From Psychromonas sp. psych-6C06 (GTDB lineage Bacteria; Pseudomonadota; Gammaproteobacteria; Enterobacterales; Psychromonadaceae): DNA of 64,000 bases. The notes beneath the pieces are model-generated. The model saw only the letters and a list, made by a program, of their open reading frames with translations. It ran no database searches and had not been told where the DNA came from. Below are positions 1 to 64,000 of this stretch, piece by piece. Position 1 is the first letter of the stretch, and each line of letters starts with the position of its first letter. The stretch covers positions 248,001-312,000 of the forward strand of contig NZ_PIZM01000006.1 of the NCBI RefSeq assembly GCF_002835465.1, given 5' to 3'. The position numbers and the translations under genes are program-made.

Positions 1-151
1 TTAATGCACTTTCAAGTGCGCCAACTTGTCTGCTGAGGGTCGGTTGTGTCGAATTTAATGCTTTAGCGGCTGCGGAAAGTGTTCCCTCTTCAGCGGTCAC
101 TAAAAATGCTCGAATATGGTTCCAATCAAAGTTTAAGGAATGCCAGTTCAT
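1..151 (-). CDS. LysR-family transcriptional regulator, N-terminal part (runs off the window)
   Basis: The reverse strand reads from an ATG at 149-151 to the window edge without a stop, giving about 50 residues. The segment has the LysR winged helix-turn-helix pattern: FLVTAEEGTLSAAAKAL followed by STQPTLSRQVGALE. These are the well-conserved recognition-helix residues of the family. The effector domain lies outside the window, so the ligand is unknown. It is divergent from the oxidoreductase at 247, with about 95 bp between them. LysR proteins often control the divergent neighbour, so that gene is the likely target (inference). Confidence 0.9.
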   Translation of the reverse strand, partial: MNWHSLNFDWNHIRAFLVTAEEGTLSAAAKALNSTQPTLSRQVGALESAL

Positions 152-246
152 ACAATTATGTATACCTATAATGTAAATGATGAAGTATTAATGTTTATAT
201 TGTATAGATAAAATTGCACCACATGAAATTATTTAAAGGGAAAGAG

Positions 247-984
247 ATGACAACACTTGTCGTAGGTGCCAGTGGTGCAACGGGGCGTTTACTGGTTGAA
301 CAACTATTAGCAGTGAATGAACCTGTAAAAATAATTGTGCGGTCATTATCTGCTTTACATGAAATTTTACCGTCCAATGTATTACAAGATGAACGCTTAA
401 GTATCACTGAGGCAGATATTTTGGACTTAACAGAAGAGCAACTCATCAAACAGGTTAAGAATTGCCAAGTGGTTATTTCATGTTTGGGACATAACTTAAC
501 CTTGCGAGGAATGTTTGCCTCTCCTCGTCGTCTAGTGACACAGTCTGTGCAACGTTTAGTGTTTGCCATTCGACTCTGTTCGCGACAAAAAGTACCGGTT
601 AAATTTATTTTAATGAATACAACTGGAAACAGGAATCGATTGGCAGGGGAGAAAGTCTCTTGCTTAGAGGCGCTAGCAATGTGCTTAATTAGAGTATTAT
701 TACCGCCACATGCTGATAATGAGTTGGCTGCTGATTATTTACAAAATAACTTACATCGGTTGCATAATATCGAATGGGTGGTAGTACGGCCTGATAGTTT
801 AGTTAACAGTGATGTAGTGAGCGAATATGATATTTACCCAAGCCCTACTCGAAGCGCTATTTTTAATGCAGGTAAAACCAGTCGTATTAACGTCGCCCAC
901 TTTATGTGTCAGTTAGTCATCAATAAAGTACTTTGGCGACATTGGAAAGGGCAAATGCCAGTGCTTTATAATACGTTTAACTAA
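247..984 (+). CDS. NAD(P)-binding atypical SDR / NmrA-like oxidoreductase
   Basis: A 245-residue protein with a Rossmann dinucleotide-binding motif, VVGASGATG, at residues 5-13, followed by alternating beta/alpha elements. A VVVRPDSL segment late in the chain is typical of NAD(P)H-binding proteins of the YwnB/NmrA type. No signal peptide or membrane span is seen, so it should be cytoplasmic. The substrate cannot be told. I chose the ATG at 247 over an upstream in-frame TTG at 214 because AAAGGGAAAG lies just before it and the Rossmann motif then begins at the usual distance. It is divergent from the LysR gene, which may regulate it (inference). Confidence 0.75.
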   Translation: MTTLVVGASGATGRLLVEQLLAVNEPVKIIVRSLSALHEILPSNVLQDERLSITEADILDLTEEQLIKQVKNCQVVISCLGHNLTLRGMFASPRRLVTQSVQRLVFAIRLCSRQKVPVKFILMNTTGNRNRLAGEKVSCLEALAMCLIRVLLPPHADNELAADYLQNNLHRLHNIEWVVVRPDSLVNSDVVSEYDIYPSPTRSAIFNAGKTSRINVAHFMCQLVINKVLWRHWKGQMPVLYNTFN

Positions 985-1065
985 CGCTTAATAAGCAATG
1001 CGAAACAGTGCTACAACGTCAGCGCTTTTCCCGTTAAATCATCTGGTCGGCTTTTGGTGAGGCGA

Positions 1066-2502
1066 TTATTGCGTATCAAGTTCAATACGATCTCGGCCAT
1101 TTTCTTTAGCTTTATAGAGTAGCTCATCTGCACGACGAACTATTGAATCACTGTTGTCGTTCGCTTTGCGAATGACGATGCCAACACTTAGGGTAATAAT
1201 AATATCGTTATCTTGGTGTTTGATAGGCATCGATTTCAAGCGCTGTTGTAAACGTTCTACAAAGGTTTTAGCTCCCATTAAATCGGTCGATGGGAAAATA
1301 GCGAGGAACTCTTCTCCTCCCCAGCGACCGTAAAAATCACCTTCACGGCTCATTTTATTAATAAGATCCCCAAATAATTTTAAAGCTTGATCGCCAACAT
1401 GGTGGCCATAGGTATCATTCACTACTTTAAAATGGTCGAAATCAAAAATAGCGACCGACATAGAAAGGTTATAACGGTTGCTGTTAGCGAGCTGTTTTTG
1501 TAACGCTTCATCAATACTGCGTCTGTTCGCAATTCCAGTGAGCATGTCTGTATTTGCTAACAACTCCAACTGCTGTTGTGCTTCCTTTAGTGCGTTTAAG
1601 TCATGGTTTCTGGCTATTTCGTGTCCGACCCATTCTGCAAATAAACGCACTAATTCAATATCTTGTTTAATAAAAGGGCGGGTAGGCTCTGGGCTAGAGA
1701 AGTTGAGCGTGCCATAGCGCTCTCCATCGACAAAAATTGGTGCACCTAAATAAGCCTCGAGACCAAAGTTACTAAAACAGGGATGCGATGAGATATGGCT
1801 TTTGGAAACACAGTTGAACCCTTGGACATCATTCGCGAGATAAACATGACTACAATAGGTGATCCCTAATTCAAACTCCATGCCGATCTCTAAGGCATCA
1901 TCGGGGTGAACGGCTTGCTTAATTGTGTATTTATCACCTGTTATTTTGCTGAAAATAGCAATAGGTAGCGCAAATTGTTCACAACCTAATTTTAGAATAG
2001 CGTCAACGCGCTGGGTGAAATCTAAGTGTCGAGACGAGGTAATTGTATGCAGCTTGCCAAGCGTGTCTTCAGCTTTTAAACGGTCGGACTCGTCCATAAT
2101 AGAAGCAACGTAAAATAGGATTTTTCCTGTTTTATCTTTAACTGGCCCACCTGTGGTATAACCTTTAAAAATTCGTCCAAATTTACTTTTATACTCAATT
2201 GCGTAGGTTTCATTTGAATATTCTGCTAAAGGATTAAATCGCTGCCTACCCTGTTTTTCATGATCACTGGGATCCGCATATAACACCTTGGTACTGCTGT
2301 TATTTAACTCATTATGCGAATAAGCAAACAACGTTTCTGCTGCTTGATTCATGGTAACAATTTTGCGGTCAACAGAAGCCAGAATATAGGCTGTAGGTAA
2401 GTGCTCAAATACTAATGTGAGCGTATTTATATCTAGCTCTGATGTTAATTCTAGTGGCTCTGACTTCACATGAGCTCCTTTACTAATGGTAATGACTTGC
2501 AT
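1066..2502 (-). CDS. Diguanylate cyclase with PAS and GAF sensor domains
   Basis: A 478-residue soluble protein. Residues ~25-140 look like a PAS domain with a PAC-like end (AYILASVDRKIVTMNQAAE onward). Residues ~150-305 look like a GAF domain. Residues ~315-475 are a GGDEF domain with an intact GGEEF active-site motif at 395-399. An inhibitory I-site (REGD) lies five residues before it, so both catalysis and product feedback appear possible. The family makes cyclic di-GMP from two GTP. The signal sensed by PAS/GAF is unknown. There is no transmembrane segment. It stands alone and is convergent with the oxidoreductase at 247. The start gives MQVITISKG, and the ~450-bp region upstream also holds the B12 riboswitch on the other strand. 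Confidence 0.92.
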   Translation of the reverse strand: MQVITISKGAHVKSEPLELTSELDINTLTLVFEHLPTAYILASVDRKIVTMNQAAETLFAYSHNELNNSSTKVLYADPSDHEKQGRQRFNPLAEYSNETYAIEYKSKFGRIFKGYTTGGPVKDKTGKILFYVASIMDESDRLKAEDTLGKLHTITSSRHLDFTQRVDAILKLGCEQFALPIAIFSKITGDKYTIKQAVHPDDALEIGMEFELGITYCSHVYLANDVQGFNCVSKSHISSHPCFSNFGLEAYLGAPIFVDGERYGTLNFSSPEPTRPFIKQDIELVRLFAEWVGHEIARNHDLNALKEAQQQLELLANTDMLTGIANRRSIDEALQKQLANSNRYNLSMSVAIFDFDHFKVVNDTYGHHVGDQALKLFGDLINKMSREGDFYGRWGGEEFLAIFPSTDLMGAKTFVERLQQRLKSMPIKHQDNDIIITLSVGIVIRKANDNSDSIVRRADELLYKAKENGRDRIELDTQ

Positions 2503-2599
2503 TTAGTATTGCTTAAGCCACTAAGATGTCAAATAGCCCCAACCAATGTAATTTATTCGAAAAGGAGCTGCTTCTTTTTATTCTGTGAATTACGATTAG

Positions 2600-2627
2600 T
2601 TTACAATTCCATTTGACTGAATAGATA
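2600..2627 (+). promoter_or_regulatory. Possible sigma-70 promoter for the B12 locus
   Basis: TTTACA at 2600-2605 and TAGATA at 2622-2627 are separated by 16 bp and lie just upstream of the cobalamin aptamer. This is the right place for the promoter of the riboswitch leader. The match is by eye and the -10 is imperfect. Confidence 0.3.
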
Positions 2628-2639
2628 GGATCACGTTAT

Positions 2640-2790
2640 TGTTCGGCCTCCTTTGGATATCGTGTTTAAAAACGATGCATTTATTAGCAGTAATAAGTGT
2701 TTGGGAACTTGGTCAAATACCAAGGCTGCCCCCGCAACGGTAGAGTGTTTGTAGCAATATAAATACTAAGCCCGGATACCAAACCATTGG
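2640..2790 (+). promoter_or_regulatory. Cobalamin (AdoCbl-type) riboswitch aptamer
   Basis: The leader holds the conserved core in order. GGGAACTTGGT is followed by GGCTGCCCCCGCAACGGTA (the near-invariant CCCCGCAACGGTA block). The B12 box follows at 2769-2785, reading AGCCCGGATACCAAACC. Spacing and order match the known family. It precedes the NikK-like gene and the cobalt/B12 genes, so cobalamin binding should turn the downstream operon off. No matching antisense gene is supported here. Confidence 0.95.
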
Positions 2791-2814
2791 ATGATACATG
2801 CACTTGATGCATGT

Positions 2815-2856
2815 ACCGTGGTGTTGCGGAGGGCTTCACCGGTTGGTTATTTTTTT
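2815..2856 (+). terminator. Riboswitch expression platform: Rho-independent terminator
   Basis: ACCGTGGTG (2815-2823) can pair, with one bulge, with CACCGGT (2837-2843), followed by a run of seven T from 2850. Just before it an 8-bp hairpin (TACATGCA/TGCATGTA, 2795-2815) could compete or form the linker after the B12 box. This layout suggests transcription attenuation rather than translation control. The pairing is by eye. Confidence 0.65.
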
Positions 2857-2950
2857 GATATACAAACGCATTCATATTTTTAAATGCATTAAAACGATTG
2901 CCATCTCCTCCACAACTTCGCCTGTAATTTAATCAGACGGAGCTTTATCT

Positions 2951-3778
2951 GTGTTCACTTTAAAAAAAACTAATACCTTAAAAAGACTATTTCGCCCCCT
3001 TACGCTGTCATTGTGCTGTGCTTTACCATTGTCTGCACAGGCTCATTTTCAGATGCTTTATACCCCTGAATTATTGCGCGACAAAGGTGGAGAGATAAGT
3101 TTTAAACTTCCTTTTACACACCCCGCTGCCAGTGGTCATGTCATGAATGTTGCTAAGCCACAGGCATTCTATGTGATCAAAAAAGGCAAACAAACAGACT
3201 TAATCAACACCATTTCGAATATCGAATGGGCAAGCTCAGTTGATAAAGGTCTTGCCTATCAAGCTGATGTCACGCTACGTGGCTTAGGCGACTATGTGTT
3301 TATCGTGCAGCCTTCTCCCTATTTTGAAAAAGAAGAAGATATCTATATTCAGCAACTGACTAAAACCATTGTAAATGTTGGCAACCTGCCTACAGATTGG
3401 AACCAAGACTTTGGTTTAACAGCTGAAATTGTGCCTTTAACTAAACCCTATGCGATTTATGAAGGTGGTATTTTTAGTGCCGTGGTTAAGTCTAATGGAC
3501 AGCCTGTGCCCTTTGCTGCAATCGAGGTTGAGTTTATGAATTACACCCCTGATATGCAAAGCAATGCCTTTGCCAAAACACCCACCATGACACCACCTGC
3601 AGATGTTTTTGTTACCCAAACTATCTATGCCGATGCTAATGGTACCTTTCACTTTTCGCTACTAAAAGCGGGGCAATGGGGATTTGCTGCTTTAGGTGTA
3701 GGTGAACAAAAAACCTACAAAGGCAAAGAGTTATCGCAAGATGCTGTGATTTGGGTGCAAGCAACCAAGTTGCCGTAA
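2951..3778 (+). CDS. Periplasmic DUF4198 protein, NikK-like subunit of a cobalt/nickel ECF importer
   Basis: A 275-residue protein with a clear signal peptide (charged start, hydrophobic core, cut after SAQA at residue 31), so the mature protein begins with His32. The rest is beta-rich with no membrane anchor, as in DUF4198 proteins. In NikKMLQO importers a protein of this type (NikK) is an extra periplasmic component. It is the first gene after the cobalamin riboswitch, followed by CbiM, NikL-like, CbiQ and CbiO genes in the KMLQO order, which supports a role in cobalt uptake. The start is GTG with GGAG eight bases upstream. What it binds is not shown by sequence alone. Confidence 0.8.
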   Translation: MFTLKKTNTLKRLFRPLTLSLCCALPLSAQAHFQMLYTPELLRDKGGEISFKLPFTHPAASGHVMNVAKPQAFYVIKKGKQTDLINTISNIEWASSVDKGLAYQADVTLRGLGDYVFIVQPSPYFEKEEDIYIQQLTKTIVNVGNLPTDWNQDFGLTAEIVPLTKPYAIYEGGIFSAVVKSNGQPVPFAAIEVEFMNYTPDMQSNAFAKTPTMTPPADVFVTQTIYADANGTFHFSLLKAGQWGFAALGVGEQKTYKGKELSQDAVIWVQATKLP

Positions 3779-3789
3779 CGCATAAAAAT

Positions 3790-3991
3790 AAGCCTGTTGC
3801 GGGACTTATAGCAAACGGAATAAATAGATGATCGATTTTACTGGTTGAAATAGCCTACCCCTGTGTTGAAAGTTGAGTAAAGGTAATAACCATTTACATT
3901 AACTTTCGCTCTGGAGTGGGGTCTTCGCCACACAAAAATTTAGAGCATATTATGATTCGATTGCTATCAACAACGCATTAGCAACAGGCTT
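3790..3991 (+). terminator. Intrinsic terminator arms separated by a decayed 159-bp element
   Basis: AAGCCTGTTGC (3790-3800) and GCAACAGGCTT (3981-3991) are perfect 11-base inverted repeats, and the second arm runs into TTTTTC. With a short loop this would be a normal Rho-independent terminator after the NikK-like gene. The arms are now 180 bases apart because a decayed copy of the 159-bp element lies between them. Whether it still stops transcription before cbiM is unknown. Confidence 0.5.
3809..3966 (+). repeat. Decayed full-length copy of the 159-bp inverted-repeat element
   Basis: Aligned without gaps, 3822-3914 agrees with the intact copies at roughly three quarters of positions, for example TTTACTGGTTGAAATAG against CTTACTGGTTAAAAGAA. 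The left end (TAGCAAACGG) and right end (ATTGCTA) also fit the element ends. The total is 158 bp, nearly the intact length, and the flanks are TTA and TCA, close to the TNA duplication. It is an old insertion between the NikK-like gene and cbiM. Confidence 0.6.
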
Positions 3992-4015
3992 TTTCATGAT
4001 TGAAAAGGGATATTT

Positions 4016-4627
4016 ATGCATATTGTTGATGGTGCTTTAGCTGCCCCCATTCTGCTTAGCGGTGCTGTATTGGCGATCGCCGGTGTTTATATTGGCTTGA
4101 AGAAAATGGACTATGAGCAGCTCCCATTGGTGGGGGTGTTAGCTTCGGTTTTTTTTATCGCGTCTTATATGCATTTACCGCTTGGTTTTTCGAGCGTGCA
4201 TCTGATCATGAATGGGTTATTAGGTATTTTGCTCGGTTGGGTCGCTTTTCCGGCGCTACTTGTTGCACTGCTCTTACAAGTTATCTTCTTTGGATTTGGT
4301 GGCTTGTTAGTGCTTGGTGTGAACACCTTCAATATCGCTTTACCGGCGGTGATTATCTATTACCTTTGTGGCCCAGGAATTCGTCATTCAAGTGCCAAGG
4401 TAGCTGCTATGTGGGGCGCAATCGGCGGTGCTGGGGCGATTATCCTAACCTCGGTGATGGTGGCATTTTCATTGGCGCTGTCCGGTGAATCTTTTGTCTT
4501 GGCAGCTAAAGCCGTATTGCCTGCTCATATCCCTATTATGGTGTTAGAAGGGTTTGTTTCTTACGCTGCCGTCTACCTTATTCATACCGTAAAACCCGAA
4601 TTTATTACTAAGGAAGTTGCTCAATGA
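4016..4627 (+). CDS. cbiM: CbiM, substrate-binding membrane subunit of cobalt ECF transporter
   Basis: A 203-residue, strongly hydrophobic protein with about six to seven membrane segments. It begins MHIVDG, the family signature in which Met1 and His2 bind the metal, and carries a GFSSVHL segment (His62) at the place of the second metal-binding histidine. No signal peptide is used because the N-terminus itself enters the metal site. Size and order fit CbiM/NikM. The stop overlaps the next start (ATGA), showing tight coupling. Cobalt rather than nickel is inferred from the B12 riboswitch and neighbours. Confidence 0.93.
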   Translation: MHIVDGALAAPILLSGAVLAIAGVYIGLKKMDYEQLPLVGVLASVFFIASYMHLPLGFSSVHLIMNGLLGILLGWVAFPALLVALLLQVIFFGFGGLLVLGVNTFNIALPAVIIYYLCGPGIRHSSAKVAAMWGAIGGAGAIILTSVMVAFSLALSGESFVLAAKAVLPAHIPIMVLEGFVSYAAVYLIHTVKPEFITKEVAQ

Positions 4628-5208
4628 AAATCTTTTTCGCATCACTGTTGATGCTGTTTATGCCTTCAACGTTAGTTGCCCACAATGTCGTTGGTGGTGT
4701 TTATGCCAGTGGCGCTGTGATTGAGGGCGAAGCAGGTTTTTCAAATGGTTCGATGGCGCCAGAAGGTTCAGTAGTGAAAATTTATGATAAAAAAGGAACC
4801 CCGTTAGGGGAGGTGTTAACGGATGCCGAAGGAGGCTTTAAGTTTACTGCGCAAAAACGTATTACACATGTGTTTAAGGTAAATATGGGAGCAGGGCATG
4901 GTTTAACGCTACAGCTCCCTGCGAGTGAACTACCTGATAATTTAAGCCCAACGCTAGTGACTAAAAAAAGCCCCCAAGTTGCTCCGACAAAGAGTGTGTC
5001 GGCTACACCTTCGATCTCTAAAATCGATATAGAGAAGGCGGTCGCCAAACAGATAAAACCTTTGCGTCAAGAGATTCAAGCATTAAAAGAGAAGGCGGGT
5101 TTGCGCGATATTATTGGTGCTATTGGTTACATTTTTGGCCTACTTGGCTTAGTGGCCTTCCTTCGTGAGCGCAAACTAAAAGCGAAGCAAACATGTCACA
5201 AGGCTTAG
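4624..5208 (+). CDS. NikL-like accessory subunit of the cobalt/nickel ECF importer
   Basis: A 194-residue protein with a signal peptide (MKIFFASLLMLFMP, cut after LVA), a mature N-terminus that starts with His20, a carboxypeptidase-regulatory-like beta domain (~25-100), a charged helical linker and one C-terminal membrane helix (~165-183) ending in basic residues. This is the build of NikL, which replaces CbiN/NikN in KMLQO importers. It overlaps cbiM by 4 bp and cbiQ by 16 bp. The exposed N-terminal histidine may pass metal to CbiM (inference). Confidence 0.78.
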   Translation: MKIFFASLLMLFMPSTLVAHNVVGGVYASGAVIEGEAGFSNGSMAPEGSVVKIYDKKGTPLGEVLTDAEGGFKFTAQKRITHVFKVNMGAGHGLTLQLPASELPDNLSPTLVTKKSPQVAPTKSVSATPSISKIDIEKAVAKQIKPLRQEIQALKEKAGLRDIIGAIGYIFGLLGLVAFLRERKLKAKQTCHKA

Positions 5209-5972
5209 AGCACAGCTTAACCTCTTGGTCTGGGCAAGCACTGAAACATGAAGCCTCTTGGATTGATGCTGTCGATGCACGCGTGCGTATTTTATGCAGT
5301 GCATTTTTTGCTCTCGTGGTGGTTTCTAGCCCTCATTTTTTGCCGGTATTACTGGGGCTTTTTATTGCCCTTTTCTTAGTAAAAATAAGCCGCTTAAATA
5401 TTAAGCGAGCATTGCGCCGAGTGGTGGCAATGGATCTGTTTATGCTGACCTTAATCTGTGTTTTACCCTTTACCACTCCGGGTGATGCGATGTTTAGTGT
5501 GTTTGGTTTAAGCGCTAGCTGGCAAGGGTTAGCGCATGCATTGCTAATCACCTTTAAAGCTAATGCCGTGTTATTAGTGCTCTTTTCATTGGTTGCGACC
5601 ATGAGTGCATCGACATTAGGGCATGCGCTCGCGCACTTAAAAGTACCCGATAAATTGGTGCATCTATTGCTATTTATGGTGCGTTATTTAGATGTTATCA
5701 GTGATGAATATAAGAAGATGCGCCGCGCAATGCAGGCGCGTGCCTTTGTGATGCAGACGAATAGACATACTTGGAAAAGCATGGGCTACCTGTTTGGAAT
5801 GTTATTGATTCGCTCAATAGAGCGTGCTGAACGTATTGCTAATGCCATGAAGTGCCGTGGTTTTTGTGGACGATTTTACCTAAACGATGAGCTTAAACTT
5901 AATCGAATCGATCGACAGTTTAGTGCCTTTTTTATCTGTTTTTTAGTGTTGTTAATAGGGCTTAATTTCTGA
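5193..5972 (+). CDS. cbiQ: CbiQ, transmembrane T component of the ECF transporter
   Basis: A 259-residue integral membrane protein with five or so hydrophobic segments. It has two coupling-helix motifs with Ala-Arg-Gly-like cores: RRAMQARAF (around 180) and ANAMKCRGF (around 215). These fit the family motifs that dock the ATPase. Its start overlaps the NikL-like gene and its TGA shares one base with the next ATG. The protein links CbiO ATP hydrolysis to metal entry through CbiM. Confidence 0.92.
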   Translation: MSQGLEHSLTSWSGQALKHEASWIDAVDARVRILCSAFFALVVVSSPHFLPVLLGLFIALFLVKISRLNIKRALRRVVAMDLFMLTLICVLPFTTPGDAMFSVFGLSASWQGLAHALLITFKANAVLLVLFSLVATMSASTLGHALAHLKVPDKLVHLLLFMVRYLDVISDEYKKMRRAMQARAFVMQTNRHTWKSMGYLFGMLLIRSIERAERIANAMKCRGFCGRFYLNDELKLNRIDRQFSAFFICFLVLLIGLNF

Positions 5973-6670
5973 TGGAAAATACAAACAAAGCGTTACTTGA
6001 AATCGCTAATTTAAGTTATGCCTATCCTAAACAAAACAAAGTATTAAATAACATTCACTTTGTCTTAAATCGCCATGAACGGGTTGTTATCAATGGTGAT
6101 AATGGCGCAGGTAAAACGACGTTATTGCATTTAATTGTTGGTCTTAAAAAAGCCAAGCAAGGCGAGATTATTGCCTTTGGCGAACATTGTAAAACTGAAA
6201 AACAGTTTAATAAAATGCGCGTCAAAGCAGGGTTGGTATTTCAAGATCCTGATGACCAACTATTTTGTCCGACGGTATTAGAAGATGTGATGTTTGGCCC
6301 CCTTAATCTCGGTTTTAGCAAACAGCAGGCGATTAAAAAATCATTACAAACCTTAGATAGCTTAGGTTTGAAGGGCTTTGAATCTCGAATTACTCATCAA
6401 CTCTCTGGTGGCGAAAAGCGTTTAGTGACCTTAGCTAGCGTGTTAGTGATGCAACCTGAAGTATTGATTTTAGATGAGCCAACCAATGCATTAGATGAAA
6501 AAGCAAAAATACGTTTACTTCATGTGTTAAAAGCTTTGCCTCAGGCGATGATTATTATCTCTCACGATAAAGACTTTTCTCGTCAACTGGCAACACGTGA
6601 ACTGTGTTTGCATGAAGGTCGGTTAAGCGAGTCTAGTTGCCAGCGTAACCTCATTGAAGCGGTGGCGTAA
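5972..6670 (+). CDS. cbiO: CbiO, ATPase of the cobalt ECF transporter
   Basis: A 232-residue ABC ATPase: Walker A GDNGAGKTT at 42-50, a Q-loop in VFQDPDDQLF (a form typical of ECF ATPases), the signature LSGGEKR, Walker B VLILDEP with the following D-loop NALD, and an H-loop IISHD. It lacks the long C-terminal extension of many EcfA proteins. Its start shares a base with the cbiQ stop and its stop shares a base with the next start. With CbiM and CbiQ it forms the metal importer. Confidence 0.93.
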   Translation: MENTNKALLEIANLSYAYPKQNKVLNNIHFVLNRHERVVINGDNGAGKTTLLHLIVGLKKAKQGEIIAFGEHCKTEKQFNKMRVKAGLVFQDPDDQLFCPTVLEDVMFGPLNLGFSKQQAIKKSLQTLDSLGLKGFESRITHQLSGGEKRLVTLASVLVMQPEVLILDEPTNALDEKAKIRLLHVLKALPQAMIIISHDKDFSRQLATRELCLHEGRLSESSCQRNLIEAVA

Positions 6671-8460
6671 TGAAAAACAGTCAACCAAGCAGTGATCTAT
6701 CATTCCCTTTCTCAGCGGTACAGGGGCAAAATGTCTTTAAGCTGGCGTTGTTATTAGCAACGATTAATCCTGCCTTAGGTGGCGTATTAATATCAGGGCC
6801 ACGTGGTTGTGCGAAATCGACATTAGCAAGAGCAATCGCAGATCTTCTTCCGGTAAAAACGGAACTGCCCCCTGCATTTATTACCTTGCCACTCGGTGCT
6901 AGCGAAGAGATGTTGATTGGTAGTCTCGATTTAGAACAGGTTTTACAGCAGAAATCAGTACAGTTTTCACCGGGATTATTAAAAAAAGCTCACGGTGGTG
7001 TATTGTATGTCGACGAAGTCAATTTGTTGCCTGATCACCTTGTGGATCAGTTACTTGATGTCGCCAGCAGTGGTGTTAATCGGGTTGAGCGTGATGGTGT
7101 TAGTCACAGTCATGATGCGCGTTTTACTTTGATAGGCACAATGAACCCAGATGAAGGGGAACTAAGACCGCAGTTAAAAGATCGTTTTGGATTGATGGTT
7201 GAATTAGACAATCGTTACAGTGTGCAAGAGCGGGTCAACATCATCACCACACGGCAGGCTTACGAGCAAGATAAAATCGCTTTTTGTCAGCGCTATCAAA
7301 CTCAGCAATTACAATTACAGCAACAGATCAGTGATGCCCAGCAACGCTTACCACAGGTCAGTTGCGATCAAGCTTGTTTGCTTGAAATTGCCACACGTTG
7401 CCAGCAAGCAAATGTTGAAGGATTACGCGCAGATATTATGATGCATCGCGCTAGTTTGACACATGCTGCATGGTGTGCGCGAGATGCTGTGACGCTGGAA
7501 GATATTCAACAAGTCGCGCCTTTGGTACTGCTGCACCGCGAGCAACAAAATGGCGATGCCTCTGGCCCTAGCAATAAAACACCACCCCCTGAGCAGGGCG
7601 GTGGTTTTTCTCGTCCGCCACAGGCAAATGACCATCAATTACCTAGCCATCAATCATCTAATGATAAAAATGAGGCACCATCAGCGCAGTCACAAACCTC
7701 GCAGGCGGGTGAATGGGGAGCAATGCCTAATAATAACGGAGAAGCACAGCGAACTGATACGACGCAAAACATAACGCTGCCTGAATACCAATATACCCCG
7801 CTAACAGAAGCTCTAAAACCTGAGCAATACCTCGCCTTTCATGCAAAGCAGGGGGCGCTGACCAACAGTGTGGGATATAAAAAATCATCACTTATGAGCA
7901 GTAAACCTGACTGGTTTAGCACCTTAAGGCAGAGTGTCGGAGAGTGGCCACCTAAACGTTTAGCGTTTAAAAGGCTTGCTCTTGGTGAACAAAAATTGCA
8001 TCTGATTTTGCTCGATACCTCCGCTTCTACACTAACCCATCAGCTTTCTTCTATTGCCAAATCGGTAGTGATGAAAATTACCGATAACGCGTATCTTCGT
8101 CGTGACAAATTGAGTGTATTAGGTTTTGGTAATGACCATGTAGAAACACTTATAAAAGCAGGGCGGGCACCTAAAAATGTACAACATAAACTCGATAATC
8201 TCTGCGCGCAGGGGGGCACGCCGTTACGTCTTGCATTGCACCAAGCACACAAACAGATAACAAAATTACAGCAACAGTTTCCGGCTATTTCGCTGTGTTG
8301 TTATTTGATAACGGATGGAAGAAGTCGCGTTAACGTTGATGATTTAAAACTGTCTGTGCCGACCTTGCTGGTGGACATTGAAAAAGCGCAAATAAAACGC
8401 GGCCGTGGCAAGGTACTCGCGCAACAACTAGGGGCGCAATATGTTGCGTTACAGGCATAA
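6670..8460 (+). CDS. Fused ChlI-ChlD-like AAA+/vWA ATPase, likely CobN chelatase partner
   Basis: A 596-residue two-domain protein. Residues ~10-285 are a magnesium-chelatase-type AAA+ domain: Walker A GPRGCAKST (43-51), Walker B GGVLYVDEVNLL, sensor GTMNPDEGELRPQLKDRF. Residues ~290-370 are a Pro/Gln/Asn-rich linker. Residues ~435-590 are a vWA domain with MIDAS residues DTSAS (Asp449), a GGTPL threonine and ITDG. In the aerobic pathway CobN needs AAA+ subunits CobS/CobT. Many genomes carry a ChlI/ChlD-like protein instead, and none other is near cobN here. It overlaps cbiO by one base and precedes cbiA by two. Confidence 0.85.
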   Translation: MKNSQPSSDLSFPFSAVQGQNVFKLALLLATINPALGGVLISGPRGCAKSTLARAIADLLPVKTELPPAFITLPLGASEEMLIGSLDLEQVLQQKSVQFSPGLLKKAHGGVLYVDEVNLLPDHLVDQLLDVASSGVNRVERDGVSHSHDARFTLIGTMNPDEGELRPQLKDRFGLMVELDNRYSVQERVNIITTRQAYEQDKIAFCQRYQTQQLQLQQQISDAQQRLPQVSCDQACLLEIATRCQQANVEGLRADIMMHRASLTHAAWCARDAVTLEDIQQVAPLVLLHREQQNGDASGPSNKTPPPEQGGGFSRPPQANDHQLPSHQSSNDKNEAPSAQSQTSQAGEWGAMPNNNGEAQRTDTTQNITLPEYQYTPLTEALKPEQYLAFHAKQGALTNSVGYKKSSLMSSKPDWFSTLRQSVGEWPPKRLAFKRLALGEQKLHLILLDTSASTLTHQLSSIAKSVVMKITDNAYLRRDKLSVLGFGNDHVETLIKAGRAPKNVQHKLDNLCAQGGTPLRLALHQAHKQITKLQQQFPAISLCCYLITDGRSRVNVDDLKLSVPTLLVDIEKAQIKRGRGKVLAQQLGAQYVALQA

Positions 8461-8462
8461 CA

Positions 8463-9896
8463 ATGAGTAATAATAAGCAAGCCAGTTGTCCCGCACTGTT
8501 TCTGGCAGCCCCTGCATCAGGGCAAGGAAAAACCACTATTACCGCTGCTATGGCGCGTTACTTTTCTGAGCAAGGTTATCGGGTGCGGGTCTTTAAAACT
8601 GGCCCAGATTATCTTGACCCGCAAATATTAGCACAGGCCTCCCATAGCCATGTTGAGCAGTTGGATATGTGGATGGCAGGTGAGCAATATTGCCAGCAAA
8701 AGCTTTATGAAGCAGCGCTTGAAGCGGATCTTATTTTAGTCGAAGGGGCAATGGGCTTATTTGATGGCGAGCCTTCTAGTGCCGATTTAGCATCACGTTT
8801 TAATATCCCCGTGGCGATTGTGATGGATGTTAAAGGGATGGCGCAAACGGCAGGGGCCATTGCTATCGGCTTAGCAAATTACCGAGCAGGCAAAGAAGAG
8901 CAGTTTAAATGCGCTGGTCTTATTGCGAATAATTGCAGTACAGATAGGCATGCACAATTAATTCGTGAGGCGCTTTGTGAGCATTTACCCTTGCTAGCCT
9001 GTTTGAAAAAAGATGATCATATTGCACTGCCTGAGCGTCATTTAGGGCTCGTGCAGGCCAGTGAAGTTGCCGAGCAGTTAGAACAAAAATTCACGGATGG
9101 ATGTGATTGGTTAATAGATGGTGTGGAGCGGGCACAGTCGCATAGCCCGCTTCTTGCTTTACCTAAGCCCGTCGATTTTTATGCTACACAAGCGATTGAC
9201 GTTAACTTGTTAGGCGATAATAAGTTAGGCGGTAAAAAAATTGCGATTGCCCGCGATAACGCTTTCAGTTTCATCTATCAAGCGAATACCCGTTTATTAG
9301 AGCAGATGGGGGCAAGCTTAGTTTATTTTTCACCGCTCTCGGATAGCACACTCCCAGAGGCGGACGCATTATGGCTACCCGGCGGTTACCCCGAGCTATA
9401 TGCAAAGCAATTGGCTGAAAATTATCCGCTACAGGAGCAACTGAGACGTTTTTATCTGGCAGATAAACCCATTTTGGCTGAGTGCGGAGGCTTCTTATAT
9501 TGCCTACACGAGTTAGTGGATTTAGAAAATCAGCATCACCAAATGTTAGGTCTGCTTAACGGGAAAGGTTCGATGTCGGGTAAGCGTGGATGTCAGGGGA
9601 TGCAAAAAGCGCGTTTACCAGAAGGGGATGTTCGTGGTCATGCACATCATCGTTCGCGTGCCATTATGTCCTGTGATGCGATCGGCTACGGGCAACGACA
9701 ACGTCACCCCGCTCCCGGTGAAGCGATCTATCGAGATAAAAAACTGACGGGAAGTTATTTACACCTGTTTTTCCCTTCTAATCCTGCTGTGATTGCAGAT
9801 CTTTTTTTAGGCAACTTACAAGCGGTTGATCGTCAGCAACTTAGCCAGTGGGAAAACTATCAATCGCCACAAAGTGCGTCTGTGGTGGGTGGTTAA
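8463..9896 (+). CDS. cbiA: Cobyrinate a,c-diamide synthase (CbiA/CobB)
   Basis: A 477-residue ATP-dependent amidotransferase that amidates the a and c side chains of the corrin ring using glutamine. The N-terminal half is the P-loop synthase domain (APASGQGKTT near 16-25, KTGPDYLDP, VEGAMGLFDG). The C-terminal half is a class I glutaminase-like domain with LPGGYPELYA and a nucleophile cysteine in ECGGFLY (Cys341), plus a late GSYLHLFF histidine. Length fits the family. It lies between the chelatase ATPase and cbiD in one transcription unit. Confidence 0.94.
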   Translation: MSNNKQASCPALFLAAPASGQGKTTITAAMARYFSEQGYRVRVFKTGPDYLDPQILAQASHSHVEQLDMWMAGEQYCQQKLYEAALEADLILVEGAMGLFDGEPSSADLASRFNIPVAIVMDVKGMAQTAGAIAIGLANYRAGKEEQFKCAGLIANNCSTDRHAQLIREALCEHLPLLACLKKDDHIALPERHLGLVQASEVAEQLEQKFTDGCDWLIDGVERAQSHSPLLALPKPVDFYATQAIDVNLLGDNKLGGKKIAIARDNAFSFIYQANTRLLEQMGASLVYFSPLSDSTLPEADALWLPGGYPELYAKQLAENYPLQEQLRRFYLADKPILAECGGFLYCLHELVDLENQHHQMLGLLNGKGSMSGKRGCQGMQKARLPEGDVRGHAHHRSRAIMSCDAIGYGQRQRHPAPGEAIYRDKKLTGSYLHLFFPSNPAVIADLFLGNLQAVDRQQLSQWENYQSPQSASVVGG

Positions 9897-9901
9897 CGAC
9901 T

Positions 9902-11044
9902 ATGTGGCCTGAATCGAGCGAAAGCCAACAACCATTACGAAATGGTTTAACCACAGGAAGCTGCGCGACTGCTTGCTGTGTGGCTGCCGCGCGTGCGTTA
10001 TTAGCAGACAAACAACCTGCGACGGTTGAGGTGAGCTTACCCCGTGGCGAGAAGGTCAACCTTAGTATTCTTGAATATAGCGCCATAGAGCGAGGCATTC
10101 GAACCGCGACAGTCAAAGATGCAGGAGACGATCCAGATGCAACTCATGGCGCCACGCTGTTTGTTGAACTGCGCTTAACTGTGCAACCGGGCATTGTTTT
10201 TAAAGCCGCCACTGGTGTTGGCACGGTCACGCGAGAGGGGCTGGTGTTAGATATTGGAGAGCCTGCAATTAATCCTGTGCCACGTCAAATGATGCGCAAC
10301 CATCTGCAACATTATGCACACACTTACCATTATCAAGGTGGATTTGAAGTGTCCGTTGGTATTGAGAACGGTGAGCAGATCGCCAAGCACACCATGAATG
10401 GTCGTTTAGGCATTATTGGTGGATTATCTATTTTAGGTACGACCGGCATTGTGCGCCCTTACTCTTGCTCTGCTTACATTGCCTCTATCCATCAGGGTAT
10501 CGATGTTGCACGTGCCAATGAATTTACTCACCTTGCGGCTTCAACGGGCATTGCCAGTGAACGCGCAATTAAAGATCACTATCAAATGCATGAAATCAGC
10601 CTGATTGAGATGGGTGATTTTGTCGGGGCGATGCTCAAATATCTGCGACGCGAAAAGATAGATAGTCGTACTGGCAAGCAGATCAAAAAGTTAAGTATCA
10701 GTGCCGGGTTTGGCAAGTTGACCAAGCTCGCGAATGGGCATTTAGATTTAAACAGTCGCCAATCAAGTATCGACTTTCAACAATTAGCAGACATTGCAGG
10801 CATGTTAGGCGCATCAGCTTCGCTACAAAATGAGCTCCTGAACGCTAATACCAGTATCGAAGTATTAAATAAAAGCAACGCCGTTGGGCTTGATATCGCG
10901 ACGGTCATTTGCAAAAACGCCTTGGCCGTCGCGCGCAATATTGTGCATGAGTCGATTGATATAGAAGTGTGGGCCGTGGATAGAAAAGGGTTATTTGTCG
11001 CTAATTCATATGGGCATACATTTAAAAAAGGAATAAAACAGTGA
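9902..11044 (+). CDS. cbiD: Cobalt-precorrin-5B C1-methyltransferase (CbiD)
   Basis: A 380-residue CbiD: LRNGLTTGSCATA near the start, TVKDAGDDPDATHG, and a glycine-rich GTTGIVRPYS segment are all family hallmarks. CbiD uses SAM to methylate C1 in the oxygen-independent branch. A longer frame from an upstream GTG at 9848 exists, but it would overlap cbiA by 49 bp. I chose the ATG at 9902, six bases after the cbiA stop, because the conserved block then begins near residue 13 as usual. The end overlaps the next GTG start by 4 bp. Confidence 0.92.
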   Translation: MWPESSESQQPLRNGLTTGSCATACCVAAARALLADKQPATVEVSLPRGEKVNLSILEYSAIERGIRTATVKDAGDDPDATHGATLFVELRLTVQPGIVFKAATGVGTVTREGLVLDIGEPAINPVPRQMMRNHLQHYAHTYHYQGGFEVSVGIENGEQIAKHTMNGRLGIIGGLSILGTTGIVRPYSCSAYIASIHQGIDVARANEFTHLAASTGIASERAIKDHYQMHEISLIEMGDFVGAMLKYLRREKIDSRTGKQIKKLSISAGFGKLTKLANGHLDLNSRQSSIDFQQLADIAGMLGASASLQNELLNANTSIEVLNKSNAVGLDIATVICKNALAVARNIVHESIDIEVWAVDRKGLFVANSYGHTFKKGIKQ

Positions 11045-11793
11045 AAGTGTTAGTGATTGGTGGCACTGCTGATGGGCGCTATCTAGCAACAGAGCTACAT
11101 GAATTAGGTTTTAATGTTACCTACAGCATCGCAGGTATCGTACGTCAGACAAATTTAGCTTGTCCCGTTATCAGTGGCGGTTTTACTCAGTTTGGTGGTC
11201 TCGCACAATATGTTATCGACAATAATATTACCCACCTTGTCGATGTAACACACCCTTTTGCACAAACAATGAGTAATACCATTGCTGAGGTGAGTGCGGG
11301 TTTCTCATTACCATCAATCCGATTTCATCGTAAACAATGGTCGCAGAAAGAAAATGATCAGTGGATTGAGGTCACGCACTGGGATGAAGTGATACAAAAA
11401 ATGGCGAACCATAGATCTGTGTTTATTACTTCAGGGCAAATAAGCCAAACAGTGATTGATAAAATCGCCACAAAAGTTGAAAACATATTCATTCGGACGG
11501 CAATGCCACTAAAGATAAATTTACCTGATAATGTGACTTGGATTAAAGCGATTGGCCCCTTTCAATTAACGAATGAACAACAACTGATTAAACAATATCA
11601 GATAGATGCCATTATCAGTAAAAACAGTGGTGGCGATGCGACCTACGCTAAGATCCAAGCCGCTGCCGATGCTGGTATTCCCGTTTATCAATTCAAACGT
11701 CCTCAACTTTTACCCACATTATACCAATTCGAAGATGCAGTCAGTTGCTTAAAACTACTGTTTTGCTTTAAAGGGGCAACCAGTGAAATTTGA
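11041..11793 (+). CDS. cbiJ: Precorrin-6A reductase (CbiJ/CobK)
   Basis: A 250-residue NADPH-dependent reductase of the corrin ring. It starts with a Rossmann-like VLVIGGTADGR, followed by GIVRQTNLACPVISGGF and LVDVTHPFA, which match the CobK/CbiJ signature. The ISKNSGGDATYAKI segment near the C-terminus is also typical. The start is GTG, overlapping the cbiD stop (GTGA), so translational coupling is likely. Length fits the family. Confidence 0.92.
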   Translation: MKVLVIGGTADGRYLATELHELGFNVTYSIAGIVRQTNLACPVISGGFTQFGGLAQYVIDNNITHLVDVTHPFAQTMSNTIAEVSAGFSLPSIRFHRKQWSQKENDQWIEVTHWDEVIQKMANHRSVFITSGQISQTVIDKIATKVENIFIRTAMPLKINLPDNVTWIKAIGPFQLTNEQQLIKQYQIDAIISKNSGGDATYAKIQAAADAGIPVYQFKRPQLLPTLYQFEDAVSCLKLLFCFKGATSEI

Positions 11794-12424
11794 TTATATC
11801 CACGATCCTATGTTGATCGAGCAAGAGAGCTTTCGCCAAATTAGAGCCTTAACCGAGCTACAACAATTATCATTACAAGAGCAGCAAGTGGTGATGCGAA
11901 TCGTGCACAGTGTTGGTATTCCAGCTGTTGCAGCGCAGGTGCGTTTTAGCGATTTGGCTTGTCATGCTGGTATGCAAGCTTTGCAGCAAGGAGCGCCAAT
12001 TCTGTGTGATGTCGAGATGGTCAAGCAAGGTATTACGAAACGTATGATCCAAACCGAGCCGTTGTGTTTTTTAAATCATCCGGATGTGCCCGAGCGTGCT
12101 AAAGCGACGGGGGAAACGCGCACAATGGCGGCTTTAACTGCTTGGTTACCTTATTTAGCTGGCAGTGTGGTGGTTATCGGTAATGCACCAACGGCACTGT
12201 TTCGATTATTAGAGATGATTGCTCAAGGAGCGCCTAAACCCGCACTGATTATTGGCATGCCGGTCGGGTTTGTTGGCGCTGCTGAATCTAAACAAGCACT
12301 TTGGGATTGTCACCAGCAACTCGGTATTGAGTGTATTACCTTACTGGGTCGTGAGGGAGGTAGCGCGGTTTCAAGTGCAAGTTGTAATGCTTTATTGCGC
12401 TGTATTAAAGGCGAAATTTACTGA
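11783..12424 (+). CDS. cbiC: Precorrin-8X methylmutase (CbiC/CobH)
   Basis: A 213-residue CbiC/CobH family protein that moves the C11 methyl group to C12 to give hydrogenobyrinic/cobyrinic acid. An N-terminal segment VVMRIVHSVGIP holds the expected catalytic histidine. AILCDVEMV-like (PILCDVEMVKQGI), GNAPTALF and GMPVGFVGAAESK are family motifs. It begins at GTG 11783, overlapping cbiJ by 11 bp, and its TGA shares a base with the cbiET start. Confidence 0.93.
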   Translation: MKFDYIHDPMLIEQESFRQIRALTELQQLSLQEQQVVMRIVHSVGIPAVAAQVRFSDLACHAGMQALQQGAPILCDVEMVKQGITKRMIQTEPLCFLNHPDVPERAKATGETRTMAALTAWLPYLAGSVVVIGNAPTALFRLLEMIAQGAPKPALIIGMPVGFVGAAESKQALWDCHQQLGIECITLLGREGGSAVSSASCNALLRCIKGEIY

Positions 12425-13698
12425 TGTTAGACACGCATAATAAACAACATATTTCGGTATTAGGATTAGGTGTCGCTGAAGATGCGCTATTAAGTGAGCA
12501 GGCAATATGCGCATTAGCGCAGGCCGATTTAGTGATTGGATCAGCGCGCCAATTACAAACATTGAGTAAATTACTTGGCTCACAAAAAACCGCACTGTTA
12601 CCTAAATTAGCACAATTAAAAGTCTTAATTGAAAGCGCGCAAAATGTGCTTATTTTAGGCTCTGGTGATCCGCTCTATTACGGCATTGGTACGTGGATAA
12701 GTAAACAGTTTAGTGAGGCAAACGTACAATTTTTCCCTGCAGTCTCGAGTCTGACACAGGCTTGTCATTGTTTAGGTTTCGCGCAGCAAGATATGAATGT
12801 CGTGAGCTTACACGGTCGCCCTTTAGCTAAATTAAAGGTCGCATTAAAAGCGCAGCAAACACTCTTGTTGTTAACCGATAAACACAGCCAACCGCAACAC
12901 ATTGCAGCTGTTTGTGTTGAAACGGGGTTTAACGATGCGCAGATTATCGTCTGTGAACGCCTTGGTTATACAGAGCAAAAAATATCGACGTTTAGTGTGC
13001 TGCAGTTAATTGAAAGTCCTCAATGCTTCGATACGTTGCACGTGACTTTTGTTGTTTGTGGAAATAATCAAGGCTATTTACCGACATTTCCAGGTATTAA
13101 AGATGAACATTTTGAGACTGGTGAATTAGGCGCTAAAGGCATGATCACTAAGCGCGAGGTACGTTTAGCAATACTGTCATTATTACAATTGCAAAAAAAC
13201 GATCTTGTCTGGGATATTGGCGCAGGTTGTGGTGGTGTGGCGGTTGAACTTGCCTATTGGCAGCCGTTGGCACGCATTTATGCCATTGAACATAACGAAA
13301 AGCGTTTTGATTGCTTACAACAAAACCAACAAAAATTTGGTGTGGTGAGTAATCTAATCCCGACTTTTGGTCGTGCTCCCGCTGTTTTATCTGAATTATC
13401 TGAATTACCTCACGCGAATAAAATCTTTATCGGTGGCAGCGATGGTGAGTTACCGACGTTGCTGGACTCTCTATGGCAAGGCTTGCCCGAGGGCGGTCAA
13501 ATCGTTGTTTCTGCGGTAATGGAACAAACCAAGTTTCAATGTTTTGATTTTTATAGGCAACGCGCCGAACAAGATGATTGTTGTTCTGAAACCCTACAGA
13601 TCGCGATAAACAAAGGTGCAACCTTAGCGGGGCAGTTAATTTATCGTCCTGCGTTACCCGTCAATCTATTTAGTTTTATTAAAAGGAGTGTTTCATGA
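12424..13698 (+). CDS. cbiET: Precorrin-6B C5,15-methyltransferase, CbiE-CbiT fusion (CobL type)
   Basis: A 424-residue fusion. Residues ~10-205 are a CbiE-like tetrapyrrole methylase domain (ISVLGLGVAED, LGSGDPLYYGIG). Residues ~235-420 are a CbiT-like Rossmann methyltransferase with the SAM motif VWDIGAGCGGVAVEL near residue 262 and a GGSDGELP loop. The fused enzyme methylates C5 and C15 and decarboxylates the C12 acetate. Fusion is the usual CobL arrangement, in contrast to separate cbiE and cbiT in Salmonella. It overlaps both neighbours by a few bases. Confidence 0.94.
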   Translation: MLDTHNKQHISVLGLGVAEDALLSEQAICALAQADLVIGSARQLQTLSKLLGSQKTALLPKLAQLKVLIESAQNVLILGSGDPLYYGIGTWISKQFSEANVQFFPAVSSLTQACHCLGFAQQDMNVVSLHGRPLAKLKVALKAQQTLLLLTDKHSQPQHIAAVCVETGFNDAQIIVCERLGYTEQKISTFSVLQLIESPQCFDTLHVTFVVCGNNQGYLPTFPGIKDEHFETGELGAKGMITKREVRLAILSLLQLQKNDLVWDIGAGCGGVAVELAYWQPLARIYAIEHNEKRFDCLQQNQQKFGVVSNLIPTFGRAPAVLSELSELPHANKIFIGGSDGELPTLLDSLWQGLPEGGQIVVSAVMEQTKFQCFDFYRQRAEQDDCCSETLQIAINKGATLAGQLIYRPALPVNLFSFIKRSVS

Positions 13699-14423
13699 GT
13701 GCGTTGTTTATTGGCGTGGGCGTTGGGCCGGGCGACCCGGAGTTATTAACTCTTAAAGCCTTTCGCGCTATCCAAGCAGCTGATGTTATCTGCTATTTAG
13801 AAAATGAAGCGGGTGAGTCACAGGCCTTAAATATTGCAGTTGAAGCATTAAAAAATCCCATTAAAACGCAGCAACATCTAGGGGTGCGCTTTGCGATGTC
13901 GCGTGAGCGCATTGCCGCGAATCGTGCTTACGACAAAGCCATTACACAAATTCAAGCAGAGCTTTGCCTTGGTAAAACCGTGGTGTTTTTATGCGAAGGT
14001 GATCCATTGTTTTTTGGCTCTTTTACCTATTTATTAGAGCGCCTAGAAAACCAATATGACTCACAAGTGATTCCAGGGATTCCTGCCTTTGTCGCAGCAA
14101 CCGCCACACTACAATTACCGTTAACGGTATTAAAGCAGTCCTTTGCGGTGATTACAGGGCGCCACAGTGATGAGAAAATTAAAACCGCTTTACTAGAGCA
14201 TGATGCCATCGTGATTATGAAGGCTGGCATTGAACGTCCTCGTTTACTGGCATTACTTAAAGAAACAAACCGTTTTGATGATGGCCATTATTTGGAATAT
14301 ATCAGTCGTGATAATCAAAAAGTGATCACTGACCTAACGCAGCTAGAAAACAAAGTGGGCCCATATTTCTCATTATTTGTAATAACCCGACCTGAGAAAA
14401 CAACAGGGGAGTTAATACGATGA
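13695..14423 (+). CDS. cbiL: Precorrin-2 C20-methyltransferase (CbiL/CobI)
   Basis: A 242-residue tetrapyrrole methylase with GVGVGPGDPELLTLKA at its start, the CEGDPLFFGSF motif and VIPGIPAFVAA, matching CbiL/CobI rather than the C11 or C17 enzymes. It methylates C20 of (cobalt-)precorrin-2, the branch point into corrin synthesis. RBS AAAAGGAGTG is well placed. The gene overlaps cbiET and cbiG by 4 bp each. Confidence 0.93.
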   Translation: MSALFIGVGVGPGDPELLTLKAFRAIQAADVICYLENEAGESQALNIAVEALKNPIKTQQHLGVRFAMSRERIAANRAYDKAITQIQAELCLGKTVVFLCEGDPLFFGSFTYLLERLENQYDSQVIPGIPAFVAATATLQLPLTVLKQSFAVITGRHSDEKIKTALLEHDAIVIMKAGIERPRLLALLKETNRFDDGHYLEYISRDNQKVITDLTQLENKVGPYFSLFVITRPEKTTGELIR

Positions 14424-15175
14424 TACGCATCATCTGCTTAACAGAGCCGGGTTTACAACTTGGCAAACGATTAAACAAAGTCTTAATAAACAGCGAGATT
14501 AGTTTTAAAGCACAGCCTTTTAAAGAAACAGTGCAAGGCTATTTTGAACAGGGTGAACAACTGATCTTTATTTGTGCCACGGGCATTGTGATGCGCACCT
14601 TGGCACCTGTTATCAAAGACAAACACAGCGACCCAGCTGTGTTAGTACTTGATGAGTTAGGTAAGTTTGTGATTCCACTGTTATCTGGTCACGAAGGGGG
14701 GGCGAATGAGTTTGCTCGCCAAGTCGCTGAGTTACTTAAAAGCCAGTTGGTTATTACCACTGCAAATAACTATTTAAAACCTGTTTACGTCGTTGGCATG
14801 GGGTGCGAGCGACATTGCCCTGAGTCTGTATTACAGGGGTTATTAGATGAATGTTTATTAAAAGCAGGCTTAAACATTGCCGATATTAGCGCCATTTGTA
14901 GTATCGATATTAAAGGTGATGAATTGGGGCTTATTTCTTTAGCGAGTAACTTAGAAAAGCCTTATTTGACCTTTGATACAACACAACTCGCACAAGTTGA
15001 AGATCGTCTATCAACTAAATCCGATTACATTTTTAACACCGTCGGCGTTTATGGCGTAGCGGAATCTGCCGCGCTGTATCAAGCACAAGTAGCGACCGGG
15101 AATTGCAGTGAATTGGTCTTAAACAAAAACAAGAATAAACAGGCGACATGCGCGATAGCCAGATCATACAGCTAG
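14420..15175 (+). CDS. cbiG: Cobalt-precorrin-5A hydrolase (CbiG), short form
   Basis: A 251-residue CbiG that opens the ring lactone and releases the C20 carbon as acetaldehyde in the oxygen-independent pathway. The N-terminal domain has ICATGIVMRTLAP and PLLSGHEGGANEFA. The C-terminal domain has GMGCERHCPE and ends near CAIARSYS. Compared with typical ~320-360-residue CbiG it lacks most of the middle region, so the two conserved domains are almost directly joined. The stop codon lies inside the first unit of a GCTAGAA-type repeat array. Confidence 0.88.
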   Translation: MIRIICLTEPGLQLGKRLNKVLINSEISFKAQPFKETVQGYFEQGEQLIFICATGIVMRTLAPVIKDKHSDPAVLVLDELGKFVIPLLSGHEGGANEFARQVAELLKSQLVITTANNYLKPVYVVGMGCERHCPESVLQGLLDECLLKAGLNIADISAICSIDIKGDELGLISLASNLEKPYLTFDTTQLAQVEDRLSTKSDYIFNTVGVYGVAESAALYQAQVATGNCSELVLNKNKNKQATCAIARSYS

Positions 15176-15281
15176 AAAGCCTGAACGCTAGAAGCTGAAG
15201 GCTAGAAGCTGGAATGCTAGAAAGCTAGAACGCTTCAAGCCTTAACGCCTTCAGGCATCTTTGTCTTCGAGCCTTAACGTA
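15171..15281 (+). repeat. GCTAGAAG-type repeat array between cbiG and cbiH
   Basis: About four irregular direct units of 14-16 bases (GCTAGAAAGCCTGAAC, GCTAGAAGCTGAAG, GCTAGAAGCTGGAAT, GCTAGAAAGCTAGAAC) are followed by units in opposite orientation (GCTTCAAGCCTTAAC, GCCTTCAGGC). Direct and inverted halves can pair in RNA. It supplies the cbiG stop codon and fills nearly the whole 126-bp gap. Confidence 0.75.
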
Positions 15282-15301
15282 TTATTAAATATGGGAAAAT
15301 T

Positions 15302-16087
15302 ATGAGTAATAAAAAACAACTTTTTGTCGTGGGGATGGGACCTGGCGATGCTGATTTAGTGGCACCCAAGGCACTGAAAGCGATTCACCAAAGCACCGAC
15401 CTTGTCGCTTATGGCCTGTATTTAGACCTGCTGGGTAGCGCATGTGATAACAAAATACATCACGATTTACCCCTAGGTGAAGAGATTGGGCGCGCACGGT
15501 TAGCGCTAGATTTAGCGGCTAGCGGTAAAACCACGGCATTAATTTCTAGTGGTGATATTGGTATTTATGCCATGGCGACATTAGTTTTTGAATTACTCGA
15601 TAGACAGTTGCAGGGGCTTGAAAATCATCCTGAATGGTTGGATGTGGAGATCGATGTGATTGCCGGCATTTCAGCGATGCAGGCAGGAGCGAGTCGTATC
15701 GGTGCAATGCTAGGTCATGATTTTTGTACGGTCAGTTTGTCCGATTTACTCACACCATGGGAAACCATTAATAAACGTATTCACAGTGCGGGTGAAGGCG
15801 ACTTTGTTATCTCGTTTTATAACCCTGTATCTAAAAAGCGAGATTGGCAGCTTAACCATGCGCGTGATGTGTTACTGAAATATCGCCCCGCTTCAACACC
15901 GGTTTTATTAGGTCGTCAATTAACGCGCGCAGATGAATCAATTCGTATTATTCGCCTTGATGAACTCGATGCAAAAGATGTCGATATGTTTACGTTAGTG
16001 AGTGTTGGCAATAGTGAATCGAAACATATTATCAACGGCACGCGAGAATGGGTATATACCCCTCGCGGCTATAAAAAGAAGCTTTAA
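15302..16087 (+). CDS. cbiH: Precorrin-3B C17-methyltransferase (CbiH/CobJ)
   Basis: A 261-residue tetrapyrrole methylase: FVVGMGPGDADLVAPKA, then VAYGLYLDLL, SSGDIGIYAMA, VIAGISAMQAGASRIGA and FYNPVSKKR, all typical of CobJ/CbiH. The enzyme methylates C17 with ring contraction. Unlike the rest of the locus, it overlaps no neighbour. Both sides are spacers filled with related GCTAGAAGG-type repeats, so the gene sits as an island in an otherwise overlapping operon. Confidence 0.93.
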   Translation: MSNKKQLFVVGMGPGDADLVAPKALKAIHQSTDLVAYGLYLDLLGSACDNKIHHDLPLGEEIGRARLALDLAASGKTTALISSGDIGIYAMATLVFELLDRQLQGLENHPEWLDVEIDVIAGISAMQAGASRIGAMLGHDFCTVSLSDLLTPWETINKRIHSAGEGDFVISFYNPVSKKRDWQLNHARDVLLKYRPASTPVLLGRQLTRADESIRIIRLDELDAKDVDMFTLVSVGNSESKHIINGTREWVYTPRGYKKKL

Positions 16088-16095
16088 GGGAAATA

Positions 16096-16260
16096 GCTAG
16101 AAGGCAAGGAACGCTTGAAGGCAAGGAATGCTCGAAGGCAGGAACGCTTGAAGGCAAGGAATGCTAGAAGGCAAGGAACGCTTGAAGGCTGGAAGGAATT
16201 ATAGCCTTCAAGCTTCTAGCCTTTTAGCTTTTAACCTTCTGGCTTTTAGTTTTTAGCATT
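16096..16260 (+). repeat. 17-nt tandem repeat array with inverted tail between cbiH and cbiF
   Basis: Six direct units close to GCTAGAAGGCAAGGAAC (variants GCTTGAAGGCAAGGAAT, GCTCGAAGGCAGGAAC) run from 16096 to ~16190, then inverted units follow to 16260. GCTTGAAGGC (16180-16189) pairs perfectly with GCCTTCAAGC (16204-16213) around a 14-base loop, and the pairing can extend outward through GGCTAGAAG-like segments. It fills the spacer up to the cbiF ribosome binding site. Confidence 0.85.
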
Positions 16261-16278
16261 ATTTAAAAAGGAAGAGAA

Positions 16279-17082
16279 ATGACTGTTTATTTTATCGGTG
16301 CAGGTCCGGGTGATCCTGAATTGATGACCCTTAAAGGGGCGCGTTTATTAAAGCAGTGCCCGGTGGTGTTGTATGCCGGATCATTGATTCCGCGTGAAAT
16401 ATTACAAACAGTAGAGGACACCGCAGAGCTGATTGTTGATACCGCCAAAATTAACCTTGATGAGATGGAGGCTTATTTTGTTGAGGCTGCCAGTGCCGGT
16501 AAGGATGTTGCGCGTCTTCAATGTGGCGACCCTGCCTTGTATGGCGCCATTGCAGAGCAAATTCGTCGTCTTGAAAAACATGGCATTGATTATCAAGTAG
16601 TACCGGGCGTGAGCGCCATGGCTGCATCGGCTGCCTATTTAGGCAAAGAGTTAACCCTTTCTGGTGTCTCACAAACGGTGATCATGACTCGTTATGAGGG
16701 CAAAACCCCTTTCCCAGAGCGTGAGCGTTTGCCGCAACTCGCACAAAGTGGCGCGACTTTGGCGATTCATCTTGGCATCACCAAAATTCGTAAAATAGTG
16801 GCGGAACTTATCCCTCATTATGGCGAAGATTGTCCGGTTGCTGTGTGTTATCGAAGCTCATGGCCAGATCAAGATAAAGTCACTGGCACGCTGGCAGATA
16901 TTAGCGACAAAGTAGAAGCAAAGGGCTTTAAATTAACCGCACTTATTTTAGTCGGTCATGTATTAGATACTGATAATTTTCAAGATTCTTATCTTTACCA
17001 TAAAGATAAACCCAACATTTTCCGTCGCCGTAAAGGCGCACTATCCATTGAACAATTAGAGGCTCAAAATGTCATCAAATAA
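16279..17082 (+). CDS. cbiF: Precorrin-4 C11-methyltransferase (CbiF/CobM)
   Basis: A 267-residue tetrapyrrole methylase with VYFIGAGPGDPELMTLKGA, VLYAGSLIP, RLQCGDPALYGAIAEQ and VVPGVSAMAASAAYLGKE, which identify CobM/CbiF. It adds the C11 methyl group. The site AGGAAGAG lies seven bases before the ATG. The C-terminus overlaps cobW by 14 bp. Confidence 0.95.
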   Translation: MTVYFIGAGPGDPELMTLKGARLLKQCPVVLYAGSLIPREILQTVEDTAELIVDTAKINLDEMEAYFVEAASAGKDVARLQCGDPALYGAIAEQIRRLEKHGIDYQVVPGVSAMAASAAYLGKELTLSGVSQTVIMTRYEGKTPFPERERLPQLAQSGATLAIHLGITKIRKIVAELIPHYGEDCPVAVCYRSSWPDQDKVTGTLADISDKVEAKGFKLTALILVGHVLDTDNFQDSYLYHKDKPNIFRRRKGALSIEQLEAQNVIK

Positions 17083-18196
17083 CATCTTATCAACTACCCC
17101 TGCGTTAAATAAAGTCCCCACAACCGTGGTGACGGGGTTCCTAGGAAGCGGTAAAACTACGTTATTAGCGAATCTGCTTAAAAAGGCAAAGGGCAAACGT
17201 ATTGCGGTGATCATGAATGAGTTTGGCGAACTAGATATCGACTCTGAACTACTGCGTACTTGTCCCTTTGAAGCGGGCGAATGTGAAGACGATGCAGCGC
17301 AATTAGTGGGTGCTGGTGATGGCAGTAGCGATGGTATTTACGAATTGGCGAATGGCTGCATTTGCTGCACCGTCGAAGAGGAATTTTTACCGGTGATGGA
17401 AAAGTTGGTTGAACGTCGCGATCAAATTGATCACATTTTAATTGAAACATCGGGGCTTGCGTTACCAAAGCCATTAGTACAAGCCTTTAACTGGCCAGGT
17501 ATTAAAGAGCACTGCACCGTAGATGCGGTGATCACCGTGGTTGATGGGCCTGCTATTGCCGCCGGGCGTTTTGCAAATGACGAAGAAAAAGTCCAAGCGC
17601 AACGCGCATTAGATGACAGTTTAGATCACGACCCAAGCCTACAAGAGTTATTGGATGATCAACTTAATTCAGCAGATTTAGTGGTGGTCAGTAAAAGTGA
17701 CCTATTAAATGAAGGGCAACAATTAAGCGTCCAAGAGGTGCTTAAAACGCGCTTACCTAATAGCGTAAAAACAGCTTATGTGAATAATGGTAATGTGCCC
17801 CTTGAAGTATTAATTGGCATCAATGCTGAATCAGAAAAGAGCATTGATGCGGTGCATAATCATCACGATCACCACCATGCACATGGTGCACATCATGATC
17901 ACGCCCATGATCACTTCGACTCGATGGTCATTTCCTTAGGCACGGTCAATGCACAAAAGTTAACGGCTTGTGTTGAAACCCTACTCAATGAATATAACTT
18001 GTTCCGCATTAAAGGCTTTGCTGCCGTTGAAGATAAACCGATGCGCCAAGTATTACAGGCGGTGGGCAAACGTTTAGACACTCATTTCGACCGTTTATGG
18101 AGCGTACAAGAAACCGCTAAAACCGAGCTGGTATTGATTGGTAAGGGATTAGATGAAGCGTCAATCACCTCACTACTCAAAACTGCAGAGGTGTAA
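17069..18196 (+). CDS. cobW: CobW-family metal-chaperone GTPase
   Basis: A 375-residue G3E GTPase. Walker A GFLGSGKTT is at 23-31. The metal-binding CxCC motif is in NGCICCTVEEE (~95-105). Base-recognition SKSD is near 210. A histidine-rich stretch at ~264-283 (HHDHHHAHGAHHDHAHDH) comes before the C-terminal CobW domain. CobW proteins are thought to deliver cobalt to the CobN chelatase. Its position directly upstream of cobN supports this. It overlaps cbiF and is seven bases from cobN. Confidence 0.94.
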   Translation: MSSNNILSTTPALNKVPTTVVTGFLGSGKTTLLANLLKKAKGKRIAVIMNEFGELDIDSELLRTCPFEAGECEDDAAQLVGAGDGSSDGIYELANGCICCTVEEEFLPVMEKLVERRDQIDHILIETSGLALPKPLVQAFNWPGIKEHCTVDAVITVVDGPAIAAGRFANDEEKVQAQRALDDSLDHDPSLQELLDDQLNSADLVVVSKSDLLNEGQQLSVQEVLKTRLPNSVKTAYVNNGNVPLEVLIGINAESEKSIDAVHNHHDHHHAHGAHHDHAHDHFDSMVISLGTVNAQKLTACVETLLNEYNLFRIKGFAAVEDKPMRQVLQAVGKRLDTHFDRLWSVQETAKTELVLIGKGLDEASITSLLKTAEV

Positions 18197-18202
18197 AACA
18201 GC

Positions 18203-21200
18203 ATGCATTTATTAGCAGCACAACCGGGTGGATTTACAGAGCAAGAGGGGATTGTCGATTTAGCACAATCACCTGCTCCGATGGTGGTGTTTAGTGCTGC
18301 TGATAGTCAGTTAACGGCGCTTTCTGCAGGTTACCAACAAGCGAGTGATGCATGTATTGAGCAATCTCCACTGGTTGATGTGCGCTTGGTCAATTGGACG
18401 CATTTATTAAAACCGGCTGCCTTTGATTTATATGAGCACAAAGTGTTGCAACACACTACCTTAGTGGTTGTGTCGTTATTAGGTGGCAAGGCTTACTGGG
18501 AATATGGCGTTGAAAGGTTGTTACATTGGGCTGAAGAGCTACCCGAGCGGACGCTTATTTTAGTGCCCGGTGATGACCATATCGATCCGCAATTAGTTGC
18601 ACTTTCAAATTGCAGTGCATCGCAACAGCAGCAGGTATGGCGATATTTTCGCGCGGGGGGAATCGAAAATAGTCAGCAGTTATTTATCTTTTTAAATCAA
18701 CACTACTTTGCACATAAACCTGTGAATGCGATTAAAGACGCGCAATTTTTACCGGTCGCACAGCTTTATAAAGCGTCGACAGAATCTTGGGTTGAAGGCC
18801 AACCTGTTGTCGCTTTGCTGTTTTACCGTAGCCATTTACAGTCGGCAAACTGTCAGATGTTTGAGCAACTGATCGCCTTGATGAGCAAGCAGGGGTTAAA
18901 TCCATTACCTATAGTGATTAGCTCCCTAAAAGATAAACAGGCGCTGGATATCGTTAACCAGTTGCTCTGTGAGCATCACTGCTCATTAATCTTAAATAGC
19001 ACCGGCTTTGCATCAAACTCGGTCAGTACACCCACTTTAAGCTCGCAACCCAACAGCTTTAAACGCCTGTTTAATAGAGATGTGCCGATTCTTCAACTGG
19101 TGTTGTCGAGTAGCACATTGCAAGACTGGACTGACTATAAACAGGGCTTACGCAGTCGTGATATTGCCATGCAGGTCGTGTTACCTGAGATGGATGGTAA
19201 AGTATTAACACGCGCGATTAGTTTCAAAAGTGAAACCTATTATGATGCCAAAACAGAGATTTCATTGGTGCAATATCAGTTGCATCCTGAGCGTGCTCTG
19301 TTTGTGATTGAGTTGGCTAAAAAGTATGTGCAGCTGGCTAAAACGGAGAATAAAAATAAACGTATCGCGCTGATCTTAGCCAATTATCCGACCAAAGATG
19401 GACGCATTGGTAACGGTGTCGGACTAGATACGCCTAATTCGACCATTAATATTTTAAAGGCTTTAAAAGCCGCTGATTATCCGGTGGGCAATGTGCCGGA
19501 CAATGGCAATCAACTGATTGAGCAGTTGCTGCAATCAGTCACCAACAATCCAAATACCTTACACCATCTTGCTTGTTGGCAAAGTTTGTCTTTAAGTGAT
19601 TATAAAAAAGCCTTTGCGACACTGCCCAGTGTTAGCCAACAAGCGATAAACGATCGCTGGGGAAGGCCCGAAGAGGATATAAAATGCCGAGATGGGCGTT
19701 TGATGATCGCTGGCATTCGTTTGGGAGAAACCTTTGTGGGCATTCAGCCTGCACGTGGTTTTAATATCGATTTATTAGCCAACTATCACGATCCAGATTT
19801 AGTACCACCGCATAACTACTTAGCCTTTTATTTTTGGCTGCGTTTTCAATACCAAGTCAACGCAGTGATTCATGTTGGGAAACACGGAAATTTAGAGTGG
19901 TTACCCGGCAAAGGCTTAGCGTTATCCAATGAGTGTTGGCCAGATGCCGTGCTGGGGCCGATGCCCCATTTTTATCCTTTTATTGTTAATGATCCAGGTG
20001 AAGGGGCGCAGGCAAAACGGCGCACTCAAGCGGTCATTATTGATCATTTAATGCCGCCCATGACCCGCGCAGAAACCTATGGTGAGTTGGCTGAATTAGA
20101 AGGGTTAGTGGATGAGTATTATCAAGCACAGGGATTAGATATTCGCCGTGAACAGTGGCTTCGTGAGCAGATATTAAGCAAGGTTCAAGATACCCATATT
20201 TTAGATGAACTAAACGATACGGCCCGTGAAGATGATGGCCAAGTGCTAGAGCAATTAGATACTTATTTGTGTGATATTAAAGAAGCGCAAATTCGTCATG
20301 GTTTGCACATATTAGGGCAACTGCCAGAGGCGCATAAAGTAGCTAATACCTTGGTGGCATTGTTACGTTTACCCCGCGGAGAAGGGGCCATTAACCAAGG
20401 CATATTGCACTGTTTAGTGGACGATTTTGCACTGCGCTGTGATGCTAACACGGCCTTTGACCCACTAACGTCAAGTCGTGAAATATGGTCAGGAGAAAAA
20501 CCGATATTACTCGCGCAAATAAGCGATGCGTTATGGCGTAGCCATGCAGATACCCGTGAACGTTTAGAGCTAGTTGCATTAGATTGGGTGCAACGCTACT
20601 TAATTGAAACGCAAGATTTACAGGCGTTAAATGCTTACCCTGCCACGCAGCAACTGTTTTTCTATGCCCAAAGTACGATTAAAAAAGCATTACAGCAAAG
20701 CGTGGAAAATGAGATGAGTGCCATCATCGATGGCTTAGCTGCTAAGTTTATCGATGCAGGCCCGAGTGGCGCACCTACCCGAGGTCGCTTAGACACCTTA
20801 CCCACTGGGCGAAATTTTTATTCTGTGGACAATCGTGCCATCCCTTCAAAAGCGGCTTGGGTTTTAGGGCAACAATCAGCGCAAGCTTTGCTTCACCGTC
20901 ATTTACAAGAGCATGGTGATTACCCGAAACAGTTAGGTTTATCGGTGTGGGGAACGGCCACAATGCGCACCGGGGGAGACGATATTGCACAGGCATTTGC
21001 ACTGATGGGTATTAAACCTATCTGGGCGCAGGGGAGCCATCGCGTTATCGATTTTGAAATTATCCCCTGCCAATTATTAGGCCGACCTCGTGTTGATGTC
21101 ACCCTACGAGTGTCGGGTTTTTTCCGTGATGCATTTGCCAATGTTATGGCGTTATTTGATGCCGCAGTGGTTGCCATTAGTGAGCTCGATGAACCGGGCA

Positions 21201-22012
21201 ATGGCAACATAATTAAACAACATATTAGTCAGCGTGAAGCACAATTGATTGCCGATGGTGTGGCGATTAGCGAGGCTAAACGTCAAGCGAGTTATCGTGT
21301 TTTTGGCTCTAAACCAGGCGCTTACGGAGCGGGTTTACAAGGGCTAATTGATGAGCGTTGCTGGGAGAAAAAAAGCGATTTAGCCGAAGCGTATCTTAAT
21401 TGGGGCGGTTACGCCTATGGCAACAGTGGTAAAGATGGCGTGCAAGCTAAAAATGCTTTTTTACATCAATTAAGTCACTTGGATGTGGTGGTGCAAAATC
21501 AAGATAACCGCGAACATGATCTTTTAGATTCCGACGATTATTACCAGTTCCAAGGTGGCATGAGCAACGCAGTACAGGTTTATTCGGGAAGTGCACCGAG
21601 TATTTATCACAGTGATCATAGTAACCCTAGCAAGCCGGTTATTCGCACCTTAAAGGAGGAGTTGAATCGCGTATTGCGTTCGCGTGTTTTAAATCCTAAG
21701 TGGATAGAAGCGATGCGCGAGCATGGTTATAAAGGCGCGTTTGAGATGGGAGCGACGGTCGATTACCTATTTGCCTATGATGCCACCACCGATCTCATTG
21801 CTGATTATCAGTATCAGCAAGTGACCGATACTTTATTGCTGGATGAAACCAATCAACAATTTCTGCGTGACAATAATCCACAAATAATGGAAGAGATGGC
21901 GGAAAGGTTAATGGAAGCGATGCAACGTGGCTTATGGCAAGCGCCAGAGCAATACCAGCAACAACTACAAGATTTGTTATTAGCGTGCGATGAGATGCAA
22001 GAGAGTAAATAG
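18203..22012 (+). CDS. cobN: Cobaltochelatase large subunit CobN
   Basis: A 1269-residue CobN/BchH family protein, the expected length. Recognisable blocks include ILANYPTKDGRIGNGVGLDTP, HVGKHGNLEWLPGKG, LPTGRNFYSVD and LSVWGTATMRTGGDD, all characteristic of CobN rather than BchH. It inserts cobalt into hydrogenobyrinate a,c-diamide, driven by an AAA+ partner. The ChlI-ChlD fusion at 6670 is the likely partner, as no cobS/cobT is in the window. The bluB start follows its stop with no gap. Confidence 0.96.
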   Translation: MHLLAAQPGGFTEQEGIVDLAQSPAPMVVFSAADSQLTALSAGYQQASDACIEQSPLVDVRLVNWTHLLKPAAFDLYEHKVLQHTTLVVVSLLGGKAYWEYGVERLLHWAEELPERTLILVPGDDHIDPQLVALSNCSASQQQQVWRYFRAGGIENSQQLFIFLNQHYFAHKPVNAIKDAQFLPVAQLYKASTESWVEGQPVVALLFYRSHLQSANCQMFEQLIALMSKQGLNPLPIVISSLKDKQALDIVNQLLCEHHCSLILNSTGFASNSVSTPTLSSQPNSFKRLFNRDVPILQLVLSSSTLQDWTDYKQGLRSRDIAMQVVLPEMDGKVLTRAISFKSETYYDAKTEISLVQYQLHPERALFVIELAKKYVQLAKTENKNKRIALILANYPTKDGRIGNGVGLDTPNSTINILKALKAADYPVGNVPDNGNQLIEQLLQSVTNNPNTLHHLACWQSLSLSDYKKAFATLPSVSQQAINDRWGRPEEDIKCRDGRLMIAGIRLGETFVGIQPARGFNIDLLANYHDPDLVPPHNYLAFYFWLRFQYQVNAVIHVGKHGNLEWLPGKGLALSNECWPDAVLGPMPHFYPFIVNDPGEGAQAKRRTQAVIIDHLMPPMTRAETYGELAELEGLVDEYYQAQGLDIRREQWLREQILSKVQDTHILDELNDTAREDDGQVLEQLDTYLCDIKEAQIRHGLHILGQLPEAHKVANTLVALLRLPRGEGAINQGILHCLVDDFALRCDANTAFDPLTSSREIWSGEKPILLAQISDALWRSHADTRERLELVALDWVQRYLIETQDLQALNAYPATQQLFFYAQSTIKKALQQSVENEMSAIIDGLAAKFIDAGPSGAPTRGRLDTLPTGRNFYSVDNRAIPSKAAWVLGQQSAQALLHRHLQEHGDYPKQLGLSVWGTATMRTGGDDIAQAFALMGIKPIWAQGSHRVIDFEIIPCQLLGRPRVDVTLRVSGFFRDAFANVMALFDAAVVAISELDEPGNGNIIKQHISQREAQLIADGVAISEAKRQASYRVFGSKPGAYGAGLQGLIDERCWEKKSDLAEAYLNWGGYAYGNSGKDGVQAKNAFLHQLSHLDVVVQNQDNREHDLLDSDDYYQFQGGMSNAVQVYSGSAPSIYHSDHSNPSKPVIRTLKEELNRVLRSRVLNPKWIEAMREHGYKGAFEMGATVDYLFAYDATTDLIADYQYQQVTDTLLLDETNQQFLRDNNPQIMEEMAERLMEAMQRGLWQAPEQYQQQLQDLLLACDEMQESK

Positions 22013-22663
22013 ATGATCAGTAAACACAGTTATACACAAGCAGAGAAACAGGCGCTTTATCGAGCGATTGCGGAGCGACGCGATATGCGTCATTTCATTG
22101 AGGCACCTTTAGAGGAGGGGCTATTAAAGCGGCTATTGAGCGTTGCGCATCAAGCGCCAAGTGTTGGTTTAATGCAGCCATGGCGTTTTATTCGCATTAC
22201 CGACCAGCAATTAAAAGTGAGCATTAAAAGCTTAGTGGAAAGTGAGAGAAATATTACCGCTGCGCAGCTCGAAGAGCGTAAAAATGAGTTTCTGAAATTA
22301 AAAGTTGAGGGAATTTTAGAGTGCGCAGAACTGCTTGTGGTAGCGCTACCCGCGGACAGAGAAAAGCATATTTTTGGGCGTAGAACGATGCCAGATATGG
22401 ATCTTGCCTCCGTTTCCTGTGCCATTCAGAACATGTGGTTAGCGGCTCGCGCCGAAGGTATTGGTTTGGGCTGGGTTTCATTGTTTGACCCCATTGAATT
22501 AGCGCAATTATTAACTATGCCTGCAGGCAGTCGACCAGTTGCAATTTTATGCACTGGTCACGTTGAAAAGTTTTATGAAAAACCGATGCTAGTGGAAGAA
22601 AATTGGATACAGCCGATTGAGATAGAAGAATTTTTGTATGAGAACCATTGGCCAATTAAATAA
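22013..22663 (+). CDS. bluB: 5,6-dimethylbenzimidazole synthase (BluB)
   Basis: A 216-residue nitroreductase-fold protein. RRDMRHF-like (ERRDMRHF), APSVGLMQPWRF and GLGWVSLFDP are BluB signatures, separating it from ordinary nitroreductases. BluB breaks down FMN with molecular oxygen to make the lower ligand base of B12. Its presence means the organism can make its own base under aerobic conditions. The ATG follows the cobN TAG directly. Confidence 0.93.
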   Translation: MISKHSYTQAEKQALYRAIAERRDMRHFIEAPLEEGLLKRLLSVAHQAPSVGLMQPWRFIRITDQQLKVSIKSLVESERNITAAQLEERKNEFLKLKVEGILECAELLVVALPADREKHIFGRRTMPDMDLASVSCAIQNMWLAARAEGIGLGWVSLFDPIELAQLLTMPAGSRPVAILCTGHVEKFYEKPMLVEENWIQPIEIEEFLYENHWPIK

Positions 22664-22694
22664 TTACATTTAAATACGATAGAGAGAGTTAACA

Positions 22695-23864
22695 ATGAGT
22701 ACAGCAGTAACCAAACAAGGGATCATGGTTTGTGGCCATGGTAGTCGCGATAAAGATGCAGAAAGAGAGTTTGCCTTAGTGGCTAGTGGTCTTAAAAAAC
22801 GCTTTCCTGAATTACCGATCGAATACGGATTTTTAGAGTATTCTGCGCCAAATATTCACATGGGCTTAAACAGTCTTATTGATCAAGGTGTTGAACATAT
22901 CTATGCGGTACCGGGTATGTTGTTTGCAGCGACACATGCTAAAAATGATATCCCTTCTGTATTAACGACTTTTGAAGAGAAAAATGCAGGTTTGAATGTC
23001 AGTTATGGTCAAGAGCTTGGCTTACAAAAGCCGATGATTGATGCTTTTCAAGCGCGTATTTATGAGTCCTTAGGCTTAGATGCTGATAACCCACCCGATG
23101 CACTTTACGATACGATGTTAGTCGTGGTTGGGCGCGGTACATCAGACAGCGAAGCGAATGCAGAAGCGGCTAAATTAACACGTATTGTCAGTGAAAACAT
23201 GGGCTTTGGTTGGGCGGATACGGTTTATTCTGGGGTCACTTATCCCTCAGTGGGAGTGGGACTCGAAAAGCTGTTAAAACTCGGTTACAAACGCATCGTG
23301 GTTGCACCTTATTTCCTTTTTACCGGACGCTTGATTAAGCGTATTTATGGTTACATTGACAAAGTTGCATCGGAAAACCCGCATGTTGAATTCTTAAAAG
23401 CGGCTTATCTACGTGATCATGAAAAAGTGATTGATGCCTTTGAACATCGTATTCGTGAAATTATGGAAGATAAACAAACGAGTGATGAGGGATTAATGCA
23501 AACCTTTAAGCGTCGACTGGCCGCAGGTGAAGTTGATGTGCACCATCATCATGCTGAATATCAAGATCCGGCACATAGTCATGCTCACGATCATAGTCAT
23601 TCTCACGATCACAGCCACGATCAGGCACATAGCCATTCTCATTCGCACAGTCATGAACACGGCCATGGACACAGCCATGATAATGTCGAACCTCATAGTC
23701 ATGGTGTTTATAAACATATCTGGCATCCATTGGGGCCAAGAACCATGATTGGTGAAGGGATCTGTAACTGCTTTATGAGCCAATTTCCGCAAGAGTTATT
23801 AGCAGAAGAGGTCGAGCGGATTAACAATGGTGTGCAGGGCGAAGCGTTAGCACATCGTAAGTAA
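22695..23864 (+). CDS. cbiX: Sirohydrochlorin cobaltochelatase CbiX, long form with His-rich tail
   Basis: A 389-residue type II chelatase with two CbiX half-domains: GIMVCGHGSRDKDAEREF in the first and VVGRGTSDSEANAEAAK in the second, each carrying the catalytic-type histidine/acid residues. Residues ~283-335 are extremely histidine-rich, with Asp/Ser/Ala between. A C-terminal GICNCFMSQFP segment has two close cysteines, where some long CbiX proteins bind an Fe-S cluster. It inserts cobalt early, into sirohydrochlorin. With CobN also present, the locus encodes two cobalt insertion routes. Confidence 0.92.
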   Translation: MSTAVTKQGIMVCGHGSRDKDAEREFALVASGLKKRFPELPIEYGFLEYSAPNIHMGLNSLIDQGVEHIYAVPGMLFAATHAKNDIPSVLTTFEEKNAGLNVSYGQELGLQKPMIDAFQARIYESLGLDADNPPDALYDTMLVVVGRGTSDSEANAEAAKLTRIVSENMGFGWADTVYSGVTYPSVGVGLEKLLKLGYKRIVVAPYFLFTGRLIKRIYGYIDKVASENPHVEFLKAAYLRDHEKVIDAFEHRIREIMEDKQTSDEGLMQTFKRRLAAGEVDVHHHHAEYQDPAHSHAHDHSHSHDHSHDQAHSHSHSHSHEHGHGHSHDNVEPHSHGVYKHIWHPLGPRTMIGEGICNCFMSQFPQELLAEEVERINNGVQGEALAHRK

Positions 23865-23874
23865 ATGTTTATCT

Positions 23875-23912
23875 CTGTTAAATTGAAGCAAGTGTCCGTT
23901 TCAATTTAACAG
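23875..23912. terminator. 13-bp hairpin after cbiX
   Basis: CTGTTAAATTGAA and TTCAATTTAACAG form a perfect 13-bp stem with a 12-base loop, 11 bases after the cbiX stop. No clear T run follows on either strand, so it may be a weak terminator or an mRNA 3'-end stabiliser. The cbiB gene starts 115 bases later. Confidence 0.45.
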
Positions 23913-24009
23913 GTTCTGCTTTACTCTGTTTGATAGCGCGAAGCCACTCACCTTGTTTCAAGCGGGCCGTTTCAGATTCGCTTTTTAATAAAGCCAACGG
24001 GTACCACAA
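23878..24009 (-). CDS. Possible 43-residue small protein or gene remnant (uncertain)
   Basis: The reverse strand holds a frame from a TTG at 24009 to TAA at 23878 with a protein-like, charged composition (ALLKSESETARLKQGEWLRA and more). There is no ATG and no clear ribosome binding site, and the stop lies inside the hairpin arm. It might be a leftover of an older gene, a small protein or chance. No function can be offered. Confidence 0.18.
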   Translation of the reverse strand: MWYPLALLKSESETARLKQGEWLRAIKQSKAEPVKLKRTLASI

Positions 24010-24027
24010 TAAAAAAATGAATCCATT

Positions 24028-24954
24028 ATGATACTGATAACGCTATTGTGTGCGCTACTGATTGATCACCTTTTGGGTGAGCCTAGGCGTTTTCACCCTC
24101 TGATTTTTTTTGGTAATTTGGCGCGCAAATTAGAGAAACGATTAAACCAAGGTAGTCACCGGAAACGTTTACTAATGGGTATCGCAGCATGGTTAATACT
24201 CGTTATACCTATCCCGTTATTGGTTGTTGCTGTTTTATCCTTTGTGCCATTTTATATCGCTTTTTTGATTAATGTTTATGTGGTTTATTGGGCAGTTGCC
24301 TTAAAAAGCTTAACTGAGCATGGCATGCAGATATACCAACCATTAACAGATAATAACCTCTCACAGGCGCAACATTACTGCGCTTATATCGTCAGTCGTG
24401 ATACCAGTGAGTTAGATGCGCAAGCGATCAGCCGTGCGACCACCGAGTCTATGCTAGAAAATGGTCACGATGGTGTTACCGCCACCCTTATCTATTTTGT
24501 CATTGGCGGTGCACCGCTGGTTATTATGCATCGATTAAGTAATACCTTGGATGCGATGTGGGGTTATCGTACGGCGCAATTTAACTATTTTGGAAAATGC
24601 AGTGCAAGAATGGATGATCTGCTTGGTTTTATCAGCGCGAAAGTCACGACTCTATTATTTGCCATCGTAGGTCTATTTAATGGCACAGCAAAAATGGCGC
24701 TATTTAATGCTTATCAACAAAGTAAAACCTATAAAAGTCATAATGGTGGCTGGGTTATGGCTGCTGGCGCGACGGTGATCAATGTCTGTTTAGGTGGTAC
24801 TGCGATCTACTTTGGAAAATCAGTTCAGTCACCACAACTTGGTCAAGGCGAGGCCGTACAAAGCAAGCATATTAAAATGAGCCTGACACTGGTGAGACAA
24901 GCGGTATGTGTGGGTTTGATCATCCTATTCTTTTTACAATGGATACTTTTTTAA
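24028..24954 (+). CDS. cbiB: Adenosylcobinamide-phosphate synthase (CbiB)
   Basis: A 308-residue membrane protein with four or five hydrophobic segments. LLCALLIDHLLGEPRRFHPLIFFG at the N-terminus, SRDTSELD, and RATTESMLENGHDGVTAT are CbiB landmarks. It joins aminopropanol phosphate (made by CobD) or threonine phosphate to adenosylcobyric acid. It starts a cbiB-cobD pair after a 163-bp spacer that holds a hairpin. Its TAA overlaps the cobD ATG. Confidence 0.94.
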   Translation: MILITLLCALLIDHLLGEPRRFHPLIFFGNLARKLEKRLNQGSHRKRLLMGIAAWLILVIPIPLLVVAVLSFVPFYIAFLINVYVVYWAVALKSLTEHGMQIYQPLTDNNLSQAQHYCAYIVSRDTSELDAQAISRATTESMLENGHDGVTATLIYFVIGGAPLVIMHRLSNTLDAMWGYRTAQFNYFGKCSARMDDLLGFISAKVTTLLFAIVGLFNGTAKMALFNAYQQSKTYKSHNGGWVMAAGATVINVCLGGTAIYFGKSVQSPQLGQGEAVQSKHIKMSLTLVRQAVCVGLIILFFLQWILF

Positions 24955-25991
24955 TGGCTATTTTACATGGTGGGCAACTCGAACGGGTGGCGACACAATT
25001 TAATATTCCTCGCGCACAATGGTTAGATCTGTCGACCGGCATTGCGCCTTACAGCTACCCAATCCCCGATATTCCCGCGCAAGCGTGGCAACAATTACCA
25101 CATATCTCTAGTCGCTTAATCGCAGTTGCTAAGGTTTATTATCAAGCGCAACATTGTTGGCCTGTTGCAGGAAGCCAGCAGTTAATCGAAAAGCTACCGC
25201 AATTATGGGAAAAGCGTTTATCCGCGAGCAGTAAAGAGATGCCCTGCAAACATGTTTACCTGCCCAAGGTTGGTTATAAAGAGCATCAACATGCATGGCA
25301 ACAAGCTGGCTACCAGCTGCACTTTTATCAACAAAGGCTACCTGAAGTATTAGCGCCCAACAGCGTGGTGGTGGTGATCAATCCTAACAATCCGCTTACC
25401 GATCAATTTACCGTTGCGCAGTTACAAGCCTTAGCTGAACGTTGCCAAACGCAGCAGGCATTACTGGTCATTGATGAAGCCTTCGCAGATATTTTTGATG
25501 CGGACTTTAGTTATGTCCCGCATTTAAGTGAGGCGCAGCAAAATGTGATTGTATTACGCTCCTTTGGTAAGTTTTTTGGATTAGCCGGATTGCGCATAGG
25601 TTTTGTTTGTAGCAGTCAATATTGGTGCGAAGTGATCCAAGAAAATATTGGACCGTGGTCAGTTAACGGCCCTGCGCTATATATTGCTGAGCAGGCATTA
25701 AGCGATACGGCGTGGCAAGTTAAACAGCAACAACGGTTGCAGGTGCAGCGTCATAAAATGCAGCAGTTATTAAGCGAGATCTGGCCAATGTATCGTATTG
25801 AAAGTAATGCCTTATTCATGACCCTGTTTACTGAATATGCACCGCTTATCTATCAACAACTTTGTCAGCACGCGGTTTATGTACGTTTGACCGATGAAAA
25901 AAATGCGCTGCGATTTGGTATTGCCGACGAGAAACAGTTACAAAAGCTGCAGGAGGTATTTATGCTATCCCGTAAAGCATTATCAAAATGA
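24954..25991 (+). CDS. cobD: Threonine-phosphate decarboxylase (CobD; CobC of Pseudomonas)
   Basis: A 345-residue PLP-dependent fold-type I aminotransferase-like enzyme. ILHGGQLERVA and DLSTGIAPYSYP at the start, NPNNPL, LLVIDEAFADIF, and the PLP lysine in RSFGKFFGLAGLRIG identify it. It makes aminopropanol phosphate for CbiB. I chose the ATG at 24954 (TAATG overlap with cbiB), not the in-frame upstream codons at 24906 or 24939 inside cbiB. The last eight codons and the TGA lie in the left end of a decayed copy of the 159-bp element. Confidence 0.93.
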   Translation: MAILHGGQLERVATQFNIPRAQWLDLSTGIAPYSYPIPDIPAQAWQQLPHISSRLIAVAKVYYQAQHCWPVAGSQQLIEKLPQLWEKRLSASSKEMPCKHVYLPKVGYKEHQHAWQQAGYQLHFYQQRLPEVLAPNSVVVVINPNNPLTDQFTVAQLQALAERCQTQQALLVIDEAFADIFDADFSYVPHLSEAQQNVIVLRSFGKFFGLAGLRIGFVCSSQYWCEVIQENIGPWSVNGPALYIAEQALSDTAWQVKQQQRLQVQRHKMQQLLSEIWPMYRIESNALFMTLFTEYAPLIYQQLCQHAVYVRLTDEKNALRFGIADEKQLQKLQEVFMLSRKALSK

Positions 25992-26266
25992 TCAACCTTG
26001 CCTGCTAAACTTTACAAGCCGAACAACCTCTAACATCAATTTCCACTTTGAACTAATACCAAATCCACTAAATAACTGTTCAATCTTACTGGTTAAAAGA
26101 AGCTATTTCAGCGTTAAAAATTTCGTAAAGGGAACAACCATTTGCATCAATTTTCGCATTGAACTAACTCCTTTTTTCTGCGTAATATTTGATCACTATA
26201 TTAGCGGAATTGGTATAACCCCTCCTTCCTGCGCAATATGTGATCACCATTATTAATGGGGGGGGA
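25966..26266 (+). repeat. Older decayed copy of the 159-bp element, split by a younger copy
   Basis: If 26057-26218 is removed, the flanks join into a recognisable but diverged copy: TGATCAACCTTGCCTG..., GAACAACCTCTAACATCAAT..., then CCTCCTTCCTGCGCAATATG and TGATCACCATTATTA, in the same order as the intact element. About 30 bases of its centre are missing. Its left end overlaps the 3' end of cobD. The ends are approximate. Confidence 0.65.
26057..26215 (+). mobile_element. 159-bp inverted-repeat element, copy 1 (nested)
   Basis: Intact 159-bp copy from TACCAAATCC to GGAATTGGTA. The two ends are imperfect inverted repeats of about 30 bases (TACCAAATCCACTAAATA against TACCAATTCCGCTAATAT). It is flanked by TAA at 26054-26056 and 26216-26218, a 3-bp target duplication. 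It has no coding capacity. By my reading it differs from copy 4 at three positions. It lies inside an older copy of itself. Confidence 0.9.
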
Positions 26267-26311
26267 TCTCACTTTTTCCTATTTCCGCAAAATATTGTTG
26301 AATCTAATTAT

Positions 26312-26330
26312 GATAATGATTATCATTTGC
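26312..26330 (+). promoter_or_regulatory. Fur box
   Basis: GATAATGATTATCATTTGC matches the 19-bp Fur consensus (GATAATGATAATCATTATC) at 16 of 19 positions by eye. It lies about 35 bp before the first ATPase gene, overlapping the expected promoter region. It suggests repression of the operon by iron-loaded Fur. Confidence 0.75.
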
Positions 26331-26365
26331 ATGTCATTTAAATTAATCGGGAAAAAGGAGATTCG

Positions 26366-27223
26366 ATGCAAAGTGATAAACAGGAAAAACCGCTATTACA
26401 GGTCAAAGACTTGGTGGTGGAATACGTTACCGATGACGGGGCTTTCCGTGCGGTTAATGAGGTCAGTTTTGATATTGCACCTGGCGAAGTTTTTGGTTTA
26501 GCGGGTGAGTCTGGCTGTGGCAAAAGTACCATCGCATTTGCGATCACGCGTTTGCAAAAGCCACCGGCAATTATTCCTAGTGGCGAAATCTTTTATAAAG
26601 GCACTAATCTGCTCAACCTCTCTGATAGTGAGCTACAAGCTTATCGTTGGACACAAATTGCGATGGTTTTTCAGAGTGCAATGAACTCATTAAACCCGGT
26701 TATCAGCATTGAAGAGCAGTTTTGTGATGTCATATTGGCGCATACCAACATGAGCCGAAGTGACGCAATAGAGCGCGCTAAAAAACTCATGGATGTGGTT
26801 AAAATTCCACGTGAACGCATACGCGATTACCCACATCAATTTTCTGGTGGCATGCGCCAACGTTTGGTGATTGCAATTTGTTTGGTGCTTAATGCAAAAC
26901 TGATTGTTATGGATGAACCTACTACGGCGTTAGATGTGGTGGTACAGCGAGAGATCCTGCAGCAGATTTACCAATTAAAAGATGAGTTTGGCTTTTCGAT
27001 TCTCTTTATCACCCATGATTTGAGCTTGATGGCACAGTTCTGCGACCGTATCGGCATTATGTATCAAGGAAAATTAGTTGAGGTGAATGATGCGCAAGAG
27101 ATACGTAATTATCCGCGTCATCCATACACTAAAAAGCTTTGGTCTGCTTTTCCTTCTATTCATGAAGGGCGCAAAAATTACCAAGCAAATAGTGATTTTA
27201 TTCCTAAAATTGTTAATGCATAA
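26366..27223 (+). CDS. Dpp/Opp-type ABC transporter ATPase (DppD-like)
   Basis: A 285-residue ATPase of the peptide/nickel/oligosaccharide class: Walker A GESGCGKST, Q-loop VFQSAMNSLNPV, signature FSGGMRQR, Walker B LIVMDEPTTALD, H-loop ITHD, then the C-terminal HPYTKKLW motif typical of this family. AAGGAG precedes the ATG. A strong Fur box lies upstream. No permease or binding protein is encoded next to it, so it must serve proteins encoded elsewhere. The substrate is unknown. Iron control suggests a siderophore, metal or iron-stress nutrient (inference). Confidence 0.85.
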   Translation: MQSDKQEKPLLQVKDLVVEYVTDDGAFRAVNEVSFDIAPGEVFGLAGESGCGKSTIAFAITRLQKPPAIIPSGEIFYKGTNLLNLSDSELQAYRWTQIAMVFQSAMNSLNPVISIEEQFCDVILAHTNMSRSDAIERAKKLMDVVKIPRERIRDYPHQFSGGMRQRLVIAICLVLNAKLIVMDEPTTALDVVVQREILQQIYQLKDEFGFSILFITHDLSLMAQFCDRIGIMYQGKLVEVNDAQEIRNYPRHPYTKKLWSAFPSIHEGRKNYQANSDFIPKIVNA

Positions 27224-27234
27224 GCGAGGTTTAC

Positions 27235-28170
27235 ATGTCTGATTTAAATACACCTATTTTAGAAATGAACAATATTGTTAAAGATTTTCACAGCAAAGGT
27301 TTTTCTGGCTCATCGGTTTTTAGAGCGCTGAATGGGATTAATTTCAAAATTTATCAAGGCCGTGCGCTTGCACTTGTTGGTGAATCGGGTTGTGGTAAAA
27401 GTACCTGCGCTCGTTTGATAACTAAAATAGAAACGCCCACTGAAGGGGAGATTTTGTTTCATGGTCAAGATATTGCAACGATCAGTAAACGTGACGAAGT
27501 TTTAAATTACCGTAAAAACGTACAAATGATTTTCCAAGACCCATTCAGCTCACTTAATCCAACGCATACTATCTACCATCATTTATGTCGTGCGTTGTTG
27601 ATCCATGATCGATGCGTCAATAACCCTAAAAAATTACGTAGCCGTATTGAGGAGTTATTAGCGCAGGTAGAGTTACCCAGCTTAACCGCAGATAAATACC
27701 CTTATGAGTTAAGTGGTGGTCAACGTCAACGCGTCAATATGGCGAAAACATTAGCTGTCGGTGCTGAGTTGGTACTCGCTGATGAGCCGACTTCAATGTT
27801 AGATGTATCGATTCGTCTTGAGGTGCTAGATACCATGAAGAAGATGAAGCAGGAGCATGATATGGCGTTTTTATATATCACCCATGACTTAGCAACTGCG
27901 CATTATATTGCTGAAGAAACTGCAGTTATGTACAAGGGGCAAATCGTGGAGTGGGGCGATACGCATGAGGTTATTAATAATCCACAGCATCCTTATACTC
28001 AGTTATTAATTTCTGCGGTACCTGATCCGGAAGTTAAATTTAGAGAGGTGATGGAGCAAGATCTGGATTTCTCAATACATGCCGAAACCGTGCGTGCGCA
28101 AAGTGGTCATAAGGTTAATCAAGCGAAACAGATTAACCATAACCATTTTGTGCGCTTGCTAGCCAGTTAA
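27235..28170 (+). CDS. Dpp/Opp-type ABC transporter ATPase (DppF-like)
   Basis: A 311-residue second ATPase, partner of the previous one: Walker A GESGCGKST, Q-loop IFQDPFSSLNPTH, signature LSGGQRQR, Walker B LVLADEPTSMLD, ITHDLATAHY, and HPYTQLLI. Paired D/F ATPases form a heterodimer below two permeases in this class. It starts 12 bases after the first gene and ends 16 bases before the third, so the three form one Fur-box-led operon. The C-terminal tail (~30 residues) is basic and not conserved by eye. Confidence 0.85.
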   Translation: MSDLNTPILEMNNIVKDFHSKGFSGSSVFRALNGINFKIYQGRALALVGESGCGKSTCARLITKIETPTEGEILFHGQDIATISKRDEVLNYRKNVQMIFQDPFSSLNPTHTIYHHLCRALLIHDRCVNNPKKLRSRIEELLAQVELPSLTADKYPYELSGGQRQRVNMAKTLAVGAELVLADEPTSMLDVSIRLEVLDTMKKMKQEHDMAFLYITHDLATAHYIAEETAVMYKGQIVEWGDTHEVINNPQHPYTQLLISAVPDPEVKFREVMEQDLDFSIHAETVRAQSGHKVNQAKQINHNHFVRLLAS

Positions 28171-28185
28171 GGAGTAGGGGAGTTT

Positions 28186-28746
28186 ATGTCATCATTTTCA
28201 ATCGGGCAGTTTTCACTTGAGTATTGGCAGTCATTAACTGAAGAAGCGCAAACCAATCTAAGCCTCGGTGAATATTACCAAGCAGAGGAGTGTTACGGAC
28301 ATGCGTTAACCGAAGCGCAGAAGCTGATTGATGATCTCAGTTTAAGTGCTCAATATGAACACAGCGCACGGTTGTATAAAACGGCTTGTTATAATTTAGC
28401 GCGTGTTTGCCAATATCAAGCGCGCACCGATGATGCCTTTTATTATCATCAACTTGCACATATACAAATCCAGCAGTTTGCGGATAAACAGCAGCTGACT
28501 CCGGTGACGCGTTACTCCGCCTTGCAAGTCTTAGACGGTACAATTGTTACCCTGTTAGAGTATTATCAGCAATCCAACGTGAAAGCGTCGAAAAAGTTTG
28601 CCGATGCACTTATTAATGAGCATGTTGCCTTCATGGAAAAGCATAATAATATGAACCTATTAAGCGAAGCGCCACAGGAAACGACAGGATGCGGGCAATG
28701 TGAAGGCTGTGTGGTTCCCGATACAGAGAATGCGGTGATTCATTAA
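28186..28746 (+). CDS. Unknown TPR-like protein with a C-terminal CxxCxxC
   Basis: A 186-residue soluble protein I cannot assign. The first ~150 residues look all-helical, with TPR-like spacing (LSLGEYYQAEECYGHALTEA, then YNLARVCQYQARTDDAFYYH). The tail has GCGQCEGC, three or four cysteines that could bind a metal or an Fe-S cluster. It has no signal peptide. AAGGAG lies before the ATG and it follows the DppF-like gene by 16 bases, so it belongs to the Fur-linked operon. A role in handling iron or assembling the importer would be speculation. Confidence 0.7.
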   Translation: MSSFSIGQFSLEYWQSLTEEAQTNLSLGEYYQAEECYGHALTEAQKLIDDLSLSAQYEHSARLYKTACYNLARVCQYQARTDDAFYYHQLAHIQIQQFADKQQLTPVTRYSALQVLDGTIVTLLEYYQQSNVKASKKFADALINEHVAFMEKHNNMNLLSEAPQETTGCGQCEGCVVPDTENAVIH

Positions 28747-28769
28747 TTTACTGCGCAGGGTAGGGGAAT

Positions 28770-28802
28770 TCAGGGAACAGGCTGTAAAACGCTGTTCCCT
28801 GA
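28770..28802. terminator. Hairpin terminator between convergent genes
   Basis: TCAGGGAACAG (28770-28780) pairs perfectly with CTGTTCCCTGA (28792-28802) around an 11-base loop. It lies in the gap between the convergent TPR-like gene and the SDR gene, where a bidirectional terminator is expected. No long T run follows. Confidence 0.55.
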
Positions 28803-28851
28803 GAAATAATAACGAGATGAGTGCGTTATCATTACTCCTGATAGCGGTTGT

Positions 28852-29619
28852 TTACTGTTTATTGCCCCACTCGCTTGGGTCCGTTACATAGGTAACACCG
28901 CCATCCATCATAATATCGCTGGTGGTCATAAACGCCGAATCATCGCTGGCTAAAAATAGCGCCGCCCCTGCAACCTCTTCAACTGCGCCTTTACGACCTA
29001 GTGGAATACCCTCTTTAGCCGCTACTTCAACCTGTTCACGGTAATCGACTTTATCCCAAATATCTGTATCTGTTACACCAGGAGAGATGGTATTAGCGCG
29101 GATCTTTTTAGCTGATAAACCACAGGCAAAACTTTTCGTTAATGAAGAAATAGCCGCTTTTGATGCATTATAAGGTGCTTGATTCCAGCTTGCATGCAGT
29201 GCGCCAACGGAAGAGATTGAGATAACCGATGCACTTTCATTAAGTAATGGCGTCGCATATTGCATGGTAAAAAACGCCCCTTTTACATTAAGATCAAACA
29301 TCGTATCGAAGTCTTGCTCGGTTGTATCGGTAAACGGTTTTAACTGATAAGCACCTGCGTTGACCACTAAAATATCAAGGCTGGCAAACTCTTTAGTGAT
29401 CAGCTCGTAGGCCTTAGCAATTTCACTGACAGAAGATATGTCAGCGACCACTTCTAGTGCTTTACCGGCAAAAAATTGTTGGTTAAGTTGGCTTAGTTTC
29501 TGTGCATTTCTACCGTTAATAGCGATAGTTGCGCCCTCTTCAAAGTAACGTTTAGCGATTGCTAAACCAATGCCAGAGGTTGCACCGGTGATAAAAGCTT
29601 TCTTTCCTGATAATTTCAT
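28852..29619 (-). CDS. Short-chain dehydrogenase/reductase (SDR)
   Basis: A 255-residue classical SDR: cofactor motif TGATSGIG (near residue 11-18), NGR after strand two suggesting NADP(H), VVNAG, the catalytic SISSVG serine, and YNASK with the catalytic Tyr/Lys. The C-terminal DGGVTYVTDP is usual. The substrate cannot be told. The gene is alone and divergent from the GH3 gene at 29867 with a ~250-bp gap. A sugar-related role with that neighbour is only a guess. Confidence 0.85.
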   Translation of the reverse strand: MKLSGKKAFITGATSGIGLAIAKRYFEEGATIAINGRNAQKLSQLNQQFFAGKALEVVADISSVSEIAKAYELITKEFASLDILVVNAGAYQLKPFTDTTEQDFDTMFDLNVKGAFFTMQYATPLLNESASVISISSVGALHASWNQAPYNASKAAISSLTKSFACGLSAKKIRANTISPGVTDTDIWDKVDYREQVEVAAKEGIPLGRKGAVEEVAGAALFLASDDSAFMTTSDIMMDGGVTYVTDPSEWGNKQ

Positions 29620-29866
29620 AGTTATCCACTTATTGATTAAGGCAAGGGAGGGCGTGGTTGAGCATCGCCATATTATTTTCTTCGATTATATACAGATGGT
29701 GCGACTTCTCCAACCAACGAAATATTTTGCTGGTGGTGATGGTTTTCAAATAAAACAAGCGTTGCAATTTTATTGCTAAACAAGCTTTTATGAAGCTTAT
29801 CAATATATGCTGGCGATTATTTATCTACTATCAGAGCACGCTTAATTTTTATCACTGAGGTAAACA

Positions 29867-32431
29867 ATGCAAAAGAACCTGTTTAATACTCCTTATTTTT
29901 CTGACTGGCCCAAAATAGACTCACAGATAAAGCAAGATCCTACCGTTGAACAAGCCATTATAAAGATACTTAAACAGATGACCTTGCAGGAAAAAATAGG
30001 TCAGATGGTGCAACCGAATCTGCGTGGTGTGACGCCTGAGCAGGCGAAGCAGTATAAATTAGGCTCGATTTTAAATGGGGGCGGAAGCTGGCCAAATGAA
30101 AATAAATACGCCTCTGCGCAAGAGTGGGCAGATAAGGCGGATGAGTTTTGGTTCGCAGTAAAAGTCGCATTTGCCGATCGCCCCTTTGATATCCCTTTTA
30201 TGTGGGCAACCGATGCAGTACATGGGCATAACAATGTTTATGGTGCCACGGTGTTTCCACATAATATTGGTTTGGGTTGTGCGCGCGATGCTGATCTTAT
30301 TCAGCGTATTGGCGAGATCACCGCGATTGAAGTGGCTGCAACGGGGTTAGATTGGACATTCGCACCGACCGTGGCCACACCACGCGATTTAAGGTGGGGC
30401 AGGGTCTATGAAGGATATTCTGAAGATCCGAGTATTACTTATCTTTATGCTGCAAAAATGGTGAAAGGTTTGCAGGGCGATAGCGAAGCATTACAGGGTG
30501 ATACTAAAGTTATCTCTAACGTAAAACATTGGGTTGGCGATGGAGGCACTTTGCAAGGTGTCGATCGTGGCATCAATGATTACAGCGAAGCGTTGCTACG
30601 TAATATTCATGCGATGGGGTATTTTAGTGGCCTAACAGCGGGAGCGCAGGTAGTGATGTCCTCTTTTAATAGTTGGAAATCACCACTCAATTATGATCAT
30701 ACCCCTATGGTTGGTGGTGAGTACAATCATAAAATTCATGGCAGCCACTACCTGTTAACCGATGTGTTAAAAAAGAAAATGGGCTTTGATGGGATAATAG
30801 TCACTGATTGGCATGGTCACGCAGAGGTCAGTAAATGCAGCGATACCAATGCCAGTTATGCGGTGAATGCTGGTAACGATATTCTAATGGTGCCAGAATC
30901 TGAGCATTGGATGGATCTTTATCAGCAAACCGTTGCAGATGTTGAAGCTGGGATTATCGATATGTCACGTATCGATGATGCGGTAACGCGCATTTTACGT
31001 GTCAAAATGCGCGCCGGTCTGTGGCATAAAGGGCAACCTTCAAAACGCTCACTTGCCGGAAAAGAGGGATTGTTGGGGGCAGAAGCACATCGAGATGTTG
31101 CGCGAGAAGCGGTCAGAAAGTCTTTAGTATTATTGAAAAATAAAAATCAGTTACTGCCTTTATATCGCGAGCAGAAAATATTGTTAACTGGCAGTGCTGC
31201 CGATGATCTAAATAAGCAATCAGGGGGCTGGAATCTTACTTGGCAGGGCGATGAAAATAAACTCTCTGATTTTCCGGGCGCAACAACATTACGTATGGCA
31301 CTTGAGTCGGAATTAGGCGCTGAGCAAGTTGATTTTGATTTAGCGCTACAAAATGATTTAACACAATACGATGTTGCTGTCGTTGCCTTTGGCGAAGACC
31401 CCTATGCAGAAATGATGGGAGATATTAAAGAGTGGCAAAGCCTTGAGTTTTCATCTTTAAAGCGAAAATATCGTGCTGACTGTGAACGGATTGCAACACT
31501 GCATAAAGCCGGAGTAAAAGTTATCTCTATCTTCTTTAGTGGTCGCCCTTTATATGTGAATCGAGAAATATCGCTCTCTGATGCTTTTGTGGCTGCTTTT
31601 TTACCGGGCAGTGAGGGCGTCGGCATCACAGACCTATTATTACGTAATGCAAAGGGAGAAATAAATTACGACTTCCAAGGTAAGCTTTCCTACAGTTGGC
31701 CAAACAAAAAGCGCAGTGCGCGCGTGAATTGTTTGCCAAGTCATATTGAAAACTACCAAGTGCCTGCGAATGAGCAAGACCCGCGTGGAGAACATAAACC
31801 GTTATTTGAATTTGGTTATGGCCTCACTTATCAGGATAACAAACAGCCAATGTTGGATTTAGATAACATTGAATTAGATGAACTTTCATCGGGAGAAAAC
31901 GGTGCTGCTAACAATCTTGAAATCTATGGTGTGCGTTCAATTATTGGCGATTATCAGTTAAAAGCCAGCCCGTCGATATTTACGGAAGGTGAGCTCATTT
32001 CTCGTAATAACCCAATGCAATTTAAGTACTTAGCAACCCGTCCTTACAACTATTTACAGCAGCAGGATGCCGTTGAGCTGAGTTTTAAAGGGCAAGGTGG
32101 ATGTGTTTATATTGAAGCAAGCGATGGCGTTGCAGAGCAGATGGGTGACTATTTTGAGCAAGGCTATTTAAGTTTTGAATTAAAAGTGAGTCAATTACCT
32201 ACTGAGCCATTATTGGTGTCGATTAAAGGGTGTGATAAAAACATGCAACACGCGCTGTTTGGTAATGTCGATATTAGCCGCGAATTGAATATCTGCGATG
32301 AGTTTATCAGGCTTAACATACCTGCTAAAAAATTCACTGCGAGGGGACTAGAGCAGGTCGATAAACTATTCTGCTTACAGGTGTCGGGGCAATTTACAGC
32401 GGTCATTGCCAATGTAAAATGGTGTATTTAG
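29867..32431 (+). CDS. Glycoside hydrolase family 3 beta-glucosidase (exo-glucanase type)
   Basis: An 854-residue GH3 protein with the full set of domains: TIM barrel (~35-395), alpha/beta sandwich (~410-620) and a C-terminal ~200-residue domain like that in marine ExoP-type exo-1,3/1,4-beta-glucanases. The substrate loop WATDAVHGHNNVYGATVFPHN, KHWVGDGGT and the nucleophile Asp in IVTDWHGH are present. No signal peptide is seen, unlike secreted ExoP, so it probably acts in the cytoplasm on imported glucosides (inference). GAGG lies before the ATG. A strong terminator follows. Confidence 0.9.
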   Translation: MQKNLFNTPYFSDWPKIDSQIKQDPTVEQAIIKILKQMTLQEKIGQMVQPNLRGVTPEQAKQYKLGSILNGGGSWPNENKYASAQEWADKADEFWFAVKVAFADRPFDIPFMWATDAVHGHNNVYGATVFPHNIGLGCARDADLIQRIGEITAIEVAATGLDWTFAPTVATPRDLRWGRVYEGYSEDPSITYLYAAKMVKGLQGDSEALQGDTKVISNVKHWVGDGGTLQGVDRGINDYSEALLRNIHAMGYFSGLTAGAQVVMSSFNSWKSPLNYDHTPMVGGEYNHKIHGSHYLLTDVLKKKMGFDGIIVTDWHGHAEVSKCSDTNASYAVNAGNDILMVPESEHWMDLYQQTVADVEAGIIDMSRIDDAVTRILRVKMRAGLWHKGQPSKRSLAGKEGLLGAEAHRDVAREAVRKSLVLLKNKNQLLPLYREQKILLTGSAADDLNKQSGGWNLTWQGDENKLSDFPGATTLRMALESELGAEQVDFDLALQNDLTQYDVAVVAFGEDPYAEMMGDIKEWQSLEFSSLKRKYRADCERIATLHKAGVKVISIFFSGRPLYVNREISLSDAFVAAFLPGSEGVGITDLLLRNAKGEINYDFQGKLSYSWPNKKRSARVNCLPSHIENYQVPANEQDPRGEHKPLFEFGYGLTYQDNKQPMLDLDNIELDELSSGENGAANNLEIYGVRSIIGDYQLKASPSIFTEGELISRNNPMQFKYLATRPYNYLQQQDAVELSFKGQGGCVYIEASDGVAEQMGDYFEQGYLSFELKVSQLPTEPLLVSIKGCDKNMQHALFGNVDISRELNICDEFIRLNIPAKKFTARGLEQVDKLFCLQVSGQFTAVIANVKWCI

Positions 32432-32435
32432 GTTA

Positions 32436-32474
32436 AAAAAGCCCCCTGACAGTTCATCTATCTGGGGGCTTTTA
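32436..32474 (+). terminator. Rho-independent terminator of the GH3 gene
   Basis: AAAAGCCCCC and GGGGGCTTTT form a strong GC stem with a 17-base loop, ending in four T, just after the GH3 stop. It can also work in reverse. Confidence 0.85.
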
Positions 32475-32479
32475 AGGTC

Positions 32480-32571
32480 TAAGAAGCAATTTAAACTATC
32501 ATTTTACGCCGAAGTTCGCGGAAATAACGTTATTTTATCGCTTTGCTTATCCAGAACTGAGGTTATTTAGA
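32480..32571 (-). repeat. Partial copy of a second, ~150-bp repeat family
   Basis: The reverse complement starts TAACCTCAGTTCTGGATAAG and then follows the copy at 51250 with scattered differences, including CGTTATTT and a GCGT.AAAT stretch. It fills the gap between the GH3 terminator and ahpC and touches the ahpC stop. Confidence 0.5.
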
Positions 32572-33124
32572 TTTTACCAACGAGATCAAGTGATGGTGCA
32601 AGTGTTGCCTCACCCTCTTTCCATTTAGCTGGGCAAACTTCACCCGGATTCGCTGCAACATATTGCGCAGCTTTTACTTTACGTAGTAGGTCGTCTGCAT
32701 CACGGCCAATACCTTCAGCGGTAATTTCCATTGCTTGGATGATACCTTGTGGGTCAACTAAGAACGTTGCACGGTCTGCAAGCCCTTGCCCTTCACGCAT
32801 TACACCGAAATTGTTAGTTAGGTTACCTGACTGATCTCCAACCATGAAGTAATTGATTTTACCAATTGTTTCAGAGCTATCGTGCCATGCTTTGTGAGTG
32901 AAGTGTGTATCAGTTGATACTGAGTAAACTTCAACGCCACGTTTTTGTAGCTCTTCGTAGTGGTCTGCAACATCACCTAGTTCAGTTGGGCAAACAAAAG
33001 TAAAATCAGCTGGGTAGAAGAAAAAGATAGACCATTTTCCTTTTACGTCTTGCTCAGAGATCTCTACAAATTCGCCTTGTTTGAAAGCTGTCGCGTTAAA
33101 CGGTTTAATTTCAGTATTAATCAT
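32567..33124 (-). CDS. ahpC: Alkyl hydroperoxide reductase AhpC, copy 1
   Basis: A 185-residue typical 2-Cys peroxiredoxin: peroxidatic Cys in [12 protein letters not shown] (near 47) and resolving Cys in GEVCPAKW (near 165). It reduces H2O2 and organic peroxides and is recharged by AhpF. The protein is identical at every residue to the copy at 43615, although the DNA differs at many synonymous sites. This copy is not next to ahpF. An OxyR-like site lies upstream. Confidence 0.95.
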
Positions 33125-33224
33125 GTCGTTATCCTATTAAGTGAATTACTCGTTTTTACTTCGTTGTCTGCTTAGTTCTCCTAAGCGATGGAAAGAGTAT
33201 GAAATAAACTTTTGAATAGATAAA

Positions 33225-33261
33225 TTCGTTTATATCTATTATTTTAATAGTTTATAGCTAT
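33225..33261 (-). promoter_or_regulatory. OxyR-type operator upstream of ahpC copy 1
   Basis: CTAT (33236), ATAG (33247) and CTAT (33258) occur at 11-bp steps, three of the four quarter-sites of the ATAG-N7-CTAT-N7-ATAG-N7-CTAT OxyR pattern. The fourth position reads TTCG. It lies about 100 bp before the ahpC start. Binding is inferred. Confidence 0.6.
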
Positions 33262-33426
33262 GGAGTTATTTGTCCGTGCTAAGTCGTATTAAGTGATCTA
33301 TCTATTTGCTTATTTCGTATTTATGAGCAAAATCAAGAGTTAATAATGTGTATCAATCGCTTCTTTTTCATGCCGTTATTGATACTTTGCTTAATTTCTT
33401 AAATCAACATGGAACGATGATTCACT

Positions 33427-34497
33427 ATGTCTGTAAATATTCGATCAAGACTGCCTTTAATCCTCTTATCTTTAGTGCTTATTGCTTTTATTGCTTACCT
33501 ATTGATGCCCGTTGAAAACAGTGCTCGAGAGCGCCGATCAAGAGTGGTTAGCGTGAAAACAGTGCCTGTCGTGAATGGCACTTTTAGCGATGAAGTTGAA
33601 GCGTTAGGTACAGCGAAAGCAAATGAAGATGTTGTCATTACTGCGCAATACACTGATATTGTTGAAAGTATTCACTTTAATGACGGCGATAGAGTGAAAA
33701 AAGGACAAGTGTTAGTTGAGCTGATGAAGCGCCAAGAGATAGCTAAAGTGGAAGAATTACAAGCGAGTCTGACCGAATTACAATCGCAATTAGATCGCTA
33801 TGAAGCCTTAGTATTAAAAAGTGTCACGGCGATTTCAGTATTAGAGGAACATCGCGCTAAAACCAAATCTCTGCAAGCGCAACTGCGTAGCGCGCAGGCT
33901 GTGTTAAGTCATTTGACTATTCGCGCACCCTTCGATGGCCAGCTAGGGTTTCGTCAGGTGAGTGTTGGTGCCTTAGTCAGTAATGGGGATGTGATCACTT
34001 CCTTGGATGATATCGATATTATTAAAGTTGATTTTTCAGTGCCAGAACGCTTTTTGCCGACATTACGTGTTGGCCAAGAAATATCTGCACGCAGTATCGC
34101 TTATGAAGAGCATCCATTTATGGGAGAGATAACCAGCATCTCGTCACGAGTAGATGCCGCTACTCGCACGGTGTTGATTCGCGCCAAAATCGATAATAAA
34201 CAACATAAATTACGCCCGGGTATGCTGATGGCTGTGAATATTGTTCGCAATACTGACAATGCATTGCAATTACCAGAAAATGCAGTTATTCCCTTTGAAG
34301 ATCGTCATTTTGTTTTTGCCATTGAAAATAATATTGCGCAACGTAAATATATTGAAGTTGGTCGTCGCATGCCCGGCATTGTTGAAGTATTGAGTGGTTT
34401 AGAAGCTGGAGAGAAAATTGTTACAGAGGGCGCATTGAAGCTACGTGAAGGCGCTAAAGTTAAGGTTCAGGGTGAGCAGGTGGAGCAACAACAATGA
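33427..34497 (+). CDS. RND efflux periplasmic adaptor (membrane fusion protein)
   Basis: A 356-residue HlyD/AcrA-type adaptor: N-terminal membrane anchor (residues 8-27), then a lipoyl half (VVITAQYTDIVESI), a helical hairpin (~95-160, ELQASLTELQSQLDRY), the second lipoyl half with LTIRAPFDGQLGFRQVSVGALV, and beta-barrel and membrane-proximal domains. No lipid-attachment Cys is seen. It overlaps the RND pump gene by 4 bp. No outer-membrane factor gene is nearby, so a TolC-like protein from elsewhere must complete the pump. Confidence 0.9.
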   Translation: MSVNIRSRLPLILLSLVLIAFIAYLLMPVENSARERRSRVVSVKTVPVVNGTFSDEVEALGTAKANEDVVITAQYTDIVESIHFNDGDRVKKGQVLVELMKRQEIAKVEELQASLTELQSQLDRYEALVLKSVTAISVLEEHRAKTKSLQAQLRSAQAVLSHLTIRAPFDGQLGFRQVSVGALVSNGDVITSLDDIDIIKVDFSVPERFLPTLRVGQEISARSIAYEEHPFMGEITSISSRVDAATRTVLIRAKIDNKQHKLRPGMLMAVNIVRNTDNALQLPENAVIPFEDRHFVFAIENNIAQRKYIEVGRRMPGIVEVLSGLEAGEKIVTEGALKLREGAKVKVQGEQVEQQQ

Positions 34498-37400
34498 TTC
34501 TATCTGACTTATCTGTAAAAAGACCGGTCTTTGCAACGGTACTTAATTTATTGATTGTTACCTTTGGTATTGTGGCTTTTTTAATGTTGCCACTGCGTGA
34601 ATACCCTGACACCGATAAACCGATTGTGAGCATTTCAACCTCTTATCCGGGGGCTTCTGCTACTATTGTTGAAACCAAAATAACCAAAATTTTAGAGGAT
34701 AAGATCAGTGGTATTGAAGGGGTTAAAAATATCACCTCTACCTCCCGCGATGGCCGTTCTAATATCAGTATTGAATTTGAGATCGAGCGTGATATCGACG
34801 GCGCTGCTAATGATGTACGCGATAAAATTTCCTCGGAACTAGGCGGTCTGCCGGAGCAAGCTGATCCGCCTGAGGTAAAAAAAGCCAATGATGATGGTGA
34901 TGTGATCGCTTGGTTTACGCTACAAAGTGATGTGTTTAATACCCTTGAATTAACTGATTATGCAAATCGTTATATTGTGGATCGTTTTGCAGTGGTTAAT
35001 GGTGTCGCCGAAATCGTGGTTGGCGGTGGCCGAAACTATGCGATGAAAGTGGTCTTAGATCGCAACGCGATGGCTGCTCGTGGGATTACTGTTAATGATG
35101 TTGAATCGGTATTACGCACAGAAAACGTAGAGTTTCCTGCCGGTGAAGTGAAATCTATCGAACGTGATTTTAGCGTTCGCGTTGCCAGAACCTTTCAAAC
35201 TGAAGATGATTTTCGGCGCATGGTTATTGCACGTGGTGAAGACAACGCTTTAGTACGACTTGGCGATATCGCGCAGGTTTCTATTGGCTCTGAAGACGAT
35301 GAAACCCTGTTTAAAGGTAATGGACGCAACATGGTCGGCTTAGGTATTGTTAAGCAATCCACTGCTAATACCATTGATGTCGTTGAAGCTGCCCGTGAAG
35401 AGATGTTCGCGATTCAAGAAAACTTGCCCGTTGGCACGATTATTGTGCCCAGCTATGACTCTAGTATCTTTATTAAAGAGTCAATTGATGAAGTTTATAA
35501 CACCCTTGGGATTGCCATGTTGATGGTGATTTCAGTGATTTTTATTTTCCTTGGCAACATTCGCGCTACGCTCATTCCTGCAGTCACTGTGCCGATCGCA
35601 CTGATTGGCTCGATGATGTTATTAAGCCTATTGGGCTTCTCTATCAATCTGCTGACTTTGCTGGCGTTAGTGTTGGCGATCGGTTTGGTGGTTGATGACT
35701 CGATCGTTGTACTAGAAAATATTTATCGACGTATAGAGAAAGGTGAAAAGCCGATATTAGCCGCTTATAACGGTGGGAGAGAGGTCGCTTTTGCGGTGGT
35801 TGCCACCACGCTGGTGTTGATCGCGGTGTTTGTACCGTTGATCTTTTTATCGGGCGATATTGGCCGTTTATTTACCGAGTTTGCTTTAGCGATTGCTGCT
35901 GCCATTGTTTTTTCAAGCATTACCGCGCTGTCATTGACACCAATGATGTGTTCTAAATTACTGCATCATCGTAAAAGAAGCTCCTCTTTTGGGCAGCGGT
36001 TAGATCGTGGTTTTGCTAAATTAGAAGCCACCTACGGTAATGCCTTAGCATCGGTGATCAAACAGCCGATTATGATTGCAATCGTAATGATATTGGCCTT
36101 TGCTAGCCTTTATATCGTTGCAGATAAAATTCCTTCAGAATACGCACCTAAAGAAGATCGTGGCGGTGCATTTTTGATCATGAATGGCGCTGAGGGGGCA
36201 AGCTTTGAGAGCAATGCTCGTAATATGAAACAGATAGAAGAGAAACTGATGAAACACTATGATGACGGCGCATTAGATCGCGTTATCGTCCGTGTTCCAG
36301 GATTCCGTGGTATGGGAGGTATCGCAATTGTAGGTTTACCAAGTTGGCAAGAGCGAGAGATTTCCACTTTTGACTTTGTGAAAAACTTCAATCGCGAGTT
36401 AGCTTCGGTAACCGATGCACGCGCTTTCATTATGATGCGAGGTGGACTGGGAGGTCGTAGCGGTAGACCGATCAGTTTTGTATTGCAGGGCAATACCTAT
36501 GAAGAGCTCGCACAGTGGCGTGATATCGTGTTAGCGAAAGCGCAAGAAAACCCGAATATCATTGGCTTAGAAAGTGATTACAAAGAAACTTATCCGCAAC
36601 TGATGATCAATATTAATCGCGAAAGAGCGGCTGATTTAGGTGTATCGATTACTGATATTGGCCGTGCCTTAGAAACCATGTTAGGTGAGCGTCGCGTCAC
36701 AACTTATATTGATAACGGCGAAGAATACAATGTGTTACTTGAGGGCGATGAAGAAAAATATCGTTCGCCAAGCAGTATCGATAACATTTATGTGCGCTCC
36801 ACTGAAACGGGGGAGTTAATTGCGATGTCGAACTTAATCTCGATCGAAGAGAGTGCAACTTCCGCGCAACTCAACCGTTTTAACCGTTTACGTAGTATCA
36901 CTTTAAGTGGCAATATTTCGGCGAATTATACCTTAGGAGAAGCATTAGATTTCCTTAATGAAGTGGTGAAAGAGGAGTTACCGGTGGAAGCATCGGTTGA
37001 TTACTCTGGGCAGTCACAAAAATTTAAAGACAGTGGTAGCTCGATGCTGTTTATTTTTGCACTAGCCATTCTCATTACTTATTTAGTATTAGCTGCCCAG
37101 TTTGAAAGCTTTATCCATCCTTTTGTTATTCTATTAACAGTACCATTAGCACTAGTTGGCGCCTTAGCTGGGTTATATTTAATGGGGCTGACCATTAATA
37201 TTTACAGCCAGATTGGTATCGTGATGCTCATTGGTTTAGCTGCTAAAAATGGCATCTTAATTGTTGAGTTTGCCAATCAGTTACGCGATGCCGGTGAAAC
37301 CTTTACCGATGCAATTATCAAAGGGGCGCAACAACGCTTAAGACCTATCGTGATGACCACCTTTACCACGGTAATGAGTGCCGCCCCGTTAGTCTTAGCT

Positions 37401-37574
37401 TCTGGTCCTGGTTCTGAAAGTCGTGCTGTGATTGGCGTGGTTATCTTCGCTGGTGTGTCATTAGCAAGTGTTTTTACCCTGTTTATTGTGCCCGGTGCGT
37501 ATTACTGGCTATGTAGAAATACCACATCACCAAATATGATCAGTAAGCAACTTGCTAAATTAAATGCAGATTAA
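34494..37574 (+). CDS. RND-family multidrug efflux transporter
   Basis: A 1026-residue inner-membrane HAE1-type RND transporter with twelve expected membrane helices and two large periplasmic loops. Key blocks are present: VKRPVFATVLNLLI at the start, PLREYPD, the TM4 segment with paired aspartates in GLVVDDSIVVLENI, and FAGVSLASVFTLFIVPGAYY at the end. It closely resembles MexB/VexH-like pumps in plan, but the drug range cannot be read from sequence. The last codons and the stop lie in a 17-bp perfect hairpin. Confidence 0.93.
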   Translation: MILSDLSVKRPVFATVLNLLIVTFGIVAFLMLPLREYPDTDKPIVSISTSYPGASATIVETKITKILEDKISGIEGVKNITSTSRDGRSNISIEFEIERDIDGAANDVRDKISSELGGLPEQADPPEVKKANDDGDVIAWFTLQSDVFNTLELTDYANRYIVDRFAVVNGVAEIVVGGGRNYAMKVVLDRNAMAARGITVNDVESVLRTENVEFPAGEVKSIERDFSVRVARTFQTEDDFRRMVIARGEDNALVRLGDIAQVSIGSEDDETLFKGNGRNMVGLGIVKQSTANTIDVVEAAREEMFAIQENLPVGTIIVPSYDSSIFIKESIDEVYNTLGIAMLMVISVIFIFLGNIRATLIPAVTVPIALIGSMMLLSLLGFSINLLTLLALVLAIGLVVDDSIVVLENIYRRIEKGEKPILAAYNGGREVAFAVVATTLVLIAVFVPLIFLSGDIGRLFTEFALAIAAAIVFSSITALSLTPMMCSKLLHHRKRSSSFGQRLDRGFAKLEATYGNALASVIKQPIMIAIVMILAFASLYIVADKIPSEYAPKEDRGGAFLIMNGAEGASFESNARNMKQIEEKLMKHYDDGALDRVIVRVPGFRGMGGIAIVGLPSWQEREISTFDFVKNFNRELASVTDARAFIMMRGGLGGRSGRPISFVLQGNTYEELAQWRDIVLAKAQENPNIIGLESDYKETYPQLMININRERAADLGVSITDIGRALETMLGERRVTTYIDNGEEYNVLLEGDEEKYRSPSSIDNIYVRSTETGELIAMSNLISIEESATSAQLNRFNRLRSITLSGNISANYTLGEALDFLNEVVKEELPVEASVDYSGQSQKFKDSGSSMLFIFALAILITYLVLAAQFESFIHPFVILLTVPLALVGALAGLYLMGLTINIYSQIGIVMLIGLAAKNGILIVEFANQLRDAGETFTDAIIKGAQQRLRPIVMTTFTTVMSAAPLVLASGPGSESRAVIGVVIFAGVSLASVFTLFIVPGAYYWLCRNTTSPNMISKQLAKLNAD

Positions 37575-37587
37575 TTTAGCAAGTTGC
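37547..37587 (+). terminator. 17-bp perfect hairpin spanning the RND gene stop codon
   Basis: GCAACTTGCTAAATTAA (37547-37563) is followed by a 7-base loop and its exact complement TTAATTTAGCAAGTTGC (37571-37587). The stop codon at 37572-37574 is in the second arm. No T run follows, so a classical terminator is uncertain. It may protect the mRNA 3' end. Confidence 0.5.
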
Positions 37588-37736
37588 ATCATAAAGTGAG
37601 CATTTATGAAAACCATGTTAATTCGACAAAGATTACGTGGTTTTTATGCTTTAAAAGTATCGCTTACTTTGGTGTGTTGAGCCGGAAGGGCAACATTATT
37701 TGCAAAAATAAACTTGAAAGTTCAATAGACCTCAGG

Positions 37737-38504
37737 CTATTCAAATGTTGGCAATAAAGCTCGAATACCATCAATGAACATTTGTAACGACATAATCAGT
37801 AGCAACATGCCCATTAATCTTTCTAATGCCGTTAATCCCTTCTCTTTTAATACCTTATACAATAAAGATGAAAATAGCATTACCGCTGCACAAAGCCCCC
37901 AAGCGATTAATAGTGACACAAATAATGAGCCTGAATGTTCACTATTGGTTTTGGCTAAAACTAATAGTGTGGCTAGTGATGCTGGGCCGGCAATCATTGC
38001 AATTGGTACTACTAAAGGTTCATCACCTTTTTTAGTGACAAACATATCGCCACCATTAGGGTTAGGGAAAATCATTTTTAATGAAATAATGAAAAAAATG
38101 ATACCACCTGCAATAGTGATAGATTGTGTGTCAAGGTGAAATAGGCTTAAAAATTGCTCCCAAAAAAATAGAAAAGAGACCAAAATAAGTAACCCAATCA
38201 GTGTTTCACGGATGATGACTTTTGAATGTCGCTGTTTATACCAAATCCACTAAATAAATGATCAATCTTGCTGGTTAAAAGAAGCTATTTCAGCGTTAAA
38301 AATTTCGTAAAGGGAACAACCATTTGCATCAATTTTCGCCTTGAACTAACTACTTTTTCCTGCGTAATATTTGATCACTATATTAGCGGAATTGGTATTA
38401 TCTATATTCTTTAGCATGCTTAGCAATAACGGCACATTACCGAAGGGATCTAAAATAAAAAACAGGAGAACGGCTGTTGAAAAAATCGGGAAACTATTTT
38501 CCAT
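37737..38504 (-). pseudogene. marC: MarC-family inner membrane protein, interrupted by the 159-bp element
   Basis: The reverse strand from ATG 38502-38504 reads MENSFPIFSTAVLLFFILDP, then FGNVPLLLSMLKNID, a MarC N-terminus. It then runs into the element at 38397 and meets a TAG inside it. Past the element the frame resumes at 38235 (QRHSKVIIRETLIGLLILV onward) and continues to 37737 with a normal MarC end. Removing 162 bp (element plus one TTA) gives one open frame of 201 residues, the usual MarC length, with ~6 membrane segments. The 3' part alone keeps an ATG at 38183 but would lack the first membrane region. The protein's role is unknown in general. Confidence 0.9.
38239..38397 (+). mobile_element. 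159-bp inverted-repeat element, copy 2 (in marC)
   Basis: Intact 159-bp copy, same orientation as copy 1, flanked by TTA at 38236-38238 and 38398-38400. About six positions differ from copy 1. It splits marC between codons that join exactly if it is removed. Confidence 0.93.
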
Positions 38505-38764
38505 TGTTTTGATCCTTTATGGTGTGTGTTTATTGAGAGATTATGGCTGATTATATTCGTAAAATCTGGGTTGTGCCTTAATAGTGCTCATTAACCTTTG
38601 TGCTAGATAAGCAAAGCAATAGCATTACACTATTTCAGCGGGCCTCTGTGTTAAATGATCTTTTTCCTCTTTTATTCGTATTTACTAGCAACTCTGATAA
38701 ATAGATGATTTTTATGCTTATTCAAGTTATAGCTTATTTTGGTACCTACTTTTAAATTAAGGCA
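38505..38764. other. Intergenic region before the 38883 gene; nothing recognised
   Basis: AT-rich sequence between the marC start and a possible small frame at 38765. I see no repeat copy, tRNA or strong operator here. It should hold the marC promoter on one side and that of 38883 on the other. Confidence 0.4.
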
Positions 38765-38905
38765 ATGAGTTACTTCAATAAATACCTTGAGCTTGAAGGT
38801 TTATCCCAGACTAAATTGTGCACATATTTATCGGCAATGCGACCAGTAGTTAAAAGTGATGAAATAAAATTGGAGAGAGTGAATGAATATTTTTATTTTG
38901 GATGA
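38765..38905 (+). CDS. Possible 46-residue small protein (uncertain)
   Basis: An ATG frame encodes MSYFNKYLELEGLSQTKLCT, then a further 26 residues ending in EYFYFG. Composition is protein-like with amphipathic helices. It overlaps the next start by 23 bp in another frame. AAGG is only two bases before the ATG, too close for a good site. It could be a leader peptide or chance. Confidence 0.25.
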   Translation: MSYFNKYLELEGLSQTKLCTYLSAMRPVVKSDEIKLERVNEYFYFG

Positions 38906-39362
38906 TGAGATCACGCGTTGTGCGCAATATCATTGCGATCAGCATGTCGTTAAGATGATCTTAGAAAGCGTACAGCTGTTATGTACCGCTCTGAATAAAA
39001 AAGGATTTGAAACGCCTTATAAATCCACTCATATTAAACATCCTTCAGTATTATGGGTTGAAAAATCCTACGATAATTTTTTATGGTTAAAAGCCTTAAC
39101 CATTGCGCTAAACGATGAATATAAGTTTCGCTATGATAAAACTGAGGATCATAAATCGATGGCAACATTGAAAAAAATAGAAGGCATTACGTTTCCTGCT
39201 ATCGGGTTAACTCCTTTCCCACAGGCAATGCCAGAGCAGTTTAAAGTCCCTAATGATGCCATCACTGCCTATCGAAACTTTTATAACGGCGATAAAGCGA
39301 GATTTGCGAAATGGACAAAACGTAATCCACCTCATTGGTTTAATTCATCATTTGACGGTTAA
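38883..39362 (+). CDS. Unknown protein of a phage-associated family (CAQYHCDQHVVKM motif)
   Basis: A 159-residue soluble protein. Its N-terminus MNIFILDDEITRCAQYHCDQ and HVVKMILESVQLL resemble proteins common in marine phages and some vibrios, usually annotated as hypothetical. Conserved-looking His, Asp, Lys and Trp residues (HPSVLWV, PPHWFN) could form an active site. GGAGAG lies six bases before the ATG. No other phage genes are nearby. I offer no function. Confidence 0.75.
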   Translation: MNIFILDDEITRCAQYHCDQHVVKMILESVQLLCTALNKKGFETPYKSTHIKHPSVLWVEKSYDNFLWLKALTIALNDEYKFRYDKTEDHKSMATLKKIEGITFPAIGLTPFPQAMPEQFKVPNDAITAYRNFYNGDKARFAKWTKRNPPHWFNSSFDG

Positions 39363-41635
39363 ATATCGTTTTGATGTTGTAAAGCAAATTGCTCAAGTTG
39401 ATGTTTATCAATCGGCTTAGAGAAATAATAGCCTTGGTAAATATCGCAATCTAGTTTATCTAAGGCCTGTAACATCTCTTTACACTCTACCCCCTCTGCC
39501 ACCGTTTTCATCTTTTTATTTTTAGCTAGGGAGATGATAGTGTTGATCATCGCACGTGTGTCTTTATCGTTAATGACATTATCAACAAATGACTTATCGA
39601 TTTTTAATTCATCAATCGGTAAGTTATTTAACAGACTGAGTGATGAGTAACCGGTACCAAAATCATCCAATGAAAGGCGAATTCCTTGCTCTTTTAGGTT
39701 TTTCATTAAGTCTTTTATGCTATCGACATCCTCAATAAGTACGCTTTCTGTGACTTCAATTATTAGCCTTTCTGTTGCAAAATCGAATTGCTCAATACGT
39801 TGCATTAACTGTTTGAAAAAATGAATGTTGTTGAATTGTTTAACCGATGCGTTAATAGACAGACTAAAGGGAATAGTGATACGTTTTTGAAGTATGCTCA
39901 TATCGCTAAGGCTACGCTCGATGACAAAATTACCAATTTTATCCATCATGCCTAGCGATTCTGCAATAGGAATAAATTTATCAGGGGGCATCATGCCAAG
40001 CTTTTCATTTTTCCAACGGATCAGTGCTTCGACACCAACTAGTTTGCCACTGGCCGTAACCTGAGGCTGATAGAGCATGAAAAACTCTTGATTTGCCAGC
40101 GCTCTTTTTAGTTCGTTTTCTATATTGCATTGCTCTAAATAAGCATTAAGTAAGACCTGATTAAAGAAAACCGTGCAGTTACGCTCTTTTTTAGCGTTAT
40201 CCATTGCTAAATCTGCATTGCGTTTAATCTCCTGTGGATTATCGCTATCTTGTGGATAAAATGAGACGCCAATGCTTACGCTGAGCATTATTTCTGCCTC
40301 ATTAATGCGTATTGGTTTATCTAACGTGATACGTAATCGTTCGCAAATAACTTCTGTTTGCTGGCGACTTTTGTTAAACGTAATAAGTACAAACTCATCA
40401 CTGTTGGCACGAATCACTAAATCCTCTTTTGCTGCAATCGAATTTATCTTTGTCGCGATACTTTTTAATAGTTGATCGCCAATCAAATGGCCAAAGCTAT
40501 CATTGATACTTTTAAAATGGTCAATATCTAAATAGATAAGTGAAAACTCGATATTATTTTTAATACTGGCGAGGTAGCTATCAAAATAAAATCGATTGTA
40601 TAGATGTGTTAAATAATCATGGTTTGCTTGAAAAGCTAACTCACGTGTTTTCTTTTTTTCACTGGCAGCGATATTTTTAAACAGGAGGTAAATTAAGATA
40701 ATAGAGAAAAAATGGACGGCAATAAGTACGCTGACTTTGTCTATAAAGTTTTGTTGTATTTGTTCAAATTTCACTGCAGTGACTAACCACAATTTATAAT
40801 CCTTCATATAAACAGAGGCGTCGAGTGACTGCCTAGCCGGGTGTTTATTCTCGTTAACAATAACCACTTCATCTTGCTTTAGCTGGGCGTAAGGGGTATC
40901 TATAATCGTTGCTAAATGTTTAATGGCTTTATCAATATCTGATTGCGATATTTGATATTGGTAAATATTTGTATCGTGTATTTTATCAAGAGGAGCAAGC
41001 TGAAAATAACGATCTGTATCGCGATATAGGTAAGTGTTATATAAGCCACTCTCGTTGGCATTATGGACAAAGAAATCAAAGCCTTTATCCAGACTAACTG
41101 CGAGAGATAAGACGAAACTTGCTCTTCCACTTGCATCACGAATGGCTAATCTAAAGGGGATAATGAGTTCATTTAACTGATGGCTAAAGTAGGTACGACC
41201 AATAATCATTGAATCTGAGTTTAGGGTGTTATGAAATGATGCTTGGCTAGCTTGAATGCTTAATAGTGAAGCTTCTTTTGCAACGGTACTTTCAGGCACA
41301 CTGGTATGCACAGTTCCATCGAGATTAAACAGCGCAAAACCACTGATTGTTGAATCAAGGTTAGTCGTTCCTTCCATTAATGATTTTATGGCCTGCTGAT
41401 CGGTTAATTGATTTTCTTTTATTAGCTGGCTGGCCACAATATTAAGAATCGTTTCATATTGTTTAAACGCAGCTTGTAGTGAGTTTTTAGCCATGGTGGT
41501 TAAGCTCATCTGCTCGCTGATAAACTCATTATAGACTCGCTGATAAGTGCTGTAACAAGAGAGGCCTAATGAGACAGACCAAACTATTGTCACCAAATAA
41601 AATGCTAGCCAGATGTTTTTGTTAATGAGTGCCAT
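39359..41635 (-). CDS. Cache-GGDEF-EAL membrane protein, likely c-di-GMP phosphodiesterase
   Basis: A 758-residue protein: membrane helix (~8-28), a periplasmic Cache-like sensor (~40-295), a second membrane helix (~300-320), a GGDEF domain (~335-495) and an EAL domain (~510-750). The GGDEF signature is degenerate (RANSDEF in place of GGDEF), so cyclase activity is unlikely. The EAL domain keeps VEALIRW, a TESVLIED glutamate, LDDFGTGYSSL and KIDKSFV, so it should cleave c-di-GMP. The degenerate domain may bind GTP as a regulator. It is convergent with the 38883 gene, overlapping it by 4 bp. Confidence 0.9.
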   Translation of the reverse strand: MALINKNIWLAFYLVTIVWSVSLGLSCYSTYQRVYNEFISEQMSLTTMAKNSLQAAFKQYETILNIVASQLIKENQLTDQQAIKSLMEGTTNLDSTISGFALFNLDGTVHTSVPESTVAKEASLLSIQASQASFHNTLNSDSMIIGRTYFSHQLNELIIPFRLAIRDASGRASFVLSLAVSLDKGFDFFVHNANESGLYNTYLYRDTDRYFQLAPLDKIHDTNIYQYQISQSDIDKAIKHLATIIDTPYAQLKQDEVVIVNENKHPARQSLDASVYMKDYKLWLVTAVKFEQIQQNFIDKVSVLIAVHFFSIILIYLLFKNIAASEKKKTRELAFQANHDYLTHLYNRFYFDSYLASIKNNIEFSLIYLDIDHFKSINDSFGHLIGDQLLKSIATKINSIAAKEDLVIRANSDEFVLITFNKSRQQTEVICERLRITLDKPIRINEAEIMLSVSIGVSFYPQDSDNPQEIKRNADLAMDNAKKERNCTVFFNQVLLNAYLEQCNIENELKRALANQEFFMLYQPQVTASGKLVGVEALIRWKNEKLGMMPPDKFIPIAESLGMMDKIGNFVIERSLSDMSILQKRITIPFSLSINASVKQFNNIHFFKQLMQRIEQFDFATERLIIEVTESVLIEDVDSIKDLMKNLKEQGIRLSLDDFGTGYSSLSLLNNLPIDELKIDKSFVDNVINDKDTRAMINTIISLAKNKKMKTVAEGVECKEMLQALDKLDCDIYQGYYFSKPIDKHQLEQFALQHQNDI

Positions 41636-41856
41636 GCAACCATTGCCCTATATGATTATCTTGGTTGCTTATAAAAAATTTCTTGATATGAGCAACAATA
41701 TATTAAATCTAGATCAAAAGGATAGCCCAAAGAAGCGTATAGGGTTAGAAAGTAGAGGCGCTTTACCTGATAAAGTGTGTTTTTATAAACAACGCTTTTT
41801 CGAGGGAAGGATTTGCCGGTACGAATAGTATTTTAGATAAAATAAGAAGGGTGAAG

Positions 41857-41883
41857 AGTGATGGGCATGCTCTGCTCATCACT
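41857..41883. terminator. Hairpin after ahpF
   Basis: AGTGATG (41857-41863) pairs with CATCACT (41877-41883) some 27 bases past the ahpF stop on the reverse strand. The stem is short and no T run is evident, so it is only a candidate terminator. Confidence 0.35.
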
Positions 41884-41909
41884 TGATAATAGAAGTCTCT
41901 GAAAAGTGT

Positions 41910-43478
41910 TTACAGCGGAGTACGGATTAAATAATCAAATGCGCTTAAGCTAGCTTTAGAGCCTTCGCCCATGGCAATAATTATCTGTTTATAAGGCACT
42001 GTAGTGACATCGCCAGCTGCAAATATGCCCGGTACTGATGTTTCTCCCTTAGCATTTACTTCGATTTCACCGTGTGCAGACAATGTAACTTCACTGCTTT
42101 TTAAGAAATCGCTGTTAGGTATCAAGCCAATTTGCACAAAAATACCTGCTAATTGTAACTGTTTCGCTTCTCCGCTCGCTCTATCTGTGTAGTTAAGTGC
42201 AGTAACGCGTGTACCATCGCCAATCACTTCAGTTGTTTGTGCCTGTTTAATAATATCGATATTAGCCATGCTATTCGCTTTATCCACCAAAACTTGGTCA
42301 GCACGTAATGTGTCGGCAAACTCTAGAACGGTGACGTGTTCAACAATACCTGCGAGATCAATAGCTGCTTCAATGCCGGAATTACCGCCACCAATTACTG
42401 CGACTTTTTTACCTTTAAATAATGGGCCATCGCAGTGCGGGCAATATGCGACCCCTTTATTTCGGTATTCTTGCTCACCGGGTACATTCATCTCTCTCCA
42501 GCGTGCACCGGTTGATAATATGACGCTACGGCTTTTTAAAGTTGCACCACTTTCAAGGGATACATGAATGTAGCCATCCTCTGTTTTTTCAGCGCTAACG
42601 ATGCTGTCTGCACGTTGTTCGTTAATAAGATCAACATCATACTCTTTGACATGTTCTTCTAAAGCGGCTGCGAGTTTAGGTCCTTCAGTGGCTTTGACTG
42701 ATATAAAGTTTTCGATGCCCATGGTGTCCATCACTTGCCCACCAAAGCGCTCAGCCACAACACCTGTACGTATCCCTTTACGGGCTGCATAAATGGCAGC
42801 AGACGCACCAGCTGGACCACCGCCAACGACGAGTACTTCATATGGGTCTTTCTCTTTAAGTGCTTCAGCTTGTTGCTCAGCAGCACCACTATCAACTTTG
42901 TTTAAGATCTCTGTTAATGAGATACGCCCTTGCGTAAAGACTTCTCCATTAAGGTACACGCTAGGTACAGCCATAATGTTACGTTGCGTCACTTCATCTT
43001 GAAAAGCCGCTCCATCAATCATGGTTGTTTTAATATTCGGGTTGATGGCAGCCATCATATTTAATGCCTGTACGACATCTGGGCAGTTCTGACAGCTAAG
43101 CGAAATGAATATTTCAAAGTTCAATTCACCTTCAAGACGAGCGATCTGAGCAATCACTTCTTGGTCCAGTTTCATTGGGTGCCCGCCACTGTGAAGCAGT
43201 GCTAGCACTAATGAAGTGAACTCATGCCCCATCGGTAATCCAGCAAAACCAATTGCGGTTTCTTTAACAGGGTTGATGACCTGCATAACTGGTTTACGTG
43301 TGCTCGCCGCTGCATCTTCAACGACACTCACTTTGTCGTGTAATGTCGCTATCTGATTGGCTAAGTCGCGTAATTTTGTTGCTGTTTCGCTTTCATCTAA
43401 GCTAAGAACAAGTTGCACCTCTGTTTTAAGGTTTTGTAAGTAGGCTTTAAGTTGCGTTTTCATGTTTTGGTCTAACAT
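41910..43478 (-). CDS. ahpF: Alkyl hydroperoxide reductase subunit F (AhpF)
   Basis: A 522-residue flavoprotein. The N-terminal ~200 residues are the double thioredoxin-like domain with redox pair CQNC ([12 protein letters not shown]). The rest is a thioredoxin-reductase-like FAD/NAD(P)H part with [17 protein letters not shown], the CPHC redox pair ([12 protein letters not shown]), [10 protein letters not shown] and [15 protein letters not shown]. It passes electrons from NADH to AhpC. AAAGGTGA precedes the ATG. The ahpC copy 2 gene lies upstream in the same direction, forming ahpCF. Confidence 0.96.
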
Positions 43479-43560
43479 AGAGTCACCTTTATATTGTGCT
43501 TGTATCTAACGACAGTGCATTTAAAAATTGGTTTTTAATATCTAAAACCTATTTTTAAAT

Positions 43561-43591
43561 GACCTCAGCCACGTTCGCTGTTACTGAGGTC
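43561..43591 (-). terminator. Hairpin between ahpC copy 2 and ahpF
   Basis: GACCTCAG (43561-43568) and CTGAGGTC (43584-43591) form an 8-bp stem with a 15-base loop in the ahpC-ahpF gap. It lacks a T run. In other bacteria such hairpins reduce ahpF expression relative to ahpC, and this may act the same way. Confidence 0.45.
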
Positions 43592-43614
43592 TGATTATAT
43601 TTCTCTAACTAGGA

Positions 43615-44172
43615 TTAGATTTTACCTACGAGGTCAAGTGATGGTGCGAGTGTTGCTTCGCCCTCTTTCCACTTAGCTGGGCAAACTTCGCCTGGATTTG
43701 CTGCCACATATTGTGCGGCTTTCACTTTACGCAACAGGTCGTCTGCATCACGGCCAATACCTTCAGCGGTAATTTCCATTGCTTGGATGATACCTTGTGG
43801 GTCAACTAAGAACGTTGCACGGTCTGCAAGACCTTGACCTTCACGCATTACACCGAAGTTGTTCGTTAGGTTGCCTGACTGATCGCCAACCATGAAGTAG
43901 TTGATTTTGCCGATTGTCTCAGAGCTGTCGTGCCATGCTTTGTGTGTAAAGTGCGTGTCAGTAGACACTGAGTAAACTTCAACACCACGTTTTTGTAACT
44001 CTTCGTAGTGGTCTGCGACATCACCTAATTCAGTCGGACAAACAAAAGTAAAATCAGCTGGGTAGAAGAAAAAGATAGACCATTTACCTTTTACATCTTG
44101 CTCAGAGATCTCTACAAACTCGCCCTGTTTGAAAGCTGTTGCGTTGAAAGGTTTAATTTCAGTATTAATCAT
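43615..44172 (-). CDS. ahpC: Alkyl hydroperoxide reductase AhpC, copy 2
   Basis: A 185-residue 2-Cys peroxiredoxin with the same peroxidatic (FVCPTE) and resolving (EVCPAKW) cysteines as copy 1 and an identical protein sequence. The DNA differs at many third positions, except for a shared 95-bp stretch (43736-43830 here, 32688-32782 there). This copy heads the ahpCF unit and is the expected partner of AhpF. Its upstream region resembles that of copy 1 over ~60 bp. Confidence 0.95.
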
Positions 44173-44264
44173 GTTGATATCCTATTTAAGTAAGTAATTT
44201 GCATTGTTGATTAGGTCTCCCTAACCGATGAACAAAGTATGCGACAACTTTTTTAATAGGTAAA

Positions 44265-44301
44265 TTCGTTTGTTTCTATTGTATTGATAGGTTTTGATGT
44301 G
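44265..44301 (-). promoter_or_regulatory. Weaker OxyR-like site upstream of ahpC copy 2
   Basis: CTAT at 44276 and ATAG at 44287 lie at the 11-bp step of an OxyR site. The outer quarter-sites read TTCG and TGTG. The surrounding sequence aligns with the copy 1 operator region, but one quarter-site has been lost. Confidence 0.4.
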
Positions 44302-44305
44302 TGAG

Positions 44306-45010
44306 TTAACGGTTTCTAATACTGATCATCATGGCATCGGGGCGCCAATATTCAAATTCACAATCAATGACCTGATGGTGCTGATTATAATTGATACGGC
44401 AGATCTTTAAGATCTGTTGCCCAGCCCGCATGTTCAGTGCTTGAGCAACATGTTCCGGTGCTGCTGTAGGAATAAAGTCAAAGTCAGATTGGCTATTTAT
44501 AAATCCATATTTTTTTTCATAAAGCATGGTTAATGATTGCGCGAGATCTTCAGTTAATATATCTGGGAAATAGTCACTAATGAGACAATTTTCAACATAT
44601 AGCACTGCTCGCCCATCAATATAACGTAAGCGTTCAATAACATGAATTTCAGTGAGCTCAGCGCGTTGCAAGGTGTTTGCAATTGCACTTGGGGCCATGA
44701 TGCTTTTAACGTTTAAAAGTTGTGTTTTAGCAACACGTTGTTGGTCACGTATCATTTGATGAAAATGACATCTTGATAGTGGGTTATAGCTAATTCTAGG
44801 GGGAGAAACAAACCAGCCTCGACGATCTTCTCGATAAATCAATCCTTCAATCTCTAATGCATCCAGTGCACTTTTTACACTGATTCGAGTGATTGAAAAA
44901 AGCTCACTTAACTCTCGTTCTGATGGGATTTTTTGTAAAGGTAACCAGCATTTACCGCTAATTTGATCTCGTAAGACCTCTTTAATATTTTTCGAAAGCT
45001 TATTTGTCAT
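44306..45010 (-). CDS. GntR/HutC-family transcriptional regulator
   Basis: A 234-residue regulator: N-terminal winged helix (PSERELSELFSITRISVKSA and the following ALDALEIEGLIYR) and a C-terminal UTRA ligand-binding domain (~95-230, VIERLRYIDGRAVLYVENCL onward). HutC-type regulators usually sense the substrate of the pathway they control. It is divergent from the importer operon at 45200, and a 12-bp palindrome lies between. The ligand may be the imported organophosphate (inference). It resembles PhnR-type regulators in plan. Confidence 0.88.
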   Translation of the reverse strand: MTNKLSKNIKEVLRDQISGKCWLPLQKIPSERELSELFSITRISVKSALDALEIEGLIYREDRRGWFVSPPRISYNPLSRCHFHQMIRDQQRVAKTQLLNVKSIMAPSAIANTLQRAELTEIHVIERLRYIDGRAVLYVENCLISDYFPDILTEDLAQSLTMLYEKKYGFINSQSDFDFIPTAAPEHVAQALNMRAGQQILKICRINYNQHHQVIDCEFEYWRPDAMMISIRNR

Positions 45011-45157
45011 ATCAGTGTGGTCTAGCCCAGTAAAAAAGTTGGTTTCTTTTATTTAAACGATAAAAAACACAATATGCAACCTTATTGATGCGCAAATAAA
45101 ACTTAATTGACTGTAAACAAATTGAAATATTACTGAAGTAGCATTGATCTGGTCAAC

Positions 45158-45169
45158 TGGACTAGTCCA
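45158..45169. promoter_or_regulatory. Candidate GntR operator palindrome
   Basis: TGGACTAGTCCA is a perfect 12-bp palindrome, close in form to the TGGTCTAGACCA-type operators of HutC-subfamily regulators. It lies ~40 bp before the binding-protein start in the gap divergent from the GntR gene. A TTGACT at 45107-45112 could be the -35 of the operon. Confidence 0.5.
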
Positions 45170-45199
45170 AATAACGCTAACGCACAGGATGGAAATACA

Positions 45200-46249
45200 A
45201 TGAAAACTTTTAAAGCCACAACAGCACTACTTGCATTATCAATTGCTCATAATGTTTGTGCCTCGGAATCAATCGATTCACTGATTAAAGCTGCGCAAAA
45301 AGAGGGACAAGTATACAGTGTCGGTATGCCTGACAGTTGGGCAAACTGGAAAGATACATGGGCTGACTTGAAGCAAAATTATAATATCAAGCATCAAGAT
45401 ACTGACATGAGTTCTGCGCAAGAGATCGCAAAGTTTGAAGCTGAAAAACAAAACGCCACTGCTGATATTGGTGATGTGGGTTTTGCATTTGCGCGTGTTG
45501 CGACTAAAAAAGGAGTTACACAACCTTACAAACCAACGACTTGGAATGAGATACCAGATTGGGCAAAAGATAAAGATGGTCACTGGGCACTTGCTTATAC
45601 TGGCACTATCTCTTTCATTTCGAATAATAATTTAGTTAAAAATGCACCTAAAACTTGGGCTGATTTATTAGAGGGCGATTACAAAGTAACCGTTGGCGAT
45701 GTTGGCGTGGCTTCGCAAGCGAACAATGCAGTACTAGCCGCCGCTTATGCAAATGGTGGTAATGAATCGAATCTAAAACCAGCGATTGAATTTTTCGCAA
45801 AACTGGCCAAGCAAGGACGCCTTTCTTATACAGATCCAAGCGTTGCTAATCTAGAAAAAGGTGAGATCGAAGTAGCGGTAATGTGGGATTTTAATGCCCT
45901 TAACTATCGCGATAGTATCGATCGTTCGCGCTTTACTGTTGGTATTCCACAAGATGGTTCTGTGACCTCTGGTTATACGACAATTATTAACAAATACGCT
46001 AAAAATGCCAATGCTGCCAAATTAGCACGTGAATATATCTTCAGTGATGCAGGGCAGATTAACTTAGCCAATGGATATGCTCGTCCAATTCGTACTAATG
46101 TTGAACTACCTGCGGAAACACAAGCAAAGCTGATTGCCAATGTGCAATATAAATCTGCTCACCCAATCTCTGATTTTGCCGCATGGGAAAAATCGGCGCG
46201 TAAACTACCACGTGCATGGCAAGAAAATGTGCTTATCCATCAACAATAA
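45200..46249 (+). CDS. ABC importer periplasmic substrate-binding protein
   Basis: A 349-residue binding protein with a signal peptide (TTALLALSIAHNVCA, cut near residue 22). Its two-lobe fold resembles the iron/thiamine/spermidine group: GQVYSVGMPDSWANW, ADIGDVGFAFA, TWADLLEGDYKV, EVAVMWDFNAL. The substrate is not shown by sequence. The two phosphohydrolases in the operon point to a phosphate ester or diester. A good site (AGGATGGA) precedes the ATG. It is the first gene of the operon 45200-50422. Confidence 0.85.
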   Translation: MKTFKATTALLALSIAHNVCASESIDSLIKAAQKEGQVYSVGMPDSWANWKDTWADLKQNYNIKHQDTDMSSAQEIAKFEAEKQNATADIGDVGFAFARVATKKGVTQPYKPTTWNEIPDWAKDKDGHWALAYTGTISFISNNNLVKNAPKTWADLLEGDYKVTVGDVGVASQANNAVLAAAYANGGNESNLKPAIEFFAKLAKQGRLSYTDPSVANLEKGEIEVAVMWDFNALNYRDSIDRSRFTVGIPQDGSVTSGYTTIINKYAKNANAAKLAREYIFSDAGQINLANGYARPIRTNVELPAETQAKLIANVQYKSAHPISDFAAWEKSARKLPRAWQENVLIHQQ

Positions 46250-46261
46250 TTGAGACTTTAA

Positions 46262-47065
46262 ATGAATAATAAGGTGATTCTTGTTGTTCTTGATGGCTTA
46301 AATCAAAAAGTAGCCCAGCAGTGCATGGGCTACTTATCTGGTTTAATAGAGCACAAGATGGCAAGTCAATATACGTTAACGAGTGAGTTACCCTCACTGT
46401 CTCGCCCTTTATACGAATGTATTTTAACGGGGGTGGCACCAGTTAAAAGTGGCATCGTACATAACAACATCACGCGTAACTCACACTTAGCATCGGTCTT
46501 TAGTTTAGCGAAGGAGCAGAATAAGAAAACAGCAGCCGCTGCCTATCATTGGGTCAGTGAGCTATATAATATTTCTCCTTATAACGCGCAGCGTGACCGC
46601 CATACTAATGATCATGATCTGAATATTCAGCACGGTATTTTTTATCATTGGGATCATTATCCCGATGAAGCTTTGTTTCTTGATGGTGAATACCTGCGCA
46701 CACAATACGACCCAGATTTTTTACTTATTCATCCAATGAATATTGATGATGCCGGCCATCAATATGGTTTAGATTCTGCACAATACCGTAATACGGCTCG
46801 TCATGCAGATATTGTTCTCTCTGAGTTTATGCCTAAGTGGATAGCGCAAGGTTATCAAATAGTTATCACCAGTGATCATGGTATGAATAACGATAAAACT
46901 CATGGTGGAACACTTCAGGAAGAGCGTGAAGTACCGCTTTATTTCATTGGTGAGCAGTTTAGTCATCACGCTACGATCATCAAACAAACAGAGCTTTGTG
47001 GAGTGTTATGTGAATTATTGGGACTGGCGCATACAAAACCCTTTAATAAGGAATGTTTACTGTGA
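46262..47065 (+). CDS. Alkaline-phosphatase-superfamily phosphodiesterase, NPP-like, cytoplasmic
   Basis: A 267-residue compact member of the nucleotide pyrophosphatase/phosphodiesterase group. Metal ligands appear in VVLDGLNQK, the DDAGHQYG motif (Asp/His pair) and TSDHGMND. The nucleophile is probably Ser in ELPSLSRPLYE. It has no signal peptide, unlike most NPPs, so it should act on substrate after import. It lies between the binding-protein and permease genes and overlaps the first permease by 13 bp. It might cleave an imported phosphodiester or phosphonate ester. Confidence 0.82.
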   Translation: MNNKVILVVLDGLNQKVAQQCMGYLSGLIEHKMASQYTLTSELPSLSRPLYECILTGVAPVKSGIVHNNITRNSHLASVFSLAKEQNKKTAAAAYHWVSELYNISPYNAQRDRHTNDHDLNIQHGIFYHWDHYPDEALFLDGEYLRTQYDPDFLLIHPMNIDDAGHQYGLDSAQYRNTARHADIVLSEFMPKWIAQGYQIVITSDHGMNNDKTHGGTLQEEREVPLYFIGEQFSHHATIIKQTELCGVLCELLGLAHTKPFNKECLL

Positions 47066-47958
47066 ACAGCAAAACAATTTCATTAGCGACACAAGTAAAT
47101 AACGAGCCGAAACAATCGAGCTTGTTGTTAATACTCCATCAATATAAACCAGCATTGTGGCTTATCCCTTTTGCGTTGTTTTTTTATCTATTTCAAATTG
47201 CGCCAATGATATGGGTATTTATTAATAGCTTTATTTATGAAGGGAACTGGTCATTAGAGAACTACCAAGAAATCTTTGATTCAACGTTTATATTACAAAG
47301 CTTTAGTAACAGTATCTGGATCAGTTTTTGGTCAAGTTTAGTAGGGTTAATGCTAGCCGCTTTTTTTGTGTCATCACTTAGGCACCTGAATAATCGTTTA
47401 AAAGAAGCGATTATCGCCTTCACGAATATGAGTAGTAACTTTGCAGGTGTTCCTTTAGCTTTTGCTTTTATCATTATTTTAGGTACCAATGGCGCAGTCA
47501 CTTTGCTATTAAAGCAATGGGGGCTTATTGAAGACTTTAACCTATACAGCCGTTGGGGGTTACTAACCCTATACACCTATTTTCAAATTCCACTGGGCAT
47601 ATTATTACTTTATCCAGCCTTTGATGCGCTGAAAAAAGATGCCTACGAAGCCGCTTTATTATTGGGGTCAAGCCCTTTTAAATATTGGATCAAAATAGGC
47701 TTACCAATTCTTTCTCCTGCATTGTTGGGTACTTTCATTATTTTGTTTGCTAACGCGATTGGTGCTTATGCCAGTGTTTATGCGTTGACCTCAGGTAATT
47801 ACAACATGATAACCATTAGAGTCGCGAGTTTAGTCTCTGGCGATCTTTTTTTAGAGCCTAATTTAGCCGCCGCTATTTCAGTGCTATTGATGCTTCTACT
47901 TTTTTTTATTACAGCCATCAATCAATGGTTAATTGCGCGGAGTTGTTATGCAAAGTAG
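47053..47958 (+). CDS. ABC importer permease 1
   Basis: A 301-residue BPD-type inner-membrane permease with ~6 membrane segments. The EAA-loop region reads AYEAALLLGSSPFKYWIKIG and ILSPALLG. It is the size and type used by iron, spermidine and phosphonate importers. It overlaps the phosphodiesterase gene upstream and the second permease downstream, so the genes are tightly coupled. Confidence 0.88.
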   Translation: MFTVNSKTISLATQVNNEPKQSSLLLILHQYKPALWLIPFALFFYLFQIAPMIWVFINSFIYEGNWSLENYQEIFDSTFILQSFSNSIWISFWSSLVGLMLAAFFVSSLRHLNNRLKEAIIAFTNMSSNFAGVPLAFAFIIILGTNGAVTLLLKQWGLIEDFNLYSRWGLLTLYTYFQIPLGILLLYPAFDALKKDAYEAALLLGSSPFKYWIKIGLPILSPALLGTFIILFANAIGAYASVYALTSGNYNMITIRVASLVSGDLFLEPNLAAAISVLLMLLLFFITAINQWLIARSCYAK

Positions 47959-48736
47959 TAAACAATTTGTACATAAAAGTGTTGTTTATAGTATTTCTAC
48001 ATTACTTTTTTTACCGATATTAGCGACCTTTATTTACTCGCTCTCATCAAGCTGGGGAGCAACGATTTTACCCGATGGCTTTAGCTTTAAATGGTACAAC
48101 GCCTTATTAACGGATCCGCGTTTTATTGATGCTTTTGGGCGTTCATTACTTATTTGTCTTAGTGCGCTGTTATTAGCGACGGTATTGGTATTACCGATGA
48201 TTTTTGTGGTGTTTTACTATTACCCTAAACTCGATAAAGTGATGAACCTTTTAATATTATTACCATTTGCAGTGCCTCCCGTCGTTTCTTCTGTTGGTTT
48301 ATTGCAACTATATGCAGGCAGTTCAATTCAGCTCATTGGGACGCCGTGGATATTAATTGCGACCTATTTCACTATCGCTTTGCCTTTTATGTATCGTGCT
48401 GTGGCAAATAGCTTTACTGCGATCAATTTGAAAGATTTGATCGATGCTGCCCACCTTTTAGGGGCAAGCACGACAAAAGCATTTCTATTAATCATTCTAC
48501 CAAACTTAAAAAAAGGGTTACTTGCTTCGTTATTTTTGTCTTTTTCATTCCTGCTTGGCGAGTTTGTCTTTGCCAATATTTTGGTTGGAACGCGTTACGA
48601 AACGTTGCAAATCTACCTATATAACATGCGACAAACCAGTGGCCATTTTACATCCGCACTTGTGATGACCTATTTTGCCTTTATCTTTTTGTGCACTTGG
48701 CTCGCTAGTCGTTTAACCAGAGGAACCAATCAATGA
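47948..48736 (+). CDS. ABC importer permease 2
   Basis: A 262-residue permease with six membrane segments and an EAA loop in DLIDAAHLLGASTTKAFLLI. I chose the ATG at 47948, with GGAG six bases upstream, over an in-frame TTG at 47933. It overlaps permease 1 by 11 bp and the ATPase by 4 bp. It forms the channel with permease 1. Confidence 0.88.
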   Translation: MQSSKQFVHKSVVYSISTLLFLPILATFIYSLSSSWGATILPDGFSFKWYNALLTDPRFIDAFGRSLLICLSALLLATVLVLPMIFVVFYYYPKLDKVMNLLILLPFAVPPVVSSVGLLQLYAGSSIQLIGTPWILIATYFTIALPFMYRAVANSFTAINLKDLIDAAHLLGASTTKAFLLIILPNLKKGLLASLFLSFSFLLGEFVFANILVGTRYETLQIYLYNMRQTSGHFTSALVMTYFAFIFLCTWLASRLTRGTNQ

Positions 48737-49755
48737 GTTACGTAAAAATTAATCAGCTGAGTAAGCGTTTTGGTGATGTAAGCGTTTTTGAAAATATTGA
48801 ATTTAGCATTAATAAAGGTGAGTTTGTTACTTTGCTAGGACCCAGTGGTTGTGGTAAATCGACACTACTTCGCACCTTAGCTGGACTCGATCTTGCCAAT
48901 AAAGGCGAGATTTGGGTTGATGGTATCGATATTACTCATACGCCACCACAACACCGAGAAATAGGGATGGTTTTTCAATCCTATGCGTTATTTCCTAATA
49001 TGACGGTGGAAGATAATGTCGCATTTGGTCTAAAAATGAAGGGCATTAACAAAAAGCAAGCGCAACCAGAATTACAAAAAATTCTCACGCTTGTTGAGCT
49101 AAATGGTAAAGAAAAATTTTACCCACATGAGCTATCAGGTGGGCAACGACAACGTGTTGCATTAGCCAGAGCTCTGGTTGTAAAGCCAAGAATATTATTG
49201 CTTGATGAGCCTCTTTCTGCGCTCGATGCAAAAATCAGAAAGAACCTAAGACAGCAAATTTTAGATATTCAAAAAGAGCTTAACTTGACCACAATATTTG
49301 TGACTCATGATCAAGAGGAAGCGATGTTGATGTCAGATAGAATTTTTTTAATGAATCAAGGAAAGATTGTTCAGCAGGGGGCACCAGAAGAGATATATAC
49401 CAAGCCGGCGAATGAATTTGTCGCTCGCTTTATGGGGCACTATAACCTGATTGAAGCTGATATCGCTAAAAACTGGTTCAAGATTGATAGTGGCCAGCGC
49501 CAGGTTGCGATTCGTCCGGAATCGATTTATATCAAAGAAGATGGACGACACTATGCAGCGCATATTTCTGCGCCTAAAATGGCTGAAATAACTTCTCATC
49601 AATTACTCGGTAATATTATTCGCTATAACTTATCGGTAGAAAAACAAGCATTAACTGTTGATCTTTTAAACCGTTCATCTGAACGATTGATGCCCGCAGG
49701 TAGCCAGGTTGAATTGCTATTTAACCTCAATGAAATACAGCCTGTAGGAGTTTAA
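48733..49755 (+). CDS. ABC importer ATPase (PotA/FbpC/PhnT type)
   Basis: A 340-residue ATPase with Walker A GPSGCGKST, Q-loop VFQSYALFPNM, signature LSGGQRQR, Walker B ILLLDEPLSALD, H-loop VTHDQEEAM, and a C-terminal TOBE-like domain (~240-335, VAIRPESIYI). This is the class that powers iron, polyamine and phosphonate importers. It overlaps permease 2 and is one base before the HAD gene. Confidence 0.92.
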   Translation: MSYVKINQLSKRFGDVSVFENIEFSINKGEFVTLLGPSGCGKSTLLRTLAGLDLANKGEIWVDGIDITHTPPQHREIGMVFQSYALFPNMTVEDNVAFGLKMKGINKKQAQPELQKILTLVELNGKEKFYPHELSGGQRQRVALARALVVKPRILLLDEPLSALDAKIRKNLRQQILDIQKELNLTTIFVTHDQEEAMLMSDRIFLMNQGKIVQQGAPEEIYTKPANEFVARFMGHYNLIEADIAKNWFKIDSGQRQVAIRPESIYIKEDGRHYAAHISAPKMAEITSHQLLGNIIRYNLSVEKQALTVDLLNRSSERLMPAGSQVELLFNLNEIQPVGV

Positions 49756-49756
49756 T

Positions 49757-50422
49757 ATGCCACGAGCGCTACATGTTTTTGATATGGATGACACCTTGGT
49801 AAATGGTGATTGTTCAATGCTTTGGAATGAGTTTTTAGTGAAAAGGGGGATTATTACAGAGCCAAATTTCCTTGAAACAGATCGTAAAATGATGGCCCTT
49901 TATGCAAAAGGCGAGATGGATATGGCATCTTATCTGCAATTTTCTCTCGCGCCGATTGCAACAATAAGGGCTGATAAAATTGATAAGTTAGTCGATCAGT
50001 TTGTTGAAAATGTGGTTTTGCCAAGGGTTTTTCCTGAAGCGTTAGCGTTAATTCAGCAACTCAAAGAAGGTAAAGTACCTTTACTTATTATTTCTGCAAC
50101 AGTTACTTTTATCGTTCAAAAAGTTGCTACTTGCCTTGGCATTGAACACGCAATTGGCATTGACCTTCATTTAGAAGATCGCTGTTATAGTCATAGAGTA
50201 TCCGGTATTGCCAGTTATAGAGAGGGTAAGATTGAACGCCTAAACCATTGGCTAGAAGCCGAACAGTTTGATTTTGAAGAGATTCATTTTTATACCGACT
50301 CTATTAATGATCTGCCATTATGTTTATACGCGGATCATGCTTACTTAATCAATCCCTGTACGCAGTTAAGCGCACAGCAAAAAATCAATAAACAATGGCT
50401 GGTATATGAATGGGGAAAATAA
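49757..50422 (+). CDS. HAD-superfamily (IB, SerB-like) phosphatase
   Basis: A 221-residue HAD hydrolase. Motif I is FDMDDTLVNGD with the nucleophile Asp, motif II ISAT, and the later YTDSINDLPL holds the Mg-binding acids. The helical cap between motifs I and II fits HAD-IB enzymes, which release phosphate from small phosphate esters. It follows the ATPase by one base, so it is the last gene of the importer operon. A possible sequence is import, diester cleavage by the NPP-like protein, then phosphate release here (inference). Confidence 0.88.
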   Translation: MPRALHVFDMDDTLVNGDCSMLWNEFLVKRGIITEPNFLETDRKMMALYAKGEMDMASYLQFSLAPIATIRADKIDKLVDQFVENVVLPRVFPEALALIQQLKEGKVPLLIISATVTFIVQKVATCLGIEHAIGIDLHLEDRCYSHRVSGIASYREGKIERLNHWLEAEQFDFEEIHFYTDSINDLPLCLYADHAYLINPCTQLSAQQKINKQWLVYEWGK

Positions 50423-50525
50423 ACACTTTTCTGCTATCCATAAATGATAATAGATGGTGAAAATCTTTATGTGTGCATACACTTAGGAGATAGATATTTT
50501 TGTCTAGGGTAGCTTAGGAGCTTTT

Positions 50526-51239
50526 ATGGCGATAGGGCGTTGGTTTTTAAATTTTGGTCTGATCGCATCTCTTATGTTGAGCCATTATGCTTGCGCTACC
50601 TCTCTGCGTCTAGTTATCCCACAATTCCCTCCTTATACCAGCGAAGAAAAGGGTATTTTTTCAGGAATAGGTATCAATTTAATTGATCGGGTGATGAAAG
50701 ATATTGGCATTGATTATCAGCTTCGAGTAACCCCTAATTATGCCCGCGCTTTAGGTGAAGTTGTGCGTGGGCAAGCCGATGGCTTTTTTCTTGCCTCTGA
50801 AAATGAACAGCGCAACGAGGTTGCTGTATTTAGTGAGCCGTTGCTGATAAATCACTGGAGTTGGTTTTTTGCGCCCAACAAACAGCTCGACCCTACTTCT
50901 AATAGTTTTAAATCTACAGCAAATGTTGCCACTATTCATGGTTCAAATACTCATGTTTGGCTAACCAAACAGGGCTATCAGAGTATTACCAAAAGTAATT
51001 CGGGGTATATGTTTCCGCGTTTATTATTAGAAAAAAAACGTATTGATGCTGTCTTTTTAGCGTCTGTTGTATTTCGCAAAGAGCTTGAGTTTTACGGTTA
51101 CAAGTCGAGTGATTATGTTGAAGTAGTAGAGAAATCCAAACCTTTTGGTATCTATATCAGTAAAGAGTATTTGAAAAAATATCCCGATTTTATGAGCAAG
51201 CTAAATAATGCGATTATTAAAATTCAAAAATTAGATTAA
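50526..51239 (+). CDS. Periplasmic SBP_bac_3-type solute-binding protein, stand-alone
   Basis: A 237-residue protein with a signal peptide (FGLIASLMLSHYACA) and a type II solute-binding fold: LRLVIPQFPPYTSEEKGIFS, GIGINLIDRVMKDIG, and ARALGEVVRGQADGFF. Such stand-alone proteins in marine gammaproteobacteria often bind amino acids or act as sensors. No transport genes are next to it. GGAG lies before the ATG. The ligand is unknown. Confidence 0.8.
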   Translation: MAIGRWFLNFGLIASLMLSHYACATSLRLVIPQFPPYTSEEKGIFSGIGINLIDRVMKDIGIDYQLRVTPNYARALGEVVRGQADGFFLASENEQRNEVAVFSEPLLINHWSWFFAPNKQLDPTSNSFKSTANVATIHGSNTHVWLTKQGYQSITKSNSGYMFPRLLLEKKRIDAVFLASVVFRKELEFYGYKSSDYVEVVEKSKPFGIYISKEYLKKYPDFMSKLNNAIIKIQKLD

Positions 51240-51249
51240 CCAATCTATC

Positions 51250-51406
51250 TAACCTCAGTTCAGGATAACTAAAGTGAAATATCAGCGCTATTTTCACTCA
51301 CTGATGCGTTAAATTATTTTTAATAACAACTCGTTATTGTTACGATAATTGACCTTGAATTACGCAAAACTAACGCTACTGAGTATTAAAAATAATCACT
51401 ATCTGA
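51250..51406 (+). repeat. Second repeat family (~150 bp), copy at 51.3 kb
   Basis: From TAACCTCAGTTCAGGATAA to AATAATCACTATCTGA, this aligns with the reverse complement of 63177-63326, including TACGATA, CAAAACTAA and GTATTAAAAATAATCACT. The two are diverged but run in the same order with few gaps. The rest of the 391-bp gap, to 51630, may be an extension: TGATCACAATATTATGCG near 51513 also has a counterpart near 63050. No gene is seen in the gap. Confidence 0.6.
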
Positions 51407-51630
51407 CCTACCTTGTGGGTTAAAAGAATAGATAACTGCGTTGCATTCAATCGCAATAGCTGACTCTCACTCAATCATGCGCCTGCGCTCTATCATTTTT
51501 CCTCAACAAGCCCTGATCACAATATTATGCGCAATGGTGTGATTTAAAATGCTCTTACGCTTACATTAACCAACATTGTGGCTTTTTAGCTTTGATCTAT
51601 TGCTGTTTTTTATTCGTATTAGTGCTTAGT

Positions 51631-52245
51631 TTAATTAATTTCAGTGCTTAGTGCTTGTGCCATAAATTGTGCAATCCAAGGTTGTGCTTCAGCTTTAGGG
51701 TGTAAACCATCTTTCATCATCCATTCGGGCTTGGTGATCACATGCTCTAAAAAGAAGGGCAGTAATGGTACTTTGTGTTGTTCACTAAGTGTGGGGTAAA
51801 TACCGGCAAAGGCTTGGCTGTAACGTTTACCATAATTTGTAGGTACATGGATTTGCATTAACAGAGGGCGTGCATCATTCTTCTTAATATTATTGATCAT
51901 CTTGGTTAGATTTTTATTGACAATATTAGGTGAAAAACCGCGTAAACCATCATTTGCCCCGAGTTCTATTAATACATAGTCTGGCTGATGTTTGTTTAAT
52001 AACGCAGGTAATCTTGCTACGCCGTTACCCGTGGTATCCCCTGAAATACTGGCATTAATTACGGTGACTTTTTTGCCCTGTTTTTGTAGCTCTTCAGGTA
52101 ACAGTGCGGGCCAGCTTTGCTCGCTGCGCATTTGATAACCGGCGCTGAGGCTATCTCCAACAATCAGTAACGTGTTACTGTAAACCATCAATGAAAACAT
52201 TAACGAACAGAGTGTTGATACTACTAAAAAAGTGAGTTTAATCAT
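51631..52245 (-). CDS. tesA: SGNH-hydrolase, TesA-type thioesterase/lysophospholipase
   Basis: A 204-residue periplasmic GDSL hydrolase: signal peptide (MIKLTFLVVSTLCSL), block I GDSLSAGYQ with the nucleophile Ser, block III GANDG, and block V DGLHPKAEAQ with catalytic Asp/His. Like E. coli TesA it should act on thioesters and lysophospholipids. I chose MIKL at 52245 over MDWL at 52257. Its ATG and that of the divergent ybbA share the bases CATG, so each promoter must lie inside the other gene. Confidence 0.9.
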   Translation of the reverse strand: MIKLTFLVVSTLCSLMFSLMVYSNTLLIVGDSLSAGYQMRSEQSWPALLPEELQKQGKKVTVINASISGDTTGNGVARLPALLNKHQPDYVLIELGANDGLRGFSPNIVNKNLTKMINNIKKNDARPLLMQIHVPTNYGKRYSQAFAGIYPTLSEQHKVPLLPFFLEHVITKPEWMMKDGLHPKAEAQPWIAQFMAQALSTEIN

Positions 52246-52930
52246 GAGCCAATCCATTATACAAGTTGATAATATTACTAAATCAGTGATCAGTAATGAT
52301 AGTCAATTATCTATTCTTAAAGGTATTTCTTTTAGCGTTAACGCTGGAGAATCCGTTGCAATTATGGGCACATCTGGTGCCGGTAAGTCAACATTAATGG
52401 GCTTATTAGCGGGGTTGGATCAGCCGACTTCTGGTTCTATTACGTTGTTAGATGCCAAAATTTCTGAAATGGATGATGAGCAACGTGCTGCAGTGCGCGG
52501 TGAGTCGATTGGTTTTGTGTTTCAAAATTTCTTGCTTATTCCATCACTAAACGCCTTCCAAAATGTCACTTTGCCGATGGTATTACGTGGTAATGAAGAC
52601 GATGCTACGAATACTGAACGAGCCAAAAAATTATTAGCAGAAGTAGGGCTCGCTGGGCGAGAAACACACTTACCCACGCAGCTTTCTGGTGGCGAACAGC
52701 AACGTGTAGCGCTCGCACGTGCCTTTGTCACTCAACCGAAAGTCCTTTTTGCCGATGAACCGACGGGTAATTTAGATCAGCAGACAGCACAACATATCAT
52801 TGAGTTACTGTTTGAGATGAATAAAGAGCAGGGCACCACGCTTATTTTGGTGACGCATGATGCAAACCTTGCTAAACGTTGTCAGCGCACACTCATCATT
52901 AACGATGGTCAATGTCAGGAAAGCCTATGA
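52244..52930 (+). CDS. ybbA: YbbA, ABC ATPase of the MacB/LolD type
   Basis: A 228-residue ATPase: Walker A GTSGAGKST, Q-loop VFQNFLLIPS, signature LSGGEQQR, Walker B VLFADEPTGNLD, H-loop VTHD. The LolD/MacB look, the downstream FtsX-type permease and the divergent tesA match the tesA-ybbA-ybbP arrangement of E. coli. The complex is thought to act on envelope lipids or stress, but its substrate is not settled. The stop overlaps the next ATG (ATGA). Confidence 0.92.
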   Translation: MSQSIIQVDNITKSVISNDSQLSILKGISFSVNAGESVAIMGTSGAGKSTLMGLLAGLDQPTSGSITLLDAKISEMDDEQRAAVRGESIGFVFQNFLLIPSLNAFQNVTLPMVLRGNEDDATNTERAKKLLAEVGLAGRETHLPTQLSGGEQQRVALARAFVTQPKVLFADEPTGNLDQQTAQHIIELLFEMNKEQGTTLILVTHDANLAKRCQRTLIINDGQCQESL

Positions 52931-55341
52931 AATCTAATAAAATGATAATTAGCTGGAGTTGGCGAGAGATCTGGTTTGGGCAACTATGGCCGGTGATGGT
53001 TGCATTAACTTTGATAATTGCCTGTGTGGTGGCTTTATCAACATTGGCTTTGCGCGTCGAAAAAGTGATGACCAATGAAGGGCGAGCGTTATTAGCCGCT
53101 GATTTAGTGTTTCGTTCGGCAAACCCCATTGAAGACAGCCTTCGAGCGCGAGCAGAGCAACAAGGGTTGATTGTCTCTGAGCAAAGCCGTTTTCAGACCA
53201 TGGCATTTAGCGACAAGAAGATGCAATTGGTGTCGGTAAAAAGTGTTGAAAGTAATTACCCCTTGCGTGGCGAACTTATTTTAAGTGCTGAGAATCAGCA
53301 GTTGGTTAATCAAGTTAATCCCGGAGAATTATGGTTATCACTGCGCTTGTTGGCATTATTAGAGGTTGAGATAGGTGATAACGTTGCCATTGGTGATGCA
53401 GAGTTAAAAGTAACAGGCATTATAAAAGAAGCGCCAGAGGTTGTGTTTAACCCTTTTAATAGTATTCCTAATCTGTTTATTCATCATAGTGATTTACAGA
53501 AAACAGGCGCGGTGCAAATAGGCAGTCGTGTTCGTCATCGTTTGTTTATCAATGGTGATGCGAGCGCATTGCAGGCCCTAAAAGATAAAGTGAGTTTACA
53601 GGCGGGTGAATCTTGGGTTGATGAAAATAAGCAGGGGCGCACTGCGGGCTTAATTGATAAAGCTAAGCAATACCTATCATTGACTATTCTCATGGTTATT
53701 TTGATGGCTGCGGTGACGCTCATTTTAACTTGTTTACACTATGCACGAAATCGTAGCGAGACGGTATCGATGTTAAAAAGCATGGGTGCAAGTCGTATCT
53801 GGTTGCGTCGTTGGTTAAGTACGCAGGTGCTGATCATGTTTGTCGTCGCGTTTATTGTAGGTAGCCTTTTAGGATGGTTACTCGAGCTATTATTGCGTTT
53901 GCCGCTGGCTGATATTTTACCTGAGCAATTGCCAAGTGTCGGTGTTCAGCCCTTTCTATTTGCTATTGCTGTCGCACTTTGTATCGGTTTACCTGCGTTG
54001 TTGATCCCTTTAACGCGTCTATTAGACGCACCCGCAATTAACGTCATACAGCAACAAAAAAGCACATATTCTAAAAGTAGCTGGTGGTTATTGTTATTAC
54101 CGGTGACTGCGTTGGCACTTTTTTACGGCTCAAATAATCTCGTATGGATGGTCTTAGGTGGGTTATTGCTGCTGTTCGCTTTTCTGGCCACAATCAGTTA
54201 TGGCTTGTTGCAACTGCTGGCTAAATTGAAGTGGGGAGCCGCCTTTAGTTTGGCGCTAAGTCGTATTAATCGTTCCCCTAAAAATAGCATGATGCAGTTA
54301 GCTGCTCTATCGGGATCGCTTATGTTGGTGGCGCTAATTTGGTTAATTAAAAGCGATCTATTAGGCGATTGGCAACAGACGCTTGCACCCGATGCACCTA
54401 ATGTTTTTGCGATTAATATTAGCCCCGAAGAGCAACAAGGGTACCTACAACAGGTAGATAGTTTTACTTTACCGCGTAGTGATGCCTTTGCCATTATTCG
54501 TGGCCGTGTTACAGAAATTAACACAATCCCTGCAAATGAATATTTCAGCGATAAGCAGGATCAGCCACGTATATTACAGCGTGAAGTTAACTTTACTTGG
54601 GCTAAACAACTGCCTGAATATAATGAGGTGGTTAGCGGTGAGTGGGAAGGCAAACAAACGGTTTCAGTAGAGCAGAAAGTTGCTAACGACTTGAATATCA
54701 AAGTGGGTGACAGCCTCACCTTTGAGGTTAATAGCCAGGTATTTAGTGCAACGGTAAATACTATTCGTAAAGTGCAATGGCAAAGCATGAAGCCTAATTT
54801 CATCTTTATTTTCAGTGAAGATGTGATTGCTGATCTTCCCGCGACATGGATGCTTAGCTTTAGAGCAGAGCAAGCACAAAATGAGTTGGTTAATCAGTTA
54901 GCGCGTTTATACCCGACAGTGAGCCTGTTAGATTTTCGTACTATGGGTAATAAAATACAGACCTTATTAAGACAGATATCTTGGTCATTAACAGGTCTTG
55001 CATCATTAGGTGTGGTAAGCGGTATTTTATTAATTTTCACGCTATTACGCTTAAGCCTGAGTGAACGGAAACGTGAGATAACGTTATACCGCACGTTAGG
55101 AGCGAGTAAAAAAAGGATAAGCCACACACTGTGGGCGGAGTATGGCCTGCTGGCTATCAGTGCTGGTTTAGTTGCTGCTATCGCTGCTGAAATGATTCTG
55201 TTTAGCTTAATGAAATGGGGATTTCAGTTACCGACACAACTCCACCCAATGATGTGGGGAATATTGCCAATATTAGCGGTCTCGATTGTGTTTTTAAGCT
55301 TAAGCTCAGTGATTAAACAGCTATTAAAACCATTGCGTTAG
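52927..55341 (+). CDS. ybbP: YbbP, FtsX-family ABC permease
   Basis: An 804-residue inner-membrane protein with the YbbP plan: an N-terminal helix (IISWSWREIWFGQLWP), a large periplasmic domain, three helices (~245-375), a central helix pair and second periplasmic region, and three C-terminal helices with the FtsX coupling motif LRLSLSERKREITLYRTLGAS. I chose the ATG at 52927 with AGGAAAG upstream, rather than the in-frame ATG at 52912 inside ybbA. It works with YbbA. Confidence 0.9.
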   Translation: MKSNKMIISWSWREIWFGQLWPVMVALTLIIACVVALSTLALRVEKVMTNEGRALLAADLVFRSANPIEDSLRARAEQQGLIVSEQSRFQTMAFSDKKMQLVSVKSVESNYPLRGELILSAENQQLVNQVNPGELWLSLRLLALLEVEIGDNVAIGDAELKVTGIIKEAPEVVFNPFNSIPNLFIHHSDLQKTGAVQIGSRVRHRLFINGDASALQALKDKVSLQAGESWVDENKQGRTAGLIDKAKQYLSLTILMVILMAAVTLILTCLHYARNRSETVSMLKSMGASRIWLRRWLSTQVLIMFVVAFIVGSLLGWLLELLLRLPLADILPEQLPSVGVQPFLFAIAVALCIGLPALLIPLTRLLDAPAINVIQQQKSTYSKSSWWLLLLPVTALALFYGSNNLVWMVLGGLLLLFAFLATISYGLLQLLAKLKWGAAFSLALSRINRSPKNSMMQLAALSGSLMLVALIWLIKSDLLGDWQQTLAPDAPNVFAINISPEEQQGYLQQVDSFTLPRSDAFAIIRGRVTEINTIPANEYFSDKQDQPRILQREVNFTWAKQLPEYNEVVSGEWEGKQTVSVEQKVANDLNIKVGDSLTFEVNSQVFSATVNTIRKVQWQSMKPNFIFIFSEDVIADLPATWMLSFRAEQAQNELVNQLARLYPTVSLLDFRTMGNKIQTLLRQISWSLTGLASLGVVSGILLIFTLLRLSLSERKREITLYRTLGASKKRISHTLWAEYGLLAISAGLVAAIAAEMILFSLMKWGFQLPTQLHPMMWGILPILAVSIVFLSLSSVIKQLLKPLR

Positions 55342-55410
55342 GTAAGCTTTAAAGATGAAAAAAGCGATCTGATTTTATGCAAAGGATAATGAATGGAGTT
55401 TTAGGTCTAA

Positions 55411-55481
55411 TAGCAATGCAATTTAGAAAGTGATCTCGTATTGCGTAGGGAAAATAGATCAGCTATTTATTCAGATTGGTA
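55411..55481 (-). repeat. Short deletion derivative of the 159-bp element
   Basis: The reverse complement begins TACCAATCTGAATAAATAG and CTGATC, like one end of the element, and passes directly into ACGCAATACGAGATCACT and ATTGCTA, like the other. The middle ~88 bp is missing. It is diverged, lies just upstream of copy 3 in the same orientation, and lacks a clear target duplication. Confidence 0.4.
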
Positions 55482-55511
55482 CCACATCATAGGTAGTGTA
55501 AATTTTAATAA

Positions 55512-55670
55512 TACCAATTCCGCTAATATAGTGATTAAATATTACGCAGGAAAAAGGAGTTAGTTCAAGGCGAAAATTGATGTAAATGGTTGTTCCCTTT
55601 ACGAAATTTTTAACGCTGAAATAGCTTCTTTTAACCAGCAAGATTGATCAGTTATTTAGTGAATTTGGTA
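55512..55670 (-). mobile_element. 159-bp inverted-repeat element, copy 3
   Basis: Intact 159-bp copy in the opposite orientation to the others, from TACCAATTCC to GAATTTGGTA on the plus strand. TAA flanks both sides (55509-55511 and 55671-55673). It lies in the 484-bp gap between ybbP and ssb, which otherwise holds only the derivative at 55411 and the ssb terminator. Confidence 0.93.
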
Positions 55671-55751
55671 TAAGTAAGATAGATCATCTTTTTAATTCTT
55701 TTAGTATAACTAGAAGGCTTTCCGGACTTGAGTAAGTGACGAGTTAAACAT

Positions 55752-55779
55752 TAAAAAAGCCAGCAATTAAGCTGGCTTA
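55752..55779 (-). terminator. Rho-independent terminator of ssb
   Basis: On the reverse strand AAGCCAGCTTAATTGCTGGC forms an 8-bp GC-rich stem followed by six T. It lies ~45 bp past the ssb stop. Confidence 0.88.
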
Positions 55780-55825
55780 GAGAATGTTTTATATTTTATT
55801 TTTACATTATTGTAAAATATAGACG

Positions 55826-56461
55826 TTAGAACGGGATATCATCATCAAAATCCATTGATGGTTCATTATATTGAGCGGGCGCTTGCTGTGGTGTTTGCTG
55901 AGGTGCAGGGCGAGCAGGTGCTTGTTGTGCAGGTGCCTGCTGTGGCGTCGGCTGATATGCCGGTGCCATTTGAGGAGCTGCTTGTTGCTGCGGTGCTGGT
56001 GCAGATTGCTGAGGCGCATTACCCCAAGATTGCTGAGCCTGTTGTGGTGCTTGTTGTTGCCCTCCTTGGAATTGTTGGTTCTGCCCGCCTTGGAACTGTT
56101 GACCACCTTGACCGCTATTATTTGAGTCCATCATCTGTAGCTCAGAAACGACAACATCAGTTGCATACTTATCTTGTCCGGTGGTTTTATCTTGCCATTT
56201 ACGTGTTTTTAGTTTGCCTTCAACGTAAACTTTTGCGCCTTTTTTAAGGTATTGACCACACATCTCACCAAATTTTCCGTATACAGTCAGGTTATGCCAC
56301 TCGGTTTGATTTTCATATTCGCCAGTTTGTTTATTCTTCCAGCTTTCAGTGGTTGCGATTGAAAAATTTGCTACCGCATTGCCATTTGGCATATAACGCA
56401 TCTCTGGATCTTTACCCAGGTTACCCACTAAAATTACTTTGTTTATGCTACGGTTAAACAT
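55826..56461 (-). CDS. ssb: Single-stranded DNA-binding protein
   Basis: A 211-residue SSB: OB-fold in residues 1-~112 ([20 protein letters not shown] onward, [20 protein letters not shown]), then a long Gln/Pro/Ala/Gly-rich linker (~115-200), then the acidic tip DFDDDIPF that recruits partner proteins. It is longer than E. coli SSB (178) because of the linker, as is common in this group. It lies 13 bases after the MFS gene in the same direction. Confidence 0.97.
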
Positions 56462-56474
56462 CTCTTCTCTCCGC

Positions 56475-57836
56475 TTATACTAAAATTTGTTTGGCTGCTT
56501 GCAAGGTAAAAATTTTATTATTTACCTTAATGTAAACAGTCTGCTCTTCAATGATAATCACGACTTCTAATACACCTTCAACTTGAATTAACTGTTCAGT
56601 TAACTGCGTTGCATGATGTTCATCTTTAATGGTTGCCGTTAATGTATGCGTACGAATTTTACTTGGGTTATGCATACCCCATGAAACAAAGAACCACATC
56701 AACATTAAGCTAGCTAAAAATAAAAATAGGCCACTATTGCCAAGTAGTTTATAGGAAACGCCCCCTAATATGCCACCAAAAAATGCGCCTAAAAACTGAT
56801 ACGTGCTGTAGATCCCCATTGCACTGCCTTTCGCACCAGCAGGGGATAGCATTGAGATAAAAGCAGGCAGGGAGGCTTCTAAAAAGTTAAAGGCAGTAAA
56901 ATACAGTAACATGCATAAAAACATTACTAGCAAAGATTGTTCAGTGAATGCCATAAATACTAAGCTCAGCGCCATTAATAGGATAGAAAACAGGTAAAAC
57001 TGGCGATTTTTTTCTTTTTTCGCTGCCACAATTAACATCGGAATAATCAATAAAAAAGAGAGGAGAAGAGCTGGTAGATAAAGATACCAGTGACTTTGAG
57101 CTTCTAGATGCATCGTTTGCAATTGTAATGGCAGGGCGATAAATACCGCGGTGAGTGTCATATGTAGCGTAAATATGCCCACATTTAAGCGTAATAATTG
57201 TGGGTTTTTCGCTAACTTTCCTAGCATGGCTGGAATTGCTACTGTTTCTCCGCGAGGTGCTTTGCTAACGATATGAGGCACTAAAAAATGCACGATGGCA
57301 ATGCCTATCAGCGCACCACCTGCGGTAATAAGAAACAATCCCTGCAAACCAATAAATGGTGCTAAAACAGGGCCGGCCACCATCGAGACTGCAAAGGCAA
57401 GTCCAATGCTGACACCAATCATTCCCATCGCCTTAGGGCGCTGCTCTTCACGTGTTACGTCGGCCGCTAAGGCTAAAACAGCGCTCGCTATCGCCCCCGC
57501 TCCCTGCAATGCTCGGCCAAGTGTTACGCCGTAAACGCTCTCTGAGTAAGCTGCCACTAAGCTACCAATGGCAAATATCAGTAAGCCGACATAGATAATT
57601 GGGCGACGACCAAATTTATCGGAAAGCATGCCCGCAGGAATTTGTAACAGTGCCTGGGTTAACCCGTAAGCGCCAATCGCAAGCCCGACCCACATCGGTG
57701 AATAGCCGATGAGTTCCTGTCCGTAGATTGCAAATACGGGCATGATCATAAATAGACCCAGCATACGTAAAGCAAATACCAGCGACAGTGATATCGCGGT
57801 ACGTTTTTCTAATGGATTAAGGGCATCAACTTGCAT
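56475..57836 (-). CDS. YajR-type MFS transporter with C-terminal YAM domain
   Basis: A 453-residue protein with 12 expected membrane helices. Motif A reads [11 protein letters not shown] between helices 2 and 3. After the last helix (~385) a soluble ~65-residue domain ([20 protein letters not shown]) resembles the ferredoxin-like YAM domain of YajR. The substrate is unknown. The gene is followed by ssb on the same strand. The gap to rlmJ is divergent (57837-57944) and should hold both promoters. Confidence 0.88.
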
Positions 57837-57944
57837 AAATGTTCCAGTTCAGCAAAATAATTTGGGCGCGAATTGTAGCATGCTTAGCGCTATTACAAAA
57901 AAATCATTATACTGCGCGCACCACTCTCAGTTTTAGGAAACACC

Positions 57945-58787
57945 ATGCTCAGCTATCGCCACTCTTTCCACGCGGGAAATTTCGCCGATGTATTAAAACA
58001 TACGGTTTCGGTTGCTATTTTTAACCATATGCTGAAAAAAGATAAGCCTTTTTGCTATCTCGATACGCACTCCGGTTGTGGCGCTTATTCACTGAATTCT
58101 GAGCAAGCCTTAAAAACGCAGGAGTTCAATAATGGTATTATGCGTCTATGGGGACGTGCTGACTTGCCTGAACCGGTAGCGAATTATATGCAGCAAGTGG
58201 TTGAGTTTAACGCGCAAAGTAGTTTAAAACATTACCCAGGCTCACCGAGTATTGCGCGCCAAATGTTACGCGATAATGACCGCATGTTTTTGTTCGAGTT
58301 GCACCCGAATGAGTTTACTAATATGCGCGAAAATTTTTCTGGTGACAGGCAGATAAAAATGTCTAACAAGGATGGTTTGCAAGGTTTGGTAGCCAATATG
58401 CCGCCGAAAGAGCGTCGTGGTTATGTGTTGATTGACCCCTCCTATGAGATTAAAAGTGAATATCAGGAGGTTGTTGAAACCTTAATCGAAGCGGTTAAGC
58501 GTTTTGCTACAGGCACTTACGCTCTGTGGTATCCGGTTGTCAATCGCATCACGATAAAAAAAATGGAGCGTGAGTTGATCGACTCAGGTATTAAAAACAT
58601 TCAATTATTTGAATTGGGTATCGAAGCTGATTCTGGTGAAAAGGGCATGACATCAAGTGGCATGATTGTTATCAATCCACCTTGGACGCTGAAAAAAGAG
58701 ATGCAAGCCGCTTTGCCGTTTCTGGCTAAAAATCTAGCCAAAGAGGACAAAGGTTTTTATCGTATTGAAACATTAGTTGAAGAGTAA
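57945..58787 (+). CDS. rlmJ: 23S rRNA (adenine2030-N6)-methyltransferase RlmJ
   Basis: A 280-residue RlmJ/YhiR: MLSYRHSFHAGNFADVLKH at the N-terminus, the SAM region LDTHSGCGAYSL, and the catalytic VLIDPSYE, a DPSYE form of the usual DPPYE motif. It methylates A2030 of 23S rRNA. The length fits E. coli RlmJ. Its TAA stop is also the left target duplication of element copy 4, which begins at the very next base. Confidence 0.96.
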   Translation: MLSYRHSFHAGNFADVLKHTVSVAIFNHMLKKDKPFCYLDTHSGCGAYSLNSEQALKTQEFNNGIMRLWGRADLPEPVANYMQQVVEFNAQSSLKHYPGSPSIARQMLRDNDRMFLFELHPNEFTNMRENFSGDRQIKMSNKDGLQGLVANMPPKERRGYVLIDPSYEIKSEYQEVVETLIEAVKRFATGTYALWYPVVNRITIKKMERELIDSGIKNIQLFELGIEADSGEKGMTSSGMIVINPPWTLKKEMQAALPFLAKNLAKEDKGFYRIETLVEE

Positions 58788-58946
58788 TACCAAATCCACT
58801 AAATAACTGATCAATCTTACTGGTTAAAAGAAACTATTTCAGCGTTAAAAATTTCGTAAAGGGAACAACCATTTGCATCAATTTTCGCATTGAACTAACT
58901 CCTTTTTCCTGCGTAATATTTGATCACTATATTAGCGGAATTGGTA
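58788..58946 (+). mobile_element. 159-bp inverted-repeat element, copy 4 (at the rlmJ stop)
   Basis: Intact 159-bp copy, TACCAAATCC to GGAATTGGTA, with TAA on both sides (58785-58787, the rlmJ stop, and 58947-58949). It is the closest to copy 1. The rest of the gap to 59088 holds a perfect hairpin and nothing else recognised. Confidence 0.94.
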
Positions 58947-59000
58947 TAATTCGAAGAGCTATCGCACTTTCTAATGTTGACAGCAAACATGTTCTTTCTA

Positions 59001-59026
59001 TTCAGCACAACACGGGTTGTGCTGAA
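59001..59026. terminator. 11-bp perfect hairpin between convergent genes
   Basis: TTCAGCACAAC and GTTGTGCTGAA pair perfectly around ACGG. Lying between convergent rlmJ and the 59089 gene, it is a candidate two-way terminator, though T runs are weak. Confidence 0.5.
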
Positions 59027-59088
59027 AATCTAACTGACAAAAGCTCAACTGAGGTTCACCCCCTTTACGAACAATTACTCATAGGCCG

Positions 59089-59322
59089 TTATTTACGGTG
59101 TTTTTTACGATGCAGATGGTTAGCAATTATACCTATCACTGATTGCAGTACTAAGGTTAGCATCGCCATAAAGAAAAATAACTGCAATAACGCTTGCTGT
59201 GAAATATCATCAACAAACAGGTAAATGCTGAATGTTAATAGCAGTAAATACAGTAAGCTGATTAAATAGCGTTTAATGGAAAATGAATAGGTCGCTTTTT
59301 TATTGGTCATCGTTATCGTCAT
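59089..59322 (-). CDS. Small two-helix membrane protein, unknown
   Basis: A 77-residue protein (or 73 from an inner ATG at 59310) with two hydrophobic segments (ISLLYLLLLTFSIYLF and LQLFFFMAMLTLVLQ onward) and a basic tail HLHRKKHRK. I do not recognise it. Its start overlaps the 3' end of the 59300 gene by 23 bp, or 11 bp from the inner ATG, so the two are probably translated together. Confidence 0.65.
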   Translation of the reverse strand: MTITMTNKKATYSFSIKRYLISLLYLLLLTFSIYLFVDDISQQALLQLFFFMAMLTLVLQSVIGIIANHLHRKKHRK

Positions 59323-60805
59323 CTATATTGGTTATTTTCTTTTTAAAGTGTAACTTTTTAAAATGTAAAAGTGTTTTGAGTTTTGAGTAGCGATCATAAT
59401 TACTGATATCTTTTTTAGATGCTTCTCCTGATTTTTCTATCTCAATAATACCATTACGGTTGAGTGTTATTTTATAACGTTCAAACTCTTCTACGTACTG
59501 CCCTTGATCAAGCGCGACGACAATATTAATCTGATAACGTCGCTCAATAGAGGTACTTTGTATCTTTTCGCGGTTCGCATCCGGCGCATTCTGTGCGTAA
59601 ACTTTACCGGTGCCTCGTTCTAAATAACGTGCAAAGGGGCGTAAGCTAAAAATAATCATCTCTTCTAAGCTGTCATAACCGGCTTGGAATCCTTGCTTAT
59701 TCACTTTTGTTTCAATGCGATAATGTAAAAACTCCGCACTTTGTCTATTTTGTGTATGGCGTTGCGCTAGCAGGTCAATGGCTTGCTCTGGTAACTTTTG
59801 TGGTTTGATGTAATCAAGCCATACTTTTTGAGTGGCAATCTCATTTTTAGTGCTGGTATCTTTTAATGTACGTGCCCATTTCGGTCTACCTTTTCGTATC
59901 CAGCGCCAAAGCATGTTTTTAAAGTCATCCTTAAATACTTCTCGAATGCCATAAATCACCGCTAAAATAAAAATCATCAGTGCGCTCAAACCGCTAAACG
60001 CACCCTGTGTTTTGATGATTAAAATTAAAACTACACTCATTATTAACGCTGTTGCCACTCCAGTAACAACTTTACGAGTGATATTCCCTAATTCATGTGT
60101 TTCACTTTTAAAAATAACATCGTATTCGATTAAGCGACGTAATAAGCGCATCTTATTGGAAATACGGTTAGGGTCATTAAGCGTAGCGCCAGTATTGTAG
60201 CCTTTTGTTTCTCTGTATTTATTTTCCTCTTCGCAAATAGCAAGCAGTGCGAGCCTCGTTTCAGAAAATTCAGCATGGCGTGGTTTTTTAGCAAGCATTT
60301 TTAAAATAGACTGTTCAGTATACCAAGAGAGATAGTTATCTACATTTTCAAAGATTGATAATAATTTAGGGTCGCTGGGTATATGCGTACGATGCTTTTT
60401 TAAAATCATTAAACACTGTTCAGTAAGGTCAATTGCTGCATGATAAAAATTTCGTAGATTTTCACTATCATCAATATTCAGCGTTTCTTGCGTATCAGTA
60501 TCGAGAGCAACAATATATTGATAAGCAAACAAGTTAAGATTACTTTTATACTCTTCTGGAGAGCGCTTCATTCTGCTTGCAAAGCGAGTATGTAAAAGTG
60601 GCAGGTGCAGCCCTTCGGTGAAATAGGCTCGTCTACCCTTAATTGCGGCATTAAAGTACTCTGTTTCGGGTAAGGTGTTTTTATTAATGCCCATCTCTTT
60701 AGGGAGTGCGATATAAATATCAATGCGCCGAGCATCGCCACGGTTAATTTGGTGGGTTAGCTTTATCGATAACTTTTCTTGCTGTTTGACTTTGAATTTA
60801 CTCAA
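59300..60805 (-). CDS. Unknown 501-residue protein with a central membrane pair
   Basis: I do not recognise this protein. It has a ~250-residue N-terminal soluble part, then two close membrane helices (~255-300: VVTGVATALIMSVVLILIIK and LSALMIFILAVIYGI), then a ~200-residue basic soluble part. The tail is Lys-rich and ends in acidic NIDDDNDDQ. With two central helices, both soluble parts should face the cytoplasm. It overlaps the small membrane protein gene and is divergent from the MazG-like gene. No function is offered. Confidence 0.75.
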   Translation of the reverse strand: MSKFKVKQQEKLSIKLTHQINRGDARRIDIYIALPKEMGINKNTLPETEYFNAAIKGRRAYFTEGLHLPLLHTRFASRMKRSPEEYKSNLNLFAYQYIVALDTDTQETLNIDDSENLRNFYHAAIDLTEQCLMILKKHRTHIPSDPKLLSIFENVDNYLSWYTEQSILKMLAKKPRHAEFSETRLALLAICEEENKYRETKGYNTGATLNDPNRISNKMRLLRRLIEYDVIFKSETHELGNITRKVVTGVATALIMSVVLILIIKTQGAFSGLSALMIFILAVIYGIREVFKDDFKNMLWRWIRKGRPKWARTLKDTSTKNEIATQKVWLDYIKPQKLPEQAIDLLAQRHTQNRQSAEFLHYRIETKVNKQGFQAGYDSLEEMIIFSLRPFARYLERGTGKVYAQNAPDANREKIQSTSIERRYQINIVVALDQGQYVEEFERYKITLNRNGIIEIEKSGEASKKDISNYDRYSKLKTLLHFKKLHFKKKITNIDDDNDDQ

Positions 60806-60915
60806 TCTCCCTCCTTTGGCATTAACGTATTATGAATTGATTTTAAATCAGTGTTTTTTGCGCCTAAAGTTTGTTAACTTAAGCGTTTTATTTTTCTGTT
60901 TATATAAAGGTTTTT

Positions 60916-61488
60916 ATGCAATTTTCACAACTTACACAAGCTATTTTTGATCATCTTTATCACGATATTAAGCAATTTCGCGAAACCTTTGATTTACCTT
61001 GCAATGATCCTAGCTCATTGGATGAAAAAGCAGATAAATTGCACACCTCTCTGATTATTGAAGAGCTGACCGAGTTGGCAGAGGCTGATTGTAAAATCGA
61101 GCAGGCTGATGCCATTGTTGATAGCGTATATGTATTAATGGGGCGATTAGTTCATTTGGGTGATAATAAAGTGTCAGACAATATCGCGATTAGCTACCTT
61201 ATCGACCTTTTTCTAAATGTGGCCAAGCAACGTGATATTAATTTTTTACCTTGTTGGAATGAAGTGCATTCGAGCAATATGAGTAAAGTATGCCGTAATC
61301 AAGCAGAGTATCAAGAAACCTATGACTTTTATGCCCAACAAGGCGTTGAGCTTATTGATAGTGTGAAAGGTGACTTTATCATTGCTAAATGTGCTAAAGA
61401 CGTACAACTTGAGGGAAAAGTTGTTCGCCAGGGCAAAGTATTAAAATCTGTTTATTATCGTCCGGCAGAGCTTGAACCATTGGTTTAA
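60916..61488 (+). CDS. MazG-like / PRA-PH-type nucleotide pyrophosphohydrolase
   Basis: A 190-residue all-alpha NTP-PPase. The metal-binding pattern EExxE-(n)-ExxD is in IIEELTELAEADCKIEQADA and the following IVDSVYVLMG. Such enzymes remove pyrophosphate from nucleotides, often damaged ones. The C-terminal ~80 residues (VHSSNMSKVCRNQAEYQE onward) resemble phage and marine MazG-like proteins. The substrate is unknown. It is divergent from the 59300 gene. Confidence 0.85.
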   Translation: MQFSQLTQAIFDHLYHDIKQFRETFDLPCNDPSSLDEKADKLHTSLIIEELTELAEADCKIEQADAIVDSVYVLMGRLVHLGDNKVSDNIAISYLIDLFLNVAKQRDINFLPCWNEVHSSNMSKVCRNQAEYQETYDFYAQQGVELIDSVKGDFIIAKCAKDVQLEGKVVRQGKVLKSVYYRPAELEPLV

Positions 61489-61505
61489 GGCTGTCATTTA
61501 CGCGA

Positions 61506-63035
61506 TCAACTTTCTTCTGCCAGCTGAATGGGGCAACGGATAAGAAATCCTGCGCCTCCCTGTTGCGAATCAAAATAGGTTAGACTGCCTTTTAATAAGA
61601 AATGTATTAAATTGAAGGCTACATTTAGCCCTAACCCTCTTCGACCTTGAGTGCGAAGAGTGGTTACAAAAGGGTTAAAGATACGCTGTTGCATCTGTTT
61701 ATCGATTCCACTGCCATTATCTTCAATATAGATAAGTAACTGCTGCTCTTCGATAGAGAGTTTGATAAGAATTTTATTCTTATCACGCTGTGGGTTGTGT
61801 AGGTAAGCATTAAGTAATAGCTCTTGGAAAATCTGCACAAATATATCCGACTGTATAATGACATCATCTACATTGGTTTCTATCTTTGTATGTATATTGA
61901 GTTTTTTAATATCAACCTCATAGGTACGCACGCTTAATAGAATATTATTGAGCCAATCTTCAAGGCCTACTTTTTTGGCTGGAATCGCTTCTACATCAAG
62001 CATTGATAAGCGTTTGAATTCAGAAATCAACGATGCTGTACTTTCTAAGTTACCATGTAATAAATGTGCGGCATCTTTAGCGTTTTCTACTAACTGGGGA
62101 AACTTTTCCGTTTGTTGATTATTAAGCGCACTTTGCATCTCATTAAAAACATGTGGTAAGTAAGAGGAGGCCGTGATTGCACAACCCAGTGGAGTATTTA
62201 CCTCATGGGCAACACCTACTACAAGATCATTCATTGCTCCGTAAGCTTGTGCATGCTGTAGCTCTGTTTGGGTTTCTTTAAGTTGTTCGATAGTGTGCGC
62301 TAGTTGGACATTTTTTGCTTCTAAGCTTAAGGTGCGTTGCTTTACCTTACTTTCAAGATCCTGATTAACCTCTTGTAACGCTTTTTGTGCAGCTACAAGT
62401 TCTTCGGTGCGTTGAATGACTTTACTTTCAAGGGTTTTATTAAGATTTTCAATCTTTTCTTGGGCTAAAAAGCGAAGCCGGTATTCACTGATAGTAGAGC
62501 CAAATAAGCGCAAAATATGTGATTGATATGTTTTAAAAGGGCGGTGATAAGTAAGGTTGTCACAGGCGATCCAGCCGATCAGTTTATCGTGCTCCCAAAG
62601 TGCAATGGCGCCATTCCAGCCAAAACCAACGACTGTTGAGATATCCCCACTCTTGTTAAATTCATAAAGTGGTTGTTTATCCCAAATACACACTTTCTCT
62701 TGGTTATCGAGTAGTCTAATTACGTCCCTTACTTCATTATCGACCGGAGATTTTTGGTCATATTCATTGCACAGCTGTCCCTCCTCATCAATTCCCCAAG
62801 TACCATTAATAAATTCCTGCGCATCATCAATGAGTAAAATACCGATACGGTCTATTTCCAGAAGAGTTGTCGCGGTAACAATAGCAAGCCTATAAAGCTC
62901 GCTCATGGATGTCGCTTTCGACATGGTCAGGGTTGCTTCATTGAGTTTATATAGCAGTCGATAAAAGGACTTGATATCTTCAATATCATCTACTTCTTGA
63001 AAGTCGGTACTATCGTAAATAGTAAGCTCTGACAT
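61506..63035 (-). CDS. GAF-domain sensor histidine kinase
   Basis: A 509-residue soluble kinase. Residues ~30-190 are GAF-like. Residues ~195-260 are a coiled coil with a repeated VIQRTEELVAAQKALQEVNQ type of pattern. The H-box reads VGVAHEVNTPLGCA (~275). The N-box is FQELLLNAYLHN, G1 is EDNGSGID and G2 is GRRGLGLNVAFNL. With no membrane helix, it should sense a cytoplasmic signal. No response regulator is next to it. The RBS GAGGAG lies at the end of a decayed repeat. Confidence 0.9.
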   Translation of the reverse strand: MSELTIYDSTDFQEVDDIEDIKSFYRLLYKLNEATLTMSKATSMSELYRLAIVTATTLLEIDRIGILLIDDAQEFINGTWGIDEEGQLCNEYDQKSPVDNEVRDVIRLLDNQEKVCIWDKQPLYEFNKSGDISTVVGFGWNGAIALWEHDKLIGWIACDNLTYHRPFKTYQSHILRLFGSTISEYRLRFLAQEKIENLNKTLESKVIQRTEELVAAQKALQEVNQDLESKVKQRTLSLEAKNVQLAHTIEQLKETQTELQHAQAYGAMNDLVVGVAHEVNTPLGCAITASSYLPHVFNEMQSALNNQQTEKFPQLVENAKDAAHLLHGNLESTASLISEFKRLSMLDVEAIPAKKVGLEDWLNNILLSVRTYEVDIKKLNIHTKIETNVDDVIIQSDIFVQIFQELLLNAYLHNPQRDKNKILIKLSIEEQQLLIYIEDNGSGIDKQMQQRIFNPFVTTLRTQGRRGLGLNVAFNLIHFLLKGSLTYFDSQQGGAGFLIRCPIQLAEES

Positions 63036-63176
63036 ATTTTCTCCTCGCTATATTTGATCAGTATAGTAATGACTTAGCTATTGGGAGAAAAAATCCTATC
63101 AATATTATCTAAATAGTATGAGAAAGGTTATGGCGATGGTCATTTATGTTTAATAGAAGCGTTATAGCCTTTTAAA

Positions 63177-63326
63177 TCAGAGAGTGATTATTTTTAATAC
63201 ACACTACTTTTAGTTTTGGGTAATTTAAGGCGAACTATCGTAGTAATAGCGAATTATTGTTAGATAATTTAACCTAGAAGTCCTTGTCAATAGCGGTATT
63301 GCGTTGCTTATGCATAACTGAGGTTA
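63177..63326 (-). repeat. Second repeat family (~150 bp), copy at 63.2 kb
   Basis: On the reverse strand it runs from TAACCTCAGTTATGCATAAG to AATAATCACTCTCTGA, the same order as the copy at 51250. The remainder of the gap on the kinase side (63036-63176) may be its extension: CTGATCAAATATAGCG there resembles the 51.5-kb sequence. No gene is seen between the kinase and mutS. Confidence 0.6.
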
Positions 63327-63350
63327 ATTACAGAAATGAACTTTTGCTGC

Positions 63351-63381
63351 GGTTAACAAGTCATTCCTCCACTTGCTAACC
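63351..63381 (-). terminator. Possible mutS terminator hairpin
   Basis: GGTTAACAAGT and ACTTGCTAACC pair at 10 of 11 positions, 12 bases past the mutS stop on the reverse strand. No T run follows. Confidence 0.35.
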
Positions 63382-63392
63382 GAGAAAGGTAG

Positions 63393-64000
63393 TTAATTTT
63401 TAGTTTCTTTTAATTGATAAAGTAGAGCAAGTGCTTGTTTTGGTGTTAAGTCATCAGGATCAACAGTATCGAGCAGTGTTAATGCTGGGTGAGGTGTGTT
63501 GTCCGCAATCTCGATGTTCACGGGTTGATGGTTATCTGCTTTGTTATTTAATGCACCAAGCTCTAATTGCTGTAACTTAGCTTTAGCATTTTTGACCACA
63601 TTACTCGGCACGCCTGCTAATGAAGCGACCTGTAAGCCATAACTCTTATTCGCAGCACCTTCTTGTAGCGCATGTAAAAATGCGATGCTGTCCCCATGCT
63701 CAACCGCATCGAGGTGAATATTGACTAACTCTGGTATGCTTTCTGGTAGCGCAGTTAGTTCAAAGTAATGGGTAGCAAAAAGGGTGTAAGCTTGGATTTT
63801 TTTAGCGAGCTCTTCTGCGCAGGCCCAAGCCAATGATAAACCATCAAAGGTGCTGGTACCTCGACCGATCTCATCCATTAAAACTAAGCTGTTTTGCGTG
63901 GCATTATGCAAAATATTAGCGGTCTCAGTCATCTCGACCATGAAGGTTGAACGGCCGCTGGCTAAATCATCGGAAGCACCAATACGGGTGAAGATACGAT
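63393..64000 (-). CDS. mutS: DNA mismatch repair protein MutS, C-terminal part (runs off the window)
   Basis: The reverse-strand frame enters at the window edge and ends at 63393, about 202 residues. It contains [20 protein letters not shown] (the signature loop after Walker A), Walker [17 protein letters not shown], and FATHYFEL. It then has the helix-turn-helix dimer region and a C-terminal tail ending [14 protein letters not shown], the beta-clamp/tetramer region. The N-terminal domains lie beyond the window. MutS recognises mismatches and recruits MutL. Confidence 0.97.

Follow-up and report, generated by a model that had tools for sequence, protein, structure and literature searches.

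The window, a 64,000-bp stretch of the Psychromonas sp. psych-6C06 genome, contains four copies of a unit of about 159 bp. The unit is probably a non-autonomous transposable element with a strand-specific structured core; an enzyme encoded elsewhere would move it through its ends, and its folded strand would act single-stranded. One strand is kept foldable into a full-length hairpin although the letters change across relatives in many Gammaproteobacteria. On the sequence comparisons below, the structured core is best read as having outlived several sets of ends.

Copies in the window and in the genome

The sequence-only reading had placed four 159-bp copies in the window, each with identical 3-bp TNA flanks, and all four were confirmed. 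Any two of them differ at 3 to 7 positions; for copies 1 and 4, said to differ at about three, the number is exactly 3. The longest stop-free run in the four copies is 45 to 52 codons, which is short and leaves no coding capacity. The four are real, but that reading missed four further members and an older relative around copy 1. The minus strand of copy 1 and the plus strand of copy 3 are the hairpin-forming strands. Bit scores are from the model search.

26057 to 26215, minus strand: copy 1, flanks TAA/TAA, 152.5 bits
38239 to 38397, minus strand: copy 2, flanks TTA/TTA, 153.9 bits
55512 to 55670, plus strand: copy 3, inverted, flanks TAA/TAA, 152.1 bits
58788 to 58946, minus strand: copy 4, flanks TAA/TAA, 153.7 bits
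25992 to 26056, minus strand: left part of the older relative interrupted by copy 1; 26021 to 26056 is the surer part
26219 to 26259, minus strand: right part of the older relative interrupted by copy 1
3809 to 3966, minus strand: diverged full-length member, flanks TGA/TAA, 78.1 bits, E 3.4e-14
51381 to 51539, minus strand: weak, diverged full-length member, 41.4 bits, E 1.7e-6
38686 to 38842, minus strand: weak, diverged full-length member, 35.9 bits, E 2.3e-5
55411 to 55481, plus strand: 71-bp member with both ends and the centre deleted, 36.2 bits, E 2e-5

Joining the flanks of copy 1 gives a sequence that matches copy 1 itself with an alignment score of 83 (maximum of 35 in 200 shuffles). 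Aligned to element L107, this older relative scores 65 (maximum of 41 after shuffling), and the alignment covers more sequence on the left. Copy 1 is thus nested in an older relative, and its empty target is visible.

The 3.72-Mb genome contained 146 matches to the element model, 23,181 bases altogether. The length was 157 to 161 bp in 120 of the 146. BLAST of the 159-bp unit against the same genome gave at least 43 places at E≤0.001, a lower bound because 40 of 143 candidates were scored. A count of the end pattern TNATACCAAWTCC gave 127 occurrences genome-wide and none for its reversed control. Identical 3-bp flanks were present in 28 of the 30 copies extracted after BLAST. Among 108 inspected model matches, 76 had perfect TNA duplications (43 TAA, 31 TTA, 1 TGA and 1 TCA), and 86 had TNA on both sides. 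Elements from named genomes had identical 3-bp flanks in 63 of 79 cases and TNA on both sides in 69.

The left TAA of copy 4 is the stop codon of an rlmJ-like gene (57945 to 58787). This was the one site compared between relatives. Thirteen of the 14 relatives' loci had no model match there at E≤0.01, and one had a weak match (E 0.0094). The 76 perfect duplications and 146 matches support the description MITE-like and mobile. The proposal of a mobile, non-coding, TNA-duplicating unit dispersed through the genome was borne out by copy counts and flanks. Neither observation named beforehand as refuting it was made: most inspected copies have TNA duplications, and the copy 4 site has no model match in most relatives' loci.

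The hairpin on one strand

The sequence-only reading did not mention the element's main property, a hairpin with fixed-sequence internal loops on one strand. The first internal loop is GCAGGAAAA/TTTTAACCAG, and the second is CAAGGC/AACGCAG; both are conserved. The apical loop is of the GTTGTTC type. In 35 diverged elements the hairpin has 54 pairs, and 90.0% of 1855 cells are paired compared with 76.3% after shuffling. Slid-register controls reached at most 45.7%. Changes on both sides were seen in 34 of the 54 pairs. The covariation score was 0.389 compared with 0.150 in shuffled alignments, and none of 500 shuffles was as high; covariation counts are inflated by the relatedness of the elements. 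For this set 82 elements were extracted, 5 were left out (N-filled, of doubtful orientation or poorly matching) and 77 were thinned to 35 at 90% identity. Pairs that covary are found well inside the element, far from the ends (columns 46 to 57, 63 to 67 and 77 to 83 of alignment A1).

The structure strand contained 120 G-U and 44 A-C combinations. Outside the order the counts were 77 and 15. Folding is also possible for the opposite strand, with lower stability. That the same hairpin is kept while its letters change suggests a function for the folded strand itself. Against Rfam 15, the window's sole hit at the gathering threshold was a cobalamin riboswitch, and five element loci had no hit at E≤1.

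These results bear on the null explanation, an ordinary MITE formed by internal deletion of an IS5-like element (IS1031-type, TNA), with the hairpin as a by-product of long inverted repeats. It would account for the inverted ends and the TNA duplications, and IS1031-type elements also duplicate TNA. Against it stand the covarying central pairs, far from the ends, and the excess of G-U over A-C on one strand. We consider it improbable. A plain MITE, judged from these alignments, would not explain a strand-specific covarying hairpin. Nor would it explain why the length has stayed mostly at 157 to 161 bp from family to family and, where the ends differ, from order to order.

The gene context bears on another possible job. 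Among 101 copies in the own genome, 44 lie between convergent genes and 46 between tandem genes (29 sense and 17 antisense to both neighbours). The element might be a domesticated regulatory RNA of benefit to the host, for example a 3' UTR hairpin that RNase III processes; transposition would have spread it, and selection would retain it at many positions. The convergent and sense positions fit this, and folded MITE transcripts are known to alter mRNA stability (PMC3733652). The 17 antisense copies and the copy 4 site, which lacks the element in 13 of 14 relatives' loci, speak against it; site-by-site conservation would be expected of an element that benefits its host, and the one site compared did not show it. 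This explanation is very improbable.

Spread, unlike ends and the search for a mover

At E≤1e-4 the model matched 140 of 394 genomes of the order, and in eight families E fell below 1e-15. Within one genus, 23 of 24 genomes carry the element, and at least eight families of the order have it. Elements of this order have the inverted ends TACCAA-N6-TAANTANNTGATC. In a set of 80 loci, 6 had no model match. The same fold was found de novo in 12 non-redundant elements from Vibrio, Aliivibrio, Photobacterium, Shewanella and Alteromonadaceae; for this set Psychromonas elements were set aside and 53 were thinned to 12 at 88% identity. Outside the order, 22 genomes match the model at E≤1e-9. The fold was again recovered de novo in 15 out-of-order elements with differing ends (15 of 20 loci used; shuffles moved gap-free columns only), with 62 pairs, 47 of which have double Watson-Crick changes. 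For alignments A1 and A3 and for the 12-element set, one and the same alignment served both to derive the structure and to count its pairs.

The hairpin core is common to elements with unlike ends, among them TACCAA, GGAACCTCTGA, GGGTACCTC and AAGACTATTG. This too is against an ordinary IS5-like MITE. Target duplications in 20 inspected out-of-order elements followed no single rule. By eye, L389 is flanked by TTA/TTA, and L388 and L402 are flanked by TTAA/TTAA. The end-plus-loop pattern had no exact counterpart in viral contigs, and plasmids had no match for the three out-of-order elements tried. No description of these elements was found in the literature searched, and one may exist in subscription papers.

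A partner that could move the element was sought in several ways. Ten window open reading frames were scanned against Pfam; nine had hits, one had none and none was a transposase. PF01609 had no match in the own genome. Among loci of PF13586 (25) and PF13359 (6), each from 31 genomes, none had paired TACCAA ends, and many were cut by contig ends; a lone end-like motif was present at 7 of the 31 loci. No longer form with TACCAA ends 500 to 4500 bp apart and equal TNA flanks was recognised in 2,814,233 fetched bases, overlaps counted. Six pairs from that search were read as chance or neighbouring elements, and two longer candidates (L251 and L196) each borrow an end of a complete element. The suggested IS5-family link thus gained no support from these weak tests, and no full insertion sequence with matching ends was recognised in the families and bases searched.

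The element inserts at TNA (in its own genome nearly always TAA or TTA) and duplicates these 3 bp. Under the preferred reading, its mover would be encoded elsewhere and would most likely be a DDE transposase with 3-bp staggered cuts. It would act through the element ends, on double-stranded DNA. The folded strand would work single-stranded, and the likeliest form is RNA within read-through transcripts, whose two internal loops a protein would recognise. This role would preserve the core as lineages exchange their ends. Against this reading count the want of a partner in the searches made, the 17 antisense copies among the 46 between tandem genes and the ability of the opposite strand to fold.

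Movement itself could instead depend on the folded strand. An enzyme of the host or of the element would take the hairpin as its substrate, in the form of single-stranded DNA or of RNA copied from it, as in attC or REP/RAYT systems, and the 3-bp duplication would come from a staggered target cut. The nearly constant whole length fits, as do covariation over the full length on one strand and the want of an ordinary partner in the searches made. However, the IS200/IS605, RAYT and attC hairpin-substrate systems are not known to leave a target duplication. A lagging-strand bias would also be expected. The own genome showed a replication-strand bias (77 of 115, P=0.00035) that was absent from a second genome, G022 (49 to 51 of 91, depending on the assumed skew change point; 118 matches returned, 27 left out as weaker ones or second-strand calls of the same place). 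Since it was not reproduced, this bias was dropped as a pointer to single-stranded DNA. We regard movement through the hairpin as unlikely. A wider proposal has about the same low probability: a class-wide mobile lineage defined by its folded strand, RNA or single-stranded DNA, and not by a transposase. Its terminal repeats would be exchanged, the fold would be part of mobilisation and the enzyme would be unlike known partners of bacterial MITEs.

Significance and comparison with known systems

Bacterial MITEs are usually taken as short-lived debris of insertion sequences. This gene-less element has nearly constant length, is spread across an order and keeps its fold beyond the order with other ends. 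Spread and kept fold make it testable whether the folded strand serves movement of the element or tolerance by the host. With 146 matches in its own genome, it adds a large family without an Rfam match to genomes as well studied as those of Vibrio and Shewanella.

ERIC elements are about 127 bp, imperfectly palindromic and targeted to TA. The review PMC10969869 describes ERIC as an intergenic, non-coding MITE, dispersed in Enterobacteriaceae and Vibrionaceae, whose transcripts form stem-loops. Both elements are intergenic, dispersed and non-coding with stem-loop potential. Two E. coli ERIC loci, one from K-12, gave no model match above 5.3 bits with filters off; the best over the ERIC core was 4.6 bits. 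The element's target is a 3-bp TNA with matching N, whereas that of ERIC is TA. ERIC membership was rejected on both grounds. A likeness, CTGCGTT...CGCCTT, lies around the centre of the K-12 ERIC copy and is a lead only.

REP/RAYT systems and integron attC sites keep structure rather than sequence and have hairpins dispersed in the genome, as this element does. REP is a palindrome with a GTAG or CGTC tag and, as in attC, no target duplication is known, unlike the 3-bp TNA here. REP is 20 to 40 bp (PMC3733652). This is much shorter than 159 bp, and length and target duplication together rule out REP/RAYT membership.

The IS1031 group of the IS5 family and the eukaryotic PIF/Harbinger-Tourist elements make 3-bp TNA (TWA) duplications, and they have this in common with the element. 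IS5-family ends begin with G, whereas the element's ends begin with TACC, and no IS5-type transposase with the element's ends was found at the loci searched.

Bacterial MITEs are 70 to 300 bp and gene-less with inverted ends; transposases able to recognise those ends can mobilise them, and they may fold in transcripts (PMC3733652). The element resembles the NEMIS/Correia, RUP, YPAL and Nezha MITEs in size, inverted ends and lack of genes. It differs from them in having no partner insertion sequence found and in its covarying, strand-specific core, which is order-wide and, with other ends, extends beyond the order.

Window copies and evidence of movement

The sequence-only reading had located four copies of the element in the window. 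All four lie where it placed them and are exactly 159 bp, with identical 3-bp flanks (TAA, TTA, TAA, and TAA for copies 1 to 4). They differ pairwise at 3 to 7 positions. The covariance model of the element (R1) assigned the strand that folds into the conserved hairpin (structure strand) and added further elements.

Elements in the window
26057-26215, structure strand minus, copy 1
38239-38397, structure strand minus, copy 2
55512-55670, structure strand plus, copy 3
58788-58946, structure strand minus, copy 4
3809-3966, diverged element, R1 match of 78.1 bits
38686-38842, further element added by R1
51381-51539, further element added by R1
55411-55481, element without its centre, R1 match

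An 86-nt inverted repeat pair (51321-51406 and 63177-63262; 80% complementary) overlaps the weak element at 51381. The pair perhaps represents further diverged elements.

Copy 1 is nested in an older relative of the element. With copy 1 and one TAA removed computationally, the joined flanks aligned to the element with a score of 83 (shuffled maximum, 35; n = 200 shuffles), and the join fell within GAACTAAC of the older relative. Both the target and its duplication are thus demonstrated. Copy 4 adjoins an rlmJ-like gene (Pfam RsmJ; 57945-58787), on whose TAA stop codon it sits. Among the genomes of the genus that were searched, 14 others carry this gene. Thirteen of these loci contained no R1 match at E ≤ 0.01, and the fourteenth (L377, genome G014) contained one 23-bit match near the gene (E = 0.0094). 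Five of 101 copies in the own genome lie exactly on a stop codon, with neighbors taken from a simple ORF caller. Past the end of the rlmJ-like gene in locus L368 (G004:C3) is a stretch that we take to resemble cloning-vector lacZ-alpha; it is possibly contamination or the mark of an engineered strain.

The TNA duplications proposed from the sequence held up in most copies inspected across the own genome (3.72 Mb). BLAST with the 159-bp unit retrieved at least 43 places (40 of 143 candidates scored), and 28 of 30 fetched copies had identical 3-bp flanks. The end pattern TNATACCAAWTCC occurred 127 times (reversed control, 0). R1 retrieved at least 146 matches at E ≤ 0.001 (150 of 2,953 candidates scored), no two at one place, totaling 23,181 bases; 120 of the 146 were 157 to 161 bp long. 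Among 108 matches within fetched sequence, 76 had perfect TNA duplications (TAA, 43; TTA, 31; TGA, 1; TCA, 1), 10 had TNA on both sides with unequal N, and 22 had neither. In G022, another genome of this genus, R1 gave at least 118 matches (150 of 2,726 candidates scored), a few of which are second-strand calls of a place already counted.

A strand-specific hairpin

Both ends of the element share TACCAA and TAANTANNTGATC, and the six bases between them vary. In an alignment of 35 elements <90% identical, from Psychromonas and other families, the variable bases pair with one another across the element, which accounts for the variation. The full-length hairpin has 54 pairs. Of 1,855 cells, 90.0% were paired (shuffled, 76.3%), 34 pairs changed on both sides (shuffled, 23.1), and the covariation score was 0.389 (shuffled, 0.150). 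Not one of these three values was reached in 500 shuffles. When the partners were displaced by 1 to 3 columns, pairing fell to 29.8 to 45.7%. Strong covariation sits mid-element, distant from the ends. RNAalifold gave -68.5 kcal/mol, compared with -9.8 for the best of 30 column shuffles. For one copy alone, the folding energy was -44.6 kcal/mol (z, -5.2) for the structure strand and -35.6 kcal/mol (z, -5.0) for the opposite strand.

The named structure contains 120 G-U pairs and 44 A-C mismatches; re-derived on the opposite strand, the pairing gave 115 G-U and 100 A-C. One strand of the element is the one that matters. The folding molecule may be RNA or single-stranded DNA, since both favor G-U or G-T on one strand.

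Distribution and genomic context

R1 matched 140 of 394 genomes of the order at E ≤ 1e-4, including 23 of 24 in the genus. Matches below 1e-15 were found in families f1, f2, f6, f7, f10, f12, f16, and f21 (coded families of the order); weak matches in the remaining families may be chance. The end pattern was present in 86 of the 394 genomes, with no reversed control among the matches listed. A separate pattern scan matched at least 120 stretches. The 80 named loci among the matches listed came from Vibrio, Aliivibrio, Photobacterium, Grimontia, Shewanella, Psychromonas, and Aliagarivorans, and also from Alteromonadaceae. R1 elements were retrieved from 74 of the 80, at 79 places after removal of one second-strand call; 63 of the 79 had identical 3-bp flanks and 69 had TNA on both sides. 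De novo folding of 12 nonredundant non-Psychromonas elements, one of them centrally deleted, gave the same hairpin. The nearest neighbor was of the same genus in 73 of 80 rows, so the spread seems to be mostly vertical, with bursts recurring within species, although genera are unevenly sampled. One member is on the 16-kb plasmid pGJ3-2 of Photobacterium sp. GJ3 (L362), a possible route of transfer.

In the class search, 24 of 369 genomes matched R1 at E ≤ 1e-9, 2 in the order and 22 in other orders. Examples are G693, which has four places (E = 7e-20), and G440, in which eight places measure 157 to 158 bp. A sequence-only model recovered 19 of 20 fetched out-of-order loci at E ≤ 4e-5, mostly across the core. 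Fifteen of these loci, folded without the model, gave the same architecture, with 62 pairs, 47 of them with double Watson-Crick changes (G-U, 77; A-C, 15). Their ends differ: GGAACCTCTGATTAATTC, GGGTACCTC, AAGACTATTGC, and TACCCCGCC. Since the architecture is shared and the ends are unlike, the core seems to predate any one set of ends.

For the 101 own-genome copies with both neighbors, the flanking genes were convergent at 44, tandem with the copy in sense at 29, tandem with the copy in antisense at 17, and divergent at 11. In sampled stretches, 401 intergenic gaps >60 bp included 85 convergent and 97 divergent. The copies thus avoid promoters and favor gene ends. REPs likewise lie mainly downstream of genes (PMC3733652). 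A lagging-strand bias in the own genome (77 of 115) did not recur in G022 (49 to 51 of 91) and was discarded as evidence.

The window also contains a cobalamin riboswitch (2665-2801; 52 bits) and two peroxiredoxin (AhpC/TSA) genes of 185 aa on the minus strand (32567-33124 and 43615-44172). Over a stretch of 300 nt their DNA is 92% identical, and their Pfam scores are the same. This pair, 11 kb apart, appears from its sequence to be a recent duplication or gene conversion.

Candidate mover and known systems

The 3-bp TWA-type duplication of the element resembles those made by PIF/Harbinger and, within IS5, by the IS1031 group. By this likeness, a DDE transposase acting in trans would move the element as the default. 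The own genome contained no PF01609 match. None of the IS5-type loci recovered from the genus, many of them cut by contig ends, had a pair of element ends, and no longer form with element ends was recognized in 2.8 Mb of fetched sequence. Genome G017 contained sixteen partial IS5-type transposase matches (L064 and L068-L083 less L070), all near contig ends. These are an IS burst, in which the paired ends of the element were not seen.

No Rfam 15 family matched the elements at the gathering threshold (window) or at E ≤ 1 (five element loci). The element was not found described in the literature searched, which largely excluded subscription papers. ERIC, the closest known kind, was not matched by the element models. 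The ERIC of the E. coli K-12 F' (L408:340-490) has CTGCGTT...CGCCTT around its central stem. The element shows this too, on the strand opposite its hairpin. The element models do not relate the two, but the likeness may serve as a lead for closer comparison. The element is filed as a structured MITE-like repeat with a lifestyle as in known kinds. It differs from other such repeats in that its core is covarying, strand specific, and common to the order and beyond, and in that its ends are exchangeable.
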